Below, piece after piece: positions 1 through 64,000 of a DNA stretch of 64,000 nt. The DNA is from Novosphingobium sp. G106 (GTDB taxonomy: Bacteria; Pseudomonadota; Alphaproteobacteria; Sphingomonadales; Sphingomonadaceae): assembly GCF_019075875.1 (NCBI RefSeq), contig NZ_JAHOOZ010000001.1:4402001-4466000 (forward strand), read 5' to 3'. The notes under the pieces are model-generated. The model saw only the letters and a list, made by a program, of their open reading frames with translations. It made no database searches and was not told the DNA's origin. The translations under genes and the position numbers were made by a program. Within the stretch, counting starts at the first letter, position 1. Every line of letters begins with the position of its first letter.

Positions 1-1086
<1,086 letters not shown>

Positions 1087-1305
1087 GTCGAGCAGTTAGG
1101 CGCGCGCGTGCTGGCTGTCCAGAGGGCTGGACGCTGGGTCCGGCCTGCTTTCCAGACCAATCCGAGGCGGCTCGTCGGTCCGCCGAAAGCACATGCTGCG
1201 GCATACTAACCAAGGTAACCTTTTTCTAGGACTTTTGCGTTAGAGAGCAGCTGTCGGAACGGAATTTCCTCGCTTCGGCGACGTTAATAAACGGTTTGCC
1301 GACGA

Positions 1306-1320
1306 TTGCGTTTAACGCAA
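1306..1320. promoter_or_regulatory. short palindrome, possible operator
   Basis: TTGCGTT-T-AACGCAA is a perfect 7-bp inverted repeat with one central base, in the spacer between the divergent guaA and small-peptide genes. It shares the TTGCG/CGCAA core with the larger inverted repeat at 1374-1405, so both may bind the same protein. A weak promoter-like pair (TTGCCC at 1336, 17 bases, CTATGT at 1359) lies between them. No regulator can be named from the sequence. Confidence 0.3.
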
Positions 1321-1373
1321 CATCTATTGTTGCCTTTGCCCGTGCGAAAATTACTAACCTATGTATGTTGCGC

Positions 1374-1405
1374 TTGCGAAACGGGGACCAATTCCCATTT
1401 CGCAA
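1374..1405 (+). promoter_or_regulatory. inverted repeat in leader of the 26-residue peptide gene
   Basis: Two 12-base arms (TTGCGAAACGGG and CCCATTTCGCAA, one mismatch) surround an 8-base loop. The element ends about 11 bases before a near-perfect Shine-Dalgarno sequence (AAAGGAGG, 1416-1423). Placement suits either a DNA operator or an RNA hairpin that gates translation. Whether it is transcribed depends on an unmapped start site. Confidence 0.4.
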
Positions 1406-1428
1406 ATGTGATTTTAAAGGAGGAAAAC

Positions 1429-1509
1429 ATGGAACGCATCTATCGTGCGCTCGGTCTCGCGGTTGCCCTTGGCACCAGCGGTCTGATGTTCGCTTTGACG
1501 CTGGCTTGA
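1429..1509 (+). CDS. 26-residue hydrophobic small protein
   Basis: An ATG at 1429 follows AAAGGAGG with ideal spacing and opens a 26-codon frame ending in TGA. The peptide has a basic start (MERIYR) and then one hydrophobic segment (about residues 8-26) that could span the membrane. It has no recognisable family. The Shine-Dalgarno sequence is among the strongest in the window, and the frame sits alone between a leader hairpin and a run of stem-loops ending in an intrinsic terminator, so it looks like a separate short transcript. It could be a small membrane protein, a leader peptide, or the coding part of a dual-function RNA. Confidence 0.5.
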   Translation: MERIYRALGLAVALGTSGLMFALTLA

Positions 1510-1526
1510 TGTCGGCGCATTCGGGC

Positions 1527-1595
1527 CGGCCTTGCGCCTGACGGCTGGATTTTCCAGACGCAGCGCAAGGCCGAGCCTCAGCCACTTAGAGTGGC
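1527..1595 (+). ncRNA. structured RNA segment downstream of the small peptide
   Basis: CGGCCTTGCGC (1527-1537) pairs perfectly with GCGCAAGGCCG (1563-1573). The enclosed loop holds a further CTGG/CCAG hairpin. A separate stem GCCACT-TAG-AGTGGC lies at 1581-1595, just before the terminator. Such dense perfect pairing in about 70 bases without coding potential suggests a folded 3' UTR or small RNA. No Rfam family is recognised. Confidence 0.4.
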
Positions 1596-1601
1596 AGCAG
1601 T

Positions 1602-4210
<2,609 letters not shown>

Positions 4211-4268
4211 TTTCGGTTCGGCGGCGAAGTCTTATGGCTGTCATATTCGCACTTCAGGAATTGCGGGC

Positions 4269-6048
4269 ATGATCCGTCGCCTCACCGCTGTCCTCGCCTC
4301 GATCTTGCTTGTCTCGGCTTGCGCCGCACCGATGGTCTCGCGGCCTGGTGGTGCGGCTGCAAGCGAACCCGTTACCGTCGGCATCATCGCGATCAACGAT
4401 TTTCACGGCGCGCTCGAGCCGCCCAAGCAGTCCGTCTTCGTGCCGACGGGCAAGGGGCCCACACCGACCGATCCTTCGGGCACAGTCGGCGTGCCGGCGG
4501 GCGGGGCGGCCTGGCTGGCTTCGGCGATTGATTCCATCCGGGCCAAATATCCGAACCACGTGACCGTCTCCGCCGGCGACATGATCAGCGCTTCGCAATT
4601 CGCCTCATCGCTCTATCTCGATGAGCCGGCGATCGGTGTGATGAACCGCATCGGCGTCGACTTCAACGCCGTTGGCAACCACGAGTTCGACCGCGGTCCG
4701 GCCGAGCTGCTGCGCATGCAGAACGGCGGCTGCGAGAAGAACACCGTGCGCGAACCTTGCCAGCTCGAGCAGTTCAAGGGAGCAACGTTTCGCTACCTTG
4801 CCGCGAGCACGCTGACCGCGGACGGCAAGACGCTGTTCCCCCCCGACCGGTCTTAAGAGCTTCGGCGAAGGCGCGCGCAAGGTGACGATCGGCTTCATCG
4901 GCCTGACGCTGAAAGGGACGCCCGACCTGGTCTCGCACGATCGCATTGCCGGCCTGACTTTCGCCGACGAGGCGGACACGATCAATGCCGCGGTGCCCGC
5001 GCTCAAGGCGCAGGGCACCGACGCGGTTGTCGTGTTGATCCACCAGGGCGGCAAGACCGATGAATTCTCTAACGTCAGCGGCTGCCAGAACCTGAAGGGC
5101 GAGATCGCCGGCATTCTCGACCGGCTCGACACGCGCGTCGACGTCGTCGTTTCTGGCCATACGCATTGGCCCTATGTCTGCGACTACGCCAAGATGAACC
5201 CGGCCAAGCCCTTTCTGCTGACCAGCGCCGGGGTCTATGGCGAGCTGGTGACCGACATCACACTGTCGATCGATCCGGCGACGCATCGCGTGGTCGGCAA
5301 GCGCGCGACCAATGTCGTCGTCCAGTCGCAACCCTACACCGCCTCGCGCGGACCCGTGCCCAACAACGATGTCGTGCCGCGCTTCGAGCCTCGCGCCGAC
5401 ATCAGTGCCTATGTCGGTCGCTACGTCGAGGCGGCGAAAGCGTTTTCCGAGCGGCCGATCGGCAAGCTGAGCGGCCCCTCGCAGCGCCGCGAGATCGGCA
5501 ATGTCGACTATGGCGGCCCGGCGGGCAACCTGATCGCCGATGCCCAGCTCGCCGCAACCAAGAGCGCCGGCGCACAGATCTCGTTTATGAACCCCTTCGG
5601 CATCCGCGCGCCAATCGTACCCAGCGCCGACGGCAGTGTGACCTTCGGCATGATCTACCAGACGCAACCGTTCAACAATGACCTCGTCACCTTCACGCTA
5701 AGCGGGGCCGAGTTGAAAGCCGTGCTGGAGCAGAGCTTCGCCGATTCCGGCCCCGAGCAGTTCCTGACGCCTTCGGCTGGCTTCAGCTATACGGTGGACC
5801 GTCAGGCCCCTGCCGGATCGCGGGTATCGGCCATGTCGCTGAACGGGACGCCGGTCGATCCGGCAACCGACTATCGCGTAACCGTCAGCACGTTCCTGGC
5901 CAACGGCGGCGACGGCTTCAGCGCTTTCGACAAGCAGCGCAATGTCGTGCTCGGTCCGACCGACATCGACGCGCTGGAGGCCTGGATCAAGGCAGTTCCG
6001 GTCCGCCAGGTGCCGACCGAATCGCGCGTGTTCGAAGCCAAGCGCTAG
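4269..6048 (+). pseudogene. bifunctional metallophosphatase/5'-nucleotidase lipoprotein, frameshifted as read
   Basis: Exported nucleotidase of the UshA/5'-nucleotidase family, which cleaves extracytoplasmic nucleotides for salvage. A lipoprotein signal (lipobox LVSAC, Cys at 18) precedes the metallophosphatase domain, with INDFHGALEP, VSAGDMISAS, GNHEFDRG and, after the break, SGHTHWP. The C-terminal substrate domain includes NLIADAQL, NPFGIRAP and NGGDGFSAF. The frame ends at TAA after a run of seven C (4838-4844). With six C it continues as FPPTGLKSFGEG directly into the second half (apparent frame from 4882), restoring one protein of about 592 residues. A sequencing or assembly error is more likely than true loss, because both halves are perfectly conserved. 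Confidence 0.85.
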
Positions 6049-7094
6049 AAGCCGGCACCCTCCGGCCAGCCGGACGCGGTGAGGCCCATGACCTTGAACA
6101 GCGCGCCCATCTGCTCGGGATCGACGAGCCGATCGCGCGCCACGGCAACCGCTTCCGCCCGCGCGGGCACCGCGCGCGCCAGCGCCTCGGCCCGTGCATC
6201 GATCCCGAGTGCCCGCAACCAGACGCCTTGCTCTGCGATGCCGAGCCGTCGCGCGCCGTGGCTCTTGGCAACTTCCGCCAAGGTCGCGAAATCGACGAGC
6301 GCGGTTAGGTCCGCCTCGCCGGGATCGGCGAAGGGATCGACCTTCCGGTGCGCGCGCACAGCCTGCAGTGTCGAGCCGGTGCGGAATTCGGCATGGCCAT
6401 AGTCGATGAACAACGCCGCTCCGCCCTGCGCGGCCAGCCTTTGCGAAACCTCGCCGACCACCGTCGCAGCGCCGGGGCAGGTCTCGATGATCGTGCCTGG
6501 CGCGGCATCGCGCAGTGTCTCGGGCAACGCCGCGTCCATGGGCCGGTCGCCGATCATTGGACGGAACCTGCCGTCCTCGCAGCCGACCATCCGCTCGCGC
6601 CAGCCGGCTTCGGCACGGACGAGCTGTCGCACCGGCAGCGCATCGAGGAATTCGTTGGCGACGAGCAGAATCGGCGCGTTCTCGGGCAGGCTCGACAGGT
6701 CGGCATGCCACTGTGCAGTGGGCACGGCCTGCGACTGGAGAGCACGCAGCGCCGGCGATCCCTCGACGAAATGGACTTGCGGCACGAGGCCTGCCTTGCC
6801 CGCCGCGCGCAGCGCATCACGCGCCAGCGTGCCGCGGCCCGGACCCAGTTCGACGTAGTGGACGGGTTCCGGCCTACCGGCGCGGCTCCAGATGTCGGCA
6901 AGCCACAGGCCGATCAGTTCCCCGAACATCTGGCTGATCTCGGGCGCGGTGACAAAGTCGCCCGTGGCGCCGAGCGGGTCGCGCGCCGCATAGTAGCGGG
7001 CGTTGGCCTCGCCCATATACTGCATGACGCTGATCGGACCGAAATTTGCGATGAGTCTGGCAAAGACTGCCGACAGCGTCTCCTGCGCGCTCAT
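6045..7094 (-). CDS. class I SAM-dependent methyltransferase, MidA/NDUFAF7 family (DUF185)
   Basis: Homologue of mitochondrial NDUFAF7/MidA, which methylates an arginine of a complex I subunit during assembly; the bacterial target is unproven. The 349-residue length is normal for the family. Recognisable parts are DPLGATGDFVTAPEISQMFG near residue 40, the SAM-binding VELGPGRGTLARD near residue 80, and ANEFLDALPV. It begins 10 bases after lgt ends, so the two form a leftward pair. Its TAG stop and that of the convergent nucleotidase share the palindrome CTAG (6045-6048). Confidence 0.88.
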   Translation of the reverse strand: MSAQETLSAVFARLIANFGPISVMQYMGEANARYYAARDPLGATGDFVTAPEISQMFGELIGLWLADIWSRAGRPEPVHYVELGPGRGTLARDALRAAGKAGLVPQVHFVEGSPALRALQSQAVPTAQWHADLSSLPENAPILLVANEFLDALPVRQLVRAEAGWRERMVGCEDGRFRPMIGDRPMDAALPETLRDAAPGTIIETCPGAATVVGEVSQRLAAQGGAALFIDYGHAEFRTGSTLQAVRAHRKVDPFADPGEADLTALVDFATLAEVAKSHGARRLGIAEQGVWLRALGIDARAEALARAVPARAEAVAVARDRLVDPEQMGALFKVMGLTASGWPEGAGF

Positions 7095-7104
7095 GCCGGC
7101 CCCC

Positions 7105-7962
7105 TCACGCTGGAGCAGCGATATCCGCCCCGAGCGGTCGCCGCGTCAGCGCCCGCACAAGGAAGAACAGGCCGATGAGGATCATCGGCACGGTCAGCCA
7201 CTGGCCCATCGAGAAACCGGTGCGCAGAGCGAACTCCTGCAGCTGCTGGTCAGGCTCGCGGAAATATTCGACCGTGAAGCGCGCCAGGCCGTAGCCGAGC
7301 GTGAACAGGCCCACGAGCAGGCCCGGCCGCCAGCGCGCCCGCGTCTTCCAGAACAGCGTGAGCAGGACGACCATCAGCACCAGCCCCTCGAGCCCGGCCT
7401 CGTAAAGCTGGCTCGGATGACGCGGCAGCGGGCCGCCATCGGGGAAGACCATCGCCCAGGGCACGCCCTCGGTCACGCGGCCCCAGAGCTCTCCATTCAC
7501 GAAATTGGCGAGCCGGCCGAAGAACAGGCCGAAGGGCACGCAAACCGCGATGTAGTCGGCGACGCGCAGGAAATCGAGCTTGCCGCGCCACGAGACCCAG
7601 GCGATGGCCAGCACCGTGCCGATCAGGCCGCCGTGGAAGCTCATCCCGCCGTTCCACAGCTTGAGCAGCTCGGTCGGGTGCGCCCACAGCTCGGGCGCGT
7701 AGAAGGTCGCATAGCCGAGACGGCCGCCGAGGATGATGCCGAGCGTGCAGTAGAAGAAAAGATCGTCGGCGTGGCGCTGCGCCATCGGCGCGCCCGGCGC
7801 TCGAAGCATGCGCGTCAGGTGCCAGTAGCCAAGGACGATGCCTGCGAGATAGGCCAGCGAATACCAGCGGAGCGTGAAGAAGTGGAGGTCGATGCCCCGG
7901 GTCAGCCCAAGATCGACCCACTGAATCGGCGCGTTTGCGGCGGCAACAAGCAAGGACAACAA
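7105..7962 (-). CDS. lgt: prolipoprotein diacylglyceryl transferase
   Basis: Inner-membrane enzyme that moves diacylglycerol from phosphatidylglycerol to the lipobox Cys of prolipoproteins, the first step of lipoprotein maturation. The 285-residue protein is very hydrophobic and carries the Lgt signature around [14 protein letters not shown] (near residue 145), the HGG motif MSFHGGLIG, and the C-terminal [11 protein letters not shown]. lspA (second step) is at 16787 in a different operon. It is divergent from the acyl-CoA synthetase gene, with about 120 bases between. Confidence 0.95.
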
Positions 7963-8084
7963 ACGATTAACCCCATCGCGGTATAGCTGCCAGGCAGCGT
8001 TCTGGCGGTGCCTTCTTGCATAGCGGCAGCCGCTGCGGAACCCGGCAATTGGCCGGTGCGGGGCCAGGGGTGGAAAAGCAGTCT

Positions 8085-9785
8085 ATGCCGAGCGAACTCG
8101 ACAGGCGACTGGCGTCTACCGTGAAGCGTCTCATCGCGCGGGGCACTCCGTTCGAAATCGGCTCGATCGAGCGCGGCGGCGTCAAGCTGCCGTTCTATAG
8201 CCGCGCGCCGAAAACGCTGCCCGCGCTGTTCGACTTGTTCTGCGCCGAGCACGGCGATGCCGAATTCCTCGTCGACGGCACGGTCCGGCTGAGTTTCGCG
8301 CAGACCCATGCCCTGGCGCGCCGTGTCGCGGCCGGGCTGGTGACCCGGCATGGCGTCCGCCGCGGCGACCGCGTCGCCATCGCCGCGCGCAACTCGGCCA
8401 ACTGGATCGTCGCTTACATGGGCGTCCTGATGGCGGGCGGCTGCGCCACGCTGCTCAACGGCTGGTGGTCCGGCGAGGAACTCGCGGGCGGTATCGCCCT
8501 GCCTGATTGCACGCTGGTGCTGGCCGATCCGCCGCGCGCGCAGCGGCTGGCCCGCGTCCCGCTTTCGGCGCGGGTCGTCCTGTTCGACCATGGCGAGCCC
8601 GAGCATGGCCTCGCCCAGCTGCTGGGCGCCGATGACGACCAATGGCGTCTGCCCGAGCTCGCCGGCGACGACCTCGCCACCATCATGTTTACCTCGGGCT
8701 CGACCGGCACGGCAAAGGGCGCCGTTTCCGATCACCGGGCCGTGGTCCAGGCGACCTGCAACTTCGCGGTGCAGAGCCTGGCCGCATTGATCGCCGATGC
8801 TCCGGACGGCGAACTGCCGCCGCCGCAATCCACGCTGGTCAGCGTCCCGCTGTTCCATGTCACCGGCAAGATCGCCCTGTTCCTGCAGAGCTTCGTCACC
8901 GGCCGCCGCCTCGTCATCATGCCGAAATGGGATGCGCGCGAGGCAATGCGCCTGATCGAGCGCGAACGGATCACCTTCTTCGCCGGCGTGCCGCTGATGA
9001 GCTTCGAGATCGCCACTCATCCGGCGCGTGCGCACTACGACCTGTCGAGCTGCGCGAGCTTCGCTGCCGGGGGAGCCGCGCGCCCTGCCGAGCACGTCGC
9101 TGAACTCCGCAAAGCCCTGCCCGGCGCGGCGCTATTCATGGGCTACGGCCTGACCGAGACCAACTGCACCGGCTGCACCAATTTTGCCGCCAACTACATC
9201 GCCAAGCCCGAGAGCACCGGCCCCGCCAGCGCTCCGTTGGTCGAAATCGCCGTGCTCGGGTCCGATGGCGAGGCTCTGCCCGCCGGCCTGCGCGGCGAGA
9301 TCGCCGTGCGTTCGGTCTGCAACTTCCGCGGCTACTGGGGCAATTCGCTCGAGACTGCGGCAGTGCTGCGGGCCGACGGTTTCTTCCTCACCGGTGATCT
9401 CGGCTACATGGACGAGGCAGGCTACCTCTTCGTGGTCGACCGCAAGAAGGACATCATCATTCGCGGCGGCGAAAACATCGCCAGTGCCGAAGTCGAACAG
9501 GCTATCTACGCGCATCCCGGGATCGCCGAAGCCAGCGTCTTCGGACTGCCGCACGAGCGCTACGGCGAAGTGCCGGTCGCGGTCTATTCGATCAAGGACG
9601 GCCACCGCCTGAGCGAGGAGGAACTGCTCCGCCATCTCGCCACGCGCATCGCCGCGTTCAAGGTTCCGGTGCGCCTTTGGTGCGAGGACAGCGCGCTGCC
9701 GCGGCTTGGAACAGAGAAGATCGACAAGCGAACGTTGAAAGCCCGCTATTCGCAAGCCTGGGAAGCCGCTAAAGGCGCTCTATGA
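8085..9785 (+). CDS. AMP-forming acyl-CoA synthetase (class I adenylate-forming enzyme)
   Basis: Activates a carboxylic acid as acyl-AMP and then acyl-CoA; the substrate cannot be told from sequence. Motifs in order are the P-loop FTSGSTGTAKGA (A3), YGLTETN (A5), GDLGYMDEAGY (A7), DRKKDIIIRGGENI (A8) and the catalytic Lys in GTEKIDKRTLK (A10), so it should be active. The length is 566 residues. ATG 8085 is chosen; an in-frame GTG at 8070 after GGGCCAGGGG is an alternative. Its stop overlaps the glnD start (ATGA), so the two are translationally coupled, an odd pairing of fatty-acid activation with nitrogen control. Confidence 0.88.
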   Translation: MPSELDRRLASTVKRLIARGTPFEIGSIERGGVKLPFYSRAPKTLPALFDLFCAEHGDAEFLVDGTVRLSFAQTHALARRVAAGLVTRHGVRRGDRVAIAARNSANWIVAYMGVLMAGGCATLLNGWWSGEELAGGIALPDCTLVLADPPRAQRLARVPLSARVVLFDHGEPEHGLAQLLGADDDQWRLPELAGDDLATIMFTSGSTGTAKGAVSDHRAVVQATCNFAVQSLAALIADAPDGELPPPQSTLVSVPLFHVTGKIALFLQSFVTGRRLVIMPKWDAREAMRLIERERITFFAGVPLMSFEIATHPARAHYDLSSCASFAAGGAARPAEHVAELRKALPGAALFMGYGLTETNCTGCTNFAANYIAKPESTGPASAPLVEIAVLGSDGEALPAGLRGEIAVRSVCNFRGYWGNSLETAAVLRADGFFLTGDLGYMDEAGYLFVVDRKKDIIIRGGENIASAEVEQAIYAHPGIAEASVFGLPHERYGEVPVAVYSIKDGHRLSEEELLRHLATRIAAFKVPVRLWCEDSALPRLGTEKIDKRTLKARYSQAWEAAKGAL

Positions 9786-12532
9786 GCGCATCGCGCATAC
9801 CGAACCAGCGCGCCATCATCGATCGGCGCATTCTCACCGAAGCGATTGCCGAGGCCGTCCAGGCCAAGGGCAGCGGCGGCGCGGCGCGCCCACAGGTCGT
9901 CGAGCTGCTGCGCGGCGCCCTTGCCCAGGGCCGCAAGGAGATCAGCCGCCGCCTGGCCGACAAGCCCTCGGCCGGCCACGACGTCGCAGAGGCGCAGGCC
10001 TTCCTCATCGACCAGATCGTGCGGGTCATCCACGACCATGTCGTCGGCGACGTCTACCGTGCCAGCAACCGGTCCTCGGGCGAGCGGCTGACGATCATGG
10101 CGGTTGGCGGCTACGGCCGCGGCGAAATGGCGCCCCATTCGGACCTCGACATCGCCTTCCTCACACCGATCAAGGCCACATCCTGGTGCGAGCAGGTGAT
10201 CGAGGCGATGCTCTATTTCCTTTGGGATCTGGGCCTCAAGGTCGGCCATTCGAGCCGCTCGCTGAACGAGATGGTGCGGATGTGCCGCGCCGACCTCACG
10301 ATCCGCACGGCCCTGCTCGAAGGGCGCTATGTCTGGGGCGACCAGCCGCTCTACGAGGAAGCCCGCAAGCGCTTCTGGGCCGAAGTCGTCGCCGGGACCG
10401 AGCGCCAGTTCGTCTCCGAGAAGCTCGCCGAGCGCAACGACCGGCACAAGAAGCTGGGTGACAGCCGCTATGTCGTCGAACCCAACGTCAAAGAGGGCAA
10501 GGGCGGCCTGCGCGACCTCCACACGCTTTACTGGATCGGCAAGTACATCCACAAGGTGCGCGACGTCAGCGAACTCGTCACGGTGGGCCTGCTGAGCCAG
10601 GACGAATACCGGGCCTTTCGCCGCGCCGAGAGCTTCTTCTGGGCGGTCCGCTGCCACCTCCACACGATCACCAACCGCGCCGAGGATCGCTTGACCTTCG
10701 ACTTGCAGCGCGAGGTGGCGGAGCGGATGAATTTCTCCGACCGCCCCGGCAAGAGCCCGGTCGAGCGGTTCATGCAGTACTTCTTCCTTCAGGCGAAAGT
10801 CGTCGGCAACCTGACCGGGCTGTTCCTGGCCCAGCTCGACGAGCAGTTCGCCAAGGCGCCGCGCGGCCTGCTGGCGGGCTTCCGCGCTCGCGCCCGCACG
10901 CTCAAGGGCTATCGGATCTTCGGCGGCAAGATCCAGGCCCAGGGTGACGACTGGTTCGAGAACGACCCCGTGCGCCTGCTCGAGATCTTCACGATCGCCG
11001 ACAGCGAAGGGCTGGAAATCCATCCGGAGACGATGCGCTTGATCGCCCGCGACGCGCGGCTGATCAACGGCGAGGTGCGCAGGAACGCGCGCGCCAACGC
11101 ACTGTTCCTCGACCTGCTGACCAGCCGCAACAATGCCGAGATGGTGCTGCGTTGGCTCAACGAAGCGGGCGTATTCGGGCGCTTCATCCCCGACTTCGGC
11201 CGGGTCAACGCGCAGATGCAGTTCGACATGTACCATCACTACACGGTCGACGAGCACACGATCCGCGCCATCGGCCTGGTCGCCAAGATCGAGAAGGGCG
11301 AGCTCAAGGGCGATCATCCGCTGGCGCACGGGATCATTCACAAGATCCAGTCGCGCCGCGCGCTCTACTGCGCGGTGCTGCTGCACGACATTGCCAAGGG
11401 CCGTGGCGGCGATCATTCGGTGCTTGGCGCCGAGATCGCGATGCGACTTTGCCCGCGGCTCGGGCTGAGCGAGGACGAGACCGAGCTTGTCGCCTGGCTG
11501 GTTCGTCAGCATCTGCTGCTGAGCGCAACCGCGCAGAAGCGCGACCTGTCCGATGCCAAGACGATCGCCGATTTCGTCGAGCAGGTGCAGTCGATCGAGC
11601 GGCTACGCCAGCTCACCTTGCTGACTATCGTCGATATCCGCGCGGTCGGCCCCGGGACCTGGAACAGCTGGAAGCGCCAGCTGATCGCCGAGCTCTATGG
11701 TGCGGCCGAGGAACGCCTGCGCCTGGGTCATGCGCTGCACGGCCGCCCGGAACGCGTCGCCGCCAAGAAGGACCGCGTCGCCGAGCGGCTGGGCAAGGCC
11801 AAGAAGCTGGTTGAGACTGCGGGTTCGCAGCTCGGCGACGCCTACTGGATCGCCGAGCCCGAAGACATCATCGCGATGAACCTGGCGCAGCTCGAAGCTG
11901 CCGACGGCGCGCCGTTGTCGATCGCCACCGAATATTACGCGGCGCGCGGCGCGACGCTGGTGACCGTGGTCGCAGCCGACCATCCGGGCCTGTTCTACCG
12001 CATCGCCGGCGGCATCCACCTTGCCGGCGGCAACATCATCGACGCGCGCATCCATACGGCGCGCAACGGCATGGCGGTCGACAACTTCCTCATCCAGGAC
12101 CCGATCGGCCGGCCGTTCATGGAGGACAGCCAGCTCGCCCGGCTCAAGTCGAACATCGAGGATGCCCTGGCCAACCGGGTTAAGCTGGTGCCGCAGCTCG
12201 CTGCCCGCCCGCTTGCCCGGCCGCGCGCCGATGCCTTCGAAGTCCGCCCGCGCGTCGAGTTCGACAACAAGGCCTCGAACCGCTTCACCGTGGTCGAAAT
12301 CAACGCCCGCGACCGCCCGGCGCTGCTCAACCGCCTCGCCCGCGCGCTGTTCGAAGCGCGGCTGATGGTTCATTCGGCGCACATCGCAACCTATGGCGAG
12401 CGCGCCGCCGACACCTTCTACGTCACCGACCTGCTCGGCGAGAAGATCGACGCGCCCGTGCGGTTGAAGGCCGTCGAGAAACGCCTGCTCGAAGCCGCGA
12501 GCGAGGATGTCGTGGAAGTCGAGGCGGCCTGA
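9782..12532 (+). CDS. glnD: bifunctional [protein-PII] uridylyltransferase/uridylyl-removing enzyme
   Basis: Cytosolic nitrogen sensor that uridylylates PII proteins when glutamine is low and removes UMP when glutamine is high. The 916-residue protein has the complete domain order: a nucleotidyltransferase domain with GGYGRGEMAPHSDLD near residue 107, the GlnD linker, an HD hydrolase domain with LLHDIAKGRGGDHS near residue 533, and two C-terminal ACT domains (about 725-800 and 835-905) for glutamine sensing. The start ATG overlaps the stop of the acyl-CoA synthetase gene by four bases. Confidence 0.97.
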   Translation: MSASRIPNQRAIIDRRILTEAIAEAVQAKGSGGAARPQVVELLRGALAQGRKEISRRLADKPSAGHDVAEAQAFLIDQIVRVIHDHVVGDVYRASNRSSGERLTIMAVGGYGRGEMAPHSDLDIAFLTPIKATSWCEQVIEAMLYFLWDLGLKVGHSSRSLNEMVRMCRADLTIRTALLEGRYVWGDQPLYEEARKRFWAEVVAGTERQFVSEKLAERNDRHKKLGDSRYVVEPNVKEGKGGLRDLHTLYWIGKYIHKVRDVSELVTVGLLSQDEYRAFRRAESFFWAVRCHLHTITNRAEDRLTFDLQREVAERMNFSDRPGKSPVERFMQYFFLQAKVVGNLTGLFLAQLDEQFAKAPRGLLAGFRARARTLKGYRIFGGKIQAQGDDWFENDPVRLLEIFTIADSEGLEIHPETMRLIARDARLINGEVRRNARANALFLDLLTSRNNAEMVLRWLNEAGVFGRFIPDFGRVNAQMQFDMYHHYTVDEHTIRAIGLVAKIEKGELKGDHPLAHGIIHKIQSRRALYCAVLLHDIAKGRGGDHSVLGAEIAMRLCPRLGLSEDETELVAWLVRQHLLLSATAQKRDLSDAKTIADFVEQVQSIERLRQLTLLTIVDIRAVGPGTWNSWKRQLIAELYGAAEERLRLGHALHGRPERVAAKKDRVAERLGKAKKLVETAGSQLGDAYWIAEPEDIIAMNLAQLEAADGAPLSIATEYYAARGATLVTVVAADHPGLFYRIAGGIHLAGGNIIDARIHTARNGMAVDNFLIQDPIGRPFMEDSQLARLKSNIEDALANRVKLVPQLAARPLARPRADAFEVRPRVEFDNKASNRFTVVEINARDRPALLNRLARALFEARLMVHSAHIATYGERAADTFYVTDLLGEKIDAPVRLKAVEKRLLEAASEDVVEVEAA

Positions 12533-12592
12533 CGGTCTGGCGAATGGCGCCTCATTGTTGCGACCGCATGGGAAACGCGGCAGACTCCGGGC

Positions 12593-13015
12593 ATGGGTGA
12601 CGCGGCAGGACAGACCATTCGCATCGCCGCCGCGCTGATCGATGATGATCTCGGGCGGTTGCTGCTGGTCCGGAAAGCCGGGACGACCAGCTTCATGCAG
12701 GCAGGGGGCAAAATCGAAGCCGGCGAGAATGCCTGGGCGGCGCTTCGCCGCGAATTGCTCGAAGAGATCGGCCTCGATCTGTCCGACCATGAGGAGCGCT
12801 ACCTCGGCCGCTTCTGCGCCGCGGCGGCAAACGAAACGGGCTGCGTAGTCGAGGCTCAGCTATTCCACGTGCGGACGCTGCATGTGCCCATGACCGCAGC
12901 CGAAATCGCAGAAGCGGTCTGGGTTCATCCGGCCGAGGCGGCCAACCTCGCTCTCGCCCCGCTGACGCGGGATTGGGTCCTGCCGCTGGCTGCCGGCATT
13001 GCGAGCCGCCGCTAG
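12593..13015 (+). CDS. NUDIX hydrolase
   Basis: A 140-residue single-domain NUDIX protein, expected to hydrolyse a nucleoside diphosphate linked to another group; the substrate is unknown. The NUDIX box is intact from GGKIEAGE to RELLEEIGLD (about residues 40-63), with the metal-binding REXXEE core. It lies 60 bases after glnD and could be cotranscribed. Confidence 0.88.
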   Translation: MGDAAGQTIRIAAALIDDDLGRLLLVRKAGTTSFMQAGGKIEAGENAWAALRRELLEEIGLDLSDHEERYLGRFCAAAANETGCVVEAQLFHVRTLHVPMTAAEIAEAVWVHPAEAANLALAPLTRDWVLPLAAGIASRR

Positions 13016-13042
13016 GCAACAAATGCGCTGCTGGCGCATGTA

Positions 13043-13130
13043 GGTGACACATGTGTCACCCGGTCACCCCTCCGCTCTCTTGAAATATCACTATTTACCA
13101 ATATCTTGTTGGCGGAGGGGCAGGGTGACA
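13043..13130. repeat. nested palindromes in the NUDIX-rlmJ spacer
   Basis: The 383-base gap 13016-13398 has no credible gene. It begins with an 18-bp perfect palindrome (GGTGACACATGTGTCACC, 13043-13060). CCCCTCCGC (13067-13075) then pairs with GCGGAGGGG (13112-13120), and TGTCACCC (13054-13061) pairs with GGGTGACA (13123-13130), enclosing an AT-rich core. The layout resembles a mobile or dispersed intergenic repeat, or a protein-binding array built on GTGACA boxes. From 13131 to 13398 nothing further is recognised. Confidence 0.5.
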
Positions 13131-13398
13131 CTTTTCCAACCTATTCCGTATTCGTGATGTCAAAGAGCGTGGGTGCAACACCGCGCAGGCATAATGACGG
13201 CTCAGGGTGAAGTAGGAAAATGGTTTGGCTTCTTGTGCTCATAGCCGACGTTCGAGGGTCCAGTTCCATTCCCTGCAACCGGTCTTTGGTTCATGAAGTT
13301 GGGGAACGGGTAATGCGCTAGGTTCCGCGACTAAACCCTCGTTCTCGGCTTGGGCCTGCAATGCGTAGTCCCGCTGAAGGGCGAAATGAGGGCTTACT

Positions 13399-14229
13399 TT
13401 AATCGCCCAACCAACCGGTTGTGATCTCGCCCTTATGCCCCTCCGGCGCCAGCGCGGCGCGCAGGGCTTCCAGCAGAGGCGGCAGCGCCTGCGTAAAGGC
13501 GTAGGGCGGGTTGACTATATAAAGGCCCGCACCGTTATAGATGTCGGGCTGATCGCTATCGTACAACCAATGCTCCACCCGAAGAAATTTCGGGATGCCG
13601 AGCCTGCGTAACTGCTCCTTCCACCGCCAATGCGTGGCGCGGTCTTTCAGCGGATACCAGATCACCGTCACACCAGTTGCCCATTTGCGGTAAGCGGCGG
13701 CGAGGGTGGCGGTGATACGTGCGCGTTCGTCCCGCTGTTCGTACGGCGGGTCGACCACCACCACGCCGCGCGCGGTGCGGGGCGGCAGCATCGCCAGCCA
13801 AAGCTCGTAGGCGTCGCGCTCATGCACGGCGGCGGATGTGTCGCGCATCACGCCGCGCAGGGCATAGGCGTCTTCGGGATGTTTTTCGTTCAGGATCAGG
13901 GAATCCTGCGGGCGCAGAAGCTGCGCCAGAATCTGCGGCGAGCCGGGGTAGAGGTGCGGCTCGGCCCCGACATTCACCGCCTGTACGGCGGCGCGGTAGT
14001 CGTTCAGCAGGGGGTTCGGGTCGGCAAAGGCCCGCAGCACGCCCTGCATGGACTCGCCGGTGCGTCGGGCCTCCTCGCCGCCAAGGTCGTACAGCCCGCA
14101 GCCAGCATGGGTGTCGATCAGGGTCAGCGCGCCCTGTTTGTGCTGCAAGGCCCGCACGAGGGCGATCAGCAGGCTGTGCTTCACGACATCGGCGCTATTG
14201 CCGGCATGGAAGGAATGGCGATAATTCAT
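13399..14229 (-). CDS. rlmJ: 23S rRNA (adenine(2030)-N6)-methyltransferase
   Basis: SAM-dependent enzyme that methylates N6 of A2030 in 23S rRNA. The 276-residue length matches RlmJ. The family N-terminus MNYRHSFHAGNSADVVKH is present, followed by DTHAGCGLYDL (SAM site) and the catalytic amino-methyltransferase motif VVDPPYEQ near residue 165. It is transcribed leftward as a single gene, and its GC is slightly lower than that of its neighbours. Confidence 0.95.
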   Translation of the reverse strand: MNYRHSFHAGNSADVVKHSLLIALVRALQHKQGALTLIDTHAGCGLYDLGGEEARRTGESMQGVLRAFADPNPLLNDYRAAVQAVNVGAEPHLYPGSPQILAQLLRPQDSLILNEKHPEDAYALRGVMRDTSAAVHERDAYELWLAMLPPRTARGVVVVDPPYEQRDERARITATLAAAYRKWATGVTVIWYPLKDRATHWRWKEQLRRLGIPKFLRVEHWLYDSDQPDIYNGAGLYIVNPPYAFTQALPPLLEALRAALAPEGHKGEITTGWLGD

Positions 14230-14305
14230 TGCGATTCAAAACCCTGACGATCTGCCTCTATATGAACGGCTGGATTGCAGTGAAAGAGCTGCTACTCGCT
14301 CCGAC

Positions 14306-14626
14306 ATGGCAAACATCCCCAAGCTTACCGGTATCGTTGACGTTGATGGCCTCCAATACGAATGGGAACTGCGGAGCGAACCCCAATGGGGCGAGTCCGA
14401 GGGCTGGAAGGGCATGACGATCGCGCTGATGCAGAAACATACGCAGCGAGGAGCGTTGCTGGAATTTCCTCCCCCGAAGCGACTGTTGAAAGGCATGCAG
14501 CGTGGCCGCCTGCAAGTGGATAGCGCCACTATTTCCCGGGGAATCCGCGCTGCTTTGACGGCGGGGTGGGAGCCTGCATCTCGAGGCAAGCCAATGGTGT
14601 TTATGGTCGACGCCGACGGAAACTAG
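14306..14626 (+). CDS. uncharacterised protein, 106 residues
   Basis: A small, soluble, basic-to-neutral protein with no membrane span or signal. It starts MANIPKLTGIVDVDG and has a central EFPPPKRLLKGMQRGR stretch. It lies divergent from rlmJ. No family is recognised with confidence. Codon use and the consistent reading frame make it a probable gene. Confidence 0.55.
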   Translation: MANIPKLTGIVDVDGLQYEWELRSEPQWGESEGWKGMTIALMQKHTQRGALLEFPPPKRLLKGMQRGRLQVDSATISRGIRAALTAGWEPASRGKPMVFMVDADGN

Positions 14627-14763
14627 CCGCCGATCGAGGAAAATAAAGCACGTCTAAGATCAATCCCTTAGACGCGACGACACCGGAATCGCCGACATTG
14701 CCGCCATTGAGACGGCCATCCTCGTGGACTAAAAGCGGACGCTCGGAACGGGGAAGTGCGATC

Positions 14764-14856
14764 ATGAACATGCAGGCGGACGACGATGCAGTGCGCTAGG
14801 ATGAGAGGCTAGGCAAGCTGGTGAAGATCCAGCTGGAGCCGGAGAAGCCGGAGTGA
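14764..14856 (+). pseudogene. possible 30-codon ORF interrupted by an in-frame TAG
   Basis: From ATG 14764 a frame reads MNMQADDDAVR, then TAG (14797-14799), then a charged tail ending KIQLEPEKPE and TGA at 14854-14856. That stop overlaps the start of the next small ORF as TGATG, a common coupling in real operons. It may be a decayed short gene, perhaps a phage remnant, or chance. The upstream stretch 14627-14763 holds nothing I can identify firmly. Confidence 0.22.
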
Positions 14857-14978
14857 TGTGGGACTTCCTCGTCGACAACTTTTGGTACGCGCTACCTCAT
14901 TGGCTTCAGTGGCTCATCCTCGCGCCGTGCATCTTGGCGCTTGGCGTCGGCGCCTACCTGCTTTGGCAGGAGGGATAG
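14856..14978 (+). CDS. 40-residue putative single-span membrane protein
   Basis: ATG 14856 opens a 40-codon frame to TAG 14978. The peptide is rich in Trp and Leu, with a membrane-like stretch (about residues 19-37, WLILAPCILALGVGAYLLW). Its start overlaps the preceding stop as TGATG. No family is recognised. The following gap 14979-15227 is AT-richer and carries only promoter-like sequence for the next gene. Confidence 0.4.
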   Translation: MWDFLVDNFWYALPHWLQWLILAPCILALGVGAYLLWQEG

Positions 14979-15227
14979 GGCCCGGCCCGTGCCAGTGTTT
15001 GCAATCTATACAATCGCTAATAATAAGTCCCCAGCTACCGATGAGGCTTGGAACTTGTGTGGACACAATTTGACAGCCGGTCGCCTTCGTCAATGAATGA
15101 CTAACGCCGTGACGGAGAAAATATCCGTTTTGGATTATTTTCATCGCGACAATATAGTCCGTTCCGGATGAGTCTCTTACATCGGCAATAACGAATTATT
15201 TGAAATACCTCGCCAAACAACTCGGCC

Positions 15228-16211
15228 ATGGACAGGCAACGTGATGAGAGGTATTCAATCTTAGGGCTACGCCTTTGGATTCCAGTGTGGCTTTTTGCTC
15301 TTTGCGGGGTCGCTCTCTTTCTAGCGACCGGTTTCCGCGTTACTTCGAATGATTGGTTAGAGCGTTTGGTAATTATAGTTATCGGCGGCTGCCTCGCAGC
15401 ATTGCTAAAGAAGCAGCCGACCTACTGCGTCGCGATTGCCGGCACGGCATTTTTCCAGGGCATTGTTATCTCGACTGCCGCAATGATGGTAACCTACGCC
15501 GCCGCCACGTCCGGAAACGAGTTGGCCGATGAGGCGCTACTTCGGATGGACAGGGCACTGGGTTACGATTGGCAGGCTTACGCCTCCTTTATCTATTCGC
15601 ACGAGACCCTAACCTCGCTCGTCCTGCCGAGCTACTGGTTGATCTTCCCGCAGCCGATCCTGATTATCTGCCTGCTGGCGGCGAAAGGGCGAGCCGACAA
15701 GCTCGAGAAGTTCATAATCGTATCGGCCCTCACCCTGTGCGTTACCGCGGCCATATTCTATTTCCTGCCCGCAACGCAGGCCTGGACGCATCTTGGCTAT
15801 GGTGACGACCGGATCGCCATCTATCCGGATATGTCCCATTCGAGCCATGGCTGGGTTCAACAGTTTCTGAAGATTCACGGTGGGGGCGGAAGAGTAATGT
15901 CACACTTCACCGGCGGCGCGCTGATTGCCTTTCCCAGCTATCACTGCATCTCTGGCTTGATTTTCATTTGGGCGACTTGGCCGATTGCGGTCCTTCGGCC
16001 GACCTCCGTAATCTTCAACGGCCTCATGATCGCGGCGACACCGATCGTTGGCGGACATTACCTCGTGGATATCATCGGTGGGGCGCTCGTCGCTGCCGCC
16101 GTCATCGGCGTAACGGAGCGGTTCTACCCGCGTCTATGCAGGTTCGCGGGAGGTGATCAAAACCGTCCCGAAAGGCAGCGTCGTGGTGGGGAGAATGTCC
16201 CCAGCAATTAG
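15228..16211 (+). CDS. AUR1/PAP2-like membrane phosphatase or phosphotransferase
   Basis: A polytopic inner-membrane protein of 327 residues with the C-terminal PAP2 signature: FPSYHCISG near residue 237 and GGHYLVDIIGG near residue 275, giving the two catalytic His and the Asp. The layout, with a long hydrophobic N-terminal half before the motifs, is closer to the PAP2_3 (AUR1/inositolphosphotransferase) subgroup than to simple lipid phosphatases. The substrate is unknown; a role in lipid head-group exchange is inference. The gene sits in a lower-GC patch, which hints at acquisition. Confidence 0.72.
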   Translation: MDRQRDERYSILGLRLWIPVWLFALCGVALFLATGFRVTSNDWLERLVIIVIGGCLAALLKKQPTYCVAIAGTAFFQGIVISTAAMMVTYAAATSGNELADEALLRMDRALGYDWQAYASFIYSHETLTSLVLPSYWLIFPQPILIICLLAAKGRADKLEKFIIVSALTLCVTAAIFYFLPATQAWTHLGYGDDRIAIYPDMSHSSHGWVQQFLKIHGGGGRVMSHFTGGALIAFPSYHCISGLIFIWATWPIAVLRPTSVIFNGLMIAATPIVGGHYLVDIIGGALVAAAVIGVTERFYPRLCRFAGGDQNRPERQRRGGENVPSN

Positions 16212-16312
16212 CTGGTTTCACTCGGACACAGTGCGCAAGCGAAGGTCGGCTTGCACGGAACCGCGAGAAGCTGCCTGTCCGGACTCCCCAACAAAGCCAC
16301 CCTCCGTGCACG

Positions 16313-16343
16313 AAAAAGCCGCCACCCCATGCGGGATGACGGC
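16313..16343 (-). terminator. intrinsic terminator of the gpmA-bamF operon
   Basis: On the minus strand an 11-bp stem (GCCGTCATCCC with GGGGTGGCGGC, two G-T pairs) closes a GCAT loop and is followed by TTTTT. It lies about 25 bases past the bamF stop. This is a strong Rho-independent terminator for the leftward operon. The rest of 16212-16366 holds nothing else recognised. Confidence 0.8.
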
Positions 16344-16366
16344 CCTGTCTCGCGTTGCGACGTAGT

Positions 16367-16783
16367 TTAGGAAGCGCCGCCGGCTACGGCCTGGGCTTCG
16401 CGGCCGTCGCCCGCGGGGGCGGCGATGATGTCGCGGGTGACGTCGCCCTTGGCGACGGTGTTGGTTTGATTGTCGCCCACGTTCGAGCGGATGCCCGGCG
16501 CGGCGGTGCCAGCGCGGCCGATCGTGTTCTTCTCGACCTCGCTGCGCGGGGCCGGGCCGCCGAACAGGGCGTCGAGCGTCTGCTGCTGGCTGTTGGTCTC
16601 CACCGGACGCGGCGCGCCCTGCTGCGGCGGGGTCAGCGCGAAATCGGGCGGCACGACCAGCGGCGACTGGCGCTGGACGGCGAATTCGTCGGGCCGTTCG
16701 CGGTTGAGCAGCCCGCCGCCGCCGCAGCCGGCGAGCAGCGCCGAGGCAGTCGTCACGAGGATCAGGGCTGTAACTTTACGCAT
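16367..16783 (-). CDS. DUF3035 lipoprotein (BamF-like beta-barrel assembly component)
   Basis: A 138-residue lipoprotein with lipobox LLAGC (Cys at 20) and then a glycine run. The DUF3035 body contains RPDEFAVQRQSPLVVPPDF, typical of the alphaproteobacterial protein described as BamF, an accessory subunit of the outer-membrane protein assembly complex. The C-terminal part is low-complexity. It starts three bases after lspA ends and is the last gene of the operon before the terminator. Confidence 0.85.
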   Translation of the reverse strand: MRKVTALILVTTASALLAGCGGGGLLNRERPDEFAVQRQSPLVVPPDFALTPPQQGAPRPVETNSQQQTLDALFGGPAPRSEVEKNTIGRAGTAAPGIRSNVGDNQTNTVAKGDVTRDIIAAPAGDGREAQAVAGGAS

Positions 16784-16786
16784 GTC

Positions 16787-17401
16787 TTAGCTCTCCGGGG
16801 CGGTGTCGGCCGGCTTTTCGGGGTCCGCAGGCCCTATTTCAGCAGGTTTGGGCTTCTCGCGCGAAAACAGGGACCGGGCAAGGATTATCAGGACGCCGAC
16901 TGTGATCGCGGCATCGGCGAGGTTGAAGATCAGGAACGGGCGCCACTCGCCGATATGGAAATCGGCATAGTCGACGACATAGCCGTGCCAGGCCCGGTCG
17001 TGGATATTGCCGAGCGCGCCGCCGAGCACCAGTGCCAGCGCGGCAAGGTCGAGCTTGGCCTTCTCGTACTTCACGATCCAGACGAAGACGACGAGCGCGA
17101 TCAGGCTGGTCAGGGCGACCAGCAGGTAGCGCATTTCGATCGACTGCGCGGTGAGCATGCCGAGCGAGACGCCGTAGTTCTCGGTCCAGGTCAGCTTGAA
17201 GAAGGGTAGTCCCACCGAGACGCCGGCGTCCGGAATTCCCATGCGACCGGCATTGCGCGACGCTTCCGCCACGCCCCAAGCGCCGGCGACCTGCCGCTTG
17301 ATCCACTGGTCGATGGCATAGACCAATCCGGCCAGGACCAGCGCGGCGATGCGGCGGCGCCAGAGCGTAGCTGCGGGCAGGTCGGCCGCGGCGGAACTCA
17401 T
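16787..17401 (-). CDS. lspA: signal peptidase II (lipoprotein signal peptidase)
   Basis: Inner-membrane aspartic protease that removes the signal peptide from diacylglyceryl prolipoproteins, the step after Lgt. It has 204 residues with four hydrophobic spans. The motifs are DQWIKR near residue 30, TWTENYGVSLG, GGALGNIHDRAWHGYVVDYADF with the first catalytic Asp, and FNLADAAITVG with the second. ATG 17401 overlaps the ileS stop (ATGA), which fixes the start; longer upstream frames lie inside ileS. Confidence 0.95.
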   Translation of the reverse strand: MSSAAADLPAATLWRRRIAALVLAGLVYAIDQWIKRQVAGAWGVAEASRNAGRMGIPDAGVSVGLPFFKLTWTENYGVSLGMLTAQSIEMRYLLVALTSLIALVVFVWIVKYEKAKLDLAALALVLGGALGNIHDRAWHGYVVDYADFHIGEWRPFLIFNLADAAITVGVLIILARSLFSREKPKPAEIGPADPEKPADTAPES

Positions 17402-20229
17402 GCCGAAACGTCCATCCCTTCGACCACATCGTCGCAGCGCGCGCAGAGCGTGCCGTCCTCGGTCACTTCGGGCAGGTGGCGCCAGCAGCGGCCGCATTTG
17501 TGGTAGGAGGTGCGCGAAACGGTCACGCCGTCGCCCTGCGCCCGCGTCACTTGCGCGCTGATGAACAGCTCGGCGAGATCGGCGTCGGGCGCGCTGGCGG
17601 GGACAGTGACAGTGGCTTCAAGGCCCGAGCCCAGCACCTTCTCGCGCCGCAGCGGCTCGATCGCTTCGAGCACCTGCGCGCGCAACGCGCGCAGGTCGGC
17701 CCAGCGCTCGGCCAAGGCAGCGTCGTCGCTTGCAGGCAGTTCCGGCCATTCGAGCAGGTGGACGCTGCCGCCTGCGGGATAGCGCGTCAGCCAGACTTCC
17801 TCGGCTGTGAAGACCAAGACTGGTGCGGCATAGCGCACCAGCGCGTGGAACAGCGTGTCGAGAACCGTGCGGTAGGCCATGCGCTTGGCGTCCGCAGGCG
17901 CGTCGCAGTAAAGGCTGTCCTTGCGGATATCGAAGAAGAAGGCCGAGAGGTCCTCGTTGCAGAAATCGGTCAGCGAGCGGACGTAGGTATTGAAATCGAA
18001 GTCCGCGATCGCCTGCTTCAGCGTCGCATCGAGCCGCGCGAGCAGCGCCAGGACATAGCGTTCGAGTTCGGGCATCACGCTCGGCGTGACACGCTCGGTC
18101 TCTTCGAACCCTTCCAGCGCGCCCAGCAGATAGCGGAAGGTGTTGCGCAGCTTGCGGTACTGGTCGGCGACGCCCTTGAGGATCTCGTCGCCGATGCGGT
18201 GGTCCTCGGTATAGTCGACCGACAGCGCCCAGAGCCGGATGATGTCGGCGCCGTTGCTTTCCATGACCTTCAGCGGGTCGATGGTGTTGCCCAGCGACTT
18301 CGACATCTTCAGACCCTTCTGGTCCATGGTGAAGCCATGGGTCAGGACCGTCTTGTAGGGCGCGCGGCCGCGCGTGGCGCAGCTCTCGAGCAGCGAGGAC
18401 TGGAACCAGCCGCGGTGCTGGTCCGAGCCTTCGAGGTAGAGGTCGGCGGGCCACTGCAGATCGGGCCAGCGGCCGCTTTCGAGCACGAAGGCGTGGGTCG
18501 AGCCCGAATCGAACCAGACGTCGAGGATGTCGGCGACGCGCTCGTAGTCGGCCGCCGCATAGTCGTTGCCGAGGTATTCCTGCGCGCGGTCGTCGGACCA
18601 GGCGTCAACGCCGCCCTCGCGCACCGCCGCGATGATGCGGGAATTGACTGCGGGGTCGTTCAGGTACTGGCCGCTCTTGCGGTCGACGAACAGCGTGATC
18701 GGCACGCCCCAGGCGCGCTGGCGGCTGAGCACCCAGTCGGGCCGCCCTTCGACCATCGAGCCGATGCGGTTGCGGCCCTTTTCGGGGATGAAGCGCGTGT
18801 CGGCGATGGCGTCCTTGGCGACGGTGCGCAGCGTCGGCGGCATCACTTCGTCGAGCAGCGCGTAACGCTCGTCCTGACGCACCAGATGCTCGGACTCGCG
18901 GTCCATCGGCACGAACCACTGCGGCGTGCAGCGGAAAATGATCTTCGCCTTCGAGCGCCAGCTGTGTGGATAAGAGTGTTTATAATCTGTGGAAGCTGCC
19001 AGCAGGCCGCCGGCTTCGCGCAGGTCCGAGCAGATCGGGCCGTCGGGCGCGTTGAACTTGGGATTGATCACCGATCCCTGGCCGCCCATCCACAGCCAGT
19101 CGGCGCGGAACTTGCCGTCACCCTCGACCGCGAAGACCGGCTCGATGCCGTGCTTCTTGCAGAGCAGGAAGTCGTCCTCGCCATGGTCGGGCGCCATGTG
19201 GACGAGGCCGGTGCCGCTCTCGGTGGTGACGAAGTCCGAACCGTCGAGGAAGGGACGGGGCTTGGCGAAGAATCCGCCGAGCGCGTGCATCGGGTGGCGC
19301 GCCGTGGCACCCGCCAGCAGCGGGCCCTTGACGTACATCTCCATCTTGAAGCCGTCGGCACCGATGCGCTTGAGGAAGGCGTCGATCAGCGGTTCGGCAA
19401 CGACGTACCGGTCCTCGCTCCCGCTGGCGCCCGTGGCGCGCAGGAGGATGTAGTCGACCGGCGCGCCATAGGCGATCGCCTGGTTGGACGGGATCGTCCA
19501 GGGCGTGGTCGTCCAGATCACCGCCTTGGCGCCGACCAGTTCCTCGGCCTCGGGGCAAGTGACGATCTCGAAGGCGACGTCGATCTGGGTCGAGACGATG
19601 TCCTCGTACTCGACTTCTGCCTCTGCCAGCGCGGTCTTCTCGACCGGCGACCACATCACCGGCTTGGCGCCGCGATAGAGCTGGCCGGTCTCGGCGAATT
19701 TCAGCAGCTCGGTGACGATCGTCGCCTCGGCCTGGAAATCCATCGTCAGGTAGGGATTGTCCCAGTCGCCGTTGATGCCCAGGCGCTTGAGCTGCTCGCG
19801 CTGGACGTCAACCCAGTGCTGCGCATAGGCGCGGCATTCAGCGCGGAACTCGACCGGATCGACCTGGTCCTTGTCGAGTTTCTTCTTGCGGTACTGCTCC
19901 TCGACCTTCCACTCGATCGGCAGGCCGTGGCAGTCCCAGCCGGGCACATAGGGCGCGTCCTTGCCCAGCAAAGTCTGGGTGCGCACGACCATGTCCTTGA
20001 GGATGTGGTTCAGCGCATGGCCGATGTGCATGTCGCCATTGGCGTAGGGCGGGCCGTCGTGGAGGATGAACTTTTCCCGGCCGGCGCGGGCCGCGCGGGT
20101 CTGGGCGTAGATGTCCTGTTCCTGCCAACGCGCAAGAATGCCGGGTTCCTTCTGCGGAAGCCCGGCTTTCATGGGGAACTCGGTCTTCGGCAGGAAGACG
20201 GTCGATCGGTAGTCGCGCTGCTCGGTCAT
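17398..20229 (-). CDS. ileS: isoleucyl-tRNA synthetase
   Basis: Class Ia synthetase that charges tRNA-Ile and edits valine. The 943 residues include the HIGH-type motif GDMHIGHALNHILKD near residue 70, a CP1 editing domain with TTPWTIPSNQ, the KMSKS loop LKMSKSLGNT, and a C-terminal zinc finger with CGRC and CARC. The whole family length is present without interruption. It is preceded by a 79-base gap after ribF and overlaps lspA. Confidence 0.97.
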   Translation of the reverse strand: MTEQRDYRSTVFLPKTEFPMKAGLPQKEPGILARWQEQDIYAQTRAARAGREKFILHDGPPYANGDMHIGHALNHILKDMVVRTQTLLGKDAPYVPGWDCHGLPIEWKVEEQYRKKKLDKDQVDPVEFRAECRAYAQHWVDVQREQLKRLGINGDWDNPYLTMDFQAEATIVTELLKFAETGQLYRGAKPVMWSPVEKTALAEAEVEYEDIVSTQIDVAFEIVTCPEAEELVGAKAVIWTTTPWTIPSNQAIAYGAPVDYILLRATGASGSEDRYVVAEPLIDAFLKRIGADGFKMEMYVKGPLLAGATARHPMHALGGFFAKPRPFLDGSDFVTTESGTGLVHMAPDHGEDDFLLCKKHGIEPVFAVEGDGKFRADWLWMGGQGSVINPKFNAPDGPICSDLREAGGLLAASTDYKHSYPHSWRSKAKIIFRCTPQWFVPMDRESEHLVRQDERYALLDEVMPPTLRTVAKDAIADTRFIPEKGRNRIGSMVEGRPDWVLSRQRAWGVPITLFVDRKSGQYLNDPAVNSRIIAAVREGGVDAWSDDRAQEYLGNDYAAADYERVADILDVWFDSGSTHAFVLESGRWPDLQWPADLYLEGSDQHRGWFQSSLLESCATRGRAPYKTVLTHGFTMDQKGLKMSKSLGNTIDPLKVMESNGADIIRLWALSVDYTEDHRIGDEILKGVADQYRKLRNTFRYLLGALEGFEETERVTPSVMPELERYVLALLARLDATLKQAIADFDFNTYVRSLTDFCNEDLSAFFFDIRKDSLYCDAPADAKRMAYRTVLDTLFHALVRYAAPVLVFTAEEVWLTRYPAGGSVHLLEWPELPASDDAALAERWADLRALRAQVLEAIEPLRREKVLGSGLEATVTVPASAPDADLAELFISAQVTRAQGDGVTVSRTSYHKCGRCWRHLPEVTEDGTLCARCDDVVEGMDVSA

Positions 20230-20308
20230 GACCGGCCGCCGTTAGAGGAATCTGGTTAAGGATGAAAGTCCGCGCTGCACCGTAAGTCGCGCCGTACCCC
20301 GTTAATAA

Positions 20309-21244
20309 TCAAGGTACGAGTGTCGCAAGTCTCGCCCGGGCCTCGTCGCAGTCGCGTGCGATCTGCGCGGTCAGTTCTTCGAGGCTGTCGAACTTGCCTT
20401 CGGGGCGCAGGAAAGAGTGGAGCGCGACCTCGATCTCCTGGCCGTAGAGATCGCCCGAAAAGTCGAAGAAATAGGGCTCGAGCAGTTCCTTCGGCGGATC
20501 GAAGCTCGGGCGGATGCCGATATTGGCGGCGCCCTGCACGACCCGGCCGTCGGGCAGTCGGCCCGTCACCGCATAGATTCCATAGCGCGGACGCAGATAT
20601 TCGCCGAGCTCGATGTTGGCGGTGGGGAAGCCGATCGTCCGCCCGACCTTGTCGCCGTGCTGGACCGTTCCCCGAATCGCGAAGGGCCGGGTGAGCAGCC
20701 GCGTGGCGGCCTCGCAGTCGCCCACTTGCAATGCGGTGCGAATGCGGCTCGAGGAGATCGGTCCCTCGGTATCGTGGACCGCGCCGACCGTGCGCGCCTC
20801 GATCCCGAACTGCGCGCCCAGGCTCTTCAGCAAGGCAGTATTGCCGCCGCGGCGCTGGCCGAAAGTGAAATCCTCGCCGGTAACGACGCCGGCCGCGCCG
20901 AGGTGCCCGGCGATCATGTCCTCGATCCAGCGCTCTGCCGGCATGTTCGCGAGCACGGCGTCGAAGAAGAACACCAGCACGCCATCGACCCCGGCGGCCT
21001 CGAACAGTTCCATCCGCTGGTCGAGCCGGGTCAGGCGGAACGGATCGCAGTCGGGCTTGAAATAGCGCATCGGGTGCGGCGAGAAGGTCGCCACCACCGC
21101 GGGTCGGCCTTCGCGGCGCGCCCAGTCGATCGCCGTGCCGACCACGGCCTGGTGGCCCTGGTGGAAGCCGTCGAAATTGCCCAGCGCCAGGACGGCGCCG
21201 CGCAGGCTTTCGGGCATGGGATCGCGGTGATCGAGACGAATCAT
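20309..21244 (-). CDS. ribF: bifunctional riboflavin kinase/FAD synthetase
   Basis: Phosphorylates riboflavin to FMN and adenylates FMN to FAD in the cytosol. The 311-residue protein has the N-terminal adenylyltransferase motif LGNFDGFHQGHQ near residue 22, SSSRIRTAL in the middle, and the C-terminal kinase motif GFPTANIEL. The order ribF-ileS-lspA is conserved in many proteobacteria and supports the call. Confidence 0.95.
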   Translation of the reverse strand: MIRLDHRDPMPESLRGAVLALGNFDGFHQGHQAVVGTAIDWARREGRPAVVATFSPHPMRYFKPDCDPFRLTRLDQRMELFEAAGVDGVLVFFFDAVLANMPAERWIEDMIAGHLGAAGVVTGEDFTFGQRRGGNTALLKSLGAQFGIEARTVGAVHDTEGPISSSRIRTALQVGDCEAATRLLTRPFAIRGTVQHGDKVGRTIGFPTANIELGEYLRPRYGIYAVTGRLPDGRVVQGAANIGIRPSFDPPKELLEPYFFDFSGDLYGQEIEVALHSFLRPEGKFDSLEELTAQIARDCDEARARLATLVP

Positions 21245-21256
21245 GGTTGGCCCGGG

Positions 21257-21742
21257 CTATAGGTCGCGGCGCAGCGTCACGAAAGCGAATGCGGGGCGGC
21301 CGTTGTCGGCGGGATGCTCCTCGCGGAACACTTCGCGCCAGGATGCGTCCAGCGGCGGCATATGGGTATCGCCGTCCACCTCGGCATGGACCTCGGTCAG
21401 TTCGATGCGGTTGGCGAGCGGCAGGAACAGCGCGTTGATCTCGGCGCCACCGATCACCGCGGTGTCGCCGTCACCCGCCATATCGAGCGCCGCATCAACC
21501 GAATGCGCCACCTCGGCGCCCTCCGCCGACCAATCGGCATCGCGCGTCAGAACGATGTGACGCCGGCCGGGCAGGGGACTGGGAAAGCTGTCGAAGGTCT
21601 TCCGGCCCATGATCATCGGCCCGCCGAGCGTCAGCGCCTTGAAGCGCTTAAGATCGGCAGGGATATGCCAGGGTAACGCGCCGTCCTTGCCGATCGTGCC
21701 GTTGGCGGCGCGCGCGTAGATCAAGAACAGGTCTCGGCTCAT
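21257..21742 (-). CDS. folA: dihydrofolate reductase
   Basis: Reduces dihydrofolate to tetrahydrofolate with NADPH. The 161 residues carry the family landmarks: IGKDGALPWHIPADLKRFK near residue 18 and PMIMGRKTFDSFP near residue 41, plus VIGGAEI for NADPH binding. It sits in the purine/folate part of the operon, seven bases after purK and 12 before ribF. Confidence 0.95.
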   Translation of the reverse strand: MSRDLFLIYARAANGTIGKDGALPWHIPADLKRFKALTLGGPMIMGRKTFDSFPSPLPGRRHIVLTRDADWSAEGAEVAHSVDAALDMAGDGDTAVIGGAEINALFLPLANRIELTEVHAEVDGDTHMPPLDASWREVFREEHPADNGRPAFAFVTLRRDL

Positions 21743-21749
21743 CCCCGCG

Positions 21750-22808
21750 TCAAGCCAGCGTCAGCCGCGTGACGTGGCCCATCTTGCGCCCGGGCCGCGC
21801 CGCCGCCTTGCCGTAGAGGTGGAGGTGGTTGGCGGGATCGCCGAGCAGCTTCGCCCAGTCCTCGGCCGCGTCGCCGATGATGTTGCGCATCTCGACGGCC
21901 TTGGCGGCGAGCGCGGTGTCACCCAGCGGCAGGCCACAGATCGCGCGGATATGGTTCTCGAACTGGCTGGTGACCGCGCCCTCGATCGTCCAGTGCCCCG
22001 AATTGTGCACGCGCGGCGCCATCTCGTTGAACACCGGGCCGTTCGCCGTGGCGAAGAATTCGAGCGTCAGCACGCCGACATAGTCGAGCGCTGCCGCTAC
22101 CTTGGCCGCCAAGGCGCGGGCTTCGGCCAGCTGCGCTTGCACCAGTGAGCAGGCTGGCACGGTCGAGCGGGCGAGAATCCCGCCCTTGTGGACGTTGTCG
22201 GGCGTATCCCAGAAGCGGATGTCGCCATCCGTTCCGCGGCAGAGCAGCACTGAGAACTCGGCTTCGAAAGTGACGAAGCCTTCGTAGATCAGCGGTTTTG
22301 CCGGCAGATCGAGTGCGGCGGCGTCGCCTTCCGCCATGATCCGCCACTGGCCCTTGCCGTCGTAGCCGTCGCGGCGGGTCTTGAGGATGCCTGGTGCGCC
22401 GATCCTGGCGACGGCCGCCGCAAGGTCCGCGGCGCAATCGACAGTGGCGTAGGGGGCGGGTTTGCCGCCCAGTTCCTCGATGAAGCGCTTCTCGTTCAAC
22501 CGGTCCTGCGCGGTTTCCAGAGCGCGCGGGTGTGCCAGCAGCGGCACGTCGCCCAGCGCAACGAGTGGCGGGACGGGGACGTTCTCGAACTCGTAGGTCA
22601 CCACCGCGCAGTCGGCGGCGAAGCGCGCCATGGCTTCGGCATCGTCCCACGCGGCGCAAGTGAAGGCGCCGCAGACTTCGGCGGCGATGGAGTCCGGCTC
22701 GGGCGCATAGACATGGCAGCGATAGCCGAGCTGCGCCGCGGCCATGGCCAGCATCCGGCCGAGCTGGCCGCCACCGAGGATACCGATCGTCTCTCCCGGC
22801 GAAATCAT
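21750..22808 (-). CDS. purK: 5-(carboxyamino)imidazole ribonucleotide synthase
   Basis: ATP-grasp enzyme that converts AIR and bicarbonate to N5-CAIR in purine synthesis, feeding PurE. It has 352 residues from ATG 22808, with IGILGGGQLGRMLA at the start, VVTYEFENVP, TRRDGYDGKGQW as an ATP-grasp loop, and EMAPRVHNSGHWTIEG near residue 265. The longer upstream frame overlaps purE and is rejected; the chosen start lies four bases after the purE stop. Confidence 0.96.
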   Translation of the reverse strand: MISPGETIGILGGGQLGRMLAMAAAQLGYRCHVYAPEPDSIAAEVCGAFTCAAWDDAEAMARFAADCAVVTYEFENVPVPPLVALGDVPLLAHPRALETAQDRLNEKRFIEELGGKPAPYATVDCAADLAAAVARIGAPGILKTRRDGYDGKGQWRIMAEGDAAALDLPAKPLIYEGFVTFEAEFSVLLCRGTDGDIRFWDTPDNVHKGGILARSTVPACSLVQAQLAEARALAAKVAAALDYVGVLTLEFFATANGPVFNEMAPRVHNSGHWTIEGAVTSQFENHIRAICGLPLGDTALAAKAVEMRNIIGDAAEDWAKLLGDPANHLHLYGKAAARPGRKMGHVTRLTLA

Positions 22809-22812
22809 CGTC

Positions 22813-23292
22813 TCAGGATGGCCGCTCGGCGACCGAGGCTGTCTGCGCCTCGCGGTAGGCCTTGAGGCGCCCGGCCAGCGCAGGATCGTTCGTCGCGAGG
22901 ATCGCCGCGGCCAGCAGCCCGGCATTGGTTGCGCCCGCCTCGCCGATCGCCAGCGTGCCGACGGGGATGCCCGCGGGCATCTGCACGATCGACAGCAGGC
23001 TGTCCTGGCCCGAAAGCGCCTTCGACTGCACGGGCACGCCGAGCACGGGCAGATGCGTCATCGAGGCGACCATGCCTGGCAGGTGCGCGGCGCCGCCTGC
23101 ACCAGCAATGATGACCTTGAAGCCCTCTTCGGCTGCACCCTTGGCGAAAGCCACGAGCCGGTCGGGAGTGCGGTGCGCCGAAACGATCCGCACGTCGGCA
23201 TCGACTTCCAGCTTCTCCAGCACTTCGGCGGCGCGCTGCATCGTCGCCCAGTCGGACTGGCTGCCCATGACAATCGCGACGAGCGCGGACAC
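22813..23292 (-). CDS. purE: N5-carboxyaminoimidazole ribonucleotide mutase
   Basis: Class I PurE, which moves the carboxyl group of N5-CAIR to give CAIR. It has 159 residues with [14 protein letters not shown] at the start, SAHRTPDRL (catalytic His), [12 protein letters not shown] and [22 protein letters not shown]. It lies two bases after gpmA and directly before purK, the usual purEK pair. Confidence 0.97.
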
Positions 23293-23294
23293 TC

Positions 23295-23981
23295 TTAGCG
23301 CTCCGAAAGGTAGTAGCGCTCGACGGCGCTGAGGTTGCCATCGAGCTCGTAGACGATCGGCTGGCCGGTCGGAATCTCCAGTCCGGTGATCTCGTCGTCC
23401 GAGATGCCCGACAGATGCTTGACCAGCGCGCGCAGCGAATTGCCGTGCGCCGAGATGATCACGGTCTCGCCGGCCTTCAGCTGCGGCACGATGGCGCTCT
23501 CATAGTAGGGCAGGACGCGGGCGATCGTGTCCTTGAGGCTCTCGGTATTGGGGATCGCGATGCAGGCGTAGCGCGCGTCCTTGCCGAGATCGAATTCCGA
23601 ACCAGCATAGAGCACCGGCGGCGGAATGTCGAAGCTGCGGCGCCAGATCTTGACCTGCTCGTCGCCGTGCTTGGCCGCGGTCTCGGCCTTGTCGAGCCCG
23701 GTCAGGCCGCCGTAATGGCGCTCGTTCAGGCGCCAGTCCTTGGTCTCGGGGATCCACAGCCGGCCCGCGGCCTCGAGCGCGAAATGCAGCGTGCGGATCG
23801 CGCGCGTCTGGAACGAGGTGAAGGCGACGGTCGGCAGCACGCCCTTGGCGGCGAGCAGCTTGCCCGCGGCGAGGGCTTCTTCCTCGCCCTTGGGCGTCAG
23901 GTCGACGTCCCACCAGCCGGTGAAGCGGTTTTCCAGGTTCCACTGGCTCTGGCCGTGGCGGACGAGGATCAGACGAGGCAC
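23295..23981 (-). CDS. gpmA: 2,3-bisphosphoglycerate-dependent phosphoglycerate mutase
   Basis: Glycolytic enzyme that interconverts 3- and 2-phosphoglycerate through a phosphohistidine. The N-terminal RHG motif ([10 protein letters not shown]), RALRTLHFA-like helix, [14 protein letters not shown] and late [11 protein letters not shown] match dPGM, and the 228-residue length is normal. A GTG at 23981 is preferred because GGGAG lies ten bases upstream and the family begins right at this point; an ATG 24 bases further upstream is an alternative. It is the first recognised gene of the leftward operon. Confidence 0.93.
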
Positions 23982-24025
23982 TGTGCGAAGGCTCCCTGCA
24001 GGCAAGGGTTTTGGAAGCGGCGGCC

Positions 24026-24181
24026 CTAGCTTTTCGGGGGCTCTTTGGGAAGGGGCGCATTGCCTTCTTCATTGCCGTGATCGCCGAGCTCGCGCGCCTG
24101 GGCTTTGCGGCGCTTCAGGTTCTCGCGCAGCTTGGCGGCGAGGCGCTCTTCGCGCGTGGGAGCATCGGCCTTCTTTTCCAT
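24026..24181 (-). CDS. small charged protein, 51 residues
   Basis: A highly charged helical peptide (EERLAAKLRENLKRRKAQA) with a Pro-rich tail, resembling small uncharacterised proteins seen next to gpmA in sphingomonads. ATG 24181 is chosen; an in-frame ATG at 24211 would add ten residues. AGGAGG lies 14 bases upstream of the chosen start. No function can be assigned. Confidence 0.5.
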   Translation of the reverse strand: MEKKADAPTREERLAAKLRENLKRRKAQARELGDHGNEEGNAPLPKEPPKS

Positions 24182-24312
24182 TGCGCCAGCATGTGCCTCC
24201 TGGCGGGACAAAGCTCAACACGGCCGCAACCCGCGCTTGACTTTGCCCGGCCTCGCGGCCAAAGCGCGCGCCTGCCGGCACCGTCAGGTCGTCGGCCGTG
24301 CCCGAATGGTAC

Positions 24313-24387
<75 letters not shown>

Positions 24388-24439
24388 TTCCCGCACCGCG
24401 GGACGGTGTAGTCATCGCCCGGCCCTGATGGGCACGTGG

Positions 24440-24655
24440 CTAGATGAGGAAGTCCGCTTCGGTCTCGTCGACCGGTTTTTGCCCTTCGAGCACGAATTCC
24501 AGCTCGCGCAGGCTGTGCAGGCAGCGGGCGATGTTGTGCTGGATCGCCTTTCGCGTCTCGGGCGACATCGCCAGCTTGTCGAGATCCGTGCGGTCGAGGT
24601 CGATGGTGCTCGTCAGTGTCTCGAGATCGCGCAGTATTTTTTGTGAATCGGCCAT
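24440..24655 (-). CDS. uncharacterised 71-residue protein
   Basis: A short acidic, mostly helical protein beginning MADSQKILRDLETL, with conserved-looking SPETRKAIQHNIARCLHSL and ending in EADFLI. ATG 24655 is preferred since GGAGA lies five bases upstream; a longer frame to 24703 exists. There is no membrane span. No family is recognised. Confidence 0.6.
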   Translation of the reverse strand: MADSQKILRDLETLTSTIDLDRTDLDKLAMSPETRKAIQHNIARCLHSLRELEFVLEGQKPVDETEADFLI

Positions 24656-24911
24656 CGGCGTCTCCATGCGCATCACGGGCGCAAGCGTTCGCAAGTGCGG
24701 CATGGGCAGAGTGACTGATTCGCGCCTGTAAATCCAGCCCGCATCGGTGCTGAAACGGTAGCCCGATCGGCCTTTGCGATGACTACGTGAAATTGCGTAT
24801 TTTTAATGTTGCGCGGCCTAGCCGTGCTCGCGCAATTATGTTATATATTGTATACAGAGGCGAGCGGGGGGCCGTCGCCATATCGGCCGGTCAACCGGCA
24901 TGGAGACGACC

Positions 24912-25250
24912 ATGAGGGGCTTCGTGCTTCGCAGGCTTGCGCCACATACAGGGGTAATCAAGCAACGATATTTCGCCGGCGAGTCCTTCGAGGAGCTTGC
25001 AGAGCATTTCGACTGCGGATGGGGCACGATCCGCCGTTTCCTGATCTCCGAGGATGTGCCGCTGCGGCAGGAGCCGCGCAAGCGCAAGCTGGATACCTTC
25101 GGCGTCGAGGTGATCGAGGCCTTCCGAACGGGCACCGACGTGAGCGAAATTGCCGAGCGCTTCAGCGTCCGGCCGCAGACCGTGCGCAATTTCCTGCTCG
25201 ATCGCAGCGCGTTGCTGGCCCCGGTGCCCGATTCGGACGTCACCGGCTAA
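24912..25250 (+). CDS. small protein with two helix-turn-helix motifs
   Basis: A 112-residue protein made almost only of two HTH-like repeats: SFEELAEHFDCGWGTIRRFL (about residues 25-44) and DVSEIAERFSVRPQTVRNFL (about 76-95), similar to resolvase/transposase-type HTH units but with no catalytic domain. GGAG sits six bases before ATG 24912, favoured over ATG 24900. The upstream gap 24704-24899 is AT-rich around 24831-24856 and includes the palindrome GTATAC, so the protein may bind its own promoter. It is probably a local regulator; the target is unknown. Confidence 0.62.
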   Translation: MRGFVLRRLAPHTGVIKQRYFAGESFEELAEHFDCGWGTIRRFLISEDVPLRQEPRKRKLDTFGVEVIEAFRTGTDVSEIAERFSVRPQTVRNFLLDRSALLAPVPDSDVTG

Positions 25251-25279
25251 GCGCTTCGCTGCATTGCAAAAATTGGGCT

Positions 25280-25984
25280 TCAGTCGAACCCTTCGAGCCA
25301 TTCCGCGATCATCGCCTGGCCGGCGGCGACCGCTCCGGGACCTAGCGTATCGTGATCGGCGCGGAGGCGGGCTTCGGTCGTGCCGGCACGGGCCATGGCC
25401 GCTTCGCCGCCTTCGATCCAGGCTTCGATGCGCGGGTCCAGGCCCATCTCGGCGTGGAACTGCAGCGCCAGGACGTTGTTGCCGCGGCGGAAGGCCTGGT
25501 GTGCGTAGAGCGGGCTCGAGGCCAGCAGTTCGACGTTCTCGGGCAGGGAGAAAGTGTCGCCATGCCAGTGCAGCACGGGCACTTCGGCGACGTGGCGCAG
25601 GGGTCCTGCCAGGCCTTCGGCGCTCAGCGTGACCGGATGGAAGCCGACCTCGGAGGCGGGGCCGGCGAACACCCTGCCGCCCATGGCTTCCGCAATCATC
25701 TGCGCGCCGAAGCAGACGCCGAGCGTCGGCCGGTTGGCTTCGAGCCGGCGCGCGAGGCGTTTCAGCTGGCAGGCGATCCAGGGATATTCTTCCTGCTCGT
25801 AGACGCCCATCGGCCCGCCCATCATGATGAGCAAGTCGTGTTCGACCAGGTCGAGCGACGAAAAGCGTTCGTCGGCGACGTCGATCCGGTCGACCTCGTA
25901 GCCCGCGGCCTCGATCGGTGCGCGGAAGCCGGCGACCCCTTCGTAGGGAACGTGCCGGATGATGAGAGCGGTCTTCTGAGTCAT
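25280..25984 (-). CDS. class I glutamine amidotransferase-like protein
   Basis: A stand-alone amidotransferase domain of 234 residues resembling GMP-synthase-type GATases. It has the oxyanion/hinge MGGPMGVYE, nucleophile motif GVCFGAQM near residue 90, and QFHAEM (His/Glu of the triad; Ala replaces the usual Pro). No synthetase partner lies next to it, so the acceptor is unknown; family members often act on glutamylated or small amine compounds. Confidence 0.82.
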   Translation of the reverse strand: MTQKTALIIRHVPYEGVAGFRAPIEAAGYEVDRIDVADERFSSLDLVEHDLLIMMGGPMGVYEQEEYPWIACQLKRLARRLEANRPTLGVCFGAQMIAEAMGGRVFAGPASEVGFHPVTLSAEGLAGPLRHVAEVPVLHWHGDTFSLPENVELLASSPLYAHQAFRRGNNVLALQFHAEMGLDPRIEAWIEGGEAAMARAGTTEARLRADHDTLGPGAVAAGQAMIAEWLEGFD

Positions 25985-26035
25985 TTCACTCCTCGGAAAG
26001 GGAGCCGGCGCGGGTGGTCCCGTCGCCGGCCTGTA

Positions 26036-28501
26036 TCACACTATCAGAAGTCGAGCTTGACCGTGGCCCCCCCAGGTGCGCGGGTCGCCCGGCTGGCCGA
26101 CGATCAGGCCGCTGCTGCCCGATTGGGTGCTGAGCAGTTCGAAATACTTCTCGTTGAAGGCGTTGCGCACCCAACCGAAGATGTTGAAGTGATCGCGGCG
26201 GAAGCCGAGCCTGAAATTGTGGAGCGAATAGCTGTCGATGTACATATAGGCCGACGGCGAGGGGTTCGACGAGAAGCGCGAGCGGTAGCTGCCGTCATAG
26301 CCGAAGTAGACTTCGGCGCCGTCGCCCCCGAGAGGCACGTTGTACTCGCCGCCCCAGGAGACCGACCACTTGGATATGCCCGGCAACACTTGGCCGGAGA
26401 TGTTGCACGATACCGGGCTGATACCGCCAGCGGTCCCGGCCGGGCTGGCGACCTGCGTTCCGGTGGGGGCGGTGCCGCCGGCAAGCTCGGGCGGGCAGGG
26501 CGCGTTTGTGAACTTGACAAACTTGGCGTCGGTGAAGGCGCCGTTGACGTAGACGTTGAAGCGGTCGCTGGGGCGGAACGCGGAATCGAACTCGAAGCCG
26601 CGCACGCGAACCTTGGGCGCATTGGCCAGATAGCCGCGGATGACGTTGACCGCGTTGGCGTTCACGGTCGTCTGGTAGTCCTTGATCTCGTCCCAGAAGC
26701 CGGCGAGGTTCAAGGTGACCTTATGGTCGAGGAACTGGGTCTTGAGGCCCACTTCGAAGTGATTGACGTTCTCCGGCTTCACCGTCTGCGTGGTCAGGTC
26801 GACCCCGGTGCTGGTCGAGTTCAGCGGCAGGCCCGAGAGATTGATGCCGCCCGACTTGAAGCTCTTGGCGTAAGTCGCATAGCCGTGGATGTCCTGGCTG
26901 AAATCGTAGGACAGGGTGATATCGCCCGATACGTTCCAGTCGTCGAAATGGGGTTCGTAGTGCTGCGGCGCCAGGGTGTTTATCTGGTTCTGGAAGGTAG
27001 TCTTGGCCGTGCCCGTTTTCGAGTCGAGCATGGCTTGCACGTTGGCGGCAGTAGCGGTGAAGTTGTACTGGCTGTTGGCGATGCTGACGACGGCGTCGTA
27101 GTAGCCCGACTTCTTGTCGTAGTTCACGCGGACGCCGGGCTGGATGTGCAGGCCGTTGACCGGTTCCCAGTTCAGCTTGCCGAAGACGGCGAAGCTGTCG
27201 TTGCTGAAGCGGATGGTGTTGGTGCTGGTCAGGCCGTTGAGCACGTTCGGGTTCGATGCGTCCGTGCCCGACAGCAGCCAGCGGCTGGCAGCAGAGCCCT
27301 GCACCTGAACGCCGTTGGTGTTGATCTTCTGATGGAAATAGTAGGCGCCCAGCGTGTACTGCAGCCGCGTCTTGCCGTTGGAGGTCAGGCGCAGTTCTTG
27401 CGACCACTGCGTCTGGTGCGACGGGTTGGCCGAAACCGTGGTGATCGGCAGGCCGATGAAGTCACGGTCGTTGGCCGGGCTCCAGTCCCAGTTCCGCCAG
27501 GCGCTGATCGAGGTGATCGTTGCCGGTCCGAGGTCCCAGTTGCCCGTCAGCGAGACGCCGGCCATCGTCTGCCGCGCATTGAGATCGGCGTCGAGGTCGG
27601 TCACCCGGTCGAACGGATCCTTGGTCGGCGGCGTGTAGCCGAAAGCCCCGGCGAGTGCGGTGTATTGGCGGGCGAGCGGGCGCTGGGTCGGCGCGAGGCG
27701 GGCATAGTACTGCACGCAGCACAGCGGGTTCTGCCAGTTGTAGTCACCGGCAAGGGTGAAATCGAGGCTGGATGACGGCTTCCACAGCAACTGGCCGCGC
27801 GTGCTGAAGCTGTTCATGCGGTGCAGGTCCTCGCCTGTTCGAACGTTGTCGATCGTGCCGTCACGCTTCGAGTAGGATGCCGAGAGGCGGGCGGCGAGCG
27901 TATCGGCGACGATCGGTCCTGAGACCGAAGCCTTGGCCTGCATGAAGGAGTAGTTGCCGCTGCTCAGTTCGACACGGCCTTCGGGCTCGAAGCTCGGCGC
28001 GCGGGTAGTGACGTTGACGGCGCCGGCGGTGGTGTTCTTGCCGTAGAGCGTGCCCTGCGGTCCGCGCAGGATCTCGACACGCTGGATATCGACGAAGTCG
28101 AAAGTCGATGCGCCGGCACGGCCGACGTAGACGCCGTCGATATAGAAGCCCACGCCCTGCTCGATGCCGTCATTGGTCAGGCCGAACGGCGCGCCAAGAC
28201 CGCGGATGTTGATCGCGGAGTTGCGCGGGTTGCTCGAATAGAACTGCACCGAAGGCTGGCTCTGCTGCAGGCGGTTGATGTTGAACGCGCCCTTGGAGTC
28301 GATCTCCGGGCCGCCGATCACGGACAGCGCGATCGGCACTTCCTGTGCTTTCTCCTCACGGCGCTGGGCTGTGACGATGATTTCGTTGTTCGCGGAAGAT
28401 GCTGTGGCCGCATCGGCGGCTGCGGAGTCTTCGGCAAAAGCGGGAGACGCAAGAAGGGCTATGCCGGCGGCGCTGGCCAGCAACACGGTACGGGAAATCA
28501 T
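26036..28501 (-). CDS. TonB-dependent outer-membrane receptor
   Basis: Active uptake receptor with signal peptide (LLASAAGIALLASPAFA), a TonB-box-like EIIVTAQRREE, a plug domain with IRGLGAP and VEILRGPQGTLYGKNTTAGAV, and a beta-barrel of about 650 residues. ATG 28501 follows AGGAGA with six-base spacing. As read, the end is GGHGQARLLIV, which lacks the expected terminal Phe. Removing one base from the seven-C run at 26067-26073 gives GATVKLDF and a stop at 26044-26046, a typical barrel end. The gene follows the sulfate transporter genes in the same direction, so a sulfur-containing ligand is possible (inference). Confidence 0.9.
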   Translation of the reverse strand: MISRTVLLASAAGIALLASPAFAEDSAAADAATASSANNEIIVTAQRREEKAQEVPIALSVIGGPEIDSKGAFNINRLQQSQPSVQFYSSNPRNSAINIRGLGAPFGLTNDGIEQGVGFYIDGVYVGRAGASTFDFVDIQRVEILRGPQGTLYGKNTTAGAVNVTTRAPSFEPEGRVELSSGNYSFMQAKASVSGPIVADTLAARLSASYSKRDGTIDNVRTGEDLHRMNSFSTRGQLLWKPSSSLDFTLAGDYNWQNPLCCVQYYARLAPTQRPLARQYTALAGAFGYTPPTKDPFDRVTDLDADLNARQTMAGVSLTGNWDLGPATITSISAWRNWDWSPANDRDFIGLPITTVSANPSHQTQWSQELRLTSNGKTRLQYTLGAYYFHQKINTNGVQVQGSAASRWLLSGTDASNPNVLNGLTSTNTIRFSNDSFAVFGKLNWEPVNGLHIQPGVRVNYDKKSGYYDAVVSIANSQYNFTATAANVQAMLDSKTGTAKTTFQNQINTLAPQHYEPHFDDWNVSGDITLSYDFSQDIHGYATYAKSFKSGGINLSGLPLNSTSTGVDLTTQTVKPENVNHFEVGLKTQFLDHKVTLNLAGFWDEIKDYQTTVNANAVNVIRGYLANAPKVRVRGFEFDSAFRPSDRFNVYVNGAFTDAKFVKFTNAPCPPELAGGTAPTGTQVASPAGTAGGISPVSCNISGQVLPGISKWSVSWGGEYNVPLGGDGAEVYFGYDGSYRSRFSSNPSPSAYMYIDSYSLHNFRLGFRRDHFNIFGWVRNAFNEKYFELLSTQSGSSGLIVGQPGDPRTWGGHGQARLLIV

Positions 28502-28608
28502 CGTTATTCTCCTGGTAGAGATCTCGACGCCTCCAGTGGACCGGTTGGCAGTCAGCGATGTCTTGATTTGGGTTGTTGAAAGGGATGTGACGAAACGCGG
28601 GTGACCGG

Positions 28609-28797
28609 TCAGTTCGGCTTGAGCCGTTTCTTTTCGGTCACGTCGATCTGGACGACGCGGCCCTCGTGGACGGTGAGGGATACGTTGCCGTATTTGAGGC
28701 CTGTCAGGGCTTCGCGGACGCTGATGATGCTCTCTTCGAGGATCCGCGCCGCTTCCGGTGACAGCGGCTGCTGTTGTTCGGGGTGGTTGCTGGTCAT
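28609..28797 (-). CDS. YezD family protein (DUF2292)
   Basis: A 62-residue protein with the DUF2292 core: [20 protein letters not shown] followed by [20 protein letters not shown]. The family is small, often found beside sulfur-assimilation genes, and its biochemical role is not established. Its ATG overlaps the cysA stop (ATGA), which ties it to the sulfate operon. Confidence 0.85.
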
Positions 28798-29771
28798 GGC
28801 TGGGCTCCTTGCGGTGTGAAATTCTTGGACCGGATCGGGCGGATCCGGATGGTGCTGCCGAGCATCGGCGCGGGCTGGTCGGCATCGAGATCGATCTCGA
28901 TGACTCCGTTGCCTTCAAGCACGCCCTCGACGCGCCAGGCGCCGCCCTTGCGGAAGACGTTGTCGACGACCACGCTCCAGCTGTCCTCGGAAGCGCCGTT
29001 GTCGACGATCTCGATGTCGTGCGGGCGGACGTGGCTGCCGTCGGGCAGCTTGTTGGTCTCACCGACGAAGTCGACGACGAAAGGCGTCGCCGGCTCCATG
29101 TAGACTTCCTCGGGCGTGCCGATCTGCTCGATCTTGCCGTGATCCATGACCACGACGCGGTCGGCGAGCTCGAGCGCTTCCTCCTGGTCGTGAGTCACGA
29201 AGATCGAGGTCAGGCCCATCTGGTGATGCAGCTCGCGCAGCCAGCGGCGCAGGTCCTTGCGGACCTTGGCGTCGAGCGCGCCGAACGGCTCGTCGAGCAG
29301 CAGCAGCTTGGGCCCGATCGCCAGCGCGCGGGCGAGGGCGACGCGCTGGCGCTGGCCGCCCGACAGCTGGCTGGGCAGGCGGTCGCCGAGCCCGTCGAGT
29401 TTGACCAGGCGCAGCAGTTCCTCGGCGCGCGCCTTGATCTGGGCCTTCTTGGGCCGGTCGCGGCGCTTCTTGACGCTGAGGCCGAAGCCGACGTTCTCGG
29501 CCACGGTCATGTGGCGGAACAGCGCATAGGACTGGAAGACGAAGCCGACGCCGCGGTCGCCCACGCCGACTTTCGACATGTCCTCGCCATTGAACAGCAC
29601 CTGGCCCGAATCCTGGAATTCCAGGCCGGCGATGATGCGCAGAAGCGTCGTCTTGCCCGAGCCCGAGGGGCCAAGCAGGGCGATGAACTCGCCGGGCTCG
29701 ATCTTGAGGTCGATGCCGTGCAGCGCCGGGAAGTCGCCGAAGCGCTTCGTAACTTGGTTTACCGTAATCAA
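28794..29771 (-). CDS. cysA: sulfate/thiosulfate ABC transporter ATP-binding protein
   Basis: Cytoplasmic ATPase that drives CysTW sulfate import. It has Walker [10 protein letters not shown] near residue 36, signature [15 protein letters not shown], Walker [12 protein letters not shown], and the H-loop [12 protein letters not shown], followed by a C-terminal regulatory domain. The start is TTG at 29771, which overlaps the cysW stop as TTGA and follows an AGGACA ribosome site; the family N-terminus [11 protein letters not shown] begins here. Confidence 0.95.
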
Positions 29772-30604
29772 TGTCCTGTCCCCCCGTGAACGTCGAACCG
29801 CCACTCCAGCACGCTCTTGGCGACGAGCGTCACCAGCGCGAGCACTGCCAGCAGCGAAGCCACGGCGAAGGCACCGACAAAGTCATATTCGTTGTAGAGA
29901 ATCTCGACATGCAGCGGCATCGTGTTGGTCATGCCGCGGATGTGGCCCGAGACCACCGAGACCGCACCGAACTCGCCCATGGCGCGCGCGTTGCACAGCA
30001 GCACGCCGTAGAGCAGGCCCCAACGCACATTGGGCAGCGTGACGTGCCAGAAGGTCTGGAACCCACTGGCGCCCAGCGAGATCGCGGCCTCTTCATCGGC
30101 CTTGCCCTGTTCCATCATCAGCGGGATCAGCTCGCGTGCGACGAAGGGGAAGGTGATGAACAGCGTCGCCAGGACGATGCCGGGCACCGCGAAGATGATC
30201 TTCAGGTCGTGCGCCTGGAGCCAGGGGCCGAGATAGCCGTGGGCACCGAACAGCAGCACGAAGATCAGGCCCGAGACGACCGGCGAGACCGAGAAGGGCA
30301 GGTCGATCAAGGTGATCAGCAGGCTCTTGCCCGGGAAGCTGAACTTGGTGATCGCCCAGGCGCCGGCGAGGCCGAAGACCATGTTGAGCGGCACCGTGAT
30401 CCCCGCGATGATCAGCGTCAGCCGGATCGCCGCCAGAGCATCGGGGTTCTTGATCGCCTCGATGAAAGCGCCGATGCCTTTCCCAAGGCCTTCGGAGAAG
30501 ACCGCGATCAGCGGCAGCAGCAGGAAGAAGCCGAGGAAGGCGAGCGCGATGCCGATCAGCGAGATCTGCGTCAGGCGGTCTTCGGTGGTGGAGCGGACCC
30601 TCAT
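29768..30604 (-). CDS. cysW: sulfate ABC transporter permease CysW
   Basis: One of the two membrane subunits of the sulfate/thiosulfate importer. It has 278 residues, about six spans, and the permease coupling (EAA) loop [24 protein letters not shown] 30604 overlaps the cysT stop as ATGA, which sets the start; the much longer upstream frame runs inside cysT. Confidence 0.94.
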
Positions 30605-31452
30605 GTGATGGCCCTCGCGCGCGAGGTGGCCTGGATCCAGTTGATCAGCAGCAGGACCGCGAAGCTCGCCAACATCATCACCGTCGCGATCGCGGTGGCG
30701 CCGGCATAGTTGTACTGTTCGAGCTGGGTGACGATCAGCAGCGGCGCGATCTCGGTCTTGCCGGGCATGTTGCCCGAGATGAAGATCACCGAGCCGTATT
30801 CGCCGACGCCGCGGGCGAAGGCCAGCGCGAAGCCGGTCAGCAGCGCCGGGCCAATCGCCGGAAAGATCACGCGGGTAAAGGTCTGGAAACGGTTGGCGCC
30901 GAGCGTGGCCGAAGCCTCTTCCACATCCTTGCCGAGATCGGCGAGCACCGGCTCGACCGAGCGGACGACGAAAGGCAGGCCGATGAAGACCAGCGCGACG
31001 GTGATGCCGAGCGCGGTGAAGGCGACCTTGATGCCCAGCGGGTCGAGGTATTGCCCGACCCAGCCGGTGGGCGCGTAGAGCGCCGTCAGGGCGATGCCCG
31101 CGACAGCGGTCGGCAGCGCGAAGGGCAGGTCGACCAGCGCGCTGACCACGGCCTTGCCGGGGAAGTTGTAGCGCACCAGCACCCAGGCGACGAGCAGGCC
31201 GAAGACGGCGTTGATCAGCCCGGCGGCGGCGGCGGTGCCGAAGCTCAGCCGGTAGGCCGCGAGCGCCCGGTCCGAGAAACCGACCGCGACGAAATCGTGC
31301 CAGCCCATGCCGGCCGATTTCAGGAAGATCGTGGCCAGCGGGATCAGCACGATCAGCGTCAGCCAGGCCAGGGTGAACCCGAAGGTCAACCCGAAGCCGG
31401 GCAGCACCGACGGGCGTCGCCAACCGCGGAGGCGGGGATTGGGAAGAGACAT
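30601..31452 (-). CDS. cysT: sulfate ABC transporter permease CysT (CysU)
   Basis: Second membrane subunit of the sulfate importer: 283 residues and six hydrophobic spans. It carries [17 protein letters not shown], which is characteristic of CysT, and the EAA loop [21 protein letters not shown]. It follows sbp by 80 bases and overlaps cysW. Confidence 0.94.
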
Positions 31453-31515
31453 CTGCAGTGGCCTGCTCGAATGCGAGGGACGGGAAAGCGCGCTATTTCC
31501 GCGATCTGTGACGGG

Positions 31516-31546
31516 GCTATTTCTTCACGGCGCTATTTCTTGACAG
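31516..31546 (-). repeat. partial tandem duplication at the sbp stop
   Basis: GCTATTTCTTCACGG (31516-31530) and GCTATTTCTTGACAG (31532-31546) are near-copies. On the coding strand both read as an Ala-Val-Lys-Lys-stop end, so the last bases of sbp, including the stop, are duplicated in the spacer. A third, weaker copy (GCTATTTCCGCG) lies near 31492. Confidence 0.5.
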
Positions 31547-32582
31547 CGATGCGGTCGAAGACGCCGCCGTCGTCGAAATAGGTCTTTTGCGCGTTGCCCC
31601 AGCCGCCGAAATCCTTGTCGATCGTGACGAGGTTGATCTCGGGGAACTGGCTCTTGTACTTCGCCGCCACTGCGGGATCGCGTGGGCGGTAGAAGTTCCT
31701 GGCGATCGCCTCCTGCGCCTGCGGCGTATAGAGGTATTCGAGATAGGCTTTGGCCACTTCCTCGGTGCCGTGCTTCTTGGCGTTCTCGGTGACTACCGCG
31801 ACCGACGGCTCGGCGAGGACCGAGATCGAAGGCACGACGATCTCGAACTTGCCCGCGCCCAGTTCCTTCTCGGCGAGGAAGGCCTCGTTCTCCCAGGCGA
31901 GCAGCACATCGCCGATGCCGCGCTCGACGAACGTGGTGGTCGATCCGCGCGCGCCGCTGTCGAGCACCGGCACGTTGCCATAGAGCTGCTTCACATAGGT
32001 CTCTGCTGCGGCTTCGGACCCGCCGGCCTTGCGGCCATAGGCCCAGGCGGCGAGGAAGTTCCAGCGTGCACCGCCGCTGGTCTTGGGATTGGGCGTGATC
32101 ACCTGGATGCCCGGCTTCACCAGGTCGCCCCAGTCCTTGATCGCCTTGGGATTGCCCTTGCGGACGAGGAAGACGATCGTCGAGGTATAGGGAGCGCTGT
32201 TATCGGGCAGCGCCTTCTGCCAGTCGGCGGAAAGCAGCTTGCCCTTGCTGGCGATCGCATCGACGTCATAGGCGAGCGCCAGCGTCGCGACGTCGGCCTC
32301 GAGCCCGTCGATGATCGCGCGGCTCTGCTTGCCCGATCCGCCGTGGCTCATCTTGAATGTTACGTCCTGGCCGGTCTTGGCCTTCCAGGCGGCGGCGAAA
32401 GCGGGGTTGATCGCCTGGTAGAGTTCGCGCGTCGGATCGTAAGAGACATTGGTCAGCTCGACCGAGTTACCCTTCTTCTCCGCGCCGCCCGAGCAGCCGG
32501 CCAAAGTCGCAGTCAGGGCGGTAACGGTGAACGCCAGAGCAGCAGTCAGGAACAGCCGGCGGCCGGTAGTGGTGGCGTTCAT
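31533..32582 (-). CDS. sbp: periplasmic sulfate-binding protein
   Basis: High-affinity sulfate receptor for CysTWA. The 349-residue precursor has an N-terminal hydrophobic segment ending LAGCSGG, so it may be a lipoprotein here. The mature part carries Sbp landmarks: [44 protein letters not shown] and [20 protein letters not shown] 32582 follows GGGAGA with six-base spacing. It is the first gene of the leftward sulfate operon. Confidence 0.94.
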
Positions 32583-32611
32583 TCTCAGTCTCCCTCGTGG
32601 GTTGGACGCAC

Positions 32612-32649
32612 TTAAACTCAACTAATTCAATAGACATTCAATTTAAACT
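32612..32649. promoter_or_regulatory. direct repeats upstream of the sulfate operon
   Basis: ATTCAAT occurs twice exactly 11 bp apart (32625-32631 and 32636-32642), and TTAAACT flanks the pair on both sides (32612-32618 and 32643-32649). The block is AT-rich, 30-67 bases before the sbp start, where a sulfur-responsive regulator such as a CysB-type LysR protein would bind. The rest of the gap to 32936 shows nothing further. Confidence 0.4.
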
Positions 32650-32936
32650 GTTCCGCCCTAAAGCGCGGCTTTCAACGCGGCTCTCTTCCCGCGAGCTTGT
32701 GGGTAAAACTTTGGGCACGCTCCATCGAGTCGGTTAATGCCCGAACGGGCGCGACATCTATCTCAACCACCGGAGTAGACAATGGCCGGGCGACGAACCG
32801 AAGGTTAATGTCGATGAAATGAGTAGAGTTAGTTTCGGACCGCGACCCGGCGCTTCGGACGAGCAGCATGCCCCGCTGGCGAAAAGCGCGCAGTTGCGAT
32901 AACGCTGCTGGCTCGGGTTTTGGAGGATCGAATCGG

Positions 32937-33554
32937 GTGCGGGTCCGGTTTTTGTTCTGTTTTGCTTTGGTATTTGCCGTGACCGCACCTTCGGTGGCGT
33001 CTGCCGACGTTATGGAAATCGGCGGCAACGGCTTCAGCTGGGTCGCGGGCGGTCCTCGCACGCCGGCGGCTAGCTTCTCCACGTCTGCCGCGACACCCGA
33101 ACCGGCGATCGAAACGGCCACGGAGCCGCAGGTTGCCTCGCTCACGCAGGTCGGCGCCAGCGCCGGTCCGGCGCAGTGGCAGCCCCGCGTGGCCGAGCTC
33201 GCGGCCAAGTACGACATCAGCCCGACGCTGCTCGAAGCGGTCGTCTGGCAGGAGAGCCGCTGGAACACGGGCGCCGTTTCGCCGGTCGGCGCGCGCGGCC
33301 TCGCGCAGCTCATGCCCGGAACCGCGCGGCAGATGGGGATCGACCCGCACGACCCCAGCGCCAATCTCGAAGGCGGCGCGCGCTATCTGCGGCTCCAGCT
33401 CGATGCCTTCGAGGGCGATCTCGAGAAGGCGCTGGCTGCCTACAATGCCGGGCCCGCCCGGGTGCAGCGGGCCGGCGGCATCCCCGCGATCCGCGAGACG
33501 CAGCTTTACGTGTCGTCGATCCTGTCGCGGCTCTCCGCGCCGGTAAGGCAATAG
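32937..33554 (+). CDS. lytic transglycosylase, VirB1-like
   Basis: Periplasmic peptidoglycan-cleaving enzyme that would open the wall for the secretion channel encoded downstream. A GTG at 32937 with GGAGG ten bases upstream starts a signal peptide (FLFCFALVFAVTAPSVASA). The SLT domain has the catalytic Glu in AVVWQESRWNTGAVSP, then GARGLAQLMPGTARQMG and ALAAYNAGPARV. The length is about 205 residues. Its position just before virB2 supports a VirB1 role. Confidence 0.85.
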   Translation: MRVRFLFCFALVFAVTAPSVASADVMEIGGNGFSWVAGGPRTPAASFSTSAATPEPAIETATEPQVASLTQVGASAGPAQWQPRVAELAAKYDISPTLLEAVVWQESRWNTGAVSPVGARGLAQLMPGTARQMGIDPHDPSANLEGGARYLRLQLDAFEGDLEKALAAYNAGPARVQRAGGIPAIRETQLYVSSILSRLSAPVRQ

Positions 33555-33659
33555 CAATGTCCCGGCGGTCAACTCGGTCGATATTGGGGGGGATCGGGTC
33601 GTCACGGTCGTCACAATGCTGTTATATTGCTGGCGCATCGGGACCGCCTGGAGGGTCAC

Positions 33660-33977
33660 TTGAACCGTCGATCGTTTTCATTCTCGCTTCTTTCTCTGCT
33701 GCCGTTCCTTGCCGCGCCCGCCTCGGCCCAGGCCGTTCGGGGCGCCGATCCCGCGGGCTCGGGCCCGATCGTCGCGGCGCTTGGCTGGCTCCAGGGCACT
33801 TTGCTCGGCAATGTCGCCACCGCCGTCGCGGTCATGGCTGTCGCCGCCGTGGGCTTCATGATGCTGACGGGACGGATGAACTGGCGCTTCGGGGCCACGG
33901 TGATCATCGGCTGCTTCATCCTGTTCGGCGCGGGCGCGATCGTCTCGGGCATCCAGTCGGCGTCGGGCGCGGGTTGA
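33660..33977 (+). CDS. virB2: VirB2/TrbC pilin subunit
   Basis: Major pilus or channel subunit of the type IV secretion system. It has 105 residues with a cleavable signal ending PASAQA, then two hydrophobic helices (GNVATAVAVMAVAAVGFMML and ATVIIGCFILFGAGAIVSGI), the TrbC/VirB2 pattern. The start is TTG 33660, five bases after GGAGG; the nearest upstream ATG lacks a site. Confidence 0.85.
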   Translation: MNRRSFSFSLLSLLPFLAAPASAQAVRGADPAGSGPIVAALGWLQGTLLGNVATAVAVMAVAAVGFMMLTGRMNWRFGATVIIGCFILFGAGAIVSGIQSASGAG

Positions 33978-33978
33978 G

Positions 33979-34263
33979 ATGAGCCAGCTCGTCCGCCATC
34001 CGGTCCACCGCGCGCTGACCCGGCCGCAGATGTTCGCCGGCGTCACCTACAGCTTCTTCGTCATCAACATGGCGGTCACGACCGAGCTGTTCCTGATGAC
34101 CAAGAGCTTCTGGGCGTTGCCTGCCGCGTTGCTGATCCACGGCGCCGGCTACCTCGCCTGCCTGCGCGAGCCGCGGGTGTTCGACCTGTGGATCACCAAA
34201 GTCTCGCGCTGTCCCCGCGTTCCGAACTGGAAGCGCTGGGGCTGCAACAGCTACGCGGTCTGA
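33979..34263 (+). CDS. virB3: type IV secretion protein VirB3
   Basis: Short inner-membrane subunit of 94 residues that pairs with VirB4. It shows the VirB3 start (HPVHRALTRPQMFAGV), two adjacent hydrophobic segments and the late motif LREPRVFDLW. It starts one base after the virB2 stop. Confidence 0.88.
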   Translation: MSQLVRHPVHRALTRPQMFAGVTYSFFVINMAVTTELFLMTKSFWALPAALLIHGAGYLACLREPRVFDLWITKVSRCPRVPNWKRWGCNSYAV

Positions 34264-34277
34264 GGGAGCGCCGGGCG

Positions 34278-36692
34278 ATGGCGAAACCGAAGTTCTCACT
34301 GCCCTGGGCCGCCAAGGAGGCCTTGGCGGGCGACCGGCTGCCCTACCGCGCGCTGGTCGACGACAACGTCGTGTTGCTGCGCGACGGGTCGGTGATGTGC
34401 TCGCTGCTGGTGCCGGGCATCAGCTTCGAGACTGCCGACGCCGACGAGCTCAACGCGCACGCCGCGGTGCGCGAGGTGCTGCTGCGCGCGAGCCTCGATG
34501 CGCGCTTCGTGCTCTATCATCACGTCGTCCGGCGCCGCGTTCATGTCGAGCTGGCCGGCACTTTCGAGGATCCGCTCGCGGCCCATATCGACGCGCGCTG
34601 GCGCGAGCGGCTCGGGTCGGGCGCGCTCTATGTGAACGATCAGTTCGTCACGCTGGTGCGCCGTCCGGCGCGCGGCAAGGCCGGCTGGCCCGAGCGGCTC
34701 GGCCGCATGTTCCGCAACCGCGGCAGCGAGCCGGTCGAAGCCGAGCCCGCTGATGTCCGCGCGCTGCGCGCGGCGGCTTCGGCGATGCTGGCGGCGCTTG
34801 GGGCCTACGGCGCGCGGTTGCTGGGTGACTACGAGGGGGCGGGCGGCGTCTGCTCCGAAGTGCTCGAACTGCTCTCGGCGCTCTACAACGGCGAGATGCG
34901 CCCGGTGCGGCGGCCGGCCGAGGGCGTCGACCTGGGGCACATGCTGCCCTATCGCCGCGTCAGCTTCGGGCTCGACGCGATGGAGCTCAAGGGCGCGGGA
35001 GGCACGACTTTCGCCGCGCTCGTCAGCCTCAAGGACTATCCCGATTCGACCGGGCCGGGCCTCACCGACGCGCTGTTGCGCCTGCCGCAGGAACTGACGC
35101 TGACCGAGAGCTACGCGCCGTCCGACCGCCAGGTCTCGCGCGAGCGGATCGATCTCGCCATCCGCCGGCTCAAGAGCGCCGATGAGGAAGCTCTTGCCGA
35201 ACGTCGTGAGATGATGGCAGCGCGCGATGCATTGGGCACCGGTGCGGCGGCTTTCGGCGACCACCATCTGTCGGTGCAGGTCCGCTCCGACCGGCTCGAC
35301 AGCCTCGATGATGCCGTCGCCGCCTGCGCCGCGGCGCTGGCCGATGCCGGCGCGGTCGCGGTGCGCGAGGACGTGAACCTCGAGCCCGGCTTCTGGGGGC
35401 AGCTTCCGGGCAACGAGCAATACCTCGTCCGCCGCTCGCTGATCTCCTCGGCCAACATGGCCTGCTTTGCCTCGCTCCACGGCTTCGCCATGGGTCAGGC
35501 CAGCGGCAACCACTGGGGCGAGGCGGTTACCCTGCTCACCACGACCAGCGCGACGCCGTTCTTCTTCAACTTCCACAACGGCGATCTCGGCAACTTCACC
35601 GTCATCGGGCCCTCGGGCTCGGGCAAGACCGTGGTGCTCAATTTCCTCGCCGCCCAGGCGCAGAAGTTCTCGCCCCGCCTCGTGCTGTTCGACAAGGATC
35701 GCGGCGCCGAGGTCTTCGTCCGCGCGATCGGCGGCACCTATTCGCGGATCGCCGCGGGCCATCCGACCGGGTTCAACCCGCTGGCGCTGCCCGATACGCC
35801 AATCAACCGCGCTTTCCTGCGCGACTGGCTGGCCGTGCTGCTCGAAGCGAGCGGTCCCGAGGAGCTGGCGACTATCACCGCCGCGGTCGATGCCGCCTAT
35901 GCCAATGACGCGCGGCTGCGCCGGCTGACCCATTTCCGCGAACTGCTCGCCGGCAGCCGTCGTCCCGAGCCGGGCGATCTCGCCAGCCGGCTCGATGCCT
36001 GGATCGGAAATGGCGAGCATGGCTGGCTGTTCGATAACGAGCAGGACCGGCTTGATCTGACGTCGATGACGCTGGGGTTCGACATGACCGCGCTGCTCGA
36101 AACGCCGCGCCTGCGCACGCCGGTCATGATGTACCTGTTTCACCGTATCGAGGAACGGCTCGACGGCGAGCCGACGATGATCCTGATCGACGAGGGTTGG
36201 AAAGCGCTCGACGATCCGGTCTTCGCCGCGCGCATCCGCGACTGGCTCAAGACGCTGCGCAAGCGCAACGCGCTGGTCGGTTTTGCCACGCAGTCCGCGC
36301 GCGACGCGCTCGAAAGCCGGATTTCGGCGGCGTTGGTCGAGCAGACCGCGACGATGATCTTCATGCCGAATTCTCGCGCGCGCGAAGAAGACTATTGCGG
36401 CGGCTTCGGCCTGACGCAGCACGAGCTCGAGCTGATCCGCACCTTGCCGGCGCAGAGTCGCTGCTTCATGATCCGCCAGCCCGACGCATCGGTCGTGGTG
36501 CGGCTCGATCTGTCGGGCATGCCCGAAGTGCTGACCGTGCTGTCGGGCCGCGAGAGCACGGTGCGCAAGCTCGACACATTGCGCGAGACCTACGGTGATG
36601 CGCCGGCCGCCTGGTATCCGGTGCTGACCGGGCAGGTCTGGCCTGCGGACGCCGAGGGCGGCGATCCGCTCTGGATCGAGGCCGCGGAATGA
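34278..36692 (+). CDS. virB4: type IV secretion ATPase VirB4
   Basis: The large energising ATPase of the channel and pilus, 804 residues. Walker A GPSGSGKT is near residue 444 and Walker B MILIDEGW near residue 634, followed by the ATQSARDAL motif seen in VirB4/TrbE. The N-terminal CagE-type domain is complete. ATG 34278 follows GAGGGAG; a longer frame overlapping virB3 is rejected. No other secretion ATPase (VirB11, VirD4) is found in the window. Confidence 0.95.
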   Translation: MAKPKFSLPWAAKEALAGDRLPYRALVDDNVVLLRDGSVMCSLLVPGISFETADADELNAHAAVREVLLRASLDARFVLYHHVVRRRVHVELAGTFEDPLAAHIDARWRERLGSGALYVNDQFVTLVRRPARGKAGWPERLGRMFRNRGSEPVEAEPADVRALRAAASAMLAALGAYGARLLGDYEGAGGVCSEVLELLSALYNGEMRPVRRPAEGVDLGHMLPYRRVSFGLDAMELKGAGGTTFAALVSLKDYPDSTGPGLTDALLRLPQELTLTESYAPSDRQVSRERIDLAIRRLKSADEEALAERREMMAARDALGTGAAAFGDHHLSVQVRSDRLDSLDDAVAACAAALADAGAVAVREDVNLEPGFWGQLPGNEQYLVRRSLISSANMACFASLHGFAMGQASGNHWGEAVTLLTTTSATPFFFNFHNGDLGNFTVIGPSGSGKTVVLNFLAAQAQKFSPRLVLFDKDRGAEVFVRAIGGTYSRIAAGHPTGFNPLALPDTPINRAFLRDWLAVLLEASGPEELATITAAVDAAYANDARLRRLTHFRELLAGSRRPEPGDLASRLDAWIGNGEHGWLFDNEQDRLDLTSMTLGFDMTALLETPRLRTPVMMYLFHRIEERLDGEPTMILIDEGWKALDDPVFAARIRDWLKTLRKRNALVGFATQSARDALESRISAALVEQTATMIFMPNSRAREEDYCGGFGLTQHELELIRTLPAQSRCFMIRQPDASVVVRLDLSGMPEVLTVLSGRESTVRKLDTLRETYGDAPAAWYPVLTGQVWPADAEGGDPLWIEAAE

Positions 36693-37903
36693 GCGCCTGC
36701 GAAGTCCTTTCGGCCGAGGCCTCCGCGGGCGTCGCGCCGGCGTTGCGTGCGGTCGATTGCCTGGTCGGTGAGACGGTCGTATCGGCCTTCGCACGGCTGG
36801 ACGGGCTGCTGCCGGCGCTGACTATCGCCCTCACGCTGTACATTGCTTTCTTCGCGATCGGCCTCTTGACCGGCCGCAGCCGGCTCGGCATCGCGGCCCT
36901 GACGCCGCGGATGATCGCGCTGGGCTTCGTGCTCACTTTCGCGACCAGCTGGGTCGCCTACAGCCAGGTCGTGTGGAATCTTGCCGTCGGTGCACCCGAC
37001 GAGATCGCATCGATTCTGACCGGCACGTCCAATAGCTCTGGAGGCTCGGCAACACAGATATTCGGAGACCGCGTCGATCTGGTGTTCGGCGCCATCGCCG
37101 ATGCGGCAGAGGCGGGCAAGCAGGCGGCTCCGCCCGCACAGGCGGGCCAGCAGGGCGCGCAGGCCGCAAGCGCGGCGGTATCGGGCAATTTCACTCCGGC
37201 GAACGTCATGTGGCTGGGCGCGCTTTTGCTGCTGCTCGGCACGGTGGGCGTGTTGCTGACCGCTCGGATCGCCATGGCCGTGCTCCTGGCGGTAGGGCCG
37301 ATCTTCATCGTCCTCTCGCTGTTCAGCGGCACCCGCGGGCTCTTCGTCGGCTGGTTGCGCGGCCTGACTCTAACTGCAGTGACTCCGCTGTTCGTCGTGG
37401 TCGGCGGCGGCGTGGTCATGGAACTGCTGGTGCCGGTGGTAGCTTCGCTGCAGGGCGTCGGCGGGGTCAGCGGCCGCGCTGCACTGGCGCTGTTCGTGAT
37501 TGCCAGCGTCCATGTCGCGCTGATGGCGATGATGCTGAAAGTCGCGGGCACGATGGTGTCGGCCTGGCAGGTGTTCGGGCTCGCCCGGCGCGAGGGTGAT
37601 CGTGACGGTCCGTCCGCAGCGCCGACGATCGTCGCGCCCGCGGCCGCGCCGTTGCTGCCTTCGCCCGCTGCAATGGCTGCCGGCGGACGGACGGCGGGAC
37701 TGGTTTCACCCGCTAGTATCGAGGTGGTCGCCGCTGGATCGGGCTCTTCCGGCTCCTCCAGCACCAGCCGCACGCTGGTTTCCCAGGTTTCGAACGGCCG
37801 TTCCGCCGAACTGCCGCCGCTGCCGCGCAGCCGTGCGCGTGGGATCGGCAGCCGTTTCGCCGCGCCCCAGATGCAGGGCCGGGCAGGAGGACTCATTCGA
37901 TGA
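36689..37903 (+). CDS. virB6: type IV secretion protein VirB6 (TrbL/VirB6 family)
   Basis: Polytopic inner-membrane channel subunit of 404 residues. At least five hydrophobic spans are visible, with the central VirB6 core around GPIFIVLSLFSGTRGLFVGWLRGL. A long Pro/Ala/Ser-rich cytoplasmic-type tail follows from about residue 300. It overlaps virB4 (ATGA) and virB9 (ATGA), so the order virB4-B6-B9 is translationally coupled. Confidence 0.88.
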   Translation: MSACEVLSAEASAGVAPALRAVDCLVGETVVSAFARLDGLLPALTIALTLYIAFFAIGLLTGRSRLGIAALTPRMIALGFVLTFATSWVAYSQVVWNLAVGAPDEIASILTGTSNSSGGSATQIFGDRVDLVFGAIADAAEAGKQAAPPAQAGQQGAQAASAAVSGNFTPANVMWLGALLLLLGTVGVLLTARIAMAVLLAVGPIFIVLSLFSGTRGLFVGWLRGLTLTAVTPLFVVVGGGVVMELLVPVVASLQGVGGVSGRAALALFVIASVHVALMAMMLKVAGTMVSAWQVFGLARREGDRDGPSAAPTIVAPAAAPLLPSPAAMAAGGRTAGLVSPASIEVVAAGSGSSGSSSTSRTLVSQVSNGRSAELPPLPRSRARGIGSRFAAPQMQGRAGGLIR

Positions 37904-38706
37904 TACGCCGCGTTCTAGCCCTCGCCGCAATCGGCTCCGTGCTGGCCGGCGCGCCCGCCGAGGCGCGCGATGCCAGGCTGACGCAACGCCTCTATAATGC
38001 CGAGGAAGTCGTCCGCATCGACGGCAGGATGGGCGTCCAGGCCACGGTCGCCTTCGCCGACGACGAGCATATTGAGAACGTCGCGGTGGGTGATGCCGAA
38101 TCCTGGCAGATCACACCGAACAAGCGGGCGAACCTGCTGTTCGTCAAGCCGCTGTCGGCAGCGGCGCGGACCAACATGACCGTGGTGACCGATCGGCACA
38201 CCTATTACTTCGACCTGATCGCCAATTCGCGGGCGACGCCGGTCTATGCGCTCAAATTCACCTATCCCGCGGAGCCGAAGAGCGCCGCCGGCACGCCCGG
38301 CGCACAGGCGGTGCTGACCGATGCCGAGCGCGCGGCTTTGAACGACGAGGCACCGGTCGATCCGGCGCAGCTCAACTTCGCCTGGCGCACGAGCGGGCCG
38401 GCCAAGCTGATCCCGCAGCGGCTCTATGACGACGGCGAATCGACCTATGCGGTCTGGGCGGCGGGCGTGCCGATCCCGGCGATCCTGGTAACCAACGAGA
38501 AGGGCGACGAAGGCCCGGTGAACTTCGCGGTGCGCGGCGATACGATCGTCATCGACGGCGTGCCTTCGCACATCGTCCTCCGCGTCGGCCGCGACCGCGC
38601 TCAGCTCGACTACAAGGGGCCGGGGCCGAAGCCGAAGAGTCCGCCACAAGCTCCCGCGCCGGCCACTGCCGCCGTTTCCGATCCCGTCCTTCCGCGCAGC
38701 GAATAG
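37900..38706 (+). CDS. virB9: type IV secretion protein VirB9
   Basis: Periplasmic/outer-membrane core-complex subunit, 268 residues with signal peptide. The family pattern is clear: DARLTQRLYNAEEVVRI, VAVGDAESWQITP, FVKPLSAAARTNMTVVTD, and the C-terminal PQRLYDDGESTYAVW that contacts VirB7/VirB10. No VirB7 lipoprotein gene is seen beside it. Confidence 0.92.
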   Translation: MIRRVLALAAIGSVLAGAPAEARDARLTQRLYNAEEVVRIDGRMGVQATVAFADDEHIENVAVGDAESWQITPNKRANLLFVKPLSAAARTNMTVVTDRHTYYFDLIANSRATPVYALKFTYPAEPKSAAGTPGAQAVLTDAERAALNDEAPVDPAQLNFAWRTSGPAKLIPQRLYDDGESTYAVWAAGVPIPAILVTNEKGDEGPVNFAVRGDTIVIDGVPSHIVLRVGRDRAQLDYKGPGPKPKSPPQAPAPATAAVSDPVLPRSE

Positions 38707-38714
38707 GAACTGCC

Positions 38715-39806
38715 ATGAACAGCCAGCTCGGCACGCGCCGCAACCCGGAACAGCTCGAGGACCCGCGCGATCAGGGTGGGGCCGAGGTGATCGACCTCGC
38801 CACGCGTTCGGTGCTGCCGCAGGTTGCCAAGGCCAAAGGGCGTTCGGACGGGCTCGGTTTAGCCGCCGGTGTCGCGTTGGTCGCGATGCTCGGTGGGGTG
38901 ACGCTCTGGTCGATGAACGCCGCGCGTCAGAATATCAAGCCGGCCCAGGTCGTCGCGCCGCAGCCAGCGCCCGTTGCCATCGCGCCGGCGGTGCCGCCGC
39001 AGGCGATCACCCCCGGGCCCGTTCCCGGCGCGCCGCCCGCACCGGCTCCGGCGCCGGTGCTCGCCGCCCCGCCGCAGACCGCGATGGCCCCGCGCGCCAA
39101 TCCCGCCGCGGCGCCCGCCGTAGTGTTCGACGCCTCGGCGCTGCCCTCACCGATGGGCGGCCCGGCCATCCCGGGGGGCGCGGTCGGCAACGGCAACAGC
39201 AACGACGATTTCGCCGCGCGCCTCGGCGTCAGCGGCGGCAACGGCATGGCGACGGCCACCGCAATGATCGATCCCAAGACCACGGTTACCCAGGGCACGC
39301 TGATCCCGGCGATCCTCGAGACCGCGATCGACACCGACGTCCCCGGCTATGTCCGAGCGATCGTTTCGGCCGACGTCCGCTCGTTCGACGGCAGCCGTGT
39401 GCTGGTCCCGCGCTCATCGCGGCTGATCGGCCAATACAAGTCGGGCCTCCAGGCCGGGCAGAAGCGCGCCTATGTCATTTGGACGCGGCTGATCCGGCCC
39501 GACGGCGTCTCGGTCAACATCGCCTCGCCTGCCGTGACTTTCTCGGGCGAGACGGGGCTTGCGGGCAAGGTGAACTCGCACTTCTTCGAGCGATTCGGCT
39601 CGGCCATGCTGCTCAGCGTCATTGGCGGGCTTTCGGCGATTGGTGGCAATGCCGGTGTGATCATCGCCGGCGGTGGCCAGTCGGCCGCGGCCGCCGCGGT
39701 GGGCCAGACCGCGCAGATCGGCCCGACGGTGCGCGTCCGCCAAGGCGAGCCGATCCGCGTCTTCACGGCCAAGGATCTCGATTTCTCGAAAGTGAAATCT
39801 GAATAG
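38715..39806 (+). CDS. virB10: type IV secretion protein VirB10
   Basis: Energy-sensing scaffold that spans both membranes. Of 363 residues, there is a short cytoplasmic N-terminus, one span (about 50-68), a long Pro/Ala-rich periplasmic linker, then the TrbI/VirB10 domain with QGTLIPAILETAIDTDVPGY and VLVPRSSRLIGQYKSG. It ends the secretion gene run; the next gene is gdhA. Confidence 0.94.
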   Translation: MNSQLGTRRNPEQLEDPRDQGGAEVIDLATRSVLPQVAKAKGRSDGLGLAAGVALVAMLGGVTLWSMNAARQNIKPAQVVAPQPAPVAIAPAVPPQAITPGPVPGAPPAPAPAPVLAAPPQTAMAPRANPAAAPAVVFDASALPSPMGGPAIPGGAVGNGNSNDDFAARLGVSGGNGMATATAMIDPKTTVTQGTLIPAILETAIDTDVPGYVRAIVSADVRSFDGSRVLVPRSSRLIGQYKSGLQAGQKRAYVIWTRLIRPDGVSVNIASPAVTFSGETGLAGKVNSHFFERFGSAMLLSVIGGLSAIGGNAGVIIAGGGQSAAAAAVGQTAQIGPTVRVRQGEPIRVFTAKDLDFSKVKSE

Positions 39807-39820
39807 GCCAAATCGAAGTA

Positions 39821-39837
39821 GGAACGTTAAGCGTTCC
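39821..39837. other. short stem-loop after virB10
   Basis: GGAACG-TTAAG-CGTTCC makes a 6-bp perfect stem in the virB10-gdhA gap. There is no T-run, so it is at best a weak or Rho-assisted terminator, or an operator for gdhA. Confidence 0.3.
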
Positions 39838-39923
39838 GCTTATAGTACCCGCGGGATCACAGCCCGACTCGTGAAAATCGAGCGATGCGGGTAACTTGGG
39901 CGGCATTACAAGGGGGACGGAAA

Positions 39924-41279
39924 ATGGCGGTATCCGATCACGTCGACTTCAACGGCTTCATGGAAGGGGTCAAGCGGCGCAACCCCTATCAGCCCGAATT
40001 CGTCCAGGCGGTCCAGGAAGTGGCCGAGGACATCTACTCTTTCCTCGACACCAACGAGGAATACCATTCGCAGCAGATCCTGCGCCGGATCGCCGAGCCC
40101 GACCGGGTCGTCTCGTTCCGCGTCTGCTGGGAAGACGATAACGGCAACGTCCGCGTCCAGCGCGGCTGGCGCGTCCAGAACAACAACGCGATCGGCCCCT
40201 ACAAGGGCGGCCTGCGCTTCCACCCCTCGGTCACCGAGAGCGTGCTCAAGTTCCTCGCCTTCGAGCAGACCTTCAAGAACGCGCTGACCGGCCTGCCGAT
40301 GGGCGGCGGCAAGGGCGGATCGAACTTCAATCCCAAGGGTAAGAGCGTCCGCGAAATCCAGCGCTTCTGCCAGAGCTTCATGACCGAACTCTACCGCCAC
40401 ATCGGCGCCGACGTAGACGTTCCCGCGGGCGACATCGGCGTGGGCGGGCGCGAGATCGGCTTCATGTTCGGCCAGTACAAGCGCATCACCGGCCAGTTCA
40501 CCGGCGTTCTCACCGGCAAGGGACTCGAATACGGCGGATCGCTGATCCGACCCGAGGCGACGGGTTATGGCGCCGTCTATTTCCTGATGAACATGCTCGC
40601 GACCAAAGGCCAGGACCTCGTCGGCAAGACCGCGGTGATCTCGGGCTCGGGCAATGTCGCGACCCATGCAGCGGAGAAGATCGTCCAGCTCGGCGGCAAG
40701 GTGCTGACGCTGTCCGATTCGGGCGGTTTCATCCACGATCCCGACGGCATCAGCCAGGAGAAGATCGACTGGGTCAAGACGCACAAGACGCACCGCCGCG
40801 GCCGGATCGAGGACTACTGCGCCGAGTTCAAGAGCGCGACCTTCACCGCCGGCAAGACGCCCTGGGGCGTGCCCTGCGACGTCGCGCTGCCTTGCGCGAC
40901 GCAGAACGAGCTGCTGGGCGACGACGCCAAGGAACTGGTCAAGAACGGCTGCAAGGCGGTGTCCGAAGGCGCCAACATGCCGACCGACCTCGCCGGTGTG
41001 CACGTCTTCCGCGACGCCAAGCTGCTCTATGCTCCGGGCAAGGCAGCCAATGCTGGCGGCGTCGCGGTTTCGGGCCTCGAGATGAGCCAGAATTCCGAGC
41101 GGCGCTCGTGGAAGGAAGAAGAGCTCCAGCAGATGCTCAAGGACATCATGGCCGGCATCCACAAGAGCTGTGAGACCTATGGTCGCCAGGGCGACGGCTA
41201 TATCGACTACGTGAAGGGCGCCAACATCGGCGGCTTCAAGAAGGTCGCCGACGCCATGCTGGCCTTCGGGGTCGTCTGA
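39924..41279 (+). CDS. gdhA: NADP-specific glutamate dehydrogenase
   Basis: Assimilates ammonia by reductive amination of 2-oxoglutarate. The 451-residue length and sequence fit the hexameric NADP-dependent type: YKGGLRFHPSV, the catalytic Lys region LPMGGGKGGSNFNPKGKS near residue 125, PAGDIGVGGREIGF, and the dinucleotide motif ISGSGNVATHA. ATG 39924 follows a GGGGGACGG ribosome site. It is followed after four bases by the DUF5706-like gene. Confidence 0.95.
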   Translation: MAVSDHVDFNGFMEGVKRRNPYQPEFVQAVQEVAEDIYSFLDTNEEYHSQQILRRIAEPDRVVSFRVCWEDDNGNVRVQRGWRVQNNNAIGPYKGGLRFHPSVTESVLKFLAFEQTFKNALTGLPMGGGKGGSNFNPKGKSVREIQRFCQSFMTELYRHIGADVDVPAGDIGVGGREIGFMFGQYKRITGQFTGVLTGKGLEYGGSLIRPEATGYGAVYFLMNMLATKGQDLVGKTAVISGSGNVATHAAEKIVQLGGKVLTLSDSGGFIHDPDGISQEKIDWVKTHKTHRRGRIEDYCAEFKSATFTAGKTPWGVPCDVALPCATQNELLGDDAKELVKNGCKAVSEGANMPTDLAGVHVFRDAKLLYAPGKAANAGGVAVSGLEMSQNSERRSWKEEELQQMLKDIMAGIHKSCETYGRQGDGYIDYVKGANIGGFKKVADAMLAFGVV

Positions 41280-41283
41280 TCGA

Positions 41284-41865
41284 ATGGCCGAAAATGCCGA
41301 GGGGAAGCCGCCGGAGGTAAAGCCTCCGACGGCACCCGCGCGTAATGCCGACGGGTTCTCGGTCCAGGCGATCCACCTGGTCCGCACGACCCAGCAGATC
41401 AACGTCACGCTGAGTCAGATGGCGGATGCCAAGGCGTCGATCCTGATGGGCGCGACTTTCGTCGTCTTCACGATCTCGGTCGGCCAGGCCAGCAAAGGCG
41501 CGGTTCCCTATGCGCTGCTGGTGCTGGCGCTTTCCGCCTTTCTCTCGGCCTTTTGCGCCGTAATGGCGGTCATGCCGTCGTTTCGTCCGCCGCCGCGCAA
41601 TCCGGGTCAGGAGAATATCCTGTTCTTCGGCGTTTTCGCGGAAGGCAGCGAGCAGGACTATGCCGACCGCGTGCTCGATCAGCTGCGGTCGGACGAGACG
41701 GTCTTCCGCACGATGCTGCGCGATTCCTATCAAAACGGCGTCGTGCTGCACCGGAAGAAGTATCGCTTCCTCGGCTATGCCTATCGCATCTTCCTGACCG
41801 GACTGACGCTGACGCTGATCACTTTCCTGATCGAGAGCCACTCCAGCTTGCTACCCTTTCTATGA
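41284..41865 (+). CDS. DUF5706 membrane protein, similar to Pycsar effector PycTM
   Basis: A 193-residue membrane protein with an N-terminal soluble segment (HLVRTTQQINVTLSQ) leading into ADAKASILMGATFVVFTIS, the family hallmark, then spans at about 56-74, 79-102 and 165-188. In Pycsar anti-phage systems such proteins are opened by cyclic UMP or CMP made by a partner cyclase and damage the membrane. No cyclase gene is visible beside it, and many DUF5706 proteins are orphans, so a defence role is not shown. It lies four bases after gdhA. Confidence 0.68.
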   Translation: MAENAEGKPPEVKPPTAPARNADGFSVQAIHLVRTTQQINVTLSQMADAKASILMGATFVVFTISVGQASKGAVPYALLVLALSAFLSAFCAVMAVMPSFRPPPRNPGQENILFFGVFAEGSEQDYADRVLDQLRSDETVFRTMLRDSYQNGVVLHRKKYRFLGYAYRIFLTGLTLTLITFLIESHSSLLPFL

Positions 41866-41874
41866 TTCGTCGGT

Positions 41875-42798
41875 CTATTTGACCCCCAGCATCGAAGCCT
41901 GATCGCGGATCATCCCGGCCTTGTCGGGGTTCGCCGCCAGTGCATCCTTCAGCGCCTGGCTCGCCTTCTCGGGCTGGCCGAGCGTTACCCGGCTGCGCAT
42001 GAGCATCAGCCAGCCATCGGGGTCCTTGGGGCTACCCTTGAGCCGCGCTTCGAGCCGCGCGACCATGCCTTCGGCCATCTGGCGCTGCTCGCTCGGCGCC
42101 ATGGCCGAGGCGGCGTTGATATCCTGCGCGATCGGACCGGGAATGCCGCGCGCCACCACGGGCATGGTCGGCTCGGGCGATTTCGCTCCGGCAGCGGCGA
42201 TCCGCGGGGCGACATCGATCTTGTGGATCTTGCCGACCTGCTCGATCGTGCGGACGAGGTCGGTGCGCCAGGGCGCGTCGGCCGGCGAATCTGCCAGCAG
42301 CGCCAGCCAGTCGGCCACCGCGCCTTCGTGATCCCCTGAAAGATCGCGCTTCACCGCCAGGAAATAGCGCGCGCGCGGATCCTTGGCATCGAGCGCGATG
42401 GCGCGTTCGAAGGCTGCCGCGGCGGTCGCCGGCATCGGATCGCTCTTGCTCGCCATGACGCGCGCCTCGCCGAGCGCAGACCAGACCGCCGGCTTCTCCG
42501 GCGCGAGAGTGCTCGCCTTGTCATAAGCGCGCACCGCGTCCTCGTAGCGGGCCTCGTTGTAATAGGCGGCGCCGAGCATCTGCCAGCCGCTGACATCGTC
42601 CGGCTGCGCCTGGGTGCGCTTTTCCAGCGTCTCGATCGATACCATCCCGTTATCGGCCGCGGCGACAGGCGCGCTTGGAGGTGGCGAAGCGGCGGGCTTG
42701 CGCATGATCGCGACGCCGACGGCGAAGGCCGCGATCAGCGCGGCGATCAGCAGCGCGATCCTGCCGAGCGGCATTTTGGCGATGGCTTCTTGTGTCAT
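41875..42798 (-). CDS. TPR protein of cytochrome c biogenesis (CcmI/NrfG-like)
   Basis: An inner-membrane anchored (span about 12-32) periplasmic protein of 307 residues with TPR repeats such as VSGWQMLGAAYYNEARYEDA. It resembles the C-terminal part of CcmI/CcmH, which presents apocytochrome c to the heme ligation machinery. ATG 42798 follows GGAAGGGCAGG. It is divergent from the cytochrome cluster next door, a fitting place for a maturation factor, but no other ccm genes are present. Confidence 0.72.
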   Translation of the reverse strand: MTQEAIAKMPLGRIALLIAALIAAFAVGVAIMRKPAASPPPSAPVAAADNGMVSIETLEKRTQAQPDDVSGWQMLGAAYYNEARYEDAVRAYDKASTLAPEKPAVWSALGEARVMASKSDPMPATAAAAFERAIALDAKDPRARYFLAVKRDLSGDHEGAVADWLALLADSPADAPWRTDLVRTIEQVGKIHKIDVAPRIAAAGAKSPEPTMPVVARGIPGPIAQDINAASAMAPSEQRQMAEGMVARLEARLKGSPKDPDGWLMLMRSRVTLGQPEKASQALKDALAANPDKAGMIRDQASMLGVK

Positions 42799-42928
42799 CC
42801 TGCCCTTCCGGCCATAGTCCGCGCCGGCCCCCTGAAGCCGCGTCGCCGAAGAAATAATTCGGCGATTTGCGCAACTTTTGCTGATAAAGCAAATGCCGAA
42901 GTGGGTTCGGGGAACGGGGGGAACAGGG

Positions 42929-45427
42929 GTGGACGCTCGCGTTCGCATTGCCATCATCGGTTCTGGGCCCGCCGGGCTCAGCGCTGCGTCGCGCGCGGCG
43001 CAGCTGGGGCTGTCGCACGTCCTGATCGAGAAGACCGACCATCTCTCGGACACGATCTACAAGTACCAGAAGGGCAAGCACGTCATGGCGACGCCCTCGT
43101 CGCTGGTGCTGCGCTCGGAACTGGATTTCGATGCCGGCAAGCGCGAGGTCGTGCTTGGCACCTGGGACGAACAGACCGCGGCCAACAAGGTCAACGTGCT
43201 CTACAATGCCGAGATCACCGCGATCACCGGCGCGAAGGGCGATTTCACGCTCAAGACCAAGAAGGGCGACACGATCACCGCCGAGACGGTGATCCTGGGC
43301 ATCGGCACCCAGGGCAATCCCAACCTCGTGCGCTGCCCGGCGGAAGAGGGCACGATCGTCCAGTACCAGCTCGACGATCCCGGCGAATACATCGACGAGC
43401 ACATCACCGTGATCGGTGCGGGCGACGCGGGCATCGAGAACGCGATCGGCCTCGCGGCCGATCCGATGCAGCGCAACAAGGTCACCATCGTCAACCGCTC
43501 GGCCGATTTCGCCACGGCCAAGGACGCCAATATCAAGGCGCTGCTGGCGATGGAAGCCGAAGGCCGTATGCAGGTGCTGCGCGAGACGACCGCGTCGCAC
43601 ATCGGCGGAGGCACGATCACATTCGACACGCGCGACGGCGAGCTCAAGGTGCCCTGCAACCGCGTCATCGCGCGCATGGGCTCGGCCCCGCCGCGAGCCT
43701 TCGTCGAGGGGGGCCTGCGCCGAGTACGAGGAAAAGGACGGCAAGAAGGCGATCAAGCCGGGCACCGGCATCCAGTTCACCAGCAACGACCGCGTCGCCT
43801 ATCCCAAGCTTTCGCCGACCTTCGAATCGACCGTCCCTGGCATCTATGTGATCGGTGCGCTCGCGGGCTATCCGCTGATCAAGCACTGCATGAATCAGGG
43901 CTACGACGTCGTCGAGTTCATCAACGGCAACACCACGCTCAAGCCGGCCGACGAGCCGATCCTGGCGGGCAAGTTCGCCGTCTTGCCGGGCAAGCGGTCG
44001 GTCGACGAGTGGCTGACGACTTTCGGCACGAACATCGACATCTTCAAGGAAGTCTCGCCGCTGCAGCTGCGCGAGTTGATGCTCGAATCGAACGTCGCGA
44101 GCTTCGCCAAGGACCAGACGGTGTTCCTGCGCAACGAGCCGGGGACTTCGCTTTTCGCCATCGCGCAGGGCTCGGTCCTGGTCGAGATCGACAAGGACGA
44201 TCCGTCGAAAGTCGTGCCGATCCCGCAGGGCTCGATCTTCGGCGAGGTCGGCCTGATCTCGGGCCGTCGCCGCGGCTCGACGATCCGCGCGGCCGAGCCG
44301 ACCGTCGTGGTCGAACTGTCGCGCAACGCCGCGCTCAAGTTGATTTCCACCGTGCCGCCCGCGGGACGCGCGATCACGCGCATCTCGATCGAACGCCAGC
44401 TGCTGCAGATCTTCGGTTCGGGCCTGACCAGCGAGGACGTCGCCGAAGTGGTCGAGGGCGCCGAGGTCATGGACGTCCGCGCCGGCGGTGTGGTGATCAC
44501 CGAGGGCGACAAGGGCGACGACATCTACGTCATCCGCCGCGGCTCGATGATCGTCGAGAAGACGATTGCCGGCAAACCGGTGTTCCTATCTTACCTGCCG
44601 GCCGGTTCCTACGTCGGCGAGATGGCGCTGATCGACGGGCTGCCGCGCTCGGCCACGGTCAAGGCGGCGATCAAGTCCGAAGTGATCCGCCTGCCGGGCG
44701 AGGCCTTCGGCCGGCTGCTCGCCAAGAAGCCGCAGCTGCTCAAGAAGGCTCAGGCCGATGCCGCCGGCCGCCGTGACGTCAACGCCTTCATTGAAGGGCG
44801 CAAGGACATCTTCTCCAGCGTCGTCGACATGTATTCGGAAACCGCGCGCTTCCTGATCGAGAACGGCATCGGCGAGGCGACCGACGTGCTGCTGATCGAC
44901 GAGACGCTCTGCGTCGGCTGCGACAACTGCGAGAAGGCCTGCGCCGACAGTCACGAGGGCCTGTCGCGATTGAACCGCGAGGCGGGCCGGACCTATGCCC
45001 ACCTTCACGTGCCGACGAGCTGCCGCCACTGCGAGCATCCGCACTGCATGGCCGATTGCCCGCCCAACGCGATCAAGCGCGGCCCCGATGGCGAGGTGTT
45101 CATCGACGACACCTGCATCGGCTGCGGCAATTGCCAGCGCAACTGCCCCTACGGCGTGATCCGCATGGATTCGGTGCCGCCCCCAAGCCGTCGCTGCTCG
45201 AATGGCTGTTCTTCGGCAAGGGCCCGGGACCGGGCGAACCGTCGAAGTACTGGCGCAAGAAGAACGCGGTGCCGGGCGAGGAAAAGCCCAAGAAGGCGAT
45301 CAAGTGCGATATGTGCTCGGGCATCGAAGGCGGCCCGGCCTGCGTGCGCGCCTGCCCGACCGGCGCCGCGATCCGCGTCGCGCCCGAGGCCTTCCTCACC
45401 GTCGCACGGCTGGGGGACGAGGGCTGA
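42929..45427 (+). pseudogene. FAD/NAD(P) oxidoreductase - two cNMP-binding domains - four-cluster ferredoxin fusion; frameshifted as read
   Basis: With two single-base corrections it reads as one protein of about 832 residues. Order: an FAD/NAD(P) domain (IIGSGPAGLSAAS near residue 9, second dinucleotide motif VIGAGDAGIENA near 165); two cyclic-nucleotide domains (about 390-485 and 505-600), the second with a textbook phosphate cassette GEMALIDGLPRSATV and the first with GEVGLISGRRRGSTI; then a DmsB/NrfC-like ferredoxin with sixteen Cys for four [4Fe-4S] clusters (CVGCDNC, CRHCEHPHC, CIGCGNC, CDMCSG...C). The breaks are at six G (43708-43713, expected five) and five C (45180-45184, expected six). 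GTG 42929 is the likely start. It probably feeds electrons to the adjacent cytochrome b, gated by a cyclic nucleotide (inference). Confidence 0.8.
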
Positions 45428-46305
45428 TGGCTACCCGTGCGCGTCAGAGCGGCCAACAATCGGGCCGCGAGATCGTCACCGATCACGAGGGCTTCCTGCG
45501 CCACGCGGGCTTCCGCTGGCTGAAGATCGCGTCGGTGATCTGCGTGATCGCGGTGATCGGCTATATCGGCGCCGACGTGAAGCCGCGGCCCAACGGCGGT
45601 TCCTGGTACGGCTATACGCTGGGCACGATCGGCGCGCTGTTGATCGTCTGGCTGACCCTGCTCGGCTATCGCAAGCGGCACATGTCGCGCGGGGCCTGGT
45701 CGCTCAAGGCCTGGACTTCGGCGCACGTCTATCTCGGGCTTTCGTTGATCGTCATCGCGACGCTGCACACCGGCTTCCAGTTCGGCTGGAACGTCCACAC
45801 CCTGGCCTATGCGCTGATGATGCTGGTGATCCTCTCAGGCATCTTCGGCATCAGCGCCTATGCGACGTTGCCGCAGGCGCTAAGCAACAATCGCGGCGAA
45901 TTGACGCAGGGGCAGATGCTCGATGCGCTGCGGGCGATCGACCGCCAGTTGCATGAGGCGGCCCAGCCGCTCGACCGGCACTATGCCGATCTCGTGCTGG
46001 CGGCGCTCGAGCAGGATCCGTTCGCCGGCGGGCTGATGACGCGGCTCGGCGGCCGGTATCGCTCCTGCGCGACGCGCGCGGCGGTGGACGGTTTCAACCG
46101 GGCGACCCTCGCGGAGTCGAACGATCCGGTGATCCAGCGCATCGAATCGCTGCTGCAGCGGCGCGCGTCGCAGCTCGACCGGATGCGGCGGCATATGCGC
46201 ATCAGGGGCCTGTTGGAGGTGTGGCTCTATGTCCACGTGCCGGTGACCTTTGCGCTGCTCGCCGCCCTGACCGCGCATATCATCAGCGTCTTCTATTACT
46301 GGTAG
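45427..46305 (+). CDS. membrane cytochrome b-type protein
   Basis: A 292-residue integral membrane protein with spans near 32-52, 62-80, 98-120, 126-148 and 265-292. Two spans carry spaced His pairs (HVYLGLSLIVIATLH, and HVPVTFALLAALTAH near the C-terminus) suited to bis-His ligation of two b hemes. A soluble loop of about 110 residues lies between the fourth and fifth spans. Its ATG overlaps the stop of the FAD/Fe-S gene (TGATG). It probably passes electrons between the cytoplasmic or quinone side and the multiheme protein encoded next. Confidence 0.75.
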   Translation: MATRARQSGQQSGREIVTDHEGFLRHAGFRWLKIASVICVIAVIGYIGADVKPRPNGGSWYGYTLGTIGALLIVWLTLLGYRKRHMSRGAWSLKAWTSAHVYLGLSLIVIATLHTGFQFGWNVHTLAYALMMLVILSGIFGISAYATLPQALSNNRGELTQGQMLDALRAIDRQLHEAAQPLDRHYADLVLAALEQDPFAGGLMTRLGGRYRSCATRAAVDGFNRATLAESNDPVIQRIESLLQRRASQLDRMRRHMRIRGLLEVWLYVHVPVTFALLAALTAHIISVFYYW

Positions 46306-46320
46306 GGGGCGTCGGGGGGC

Positions 46321-48042
46321 ATGACTTCAGTGGGGGCATTCAGGCTCAGAACGATCGACACGACGGCCGATGGCCGGCAGATCGTGCGCGACCGCGACGT
46401 AGCCGCGACGACTTTGAGCGTCGGCCGTTCGGCGGAGAACGACATCCACCTGCCCGACCTCGCGGTCGATCCCGAGCATGCGACGCTCGAACTGCAGGGA
46501 ACTCGCGTGGTTGCCACGGCCAAGGGCACGCTGGGCTTCGGCGTCGACGGGGTCGTCAGCCAGTCGGCCAGTATCGACCCGTCGCGGGGCGCCGAGCTGC
46601 GCTTCGGCAGCTACAATCTGACAATCTCGCGCGATGCCGACGGCACGCCGCTGATCACGATCGCGCAGGTCGCGAGCCAGGATGCGGGCGAGGCAACCGA
46701 CGAGAAGCATCGCTTCTCGCTAGCGACGGCGATTCCGGGCAAGCGCACAGCGGCCTGGGTGCTGGGGCTGCTCGTGCTTGTGGCGTTCCTGGCCTTTCCA
46801 GTGGTCAGCAACCTCTGGCACCAGGCCAATCCTGCGGCGAAGGTCCACGGCGACAAGAGTTGGAGCGCCGGCCCGCTTAGCCTCGCGCACCATTCGCTCG
46901 AGGGCTCCTGCGAGTCCTGCCACGTCAAGCCGTTCGAGGCGGTGCGCGATACGGCCTGCGTCTCCTGCCACAAGGACGTCCACGATCACGCCGCTCCGGC
47001 GCGGCTGGCCCTGGCGCGCGGTGGCGGGCCGTGGGGCCAGCGGATGCTCTGGGCCGTCGCCCACGCGTTCAACAAGCCGGGCCCTGGTGCTTGCGTCGAT
47101 TGCCATACCGAGCACGAAGGGCCGACGCGCATGGCGTTGCCGGCGCAGCAGTTCTGCAGCGATTGCCACGGCGCGCTGAAGGACAAGCTGCCCGATACGC
47201 GGCTCGGCAATGCCAGCGATTTCGGCAAGATGCATCCGCAGTTCACCCCGGCGATCGTGACCGATCCGGTGACTGGACGGACCACGCCGGTTTCGCTCGA
47301 TGCCCATCCGCGCGAGAACAGCGGCCTCGCCTTCCCGCACAGCGTCCACCTCGATCCACTGGGCGGCGTGGCGCGCATGGCGGCTTCGATCGGCCGCGAG
47401 AAGGGCTATGGCCGCGCCGGGCTGCAGTGCGAGAACTGTCACCACGCGACCGAGGACGGCGTGCGCTTCCAGAAGATCAACATGGAGCGCGATTGTGAGG
47501 CCTGCCACAGCCTGGCCTATGACAAGGTCGGCGGCACGGTTCGCCGGCTGCGGCATGGCGATGTCGACCAGATGATCGCCGACCTTTCCGCCGCCGGTCC
47601 CAATGCCCCGATCGCCGCGGACCGCCATCGGCCCGGGCAATTCGCACCTGGTGGCAATTATCACATCAATTTTACCCCGCCGCGCTATACAAGTGCCACT
47701 TTCCAGCAGGCGCTATCGAAGGACGGCGTCTGCGGGGAGTGCCATACGCCGGTGATGCGGAACGGTAAGCCGGGGGTCATGCCGGTCAGGCTAGTCTCGC
47801 GTTACATGGTGGATGGCTGGTTCAACCATAAGGCCCATACTCAGGAGAAGTGCACCTCTTGCCATGCCGCCGAGAAGTCGGCGTCCTCTACCGACCTGCT
47901 GCTGCCGAACGTGCAGTCATGCCGGACCTGCCATCAGGGCGAGGACAGTCACCAGGCGAAAGTGCCTTCGGGTTGTGCCATGTGCCACGGCTATCACCCC
48001 ACGCAGAATGCCCCGCGTGGAGCGAAAGACGATAGGACATAA
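46321..48042 (+). CDS. FHA domain - transmembrane - decaheme cytochrome c fusion
   Basis: A 573-residue protein with three parts. Residues about 1-110 form a cytoplasmic FHA (phosphothreonine-binding) domain with SVGRSAENDIHLPDL. One span at about 144-166 follows. The periplasmic part has ten CXXCH heme motifs starting near residues 197, 213, 258, 279, 370, 392, 471, 511, 534 and 552 (CESCH, CVSCH, CVDCH, CSDCH, CENCH, CEACH, CGECH, CTSCH, CRTCH, CAMCH). It may be the inner-membrane exit of an electron chain, with phosphorylation-dependent recruitment on the cytoplasmic side. An FHA domain joined to a multiheme cytochrome is unusual to my knowledge. Confidence 0.88.
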   Translation: MTSVGAFRLRTIDTTADGRQIVRDRDVAATTLSVGRSAENDIHLPDLAVDPEHATLELQGTRVVATAKGTLGFGVDGVVSQSASIDPSRGAELRFGSYNLTISRDADGTPLITIAQVASQDAGEATDEKHRFSLATAIPGKRTAAWVLGLLVLVAFLAFPVVSNLWHQANPAAKVHGDKSWSAGPLSLAHHSLEGSCESCHVKPFEAVRDTACVSCHKDVHDHAAPARLALARGGGPWGQRMLWAVAHAFNKPGPGACVDCHTEHEGPTRMALPAQQFCSDCHGALKDKLPDTRLGNASDFGKMHPQFTPAIVTDPVTGRTTPVSLDAHPRENSGLAFPHSVHLDPLGGVARMAASIGREKGYGRAGLQCENCHHATEDGVRFQKINMERDCEACHSLAYDKVGGTVRRLRHGDVDQMIADLSAAGPNAPIAADRHRPGQFAPGGNYHINFTPPRYTSATFQQALSKDGVCGECHTPVMRNGKPGVMPVRLVSRYMVDGWFNHKAHTQEKCTSCHAAEKSASSTDLLLPNVQSCRTCHQGEDSHQAKVPSGCAMCHGYHPTQNAPRGAKDDRT

Positions 48043-48075
48043 GAAAAAAGCGGTCGGAGAATACGTGAGGCTTTT

Positions 48076-48927
48076 TTGCTGATCGCCCAGATCACCGACG
48101 TTCACATCGGCTTCGACCGGGGCAATCCGGACGAGCTCAACATGCAGCGGCTGCGCGCCGTGATCCGGCGGTTGGCCACGGGGCCGAACAAGCCGGACCT
48201 GCTGCTGATGACGGGTGACCTGACCGAGGCCGGCGATGCGGACAGCTATGCGCGGCTGGCCGATGCGGTGAGCGGGTGCCCATTCCCGGTCTGGCCAATG
48301 GTCGGCAATCACGATGAGCGCGATACCTTGCTCGCGGCCTTTCCGCAGACGCCGTCGGACAGCGGCTTTGTCCACTATGTTCTCGACTTTCCCGGCCTCC
48401 GGCTGATCGTGCTCGATACGCTCGAGCCCGGCCGCCATGGCGGGGCCTTCTGCGAGGCGCGGGTGGCCTGGCTGCGCGCGGAGCTGTCGCGCGATCCTGG
48501 AACGCCGACCTATATCGCCATGCATCATCCGCCGTTCGAATCGGGCATCACGTGGCTCGACAGCGCGGCGACCGAGCCGTGGATCGCGCGCTTCGCCGGG
48601 GCGGTGCAGGGCTTCTCGCAGATCCGGGGGATCATCGCCGGCCATCTCCACCGCACGATCCATACGCAGTGGAACGGGTTGTCGCTGAGCGTCTGCTCGT
48701 CGACGGCGCCCGCCGTCGGCCTTGATCTCAGCCCGATCGACGAAGACCGGCCCGACGGGCGCGAGCTGATCACAGACGAGCTGCCCGGCTATGCGCTACA
48801 CCGCTGGGACGGGCGGAATCTGATCACCCATTTCGAAAGCGTCGGCCACCAGATCGCGCTGGCACGCTTTGATGCCCAGCTTCAGCCGATGATCAAGGGC
48901 ATGATGGCCGAGCGGCGCGAGAAGTAG
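48076..48927 (+). CDS. CpdA-like class III cyclic-nucleotide phosphodiesterase
   Basis: Calcineurin-type metallophosphoesterase of 283 residues with all metal motifs: QITDVHIG, TGDLTEAG, GNHDE, MHHPPF and GHLHRTI. This spacing and the flanking sequence are typical of 3',5'-cAMP phosphodiesterase CpdA. The start is TTG 48076, preceded by GTGAGG. It lies 33 bases after the FHA-cytochrome gene and two genes after a protein with two cyclic-nucleotide domains, which suggests it clears their ligand (inference). Confidence 0.83.
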   Translation: MLIAQITDVHIGFDRGNPDELNMQRLRAVIRRLATGPNKPDLLLMTGDLTEAGDADSYARLADAVSGCPFPVWPMVGNHDERDTLLAAFPQTPSDSGFVHYVLDFPGLRLIVLDTLEPGRHGGAFCEARVAWLRAELSRDPGTPTYIAMHHPPFESGITWLDSAATEPWIARFAGAVQGFSQIRGIIAGHLHRTIHTQWNGLSLSVCSSTAPAVGLDLSPIDEDRPDGRELITDELPGYALHRWDGRNLITHFESVGHQIALARFDAQLQPMIKGMMAERREK

Positions 48928-48930
48928 CCG

Positions 48931-49752
48931 CTACTTCGTTCCAGCGAGCTGCGAGGCGGCCAGCCACTTCTCGCGTTCCGCATGCCGCCGCCCGTCGTGC
49001 AGCGCAACCACGTCGAGCCCGTGCTGACCGAGGATGAGCCGCCGCGGCGGGGTGGGATCGGCAAGCGCGGCAAGTAACGCTTCGGCGCCGTCGCGCGCAT
49101 CGTGGCCCGCGCCCCAGTGCGAATTGCCCGATTCGATCGACAGCGCTGCCATGTCGTAATGCGGCGAGGGCGGGATGAAAGTCATCGAAGGCGTGAAATG
49201 CGTTTCGAACGGCCCGAGCTCGGCGAGTGTGACGTTGATCCCGAGCGGCTTCATTTCCGCGCCCAGCGACTCCGTCAGCCCGGCGAGCGCGAACTTGGAC
49301 GAGCTGTAGTAGGAAATACCCGGGAACCCGATCTGCCCGGCGACTGAGCCGATGTTGACGATCTGCCCCGAACGCCGCGCGATCATGTCGGGCAGGACTG
49401 CCTTGATTAGCGCCAGGGTGCCGAAATAGTTGGTTTCGAAGACTGCGCGTGCCTCGTCTATCGGGGCGTCGTCCACAGTGCCGAAGCCGCCATAGCCGGC
49501 GTTGTTGATCAGCACGTCGATCGCGCCGAAGCGGTCCTTCGCCGCTGCTACCGCCTGTTCGATATCCTCGCCGCGGGTGATGTCGAGTTTCAGGGCCAGC
49601 GCAAGCTCGTCATGCCCGGCAACCAGATCTGCCAGCGTTTCGGGCTTGCGCGCCGTCGCGACCACGCGCTCGTCGCGCGCCAGCAGGATTTCGGCCAGGA
49701 CGCGGCCGAAGCCGGTCGAGCAGCCGGTGATCATCCAGGTCCGTGCAGGCAT
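48931..49752 (-). CDS. short-chain dehydrogenase/reductase
   Basis: Classical SDR of 273 residues: cofactor motif TGCSTGFGR at the start, NNAGYGG near residue 85, and the active-site Ser/Tyr/Lys in IGSVAGQIG and YYSSSKFAL. The substrate is unknown; the closest style is the SDR group annotated as oxidoreductases of NADP type. ATG 49752 follows GGGGGA. It is convergent with the phosphodiesterase gene, three bases apart. Confidence 0.88.
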   Translation of the reverse strand: MPARTWMITGCSTGFGRVLAEILLARDERVVATARKPETLADLVAGHDELALALKLDITRGEDIEQAVAAAKDRFGAIDVLINNAGYGGFGTVDDAPIDEARAVFETNYFGTLALIKAVLPDMIARRSGQIVNIGSVAGQIGFPGISYYSSSKFALAGLTESLGAEMKPLGINVTLAELGPFETHFTPSMTFIPPSPHYDMAALSIESGNSHWGAGHDARDGAEALLAALADPTPPRRLILGQHGLDVVALHDGRRHAEREKWLAASQLAGTK

Positions 49753-49832
49753 GCGATTCCCCCAAAGAAGCGTTTGCTTGCTTGTCGGGCGCATCGCCTG
49801 CCGCCGTCAACTACGATCGATATAAGGAATGC

Positions 49833-50162
49833 CTAGGCGGCGACCTTGAGTCCGCCGGCTCTGGCGTCGTCCGGGCATTGATAGAGGCGGTAGCCGATGG
49901 TCCGTCCGCAATTGTCGATACGGAAAGTGCCGATCTTGCGTGCAAGATGCATCATCCTCTGGACGATCTGGCCTTCGGGATATTCGGGTTCGGCGTCGGG
50001 ATCGGGATAGACGGTGTCGATCAATTCGTTGATCGTGACGGGATTGGGGTAACGGATAAGCAATGTCGAAAGCAGTTCGGTTTCAATTGGCGACAGATTG
50101 ACCGTCCAATCTCCGATACTGCATTGACTACGCCGGTACTGCGGCCAAGTCATGGTGATCAT
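49833..50162 (-). CDS. winged-helix DNA-binding protein (OmpR/PhoB-type C-terminal domain)
   Basis: A protein of about 109 residues with a PhoB-like winged-helix: NLSPIETELLSTLLIRYPN, an inserted acidic loop, VQRMMHLARKI (recognition helix region) and the wing GRTIGYRLY. There is no receiver domain. The start is uncertain: ATG 50162 is used, and a TTG-initiated frame to 50336 would add 58 non-domain residues. The AT-rich gap 50163-50407 then serves as a regulatory region, with no other feature seen. Confidence 0.6.
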   Translation of the reverse strand: MITMTWPQYRRSQCSIGDWTVNLSPIETELLSTLLIRYPNPVTINELIDTVYPDPDAEPEYPEGQIVQRMMHLARKIGTFRIDNCGRTIGYRLYQCPDDARAGGLKVAA

Positions 50163-50407
50163 TGTAATGGGTGCTAGTCCATAGGCGGCGTAAAACGCCG
50201 CTCTGTGTGTATTTCTGTAATTGGGCGACCGAGGGCTCTGAATGTCGTGTTCAGTTGCTATTCTAGCTAGAGAAAGTTCCAGCTGCGGCACAGTTACATG
50301 CGATATTTGGTGTATGACGCGCGCCGAACGACGCAACGCTTTGCAAATAGCGACTTATCCACAGGCCGTATGTCAAGTCGGTGACGATTTTCGGCCGTGA
50401 CAGGGCT

Positions 50408-51958
50408 TTACCGCGGCTTGACGGGGCCTCCCAAGCCCTTCGGTTTTGGCGAAAACCAGACGACCACGGCGCAGAGGAAGAACACGGCTGCGGTGATCAG
50501 GAAGATGTAGTCGACCGCCATGGTCGTTGCCTCACGGTCGACGAGATTGGCGATATAGGCGGTCGCGCCCTGCTCGCTGAAGCCCGCGCCGGTGAGCGTG
50601 CGCATCGTCTCGGCGGGCTGGAGCTTGCCGACGATCTCGCTGTGGGCTTCCTGCTGGGTATTGCCCTGTATCGTCAGCACCAGCGCGGTGGCGACGCCGA
50701 TCGCCAGGGTGCGCACGAAGTTCTGGATGCCCGCGGCCGACGCCGTCTCTTCCATCGAGACCGAACCCAGCGAGATCGTCGTCAGCGGCAGCATGAAGAA
50801 CGACATGCCGAAGCCCTGGATCAGCTGTGGTGCGGCGAGGTACCAGAAGTCGGTCTCGCTGGTCCAGGTCGCGCGGACCAGCGCCATGCAGCCGAGCCAG
50901 GCGACGGCGAGGGACACCAGCAGCCGCGCGTCGATCCCGCGCGCCAGCGCCTTGGAAGCGAGCTGCGAGGTGGTCAGCGCGGCGAGCGCGGTGCACGAGG
51001 TGATGAAGCCTGCGAGCATCGCCGGATAGCCCATCGAGCTCTGTAACCACTGCGGGATCAGCACGATCGAGGCGAAGTACGCACCGAAGCACAGCGACAG
51101 CGCGATCACGCCGAAAGTGAAGCCGCCGTGGCGGAACACGCGCAGGTTGACGATCGGATGCTCCTCGGTGAGCTCCCAGATCAGGAAGGCGACGAAGCCG
51201 ACCGCGGCGACGCAGGCCAGCACGACGATCAGCGGGTCGGCGAACCAGTCGTGCTCGCGGCCGATGTCGAGCATGAACTGCAGCGATCCGACCCAGGCCA
51301 GCATCAGGCACAGGCCGATCACGTCGATCGGCAGCTTGACCGTCGGCGTCTCGGCCGGCGGCAATAGAGCGCGCGCAGAAAGGATCAGGACGATCACCAG
51401 CGGAATGTTGATCAGGAAGATCCAGTGCCAGCTGACGTTGTCGCTGATCAGCCCGCCGATCGTCGGTCCCATCGCCGGTCCCAGCATCGTCGTCATCGCC
51501 GCCAGCAACATGGCGCGCGGGCGCTGCTCCAGCGGAAAGATACGCAGCAGCAGAGTCTGCGCCAGCGGCATGACGAGGCCGCCGCAGAGCCCCTGGCCGA
51601 CGCGGCAGATCACCATCATCTCGAGCGTCACCGACGAGCCGCAGAGCAACGAGAAAAAGCCGAAGCCGGTCATCGCCAGCGTGTACATCCGCAGCGAGCC
51701 CCAGCGCCCGGCCAGCCAGCCGGTCAGCGGCACGGTGATCGCCTCGGCCACCGAGTAGGAGGTGATGACCCAGGATCCCTGGTTGAGCGAGACCCCCAGG
51801 CTGCCGGCGATATGCGGCACGGAGACATTGGCCACGGTCATGTCGAGCACGACGATGAAATTGCTGAAGGCCAGCACGAGTGCCGCGAGAGTCAGCCGCT
51901 GCGGCGTCAGCAACGGATGCGCCAGCGTGGCGGCCTGAGCGGTGAGCGGTGCGGCCAT
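50408..51958 (-). CDS. DHA2-family MFS transporter (EmrB/QacA type, 14 spans)
   Basis: Proton-driven exporter of 516 residues with about 14 hydrophobic spans. MFS motifs are present: the DMTVANVSVPHIAGSL start typical of EmrB, GWLAGRWGSLRMYTLA (motif A), and GLCGGLVMPLAQTLLLRIFP. No EmrA-type adaptor is adjacent. It begins four bases after the decaheme-propeller gene ends and so looks like the last gene of that operon; it may export a redox-active small molecule or be an unrelated drug pump. Confidence 0.9.
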   Translation of the reverse strand: MAAPLTAQAATLAHPLLTPQRLTLAALVLAFSNFIVVLDMTVANVSVPHIAGSLGVSLNQGSWVITSYSVAEAITVPLTGWLAGRWGSLRMYTLAMTGFGFFSLLCGSSVTLEMMVICRVGQGLCGGLVMPLAQTLLLRIFPLEQRPRAMLLAAMTTMLGPAMGPTIGGLISDNVSWHWIFLINIPLVIVLILSARALLPPAETPTVKLPIDVIGLCLMLAWVGSLQFMLDIGREHDWFADPLIVVLACVAAVGFVAFLIWELTEEHPIVNLRVFRHGGFTFGVIALSLCFGAYFASIVLIPQWLQSSMGYPAMLAGFITSCTALAALTTSQLASKALARGIDARLLVSLAVAWLGCMALVRATWTSETDFWYLAAPQLIQGFGMSFFMLPLTTISLGSVSMEETASAAGIQNFVRTLAIGVATALVLTIQGNTQQEAHSEIVGKLQPAETMRTLTGAGFSEQGATAYIANLVDREATTMAVDYIFLITAAVFFLCAVVVWFSPKPKGLGGPVKPR

Positions 51959-51961
51959 GAC

Positions 51962-54900
51962 CTACTTCCTGTAGGCCGCCGGCACCCAGGCCGACATGTC
52001 GACCTCGTCGGAGACCTTGAACGGCACGCCGCGGCTGTTGAGGAACAGTCGCTCCATCTCGGACCGGGTGAAGGGGCGAGAACCGAGCCGGCCGAACACC
52101 GCCATCTGGCCGCCGGTCTCGTCGACCGCGCGGTCGCGGTCGAGCCCCTTGGACAGGGCCAGAGCGGGCGACGGCGTCTTGGCCCAGGCGATCAGCTCGG
52201 GCCGGGGCGCGGGCGAGAAGCCGTAGAAGTTAGGCTGGCTGGACGGCGAGGTCAGCTGGATGACCTTCAGGCCGTTCCGTCCGTCGGCGACATAGGCGAA
52301 CAGCGAGGCATTGGTCGAACCGACGATGACGTCCTCAGCATCGCTGAGCTGTCCGTCGAAATTGGCCTTCATGTAGATCGTCGGCGCCAGCGGCTTGGTG
52401 ACGTTGACGATGACGAGCCCGTCCTGCTTGGCCGCGACATAGGCATAGGTGCGCGCGAGGTAGATCCTGCGCGCATTGGCCAGGGGCACGGTGGCCGAGG
52501 GAATGTGCTGCGGCTTGGCCAACTGCGTCACATCGAACAGCTCGAGCCCGTTGGCCGTGGTCACCCAAAGATAGCGGAACTGCACGGCCGTGGCGCGCGG
52601 GTCGCTGAGCGGGACGACGCTGGTCACTTCGGGCGCCAGGCACGTGTCGTTCGCGGTGATCTCGCACGGCTTCTCGCGCGACCACGGCTTGGTCAAGTGG
52701 ACGGTGACCAGCGCCTTGTCGGTGACGATGTAGGCAAAATCGCCGGCCAGGGTGATGTGGCGGGCGCCGGTCAGCACGCCGTCCGGATTGAACGTCAGCG
52801 CGCGGCGGATGTCGTTGTTGCGGAATTCGCCGTCGGCGAAGGTGTCAACGTTGACCGCGATCAGGCCTTCGGCGCTGTCGGTGACGAAGGCGTAGTTGTA
52901 GATCGGGCTGAACGGTTGTTCCTGGTTGATCCCGCGCAGCTCGGGAATGTTGCGCGTCGGCGCGATCGCCTGGTTAGTCGGCAGCGCCATGCAGGTCGCG
53001 TTGGTCGTGGCAACGTGGTTCTGCTGGCCGAGCGACGAGAACGGCGAGGAGACCACCGCGTCGGAGAAGCCCTTGTTGGCGACCGAGGCGATGTCATAGA
53101 CCTTGAAGCCGCCGCTGCCCTCGGCGACGAACATGTATTCGCCGCGCATCTGCAGGCAACCGACGCGGTCGCGCGTGCCCTGGACGATGTTGCGGAAGTC
53201 CTCAAGCGGATGGGTCTCGCCCGAGGCCTTTCCGGCGAAGGTCTTGCCGCGAACCCAGTTCTTGAGCTCGCGGCCGTTCTGCTCGACGTGCATCTTGTAG
53301 TAGTCGGGATAGGCGTACTTCTGCAGGTAGGAGCCGATCACCGCCTGCGGCTCGTCCCACTCGGTGACGCGCACCGCCTCGAAGCCGCCTTCGAGGCCGG
53401 TCCAGGCGTTGAGCCCGACGAAGTTGACGAAATTGGTGCCGTTGAGCAGCAGCTGCGCCATGATCGCGTTGTTGTCGTCGGCCTTGCTCAGGTGGCAGTC
53501 GGTGCAGGTCTTGGTCTCGTTCAGCCGCACCGTGTGCGGGAAGTGCGGCGCGAAGGCCTGGCTCGAGAAGCCAATCGCGCTGATCGGTGGCTGCTGGATA
53601 TAGATCCGCTCGCGGTTGAGATTGGTCGAGCTGAGCACGAGCGCCGAGGTCGAGCGGATCGGCGCCGTCTCGTTGCCCTTGGTCGTCATGTGCTTGCCGA
53701 GCTGGAACATCTCGTCGCGCGCGACCTGCGGGTTGTAGGTCGCGAAGTTGCGCGTCTCCTCACCCTCGTAGTGGTGCATCGCGGTTTTCCAGTTCGCCTC
53801 GATCGGCAGGTGGCAGCCGCCGCAGCTCGTGGTCCAGGAAAGGTGGCAGGTGAAGCAGGCGACCTCGCCTTCCTTGTGCGCGCGGCCCGCCAGCGGCACG
53901 CCGGGGCCGAAGCCGAACTTGCCGTCTTCCATGCCGCTCGCGCTCATCAACTTGGCGCGCGCCGACTTGGCATTGAAGTTCGGCGAGGAGGGATCGACCG
54001 CGTCCTTGACCAGGCTGACCTGCCAGGAGAGCCGCGGATCGACGATCGAGCGCTGGATCAGCGTGCGGCGGCCGAAGCTATCGGTGCTCCATTCGAAGCG
54101 GCGCTGGCCGTCGCCGTTGCGCAGCAGCGCGAGGTTGTTGCCCTTGGGCGGCGCAGCCGGGCCCGAGGTCAGCAAGGTCGGATATTCGTCGGCCGTGCCG
54201 TGGCAGTCCTTGCAGCCGATTTCGACCGCGTTGGCGACCTCGCCATAGATCAGCCCGTTGCCGTGGCTGTCCTGCGCGAAGTGGCAGTCGGCGCACTGCA
54301 TCCCCTTCTCGGCGTGGATGTCCATCATGTGGACCGCCTTGCCCGGCTGGCTGCCGACGTCGGCGAACTTGGGCGCGCCGGCCTTGCGCCACTTCTCGGG
54401 ATCGTTCGGATCGATGATGTGCGCCTTGTCCGTCCCGTAGGTCGCCATGTTGCCCTGAGCGTCGAGCAGGTTGCCCTCGCGGTCCCGCTTGAAGATGCCG
54501 CGGAAGTTCCAGCCGTGGCCGTGATAGTCGGCGAACTGCGTGTCCTTGAGCTCGGGATTGAGGTCATAGACGTTGCGCAGGAAATCGAGGTCGGCCCACT
54601 TGCCGCGCGGTGCGGCGCCTTCGGGATTGCGCTCGTTGATCTCGCGCACTTCCTTGGCGGTCGGGTACTTCTGCTGCTCGGGCCACATCTTCGGCGCGTC
54701 GCTCTCGTAGTCCCACATCGTGTAGCCGAGGAACGAGTTCAGGAAGATGTTGGGCTGGTGCATGTGGCAGTTCATGCACTGCGCGGTCGGGATCGCGCGG
54801 GTGAAGACATGCTGCAGCGGGTGACCGCTTTCCTTGACGCCGCCGGCTTCAGGGGTGGCGTGGTCATCGTGATGCTCGCCCTTCAGAGCGCCGTGCTGCG

Positions 54901-56047
54901 ACGGTGCGGCCATCTTGTTGGCGATCGTCGGGTCCACGGTGATCGTCTGCCCGTCGCGGCCAAGCGAGGCGTAGATCGAGCTGTGCCGCGGCTCGCGGTC
55001 GTTGGCGTAGATCACGTGGCAGCTCGTGCAGCCCGAATGGCGATAGTCGCCCGGCTGGTCGTTGGTGCCCATGAACCAGGTGTAGGGATCGTTGAGGCGC
55101 GTCTTGTGGATGTTGAGCACCGGGATCGCCACGCGCAGGCCCGTGGCAGGGCCGCGGTTCGACTGCTTGAGGTCGGGCCGGCCCGGTTCTTCCAGGCGCT
55201 GAATGATGCCGTTGGGATTGGGCAGGCCGATCTCGGCGAACTGGCTCGACACGTTGCGCCCGCCGCGCTCGAACACGCGGAACACGTCGCCCGGCGGGAT
55301 CACGTTCCAGCGCGGCAGCGGATAGAGCGCCGCCAGCACGCCGCGCGCCCTCTGCGCCTCGGTGATGGTTCCCGGCGGACTGCCCGGCGAGACGATCTTC
55401 GCGGGCTGGCCGTCCTTGGTATAGCCCTCGCCGAAGATGTAGTTTTTGAACGGAACGATGCCGTTGTTGTAGGCCGCGCCGCCGAACAGCATCGCGCCCG
55501 AGGCCATCAGTGAGCGCTCGGCCGCCTCGATCACCGGCATGTGGCAGGCCCCGCAGGATTCGCGCGCGACGCGGTAGTCGCCGGGATTGACGAAGCGGAC
55601 GAACTCGGGCGCTTCCTTGTTGAGCAGGGTGTAGCTGCGCGGCGGATTGGCCGATGACGGATAGTGCCAGCTATGCGGATAGCGCGGCAGCACATGCGCC
55701 TTTTCCATCGCGCGCTGGTTGAAGGCGTCGTCGTAGCCGAGCTCGGGCTTGCCCCAGGCGGCCTTGGAAACTGCGTCGCCGCCGTGGCAGTCGGTGCAGC
55801 CCAATTGGACCGCGGTCGTGACGTGCATCGTCGGCGCGTCGGTCTTGACGTGGCACGAGAGGCAGCCGGCGGACTTCGCCTCGACATCGGCTACCGACTG
55901 CCGCGCCGGGGCGGGCTTGCCGCGGACCAACGAATAGTCGCGGGTCACGGGCTTTTCCGCGTCGTTCGCTAGCGTCCGCGCAGCGGGCACGAGCAGCGCG
56001 CCGACGACCAGCGCGAGGATCAGGAGGAGGGAGCGCAGCTGCCGCAT
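51962..56047 (-). CDS. exported decaheme cytochrome c with C-terminal LVIVD beta-propeller
   Basis: A 1361-residue protein with a Sec signal (LILALVVGALLVPAARTLA). Ten CXXCH motifs lie between about residues 62 and 852 (CLSCH, CTDCH, CGACH, CTSCH, CMNCH, CADCH, CKDCH, CFTCH, CGGCH, CTDCH). From about 960 to 1270 there are at least six LVIVD-like repeats, for example YMFVAEGSGGFKVYDI and YAYVAAKQDGLVIVNV, forming a probable propeller. Next to an outer-membrane barrel gene (TGATG overlap), it is likely the surface or outer-membrane terminus of an electron conduit. The propeller could bind a substrate, partner or surface. Confidence 0.87.
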   Translation of the reverse strand: MRQLRSLLLILALVVGALLVPAARTLANDAEKPVTRDYSLVRGKPAPARQSVADVEAKSAGCLSCHVKTDAPTMHVTTAVQLGCTDCHGGDAVSKAAWGKPELGYDDAFNQRAMEKAHVLPRYPHSWHYPSSANPPRSYTLLNKEAPEFVRFVNPGDYRVARESCGACHMPVIEAAERSLMASGAMLFGGAAYNNGIVPFKNYIFGEGYTKDGQPAKIVSPGSPPGTITEAQRARGVLAALYPLPRWNVIPPGDVFRVFERGGRNVSSQFAEIGLPNPNGIIQRLEEPGRPDLKQSNRGPATGLRVAIPVLNIHKTRLNDPYTWFMGTNDQPGDYRHSGCTSCHVIYANDREPRHSSIYASLGRDGQTITVDPTIANKMAAPSQHGALKGEHHDDHATPEAGGVKESGHPLQHVFTRAIPTAQCMNCHMHQPNIFLNSFLGYTMWDYESDAPKMWPEQQKYPTAKEVREINERNPEGAAPRGKWADLDFLRNVYDLNPELKDTQFADYHGHGWNFRGIFKRDREGNLLDAQGNMATYGTDKAHIIDPNDPEKWRKAGAPKFADVGSQPGKAVHMMDIHAEKGMQCADCHFAQDSHGNGLIYGEVANAVEIGCKDCHGTADEYPTLLTSGPAAPPKGNNLALLRNGDGQRRFEWSTDSFGRRTLIQRSIVDPRLSWQVSLVKDAVDPSSPNFNAKSARAKLMSASGMEDGKFGFGPGVPLAGRAHKEGEVACFTCHLSWTTSCGGCHLPIEANWKTAMHHYEGEETRNFATYNPQVARDEMFQLGKHMTTKGNETAPIRSTSALVLSSTNLNRERIYIQQPPISAIGFSSQAFAPHFPHTVRLNETKTCTDCHLSKADDNNAIMAQLLLNGTNFVNFVGLNAWTGLEGGFEAVRVTEWDEPQAVIGSYLQKYAYPDYYKMHVEQNGRELKNWVRGKTFAGKASGETHPLEDFRNIVQGTRDRVGCLQMRGEYMFVAEGSGGFKVYDIASVANKGFSDAVVSSPFSSLGQQNHVATTNATCMALPTNQAIAPTRNIPELRGINQEQPFSPIYNYAFVTDSAEGLIAVNVDTFADGEFRNNDIRRALTFNPDGVLTGARHITLAGDFAYIVTDKALVTVHLTKPWSREKPCEITANDTCLAPEVTSVVPLSDPRATAVQFRYLWVTTANGLELFDVTQLAKPQHIPSATVPLANARRIYLARTYAYVAAKQDGLVIVNVTKPLAPTIYMKANFDGQLSDAEDVIVGSTNASLFAYVADGRNGLKVIQLTSPSSQPNFYGFSPAPRPELIAWAKTPSPALALSKGLDRDRAVDETGGQMAVFGRLGSRPFTRSEMERLFLNSRGVPFKVSDEVDMSAWVPAAYRK

Positions 56048-58035
56048 CAGTAGGCCACGATGATGTTGGCGAGGATCGAATAGTAGTTCCTATTCCCGCC
56101 CGCGTTGTCGAAGAGGTCGCGGAAGCCCTTGCCGGGGAGCAGGGCAGCCGCCGAAAGCCGGAATACGATATTCTGCGTCGCCTTGGGCCGCCAGATCGCC
56201 GCCGTCGAAAGGTCCCAGCCGATCGTCTTGGGGATCGAGCCCTCGACACGCAGTGCCTGCAAGGTCGCGGTGTTCTGGAACCACAGGTGGTTGGCATTGC
56301 CCGAAAGCCGGAACTCGGGGGTCAGATCGAAATCCGCGCCTGCGCCCAGCAGCATGGTACCGGGATTGTTGAAGTTCGACTGGCCCTGTTCCTTCGACGA
56401 GCGCAGGTCGTTCAGGATGCCGTTGCGCCCGCTGATCGAGATGACGCGGCCGCCGCCGGCGAAGGGGATCGTCTGGCGGATCCAGTACGATGTGTCGGCG
56501 CCGGCGAAGATCGGGTTCTCGAAGATCGCGTCGAAGCCGGTTTCCTTGTTGTCGTAAGGCCTGCCGTCGCCGCTTGCATAGAGCCCCGAGAGGCGGAAGC
56601 GCATCCAGTCGTGGTCGTAGCTGATCTCGGCCGCACCGAAGAAGGCGCGGATGTCGGCGGGCTTGCCGGTGAAGAAGCTGTTCTTGTCCTTGCCGAGCGC
56701 GGCATAGGCCGAGGCGGTGAGATTGATCCGGCCGATATGCCCGTCGGCGTTGTAGCCCAGATAGAACACGTCGTAGTCGCGCCCGCGCAGGTTGCCGAGC
56801 AGTGCCGGGCGCACGGGGAAGCCGTTGTCGTCGATCTCAATGTCGCCGGCTTCGCGGTTGCGGTTGTAGACCAGCGTGATCTGGCTGGTCAGCGACGGGA
56901 TCAGGAAGTCCTGGCGATAGGCGTTGGCGATGAAGACGAAATCGTCGCGCAGCTTCTCGGTCAGGTTGTTGAGGCCGCTGTTGGTGTCCTTCTCGATCCG
57001 CCAGAAGGCGGCGAGGTTGTACTGGAAGCGGTTGTTGTCGCGGTTGCCGAACAGGCGGATGCCGAGCTGGTTGTCGTTGAACAGGAAGCCGCGGAAATCG
57101 GCCTGGAACGGCTGGATGCCGACGCGGACTGAATCGAAGTCGTAGCGGTCCGAGACGTTGCGGATGTGATAGTCGATGAAGGCTTCCTGCAGGCCGACGA
57201 AATTGTCGTCGCGCTTGGTGCCTTTCGAGGGTTCGACGAACAGCACGCGCCGCTCGGGCACGGTGACGTGGCTGTAGTTGAACGCCACGGCGACGCGGTA
57301 TTCGATCTCGGGCGGCTTGAACGCGGTCTGGCCCTTGATCAGCGAGGCGCTGGCGATGAAGCTCTGCGAGAAGACGAAGCTTGCGTCCTTGCCGAAGACG
57401 TCGAGGCTCTGCGGCCGCGCCGTGGTCTGGACGCCGACCGGGATCGGGAAGGTCCGCGGTTCGAGCACGCTGTCGCTGACGAGGCCGAGGTTGATGAACC
57501 AGTCGTCACCCTTGAGGAAGCCCGGCCGGCTCTCGCCCAGCGGGATGTCGCCCTTGAGCACGTTCTGATGATAGGGATTGGTCTTCGAGTGGCAGACCTC
57601 GCGCATCGCGTGGAACTGGGTGAACAGGGTCTGGTCGGCGCCTTTGGCCGGGCAGAGGCCGGTCAGGATGCGCCAGCGGTCGGGCACCGGCAGCTGGTCG
57701 GTCGGGAAGGCTTCGGGCGGCGGCGCACGGACGGCACCGGCGTTGTTCTGCACCGCTTCCTCGGGAAGCTTCTCGTTGTAGCCGGGGCGGCGGCGGCCAT
57801 CGATGATGCCGCTGTCGACCTCGGCCGGTGCCGGCTCCTCACCGGGAGGCAGCATGACGGGGCGTTCGGGAGCAGGCGCCGCGCCGCCGAAGGTCGGATC
57901 GGGCACCTCACCGGGCACCGTTCGCTCGGGCGCGGACTTGGCCGTCTCCGGCTCTCCTCCGGGCGCAGCCGCTTCGCCGGCATCGACCGGAAACGGTGCG
58001 AGCAGCAAGGGCGCGAGGAGGAGCGGAACCGCCAT
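56047..58035 (-). CDS. outer-membrane beta-barrel protein of the cytochrome operon
   Basis: A 662-residue protein with signal peptide (LLLAPLLLAPFPVDAGEA), a Pro/Glu-rich stretch to about residue 100, then a long region of alternating amphipathic strands (for example YRVAVAFNYSHVTV and FRLSGLYASGDG), and a C-terminal aromatic residue (Tyr) as in barrels. It has no heme motif. By position it may play the role of MtrB/PioB-type porins that sheath a cytochrome through the outer membrane; its sequence is not obviously of that family. It overlaps both neighbours by one base (TGATG). Confidence 0.72.
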   Translation of the reverse strand: MAVPLLLAPLLLAPFPVDAGEAAAPGGEPETAKSAPERTVPGEVPDPTFGGAAPAPERPVMLPPGEEPAPAEVDSGIIDGRRRPGYNEKLPEEAVQNNAGAVRAPPPEAFPTDQLPVPDRWRILTGLCPAKGADQTLFTQFHAMREVCHSKTNPYHQNVLKGDIPLGESRPGFLKGDDWFINLGLVSDSVLEPRTFPIPVGVQTTARPQSLDVFGKDASFVFSQSFIASASLIKGQTAFKPPEIEYRVAVAFNYSHVTVPERRVLFVEPSKGTKRDDNFVGLQEAFIDYHIRNVSDRYDFDSVRVGIQPFQADFRGFLFNDNQLGIRLFGNRDNNRFQYNLAAFWRIEKDTNSGLNNLTEKLRDDFVFIANAYRQDFLIPSLTSQITLVYNRNREAGDIEIDDNGFPVRPALLGNLRGRDYDVFYLGYNADGHIGRINLTASAYAALGKDKNSFFTGKPADIRAFFGAAEISYDHDWMRFRLSGLYASGDGRPYDNKETGFDAIFENPIFAGADTSYWIRQTIPFAGGGRVISISGRNGILNDLRSSKEQGQSNFNNPGTMLLGAGADFDLTPEFRLSGNANHLWFQNTATLQALRVEGSIPKTIGWDLSTAAIWRPKATQNIVFRLSAAALLPGKGFRDLFDNAGGNRNYYSILANIIVAY

Positions 58036-60011
58036 CAGAGCCCCTGGCAGACGTTCTGGTCGGCGGTGTCGAGGAACGGCGCGAAGGGGCAGCCGACATA
58101 GCGCAGCCGGACCGTGCTGTTGTCGGCCAGGGTGACCACCACGGTGTCCGAGCGGATCGCCGCGGGGGCATTGTTCACCGTGCCGAGGACCTTGCCGGCA
58201 TTGTTCAGCCCCAGGAAGCTGATCATGTCGTCCTGGTCGATGCCGTCGCCCGAAACGCCGATCGCGCCGATCAGCACATTCCCGCGGTAGATCGGCACCG
58301 CTCCGGGGAAGATCTGGATGCCGTTCTGCAAGCGGTTCTGCCCCGGCGCGGCGTCGGGGATCGAGGTGCAACGCTGCGGCGTATCGGTCGCGCTGGCGCC
58401 GGTCACGAATTGGAGGTGCTGGCCCAGATTGCCGAAGATCAGCGCCGATTGCAGCCCGGTCGAGAAGGGATTGAACTTGCCGATCGGGCGGCCGAACGGC
58501 CCGTTGGGCCGCCCGACTTCGCCATCGGGGAAATAGGGCCGCGAGATATTGCCGATGGCGCGGTCGGCGAAGGCGATCTTGCCGGTCAGCGCCGTGGGAT
58601 CGTTGAAGAAGGTGCGTGCGGCCGGGACCATGCTGCGTACGTCGCTGCTGGGGTCGGCCAGCAGGTCCGAACCCGCATTGGCGTTCGAGAAGAACGAGAC
58701 CGTCCGGGCCTTCTGCAGGCTCACGTCGATGCCGAAGATCGGCGCGTCGGGCGCGCGCACGATGCCCAGCACGACGCCGCGCGTGTCGACCAGCGAGACC
58801 GTGACCTGCGCGCGGCTGTCGAGCGGCTGGCGGATCTGCCCGCGCGCGCGCGACATGACGGTGAAGGCTTGCTCGAGGATCGTGCGGGCTTCCTGCGCGG
58901 TCAACGCGGTGCCGACATCGGCGGCGTCGGTGCCCGCACGGATCGGGTAGCGGTTGGCACCGGCGCCGTCTGACAGCACGAAGGCTTCGTTGTTGCTGAA
59001 ATCGGCGGTCGTCGCGCGTCGGATGCCCGAGGCCTCGCTGCCATAGGGCGTACCCGCGAGGATCGCAGCGGTCGGATAGTAGCCGGTTATCGTGACCAGG
59101 CTGCCCAGCGCGGGCGCCGTCGCGGCGTAGGTCGCCGTGCTGACGTTGGTCAGCGCCGAATAGTCCGCGTCGCTGTAGCGCAACGCGCTTCCGTCCACGT
59201 TGATCTTGTTGGCGCGGATCAGTTCCTGCGCCTCGAAGCCGACCGTTCCGGCCAGCGCGATGCGTTCGTCGACGTCGCTGTCGACGTCGAGGGTATTGGC
59301 ATCGAAGCCATAGACGCCGTCCGCCGAGACGCCGATGCCGCCGACGAGCACGCCGTTCTTGTAGAGTGGGAAGCCGCCGGGGTCGGCGGCGAGGCCGAAC
59401 GGCGAGCGTTTGGGGCCGATGAAGGCGCTGGCGCCGCCGCCGATCCGCGCCGCCAGGTCGGAGCAGGGCAGCTGGCTGAACTGCACGCCGTAGAGCGGGC
59501 CGCTTTCGAGCCCCGCGGTCGTCGGGGCGGGCGGGAAGTGCTGCTGGACGATCTGGCTGGCCGTGCGCGTCGAGAAGGCGTTGCCGCCGCTCGACAGGTA
59601 GGCGCCGGTGATCGCCTTGGCGAGCGCGGCGCCCTCGGCGGGAATGTCGAGCCCCTGGACATCCTGCTTCGAGCCGTCGGGCGCTTCGGGAATATGCGCA
59701 TTGGCCGGTGCGCCGGTCATGCGGAACGCGGCGAGGACGTTGCCGACGCGGTCGACCACGACGATCACCGCCGGCTTGCTGTCGGCCTTGGCCTGCGCTG
59801 CCGCCTGGGCGACGACCTTCTGGACATCGGCGACGGTCAGCGATTCCTGCGCGGGCGCGGTGAAATCCTGTGGCGGCGGGGTGGGACTCGGCGTCGGTGC
59901 CGGGCTGGGAGTTGGCGTTCCGCCGCCGCCGCTCGAATCGGTGCCGCTACCGCCGCAGGACGCGAGCAGCAGCGAGGCGATCGCGGTCATCGTGACGAGG
60001 CTGGAACGCAT
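58035..60011 (-). CDS. lipoprotein with two GlcG/HbpS-type domains
   Basis: A 658-residue lipoprotein: lipobox LLLASC (Cys 19), a Ser/Gly/Pro-rich linker to about residue 50, then two GlcG/HbpS-like domains. The first (about 60-290) contains AVIVVVDRVGNVLAAFRM and GVLVGGIGVSADG; the second (about 365-635) contains VSLVDTRGVVLGIVRAPDA and NVLIGAIGVSGDG. HbpS proteins of this fold bind heme and respond to redox state. It may bind heme or a partner cytochrome in the conduit. It is coupled to both neighbours by TGATG overlaps. Confidence 0.8.
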   Translation of the reverse strand: MRSSLVTMTAIASLLLASCGGSGTDSSGGGGTPTPSPAPTPSPTPPPQDFTAPAQESLTVADVQKVVAQAAAQAKADSKPAVIVVVDRVGNVLAAFRMTGAPANAHIPEAPDGSKQDVQGLDIPAEGAALAKAITGAYLSSGGNAFSTRTASQIVQQHFPPAPTTAGLESGPLYGVQFSQLPCSDLAARIGGGASAFIGPKRSPFGLAADPGGFPLYKNGVLVGGIGVSADGVYGFDANTLDVDSDVDERIALAGTVGFEAQELIRANKINVDGSALRYSDADYSALTNVSTATYAATAPALGSLVTITGYYPTAAILAGTPYGSEASGIRRATTADFSNNEAFVLSDGAGANRYPIRAGTDAADVGTALTAQEARTILEQAFTVMSRARGQIRQPLDSRAQVTVSLVDTRGVVLGIVRAPDAPIFGIDVSLQKARTVSFFSNANAGSDLLADPSSDVRSMVPAARTFFNDPTALTGKIAFADRAIGNISRPYFPDGEVGRPNGPFGRPIGKFNPFSTGLQSALIFGNLGQHLQFVTGASATDTPQRCTSIPDAAPGQNRLQNGIQIFPGAVPIYRGNVLIGAIGVSGDGIDQDDMISFLGLNNAGKVLGTVNNAPAAIRSDTVVVTLADNSTVRLRYVGCPFAPFLDTADQNVCQGL

Positions 60012-61388
60012 CAGCGCAGCGCCTCGATCGAGCGGGCGGCCTGGCCCAGCGCGGCGCGGAAGGCGGGCGGGTCGTAGCTGGTCGGGCTGGCGACCGCGGC
60101 ATAGGCACGGTTGACCTGGGCGCGGATGCCGGCCGCGGCGCCGACAGTGATCCGGCCTTCGCGGACCAGCGCGTTGAGCAGGGTGTCGACACCCATTACC
60201 GCCTGTGCAGAGCCGGTATAGTCGGTGAAGCGCGGGCTGATCGCGCGGCCGGCGATCGCATCGATCACGGCGAAGGCGCTGTCGGGATTGGCGCCGCGCG
60301 CCGCCATGGCGCTCGACAGAGCCGAAGCCGCCGCGCGCAGCTTGCCGGCGGCGGCGACAGCCTGCGGTCGGCCCTGGCCCATCGCCGTGTGGAACTGGCG
60401 GCTCGCGGCATCGAATGCGCCGGCCTGGCCGGGTGCCAGCACCTGCGCCACGGCCGAGAGCATGATGATGTTCTCGTCGTTGTAGGGCGGCAGGCCGAAG
60501 GGCATCGGCCTGCCGGGATTGACTTCGAACTTGCGCGGGCGGTTCGGCTGGTCGTCGATGCCGCGGTGGCAGCTATGGCAATCGAAGAAGTAGAACTGCG
60601 GGAACAGGCCTTCGGTCGCGAGCTGCGGCTGGGCGAAAAGGCCGAGCGAGCGCTGGACTGCTTCGGCCTGGCCGACCGCCCAGAGCCGCACCGGAATCGC
60701 CGCCGCCCTTGCGCTGCCTGTAGTCGGCGTCCTCGTCCCAGTGGCGCTGCAGGTCGGAGAACAGGTCTAGCTCGAACGCGACGCGCGGATGGCCGGCGGC
60801 CATCATGCCGTGAGTGACGAACTGGCCGGGCTTGCCGCTGCCGAAATGGCAATCGAGGCAGACCGAGGCGCGCGCCTTGGGATTGTCCAGCGGGATCATG
60901 CCCTGGGCGATGTTGCTCACATGGGTGGCGGGCACGGCATAATGCGTCGAGAGCCAGCCCGATGCCGCGCCGTGGCACGATTCGCAGCCCACGCCATCGC
61001 TCAGCTGGAAGCGCGGGCCGCGCTCGCCGGGGCCGGCATTGGTTGCATGGCAGCCGAGGCAGGCCGAAGCGCTGTTGGCGTTGCCCAGGCCGAGCGAGGC
61101 GGCGATCTTCTGGCCGCGGGCCGAGCCGAGCGCGGCATAGGCGCGGCTGTGCGCGCCGCCTTTGCTCGAAGGCTCCTGCCAGTGCATGAGTTCGTCCTGG
61201 CGGACGACCTTGCCGTCACCCTCGCTGCGGCCGTGGCAGGTCGAGCCGGCGCAGCTGGCGACGCCCTGGTAGAGGCCGCCGGCGACCGCCATCGATCCGC
61301 CGGTCAGCAGCAGCGCCAGGACGATGAATAGGCGCGCCCAGACCAGCCGTCCGGTCCGCACCCCCTGTGCCGCTGCCGTCCTCATCAT
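60011..61388 (-). pseudogene. pentaheme cytochrome c, first gene of the leftward operon; frameshifted as read
   Basis: Membrane-anchored or exported (hydrophobic segment about 17-36) multiheme cytochrome. The first half carries CAGSTCH (a CX4CH heme motif, residues 46-52), CLGCH, CESCH and CLDCH. A one-base shift near 60694-60708 then ends the frame in nonsense, and the second half (VRLWAVGQAEAV onward) continues in another frame with CHSCH, for five hemes in about 458 residues. Deleting one base in the GGCGGCGGCGATT region joins them as GIPVRLWAV. ATG 61388 or 61385 follows AAGGGA. It probably shuttles electrons across the periplasm. Confidence 0.78.
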
Positions 61389-61583
61389 TCCCTTGCCCCC
61401 GCCTCGGTGCTCGGACGCTAAGCTATTTCTTGGCTGCTGCGAAGCCCCCATGCCCGCTTACCGACATGATCGGCCGCAGGCTGGCGATAGCCTTATGTAC
61501 CTTGCCCAAGGCCGACTTTTTCGCCGAGCGCGGGCTTTCGTCAAGCAATTCTGCCGCGCCCGCGCAGTTCCGGGCGGCCGGTA

Positions 61584-62489
61584 TCAGGCGAGCAGGCGCT
61601 TCGCCATGGCGCGCACGGCCTCGCCGATGTCGGGGCGTTCCAGCGCCAGCGCCAGCGTCGCCTCGACGAAGCCAACCTTTGAGCCGCAGTCGAAGCGCCG
61701 GCCGTTGAAGGTGACCGCGTGGAACGGCTGATGGCCGATCATCTTGGCCATGGCGTCGGTCAGCTGGATCTCGCCGCCCGCACCCTTTTCCTGGTTTTCG
61801 AGCGTGCGCATGACGTCGGCCTGAAGGATGTAACGGCCAGAGATGATGAGATTCGACGGCGCGTCCTCGGCCTTGGGCTTTTCGACCAGGCCGTTGACCT
61901 CGGTCAGCGTGCCGCCGAACCCGTCGAGCTTGTTGCCCGGCGCGATCACGCCATAGCTCGAGACCTTCTCGTGCGGCACTTCGAGCACCGAGATCAGATT
62001 GCCGCCGACCTCGTTGTAGGCTTGCATCATCTGTTTCATGCAGCCCCCTGTCCCGTCATTATGGCCGATCATCAGTTCATCGGGCAGGATGATGGCGAAG
62101 GGCTCGTCGCCGACGATCGCCCGCGCGCACCAGATGGCGTGGCCGAGGCCCAGCGGCACTTGCTGGCGCACGGCGACAAGGTTGCCGGGCTGGATGCGCG
62201 TTGGTTCCAGCGCGTCGAGCGCCTTGTCACGCTCGCGCAGCGTCGCCTCGAGCTCGAAGGCGTGGTCGAAATGCTCGACCATTGCAGTCTTGCCGCGGCC
62301 AGTGACGAAGATCATCTGCTCGATCCCCGCCTCGCGCGCTTCGTCGACGGCGTACTGGATCAGCGGCCGGTCGATGATCGGCAGCATCTCCTTGGGAATC
62401 GCCTTGGTGGCGGGGAGGAATCGGGTGCCGAGACCGGCGACGGGGAAAACGGCCTTGCGGACGGGTTTGCGAAGCGAATGGTCGGTCAT
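61584..62489 (-). CDS. galU: UTP-glucose-1-phosphate uridylyltransferase
   Basis: Makes UDP-glucose for envelope polysaccharides. It has 301 residues with the nucleotidyltransferase motif FPVAGLGTRFLPATKAIPKE near residue 15, then VTGRGKTAMVEHFD, GLGHAIWCAR and ILPDELMIG. ATG 62489 matches the family start. The gap 61389-61583 to the cytochrome operon holds its probable promoter (a TTGACG at about 61548 on the minus strand) and nothing else recognised. Confidence 0.95.
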   Translation of the reverse strand: MTDHSLRKPVRKAVFPVAGLGTRFLPATKAIPKEMLPIIDRPLIQYAVDEAREAGIEQMIFVTGRGKTAMVEHFDHAFELEATLRERDKALDALEPTRIQPGNLVAVRQQVPLGLGHAIWCARAIVGDEPFAIILPDELMIGHNDGTGGCMKQMMQAYNEVGGNLISVLEVPHEKVSSYGVIAPGNKLDGFGGTLTEVNGLVEKPKAEDAPSNLIISGRYILQADVMRTLENQEKGAGGEIQLTDAMAKMIGHQPFHAVTFNGRRFDCGSKVGFVEATLALALERPDIGEAVRAMAKRLLA

Positions 62490-62629
62490 GTCGGCGCGGA
62501 CATAGCCCAATCGCAATTACAGTGCAGTTACATTCGGGCTCGCAGCACCGTAAAAAGGATGCGGCTCCCCTGCCATTCTATCCACCGCGGCGCGTTTGCG
62601 GCCTGCCGGTTTCGCGCTAAAGCGGCCGG

Positions 62630-63913
62630 ATGGACAAAATCATCATCCGCGGCGGCAATCGCCTTCAGGGCACGCTGCCCGTCTCCGGCGCCAAGAACGC
62701 CGCGCTCACCCTGCTGCCCTGCGCGTTGCTTACCGACGAGCCGCTGACCCTGCGCAACCTGCCGCGGCTGGCCGACATCGACGGCTTCCAGCACCTGATG
62801 AACCAGTTCGGCGTCTCGACCACGATCGCCGGTTCGCGGCCCGAGGATTTCGGCCGGGTGATGACCTTGCAGGCGACGCGGATGACCAGTTCGGTCGCGC
62901 CTTACGAGCTCGTTCGCAAGATGCGCGCCTCGATCCTCGTGCTCGGGCCGATGCTGGCGCGGATGGGCGAGGCGACGGTCTCGCTGCCCGGCGGCTGCGC
63001 CATCGGCAACCGGCCGATCGACCTGCACCTTAAGGTGCTCGAAGCGCTGGGCGCAACGATCGAGCTGGCGTCGGGCTATGTCCGCGCGATTGCCCCCGAC
63101 GGCGGCCTGCCGGGTGGGCGCTACTCGTTTCCCGTGGTTTCGGTCGGTGCGACCGAGAACGCGCTGATGGCCGCGGCCACGGCGCGAGGCAAATCGACGC
63201 TGCACAACGCTGCGCGCGAGCCTGAGATCGTCGACCTGTGCCAGCTGCTCGTCGACATGGGCGCCGAGATCGAGGGCATCGGCACTTCGGACCTTATCGT
63301 CCACGGCGTGCCGCGGCTCCACGGCGCGACCTACCGGGTGATGTCAGACCGAATCGAAGCCGGCTCCTATGCCTGCGCCGCGGCGATCACCGGCGGCGAG
63401 GTGCTGCTAACCAATGCCGTGATCGAGGAGATGGAGGCGACCGTCCAGGCGCTGCGCGATGCCGGCGTCCATGTCGAGCCCAAGGACGGAGGCATCCATG
63501 TCGCGGCCGACGGCCCTCTGCGGGCCGTGACGTTGTCGACCGCGCCCTATCCGGGCTTTGCGACCGACATGCAGGCGCAGCTCATGGCGCTGCTCTGCCG
63601 TGCCGAGGGTGCTTCGGTGCTGACCGAGACGATCTTCGAGAACCGTTACATGCACGTGCCCGAGCTCAACCGCATGGGCGCGCATATCGAGACCAAGGGA
63701 CGTACCGCGATCGTCCACGGCGTACCCAAGCTGACCGGCGCCGAAGTCATGGCGACCGACCTGCGCGCCTCGATGAGCCTGGTCATCGCCGGCCTTGCCG
63801 CCGAGGGCGAAACCAACGTCCACCGGCTCTATCACCTCGATCGCGGCTACGAGCGGCTCGAGGAGAAGCTCGCGCTGTTGGGCGCCGACGTGGAGCGGGT
63901 CGGCGACGATTGA
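62630..63913 (+). CDS. murA: UDP-N-acetylglucosamine 1-carboxyvinyltransferase
   Basis: First committed step of peptidoglycan synthesis: transfer of enolpyruvate to UDP-GlcNAc. It has 427 residues with [21 protein letters not shown] at the start, the active-site Cys in [11 protein letters not shown] (residue 123, the residue that fosfomycin alkylates), and the C-terminal [14 protein letters not shown]. It stands alone on the plus strand, divergent from galU. Confidence 0.97.
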
Positions 63914-63972
63914 CGTGAACCTTCGGCGCCTTCGCGTGTTATTCTGGCGAACCGTCTAGGAGACTCGGGCTC

Positions 63973-64000
63973 ATGGCTCTCTTCAAACTCGCCTTTGCTA
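63973..64000 (+). CDS. start of an unidentified gene, cut by the window edge
   Basis: ATG 63973 follows AGGAG by a suitable distance and reads MALFKLAFA before the edge. Too little is present to name a product. It lies about 60 bases after murA in the same direction. Confidence 0.5.

Follow-up and report, generated by a model that had tools for sequence, protein, structure and literature searches.

Do sphingomonads, common aerobes that are used in pollutant degradation, hold a dedicated path for electrons from the cytoplasm to the outer membrane? To our knowledge, these bacteria are not known for electron export, and Sphingomonas sp. BN6 reportedly reduces azo dyes outside the cell in a membrane-linked, mediator-dependent way. 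The question is raised by a locus in a 64,000-nt stretch of a Novosphingobium genome (the window), in which a first-pass annotation had named seven proteins as a candidate cyclic-nucleotide-linked conduit from cytoplasm to cell surface. If true, many sphingomonads (at least 80 loci; 11 of 99 genomes sampled of the order) would hold a dedicated pathway from NAD(P)H to the outer membrane, with about 25 covalent hemes and direct cyclic-nucleotide control of electron input. We did not meet this combination of a multiheme outer-membrane pathway with direct cyclic-nucleotide input control in open PMC texts. The gene set would be a testable candidate for the azo-dye reduction seen in strain BN6.

Frames, motifs and Pfam place all seven of the named proteins close to the positions given (Table 1), and the claimed gene overlaps were found on the minus strand, where neighbours share one base (56047, 58035, and 60011). 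The set of seven is incomplete, having omitted MPP and, as a further candidate, the CcmI-like TPR gene. The latter is divergent from FAD and lies within 2.5 kb of its start in 44 of the 45 loci that extend far enough to show it; in 4 loci that lack FAD, it stands upstream of PENTA instead. Relatives were collected with a pattern search of a genome collection (587 of 595 among the stretches listed encode a PROP10 relative; the best 80 were kept). Gene content, heme and domain counts, linkage, co-occurrence in sampled Sphingomonadales and the AlgE-like barrel model were computed directly. The SDR, small HTH-like and MFS genes at 48931-51958 were rejected as members on SDR and MFS queries, which matched 5 of 80 loci (~30% identity) and none of 80 loci, respectively (best 80 of at least 587).

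Table 1. Genes of the set and their positions in the 64,000-nt window
Label	Position	Strand	Description
CcmI-like TPR	41875..42798	-	CcmH/CycH-type TPR protein (PF23914); divergent, strongly linked ninth gene, candidate member
FAD	42929..45427	+	Flavoprotein; FAD oxidoreductase of the NAD(P)H type, with two cNMP-binding domains and a multi-[4Fe-4S] domain in the same protein
cytb	45427..46305	+	Cytochrome b; two WX3HX13H motifs and SGXXG
FHA10	46321..48042	+	Decaheme protein with an FHA domain and a single membrane helix
MPP	48076..48927	+	Calcineurin-like phosphoesterase resembling Rv0805; conserved eighth member
PROP10	51962..56047	-	Decaheme domain and LVIVD propeller; N-terminal signal-like hydrophobic segment
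OMB	56047..58035	-	Outer-membrane barrel, AlgE-like; N-terminal extension of ~170 residues
GlcG	58035..60011	-	Probable lipoprotein with HbpS/GlcG domains
PENTA	60011..61388	-	Pentaheme cytochrome; 4 CXXCH and 1 CX4CH

Whether these genes belong together was examined through co-occurrence. Near-full-length matches to the four components searched (PROP10, FHA10, GlcG, and a 492-aa cNMP/Fe-S piece) fell in one identical set of 11 genomes among the 99 Sphingomonadales genomes sampled, which is more than chance would give (7.9e-15 for identical sets over the 99 genomes and 1.3e-7 within the family, ignoring relatedness). Matches beyond these 11 were weak, with E no better than 1.8e-8 in the GlcG search (30 of 99 genomes matched) and 1.7e-14 in the cNMP/Fe-S search (81 of 99). 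The two halves, PROP10 and FHA10, are unlinked in 5 of the 11 genomes, and 15 of the 26 sampled members of the family have neither. PENTA, GlcG, and OMB are present in 65 of the 66 PROP10 loci with more than 6 kb upstream, and FAD, cytb, and FHA10 in 49 of the 67 with 6.5 kb downstream. All eight genes stand in one row and one direction in G172, and a same-strand row of FAD-cytb-FHA10-GlcG-OMB-PROP10 occurs in other alphaproteobacterial families (G029, G067, and G093). The stretches fetched showed no MPP in G029, G067, G087, and G093 and no PENTA in G067, G093, and G449; G449 has MPP ~5 kb from FHA10 (36% identity). G352 keeps FAD-cytb-FHA10-GlcG-OMB, with no PROP10 found (contig end). The inner module (FAD, cytb, and FHA10) stands without PROP10 in G239, G351, and G212, outside the class Alphaproteobacteria, and so it also has other partners. 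In sampled Sphingomonadales, the results support one functional unit, with a gene order that fits flow from the cytoplasm (FAD/Fe-S) through the inner membrane (cytb and FHA10) to the outer membrane.

The inner module bears out the domains first read in the flavoprotein, all of which have Pfam matches: Pyr_redox_2/3 (PF07992/PF13738), PF00027 in two stretches, and 4Fe-4S domains including PF13247 (E 9.8e-10). Phosphate-binding-cassette-like motifs (Glu, Arg) number two in 52 of 59 relatives and one in the other 7. Both WX3HX13H motifs of cytb are present in the window and in 66 of 67 relatives, and SGXXG in the window and in 56 of 67 (counting ORFs of at least 270 aa); the protein has four hydrophobic segments (KD) and a weak Ni_hydr_CYTB match (PF01292) below cut-off, and it probably carries two b hemes. 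In G239 and G351 a single ORF encodes both FAD/cNMP/Fe-S and cytb, which supports direct transfer between FAD and cytb. FHA10 matches PF00498 (FHA) and the c7/c3 heme domains PF14522 and PF14537, with a hydrophobic segment at residues 144-162 and ~41 residues per heme in its periplasmic part (arithmetic from motif and segment positions). The heme motifs first claimed hold for FHA10 and PROP10, with 10 CXXCH each in the window and in 63 of 63 and 85 of 86 relatives, respectively; PENTA departs from them, with one of its five motifs being CX4CH.

The link to cyclic nucleotides is firmer than had been claimed, because a cNMP-phosphodiesterase-like gene, MPP, belongs to the set. It adjoins FHA10 in 54 of 55 loci, as it does in all 5 genomes with unlinked halves, and it is annotated cpdA in Sphingobium sp. 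TomTYG65. MPP matches PF00149 and, among PDB sequences, Rv0805 (E 6e-24). The metal motifs GNHD and GHxH are kept in 61 of 61 relatives, and strict patterns for DxH (sought within residues 1-60 of the stop-to-stop ORF) and GD[LT] were matched in 44 and 40 of the 61; MPP in the window shows all four motifs (DxH, GD, GNHD, and GHxH). It is alike in sequence to the class III cNMP phosphodiesterases Rv0805/CpdA, from which its activity is predicted, and unlike these its gene sits inside a redox gene row. The genome also has five matches to class III cyclase.

In the outer module, PROP10 matches Pfam LVIVD and has its hydrophobic segment at residues 4-22, no lipobox cysteine at the N terminus, and ~83 residues per heme in its heme part (by the same arithmetic). 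No PDB sequence matched at E 0.1, and the AlphaFold2 model of the heme part reached a pLDDT of only 38 from 32 sequences and was set aside. Local similarity to Geobacter ExtM (Ext/Omb) spans residues 574-624, near two heme motifs; at 57 bits, where the cut-off is 800, it reflects a shared heme-motif segment only. OMB, which lies beside PROP10 in 75 of 80 loci (best 80 of at least 587), gave a weak Alginate_exp match below cut-off and a model of 18 long strands with an AlgE/OprD-like fold, at middling confidence (mean pLDDT, 65). It had no MtrB_PioB (PF11854) match at E 0.01, nor had the whole genome, and none of 14 control genomes passed cut-off either; MtrB was not among the 50 Foldseek matches or the 50 VIA rows listed, which excludes nothing. 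Because of the 18-strand model and the lack of an MtrB_PioB match, OMB is probably not wide enough to enclose a multiheme wire; together with the heme spacing of PROP10, the modelled barrel makes a wire through it doubtful. Unlike AlgE/OprD-type channels, OMB has cytochrome genomic partners and a long conserved N-terminal extension.

GlcG has HbpS-like PF03928 in three stretches and begins in the window with LLLASC; 49 of 74 relatives show a lipobox pattern (simple pattern, stop-to-stop ORFs). PENTA matches PF13435 (Cytochrome_C554) and is one ORF with the same five heme motifs in 69 of 69 relatives. In 13 of 66 loci, the region upstream of PENTA contains a large exoprotein-like gene whose end is no more than 700 bp away; these genes share a C-terminal signature, and in S. 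herbicidovorans one comes after a ShlB/FhaC secretion gene. ORFs of ~1500 aa upstream of PENTA had no Pfam match; an annotated Sphingobium plasmid has a coding gene at this place, which speaks against an antisense reading.

The structural analogy to porin-cytochrome conduits, as first proposed, so far lacks support in view of the OMB model, the lack of an MtrB_PioB match and a PROP10 that is not wire-like in heme density. MtrCAB, MtoAB, and PioAB are alike in their decaheme cytochromes, linked outer-membrane barrel and path from inner to outer membrane; their input is a quinol dehydrogenase, whereas here it is an NAD(P)H flavoprotein, the barrel is AlgE-like, and PROP10 is without PDB sequence match. 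As given in the main text of PMC5566968, typical heme density is ~60-70 ± 30 residues per heme, and MtrA homologues have ~33; FHA10, with its membrane helix and FHA domain, has ~41 in its periplasmic part, and PROP10 has ~83 in its heme part. The claim that no such system had been described needs qualifying: nothing describing the set was found in open PMC texts, but putative PCC4 (He et al. 2017) shares several features and is the closest published relative found. As described there (PMC5566968), PCC4 has a porin and cytochromes of 4, 5, and 10 motifs (here 10, 10, and 4+1, with an AlgE-like barrel), and its inner-membrane protein carries, as cytb does, two WX3HX13H motifs and SGXXG. An Fe-S (pfam13247) protein lies upstream of it in Subgroup II, as the flavoprotein does here, and a single annotation covers the Fe-S and membrane genes of Oceanospirillum beijerinckii, like the fused ORFs above. 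The terms FAD, cyclic, and cNMP are absent from that main text, and the description mentions no propeller decaheme, GlcG, or phosphoesterase, all of which are present here (compared by description). Putative PCC3, which includes an Erythrobacter sp., is described in the same text with the same cytb signature, a porin of up to 42 predicted transmembrane regions (here an 18-strand model), and multiheme cytochromes whose median heme counts are 34 and 21, with 22-39 residues per heme (here 10, 10, and 5 hemes). A scan of ~60,000 genomes for multiheme gene neighbourhoods (PMC11475568) has neither 'Sphingo' nor 'Alphaproteobacteria' in its main text, and its supplementary lists may include the locus.

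We favour, at somewhat less than even confidence, an eight-gene, cNMP-controlled system that delivers electrons from cytoplasmic NAD(P)H to the decaheme-propeller protein at the outer membrane. Electrons would pass from NAD(P)H to FAD, the [4Fe-4S] clusters, the two b hemes of cytb, and the ten hemes of FHA10, and then through PENTA to PROP10; FHA10 would serve as a compact wire in the periplasm, with its anchor in the inner membrane. At the outer membrane, PROP10 would be accompanied by the coupled barrel OMB and the lipoprotein GlcG and would hand electrons on to an acceptor let in or made accessible by OMB. The input flavoprotein would be gated by binding of cAMP (or another cNMP) at its two cNMP domains and reset by MPP through hydrolysis of the nucleotide; the cytoplasmic FHA domain of FHA10 may be an added phospho-dependent docking or control site. 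The direction of electron flow, the cNMP control, a periplasmic rather than surface position of PROP10, and the acceptor are inferred.

Electrons might instead cross the outer membrane via an OMB-cytochrome complex, so that a surface PROP10 reduces minerals, humics, mediators, or another cell. The adjacency of OMB and PROP10, with the one-base overlap of their genes in the window, points that way, as do the exoprotein-like gene upstream of PENTA, with its ShlB/FhaC neighbour in S. herbicidovorans, and the PCC3/PCC4 signature of cytb. LVIVD repeats, moreover, reportedly feature in work on the tandem repeats that proteins of the cell surface contain (PMC2447325). We nevertheless hold this unlikely, if still worth serious attention: an 18-strand AlgE-like model contrasts with MtrB, a predicted 28-strand porin in a passage of PMC7096707, neither OMB nor the genome gave a PF11854 match (nor did any of the 14 control genomes pass the cut-off), and PROP10 has neither wire-like heme density nor an N-terminal lipobox cysteine. 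Inward flow, hypothesised for PCC4 by He et al. (PMC5566968), with whose description the architecture here is partly common, would have PROP10 or PENTA take electrons from an extracellular or periplasmic donor to the inner membrane. It is very improbable here: the cytoplasmic partner encoded in this row is a FAD/Fe-S protein of the NAD(P)H type, so that an inward path would have to end in uphill NAD(P)+ reduction, and no quinol-specific subunit was recognised, though cytb might react with quinone.

A further reading gives the genes no respiratory role; they would keep an outer-membrane component (the exoprotein, GlcG-bound heme, or a metal) reduced, or detoxify peroxide. The HbpS-like domains of GlcG and the recurrent exoprotein-like neighbour suit it, and the host bacteria are aerobes. 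Strict patterns likewise gave no conserved FNR- or CRP-like site upstream of FAD (63 loci), PENTA (69), PROP10 (82), MPP (62), or GlcG (72), with TTGAN6TCAA in 1 of 69 PENTA and TGTGAN6TCACA in 4 of 62 MPP upstream regions, so nothing points to low-oxygen use. Some 25 covalent hemes would be costly for such housekeeping, and PROP10 and FHA10 are missing from those 15 of 26 family members, which leaves it rather improbable.

The delivery system that we favour also allows a more specific picture, which we offer as speculation and consider doubtful: second-messenger-gated electron export in aerobic sphingomonads, with cAMP switching the flavoprotein directly and not via transcription, exit via the AlgE-like barrel/PROP10 module, and, in some strains, a surface scaffold or contact provided by a giant exoprotein of the two-partner-secretion type.

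In the window, FAD has two frameshifts (one within a G run near 43710, the other near 45180) and PENTA has one (near 60690); they may be sequencing error or decay and count against the favoured system, but the flavoprotein is a single ORF at 59 of 61 loci in relatives.

The first-pass annotation named seven proteins as a candidate cyclic-nucleotide-linked electron conduit, and frames, heme motifs and Pfam domains place all seven in the window, together with two further genes (see table). Ten heme motifs were kept in 63/63 relatives of FHA10 and ten in 85/86 of PROP10; PENTA carried four CXXCH and one CX4CH (kept in 69/69). The window flavoprotein gene has two frame changes and the PENTA gene one, so neither is open here; the former was a single open reading frame (ORF) in 59/61 relatives' loci and the latter in 69/69, and one of the frame-change sites lies in a G run, as a sequencing error would. 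The annotated genes of Sphingobium herbicidovorans MH appear intact.

Genes of the system and a linked TPR gene in the window
Feature	Position	Strand	Remark
CcmH/CycH-type TPR gene	41875-42798		divergent to flavoprotein
FAD/2xcNMP/[4Fe-4S] flavoprotein	42929-45427	+
Cytochrome b	45427-46305	+
FHA-decaheme inner-membrane protein (FHA10)	46321-48042	+
Calcineurin-like phosphoesterase (MPP)	48076-48927		next gene after FHA10; PDB sequence match Rv0805
Decaheme-LVIVD propeller protein (PROP10)	51962-56047	-
Outer-membrane barrel (OMB)	56047-58035	-
HbpS/GlcG protein (GlcG)	58035-60011	-
Pentaheme cytochrome (PENTA)	60011-61388	-

The set is a real, strongly conserved system. A PROP10 scan of one public genome collection gave at least 587 confirmed stretches, of which the best 80 were kept; their record titles named sphingomonads (including erythrobacters) or merely Alphaproteobacteria or Proteobacteria. 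Among these best 80, 66 loci had >6 kb upstream, and 65 of them contained PENTA, GlcG and OMB; where at least 6.5 kb was available downstream (67 loci), the inner module (flavoprotein, cytochrome b and FHA10) was there in 49. Across 99 genomes of the order, a search covering PROP10, FHA10, GlcG and a 492-aa cNMP/Fe-S piece found all four near full length in the same 11 genomes, with any match in 12 (one short), 14 (three weak), 30 and 81, respectively. Kinship ignored, the chance of identical sets was 7.9e-15 over the 99 genomes and 1.3e-7 within 26 members of the window's family. PROP10 and FHA10 were unlinked in 5 of the 11 carriers (G148, G178, G187, G193 and G210), on separate contigs or hundreds of kilobases apart; in G172, all eight genes lie in one direction within 16 kb.

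Genes for an SDR, a small HTH-like protein and an MFS transporter (48931-51958) separate the two gene sets in the window; the SDR and MFS genes were not found at the equivalent place in the best 80 relatives. A Glu/Leu/Phe/Val dehydrogenase gene (39885-41279) recurred in 33 of these 80 loci: some have it on the far side of the flavoprotein, others immediately upstream of PENTA.

MPP, absent from the original seven, is a member of the set: it adjoined FHA10 in 54/55 loci and in all five genomes whose two gene sets stand far apart. Its closest PDB sequence was Rv0805 (E 6e-24), a cyclic-nucleotide phosphodiesterase, and one plasmid record (Sphingobium sp. TomTYG65) annotates it as cpdA. The proximity of a phosphodiesterase-like gene to a flavoprotein that carries two cNMP domains strengthens the proposed cyclic-nucleotide link. 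Both phosphate-binding-cassette-like motifs of the flavoprotein were present in 52/59 relatives and one in the remaining 7, and the window's genome had five class III cyclase matches. The TPR gene counts as a ninth gene with strong linkage: it diverges from the flavoprotein in 44/45 loci with room for it, and four loci without a nearby flavoprotein have it upstream of PENTA instead. A part in c-type cytochrome maturation would suit it.

Farther out, PROP10 matched 8/115 genomes of the class sample (the window's own, four others close to full length, one with a fragment and two with short partial matches) and 12/299 of the phylum sample, of which five (the window's own genome, G125, G132, G148 and G449) matched over nearly the full length and seven over a short part. 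Outside the window's family, six sampled alphaproteobacterial genomes have a complete or truncated PROP10 (G029, G067, G087, G093, G449 and G007), and every one of them also has FHA10, which was not found in G022 and G112, the two checked genomes with short PROP10 matches only. The same-strand row flavoprotein-cytochrome b-FHA10-GlcG-OMB-PROP10 was kept in G029, G067 and G093. PENTA was nearby in G029 and G087; the sequence retrieved from G067, G093 and G449 did not contain it. MPP lay ~5 kb from FHA10 in G449 and was not found in the sequence retrieved from G029, G067, G087 and G093.

The FHA10 profile matched 70/299 phylum-sample genomes, most via one domain only. Besides known carriers, FHA-plus-multiheme proteins stood beside the FAD/cNMP/Fe-S protein and cytochrome b in G352, G239, G351 and G212, where PROP10 was not found (a search without positive control, its empty result uninformative alone). 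In G239 and G351, outside the class, flavoprotein and cytochrome b form one ORF (L129:4850-8203 and L131:3052-6420) with a gene for a DUF1924 monoheme cytochrome close by; the fetched stretches contained no outer module. Since the inner module occurs without its outer partner, it seems older or more general. The expected co-occurrence held exactly for four proteins in the 99 genomes of the order; genomes with only the inner module argue against the set being strictly all-or-none beyond Alphaproteobacteria.

The closest published counterparts found are putative PCC4 clusters, reported to combine a porin with cytochromes of 4, 5 and 10 motifs and an inner-membrane protein that bears SGXXG and a pair of WX3HX13H motifs; Subgroup II adds a PF13247 Fe-S protein, and PCC3 members include an Erythrobacter (He et al. 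2017, PMC5566968). Here, the cytochrome b has the WX3HX13H pair in 66/67 relatives and SGXXG in 56/67, and the flavoprotein carries PF13247. Because these motifs are common to both and the likeness is one of descriptions, the system may be regarded as a variant of the putative porin-cytochrome kind rather than a proven member. The terms cyclic, cNMP, FAD and Sphingo are absent from the main text of that paper, figures and supplements aside. The claim that no such system was described stands for the function of the set, within the open PMC literature searched, but must be qualified by the motifs in common with PCC4.

The flavoprotein most likely oxidises NAD(P)H, and we infer that cyclic nucleotides gate this step. 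Electrons would pass from its Fe-S clusters to the b hemes and on to FHA10, whose FHA domain presumably has a role. FHA10 together with PENTA would carry them across the periplasm to PROP10, their end point at the outer membrane, where OMB may admit or expose the acceptor. The original proposal, with electrons crossing the outer membrane through an OMB-cytochrome complex to PROP10 on the cell surface, is weakened in its analogy to MtrCAB by the barrel type (modelled as AlgE-like), yet keeps weight because an exoprotein-like gene recurs upstream of PENTA. This large gene ended within 700 bp of PENTA in 13 of the 66 loci, from several named genera, among the best 80 of at least 587. Its C-terminal signature, DEP[VI]TGxGN[ED]D, occurred 14 times over those 80 loci, 13 of them upstream of PENTA. 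The S. herbicidovorans example, 2092 aa long and without a Pfam match, comes after a gene for a ShlB/FhaC transporter; the window has no exoprotein-like gene upstream of PENTA. Two-partner-secretion-like examples include L003:3-4700, 12 further loci and L134:1390-7668. In L108 and L114, from two genomes of one genus with unlinked gene sets, a gene of this kind is close to the inner module.

Large plasmids also carry the system (NZ_CP020539.1 and AP0273xx Sphingobium records): of 72,556 plasmid records, 13 contain PROP10, and the 12 from Sphingobium have FHA10 and the cNMP/Fe-S piece as well. Close to the system in the window are conjugation genes (CagE/TrbE/VirB4-like, TrbL, CagX and TrbI, 34188-39806) and a gene for a PycTM/2TM effector-like protein (41284-41865; Pycsar and CBASS-type models).
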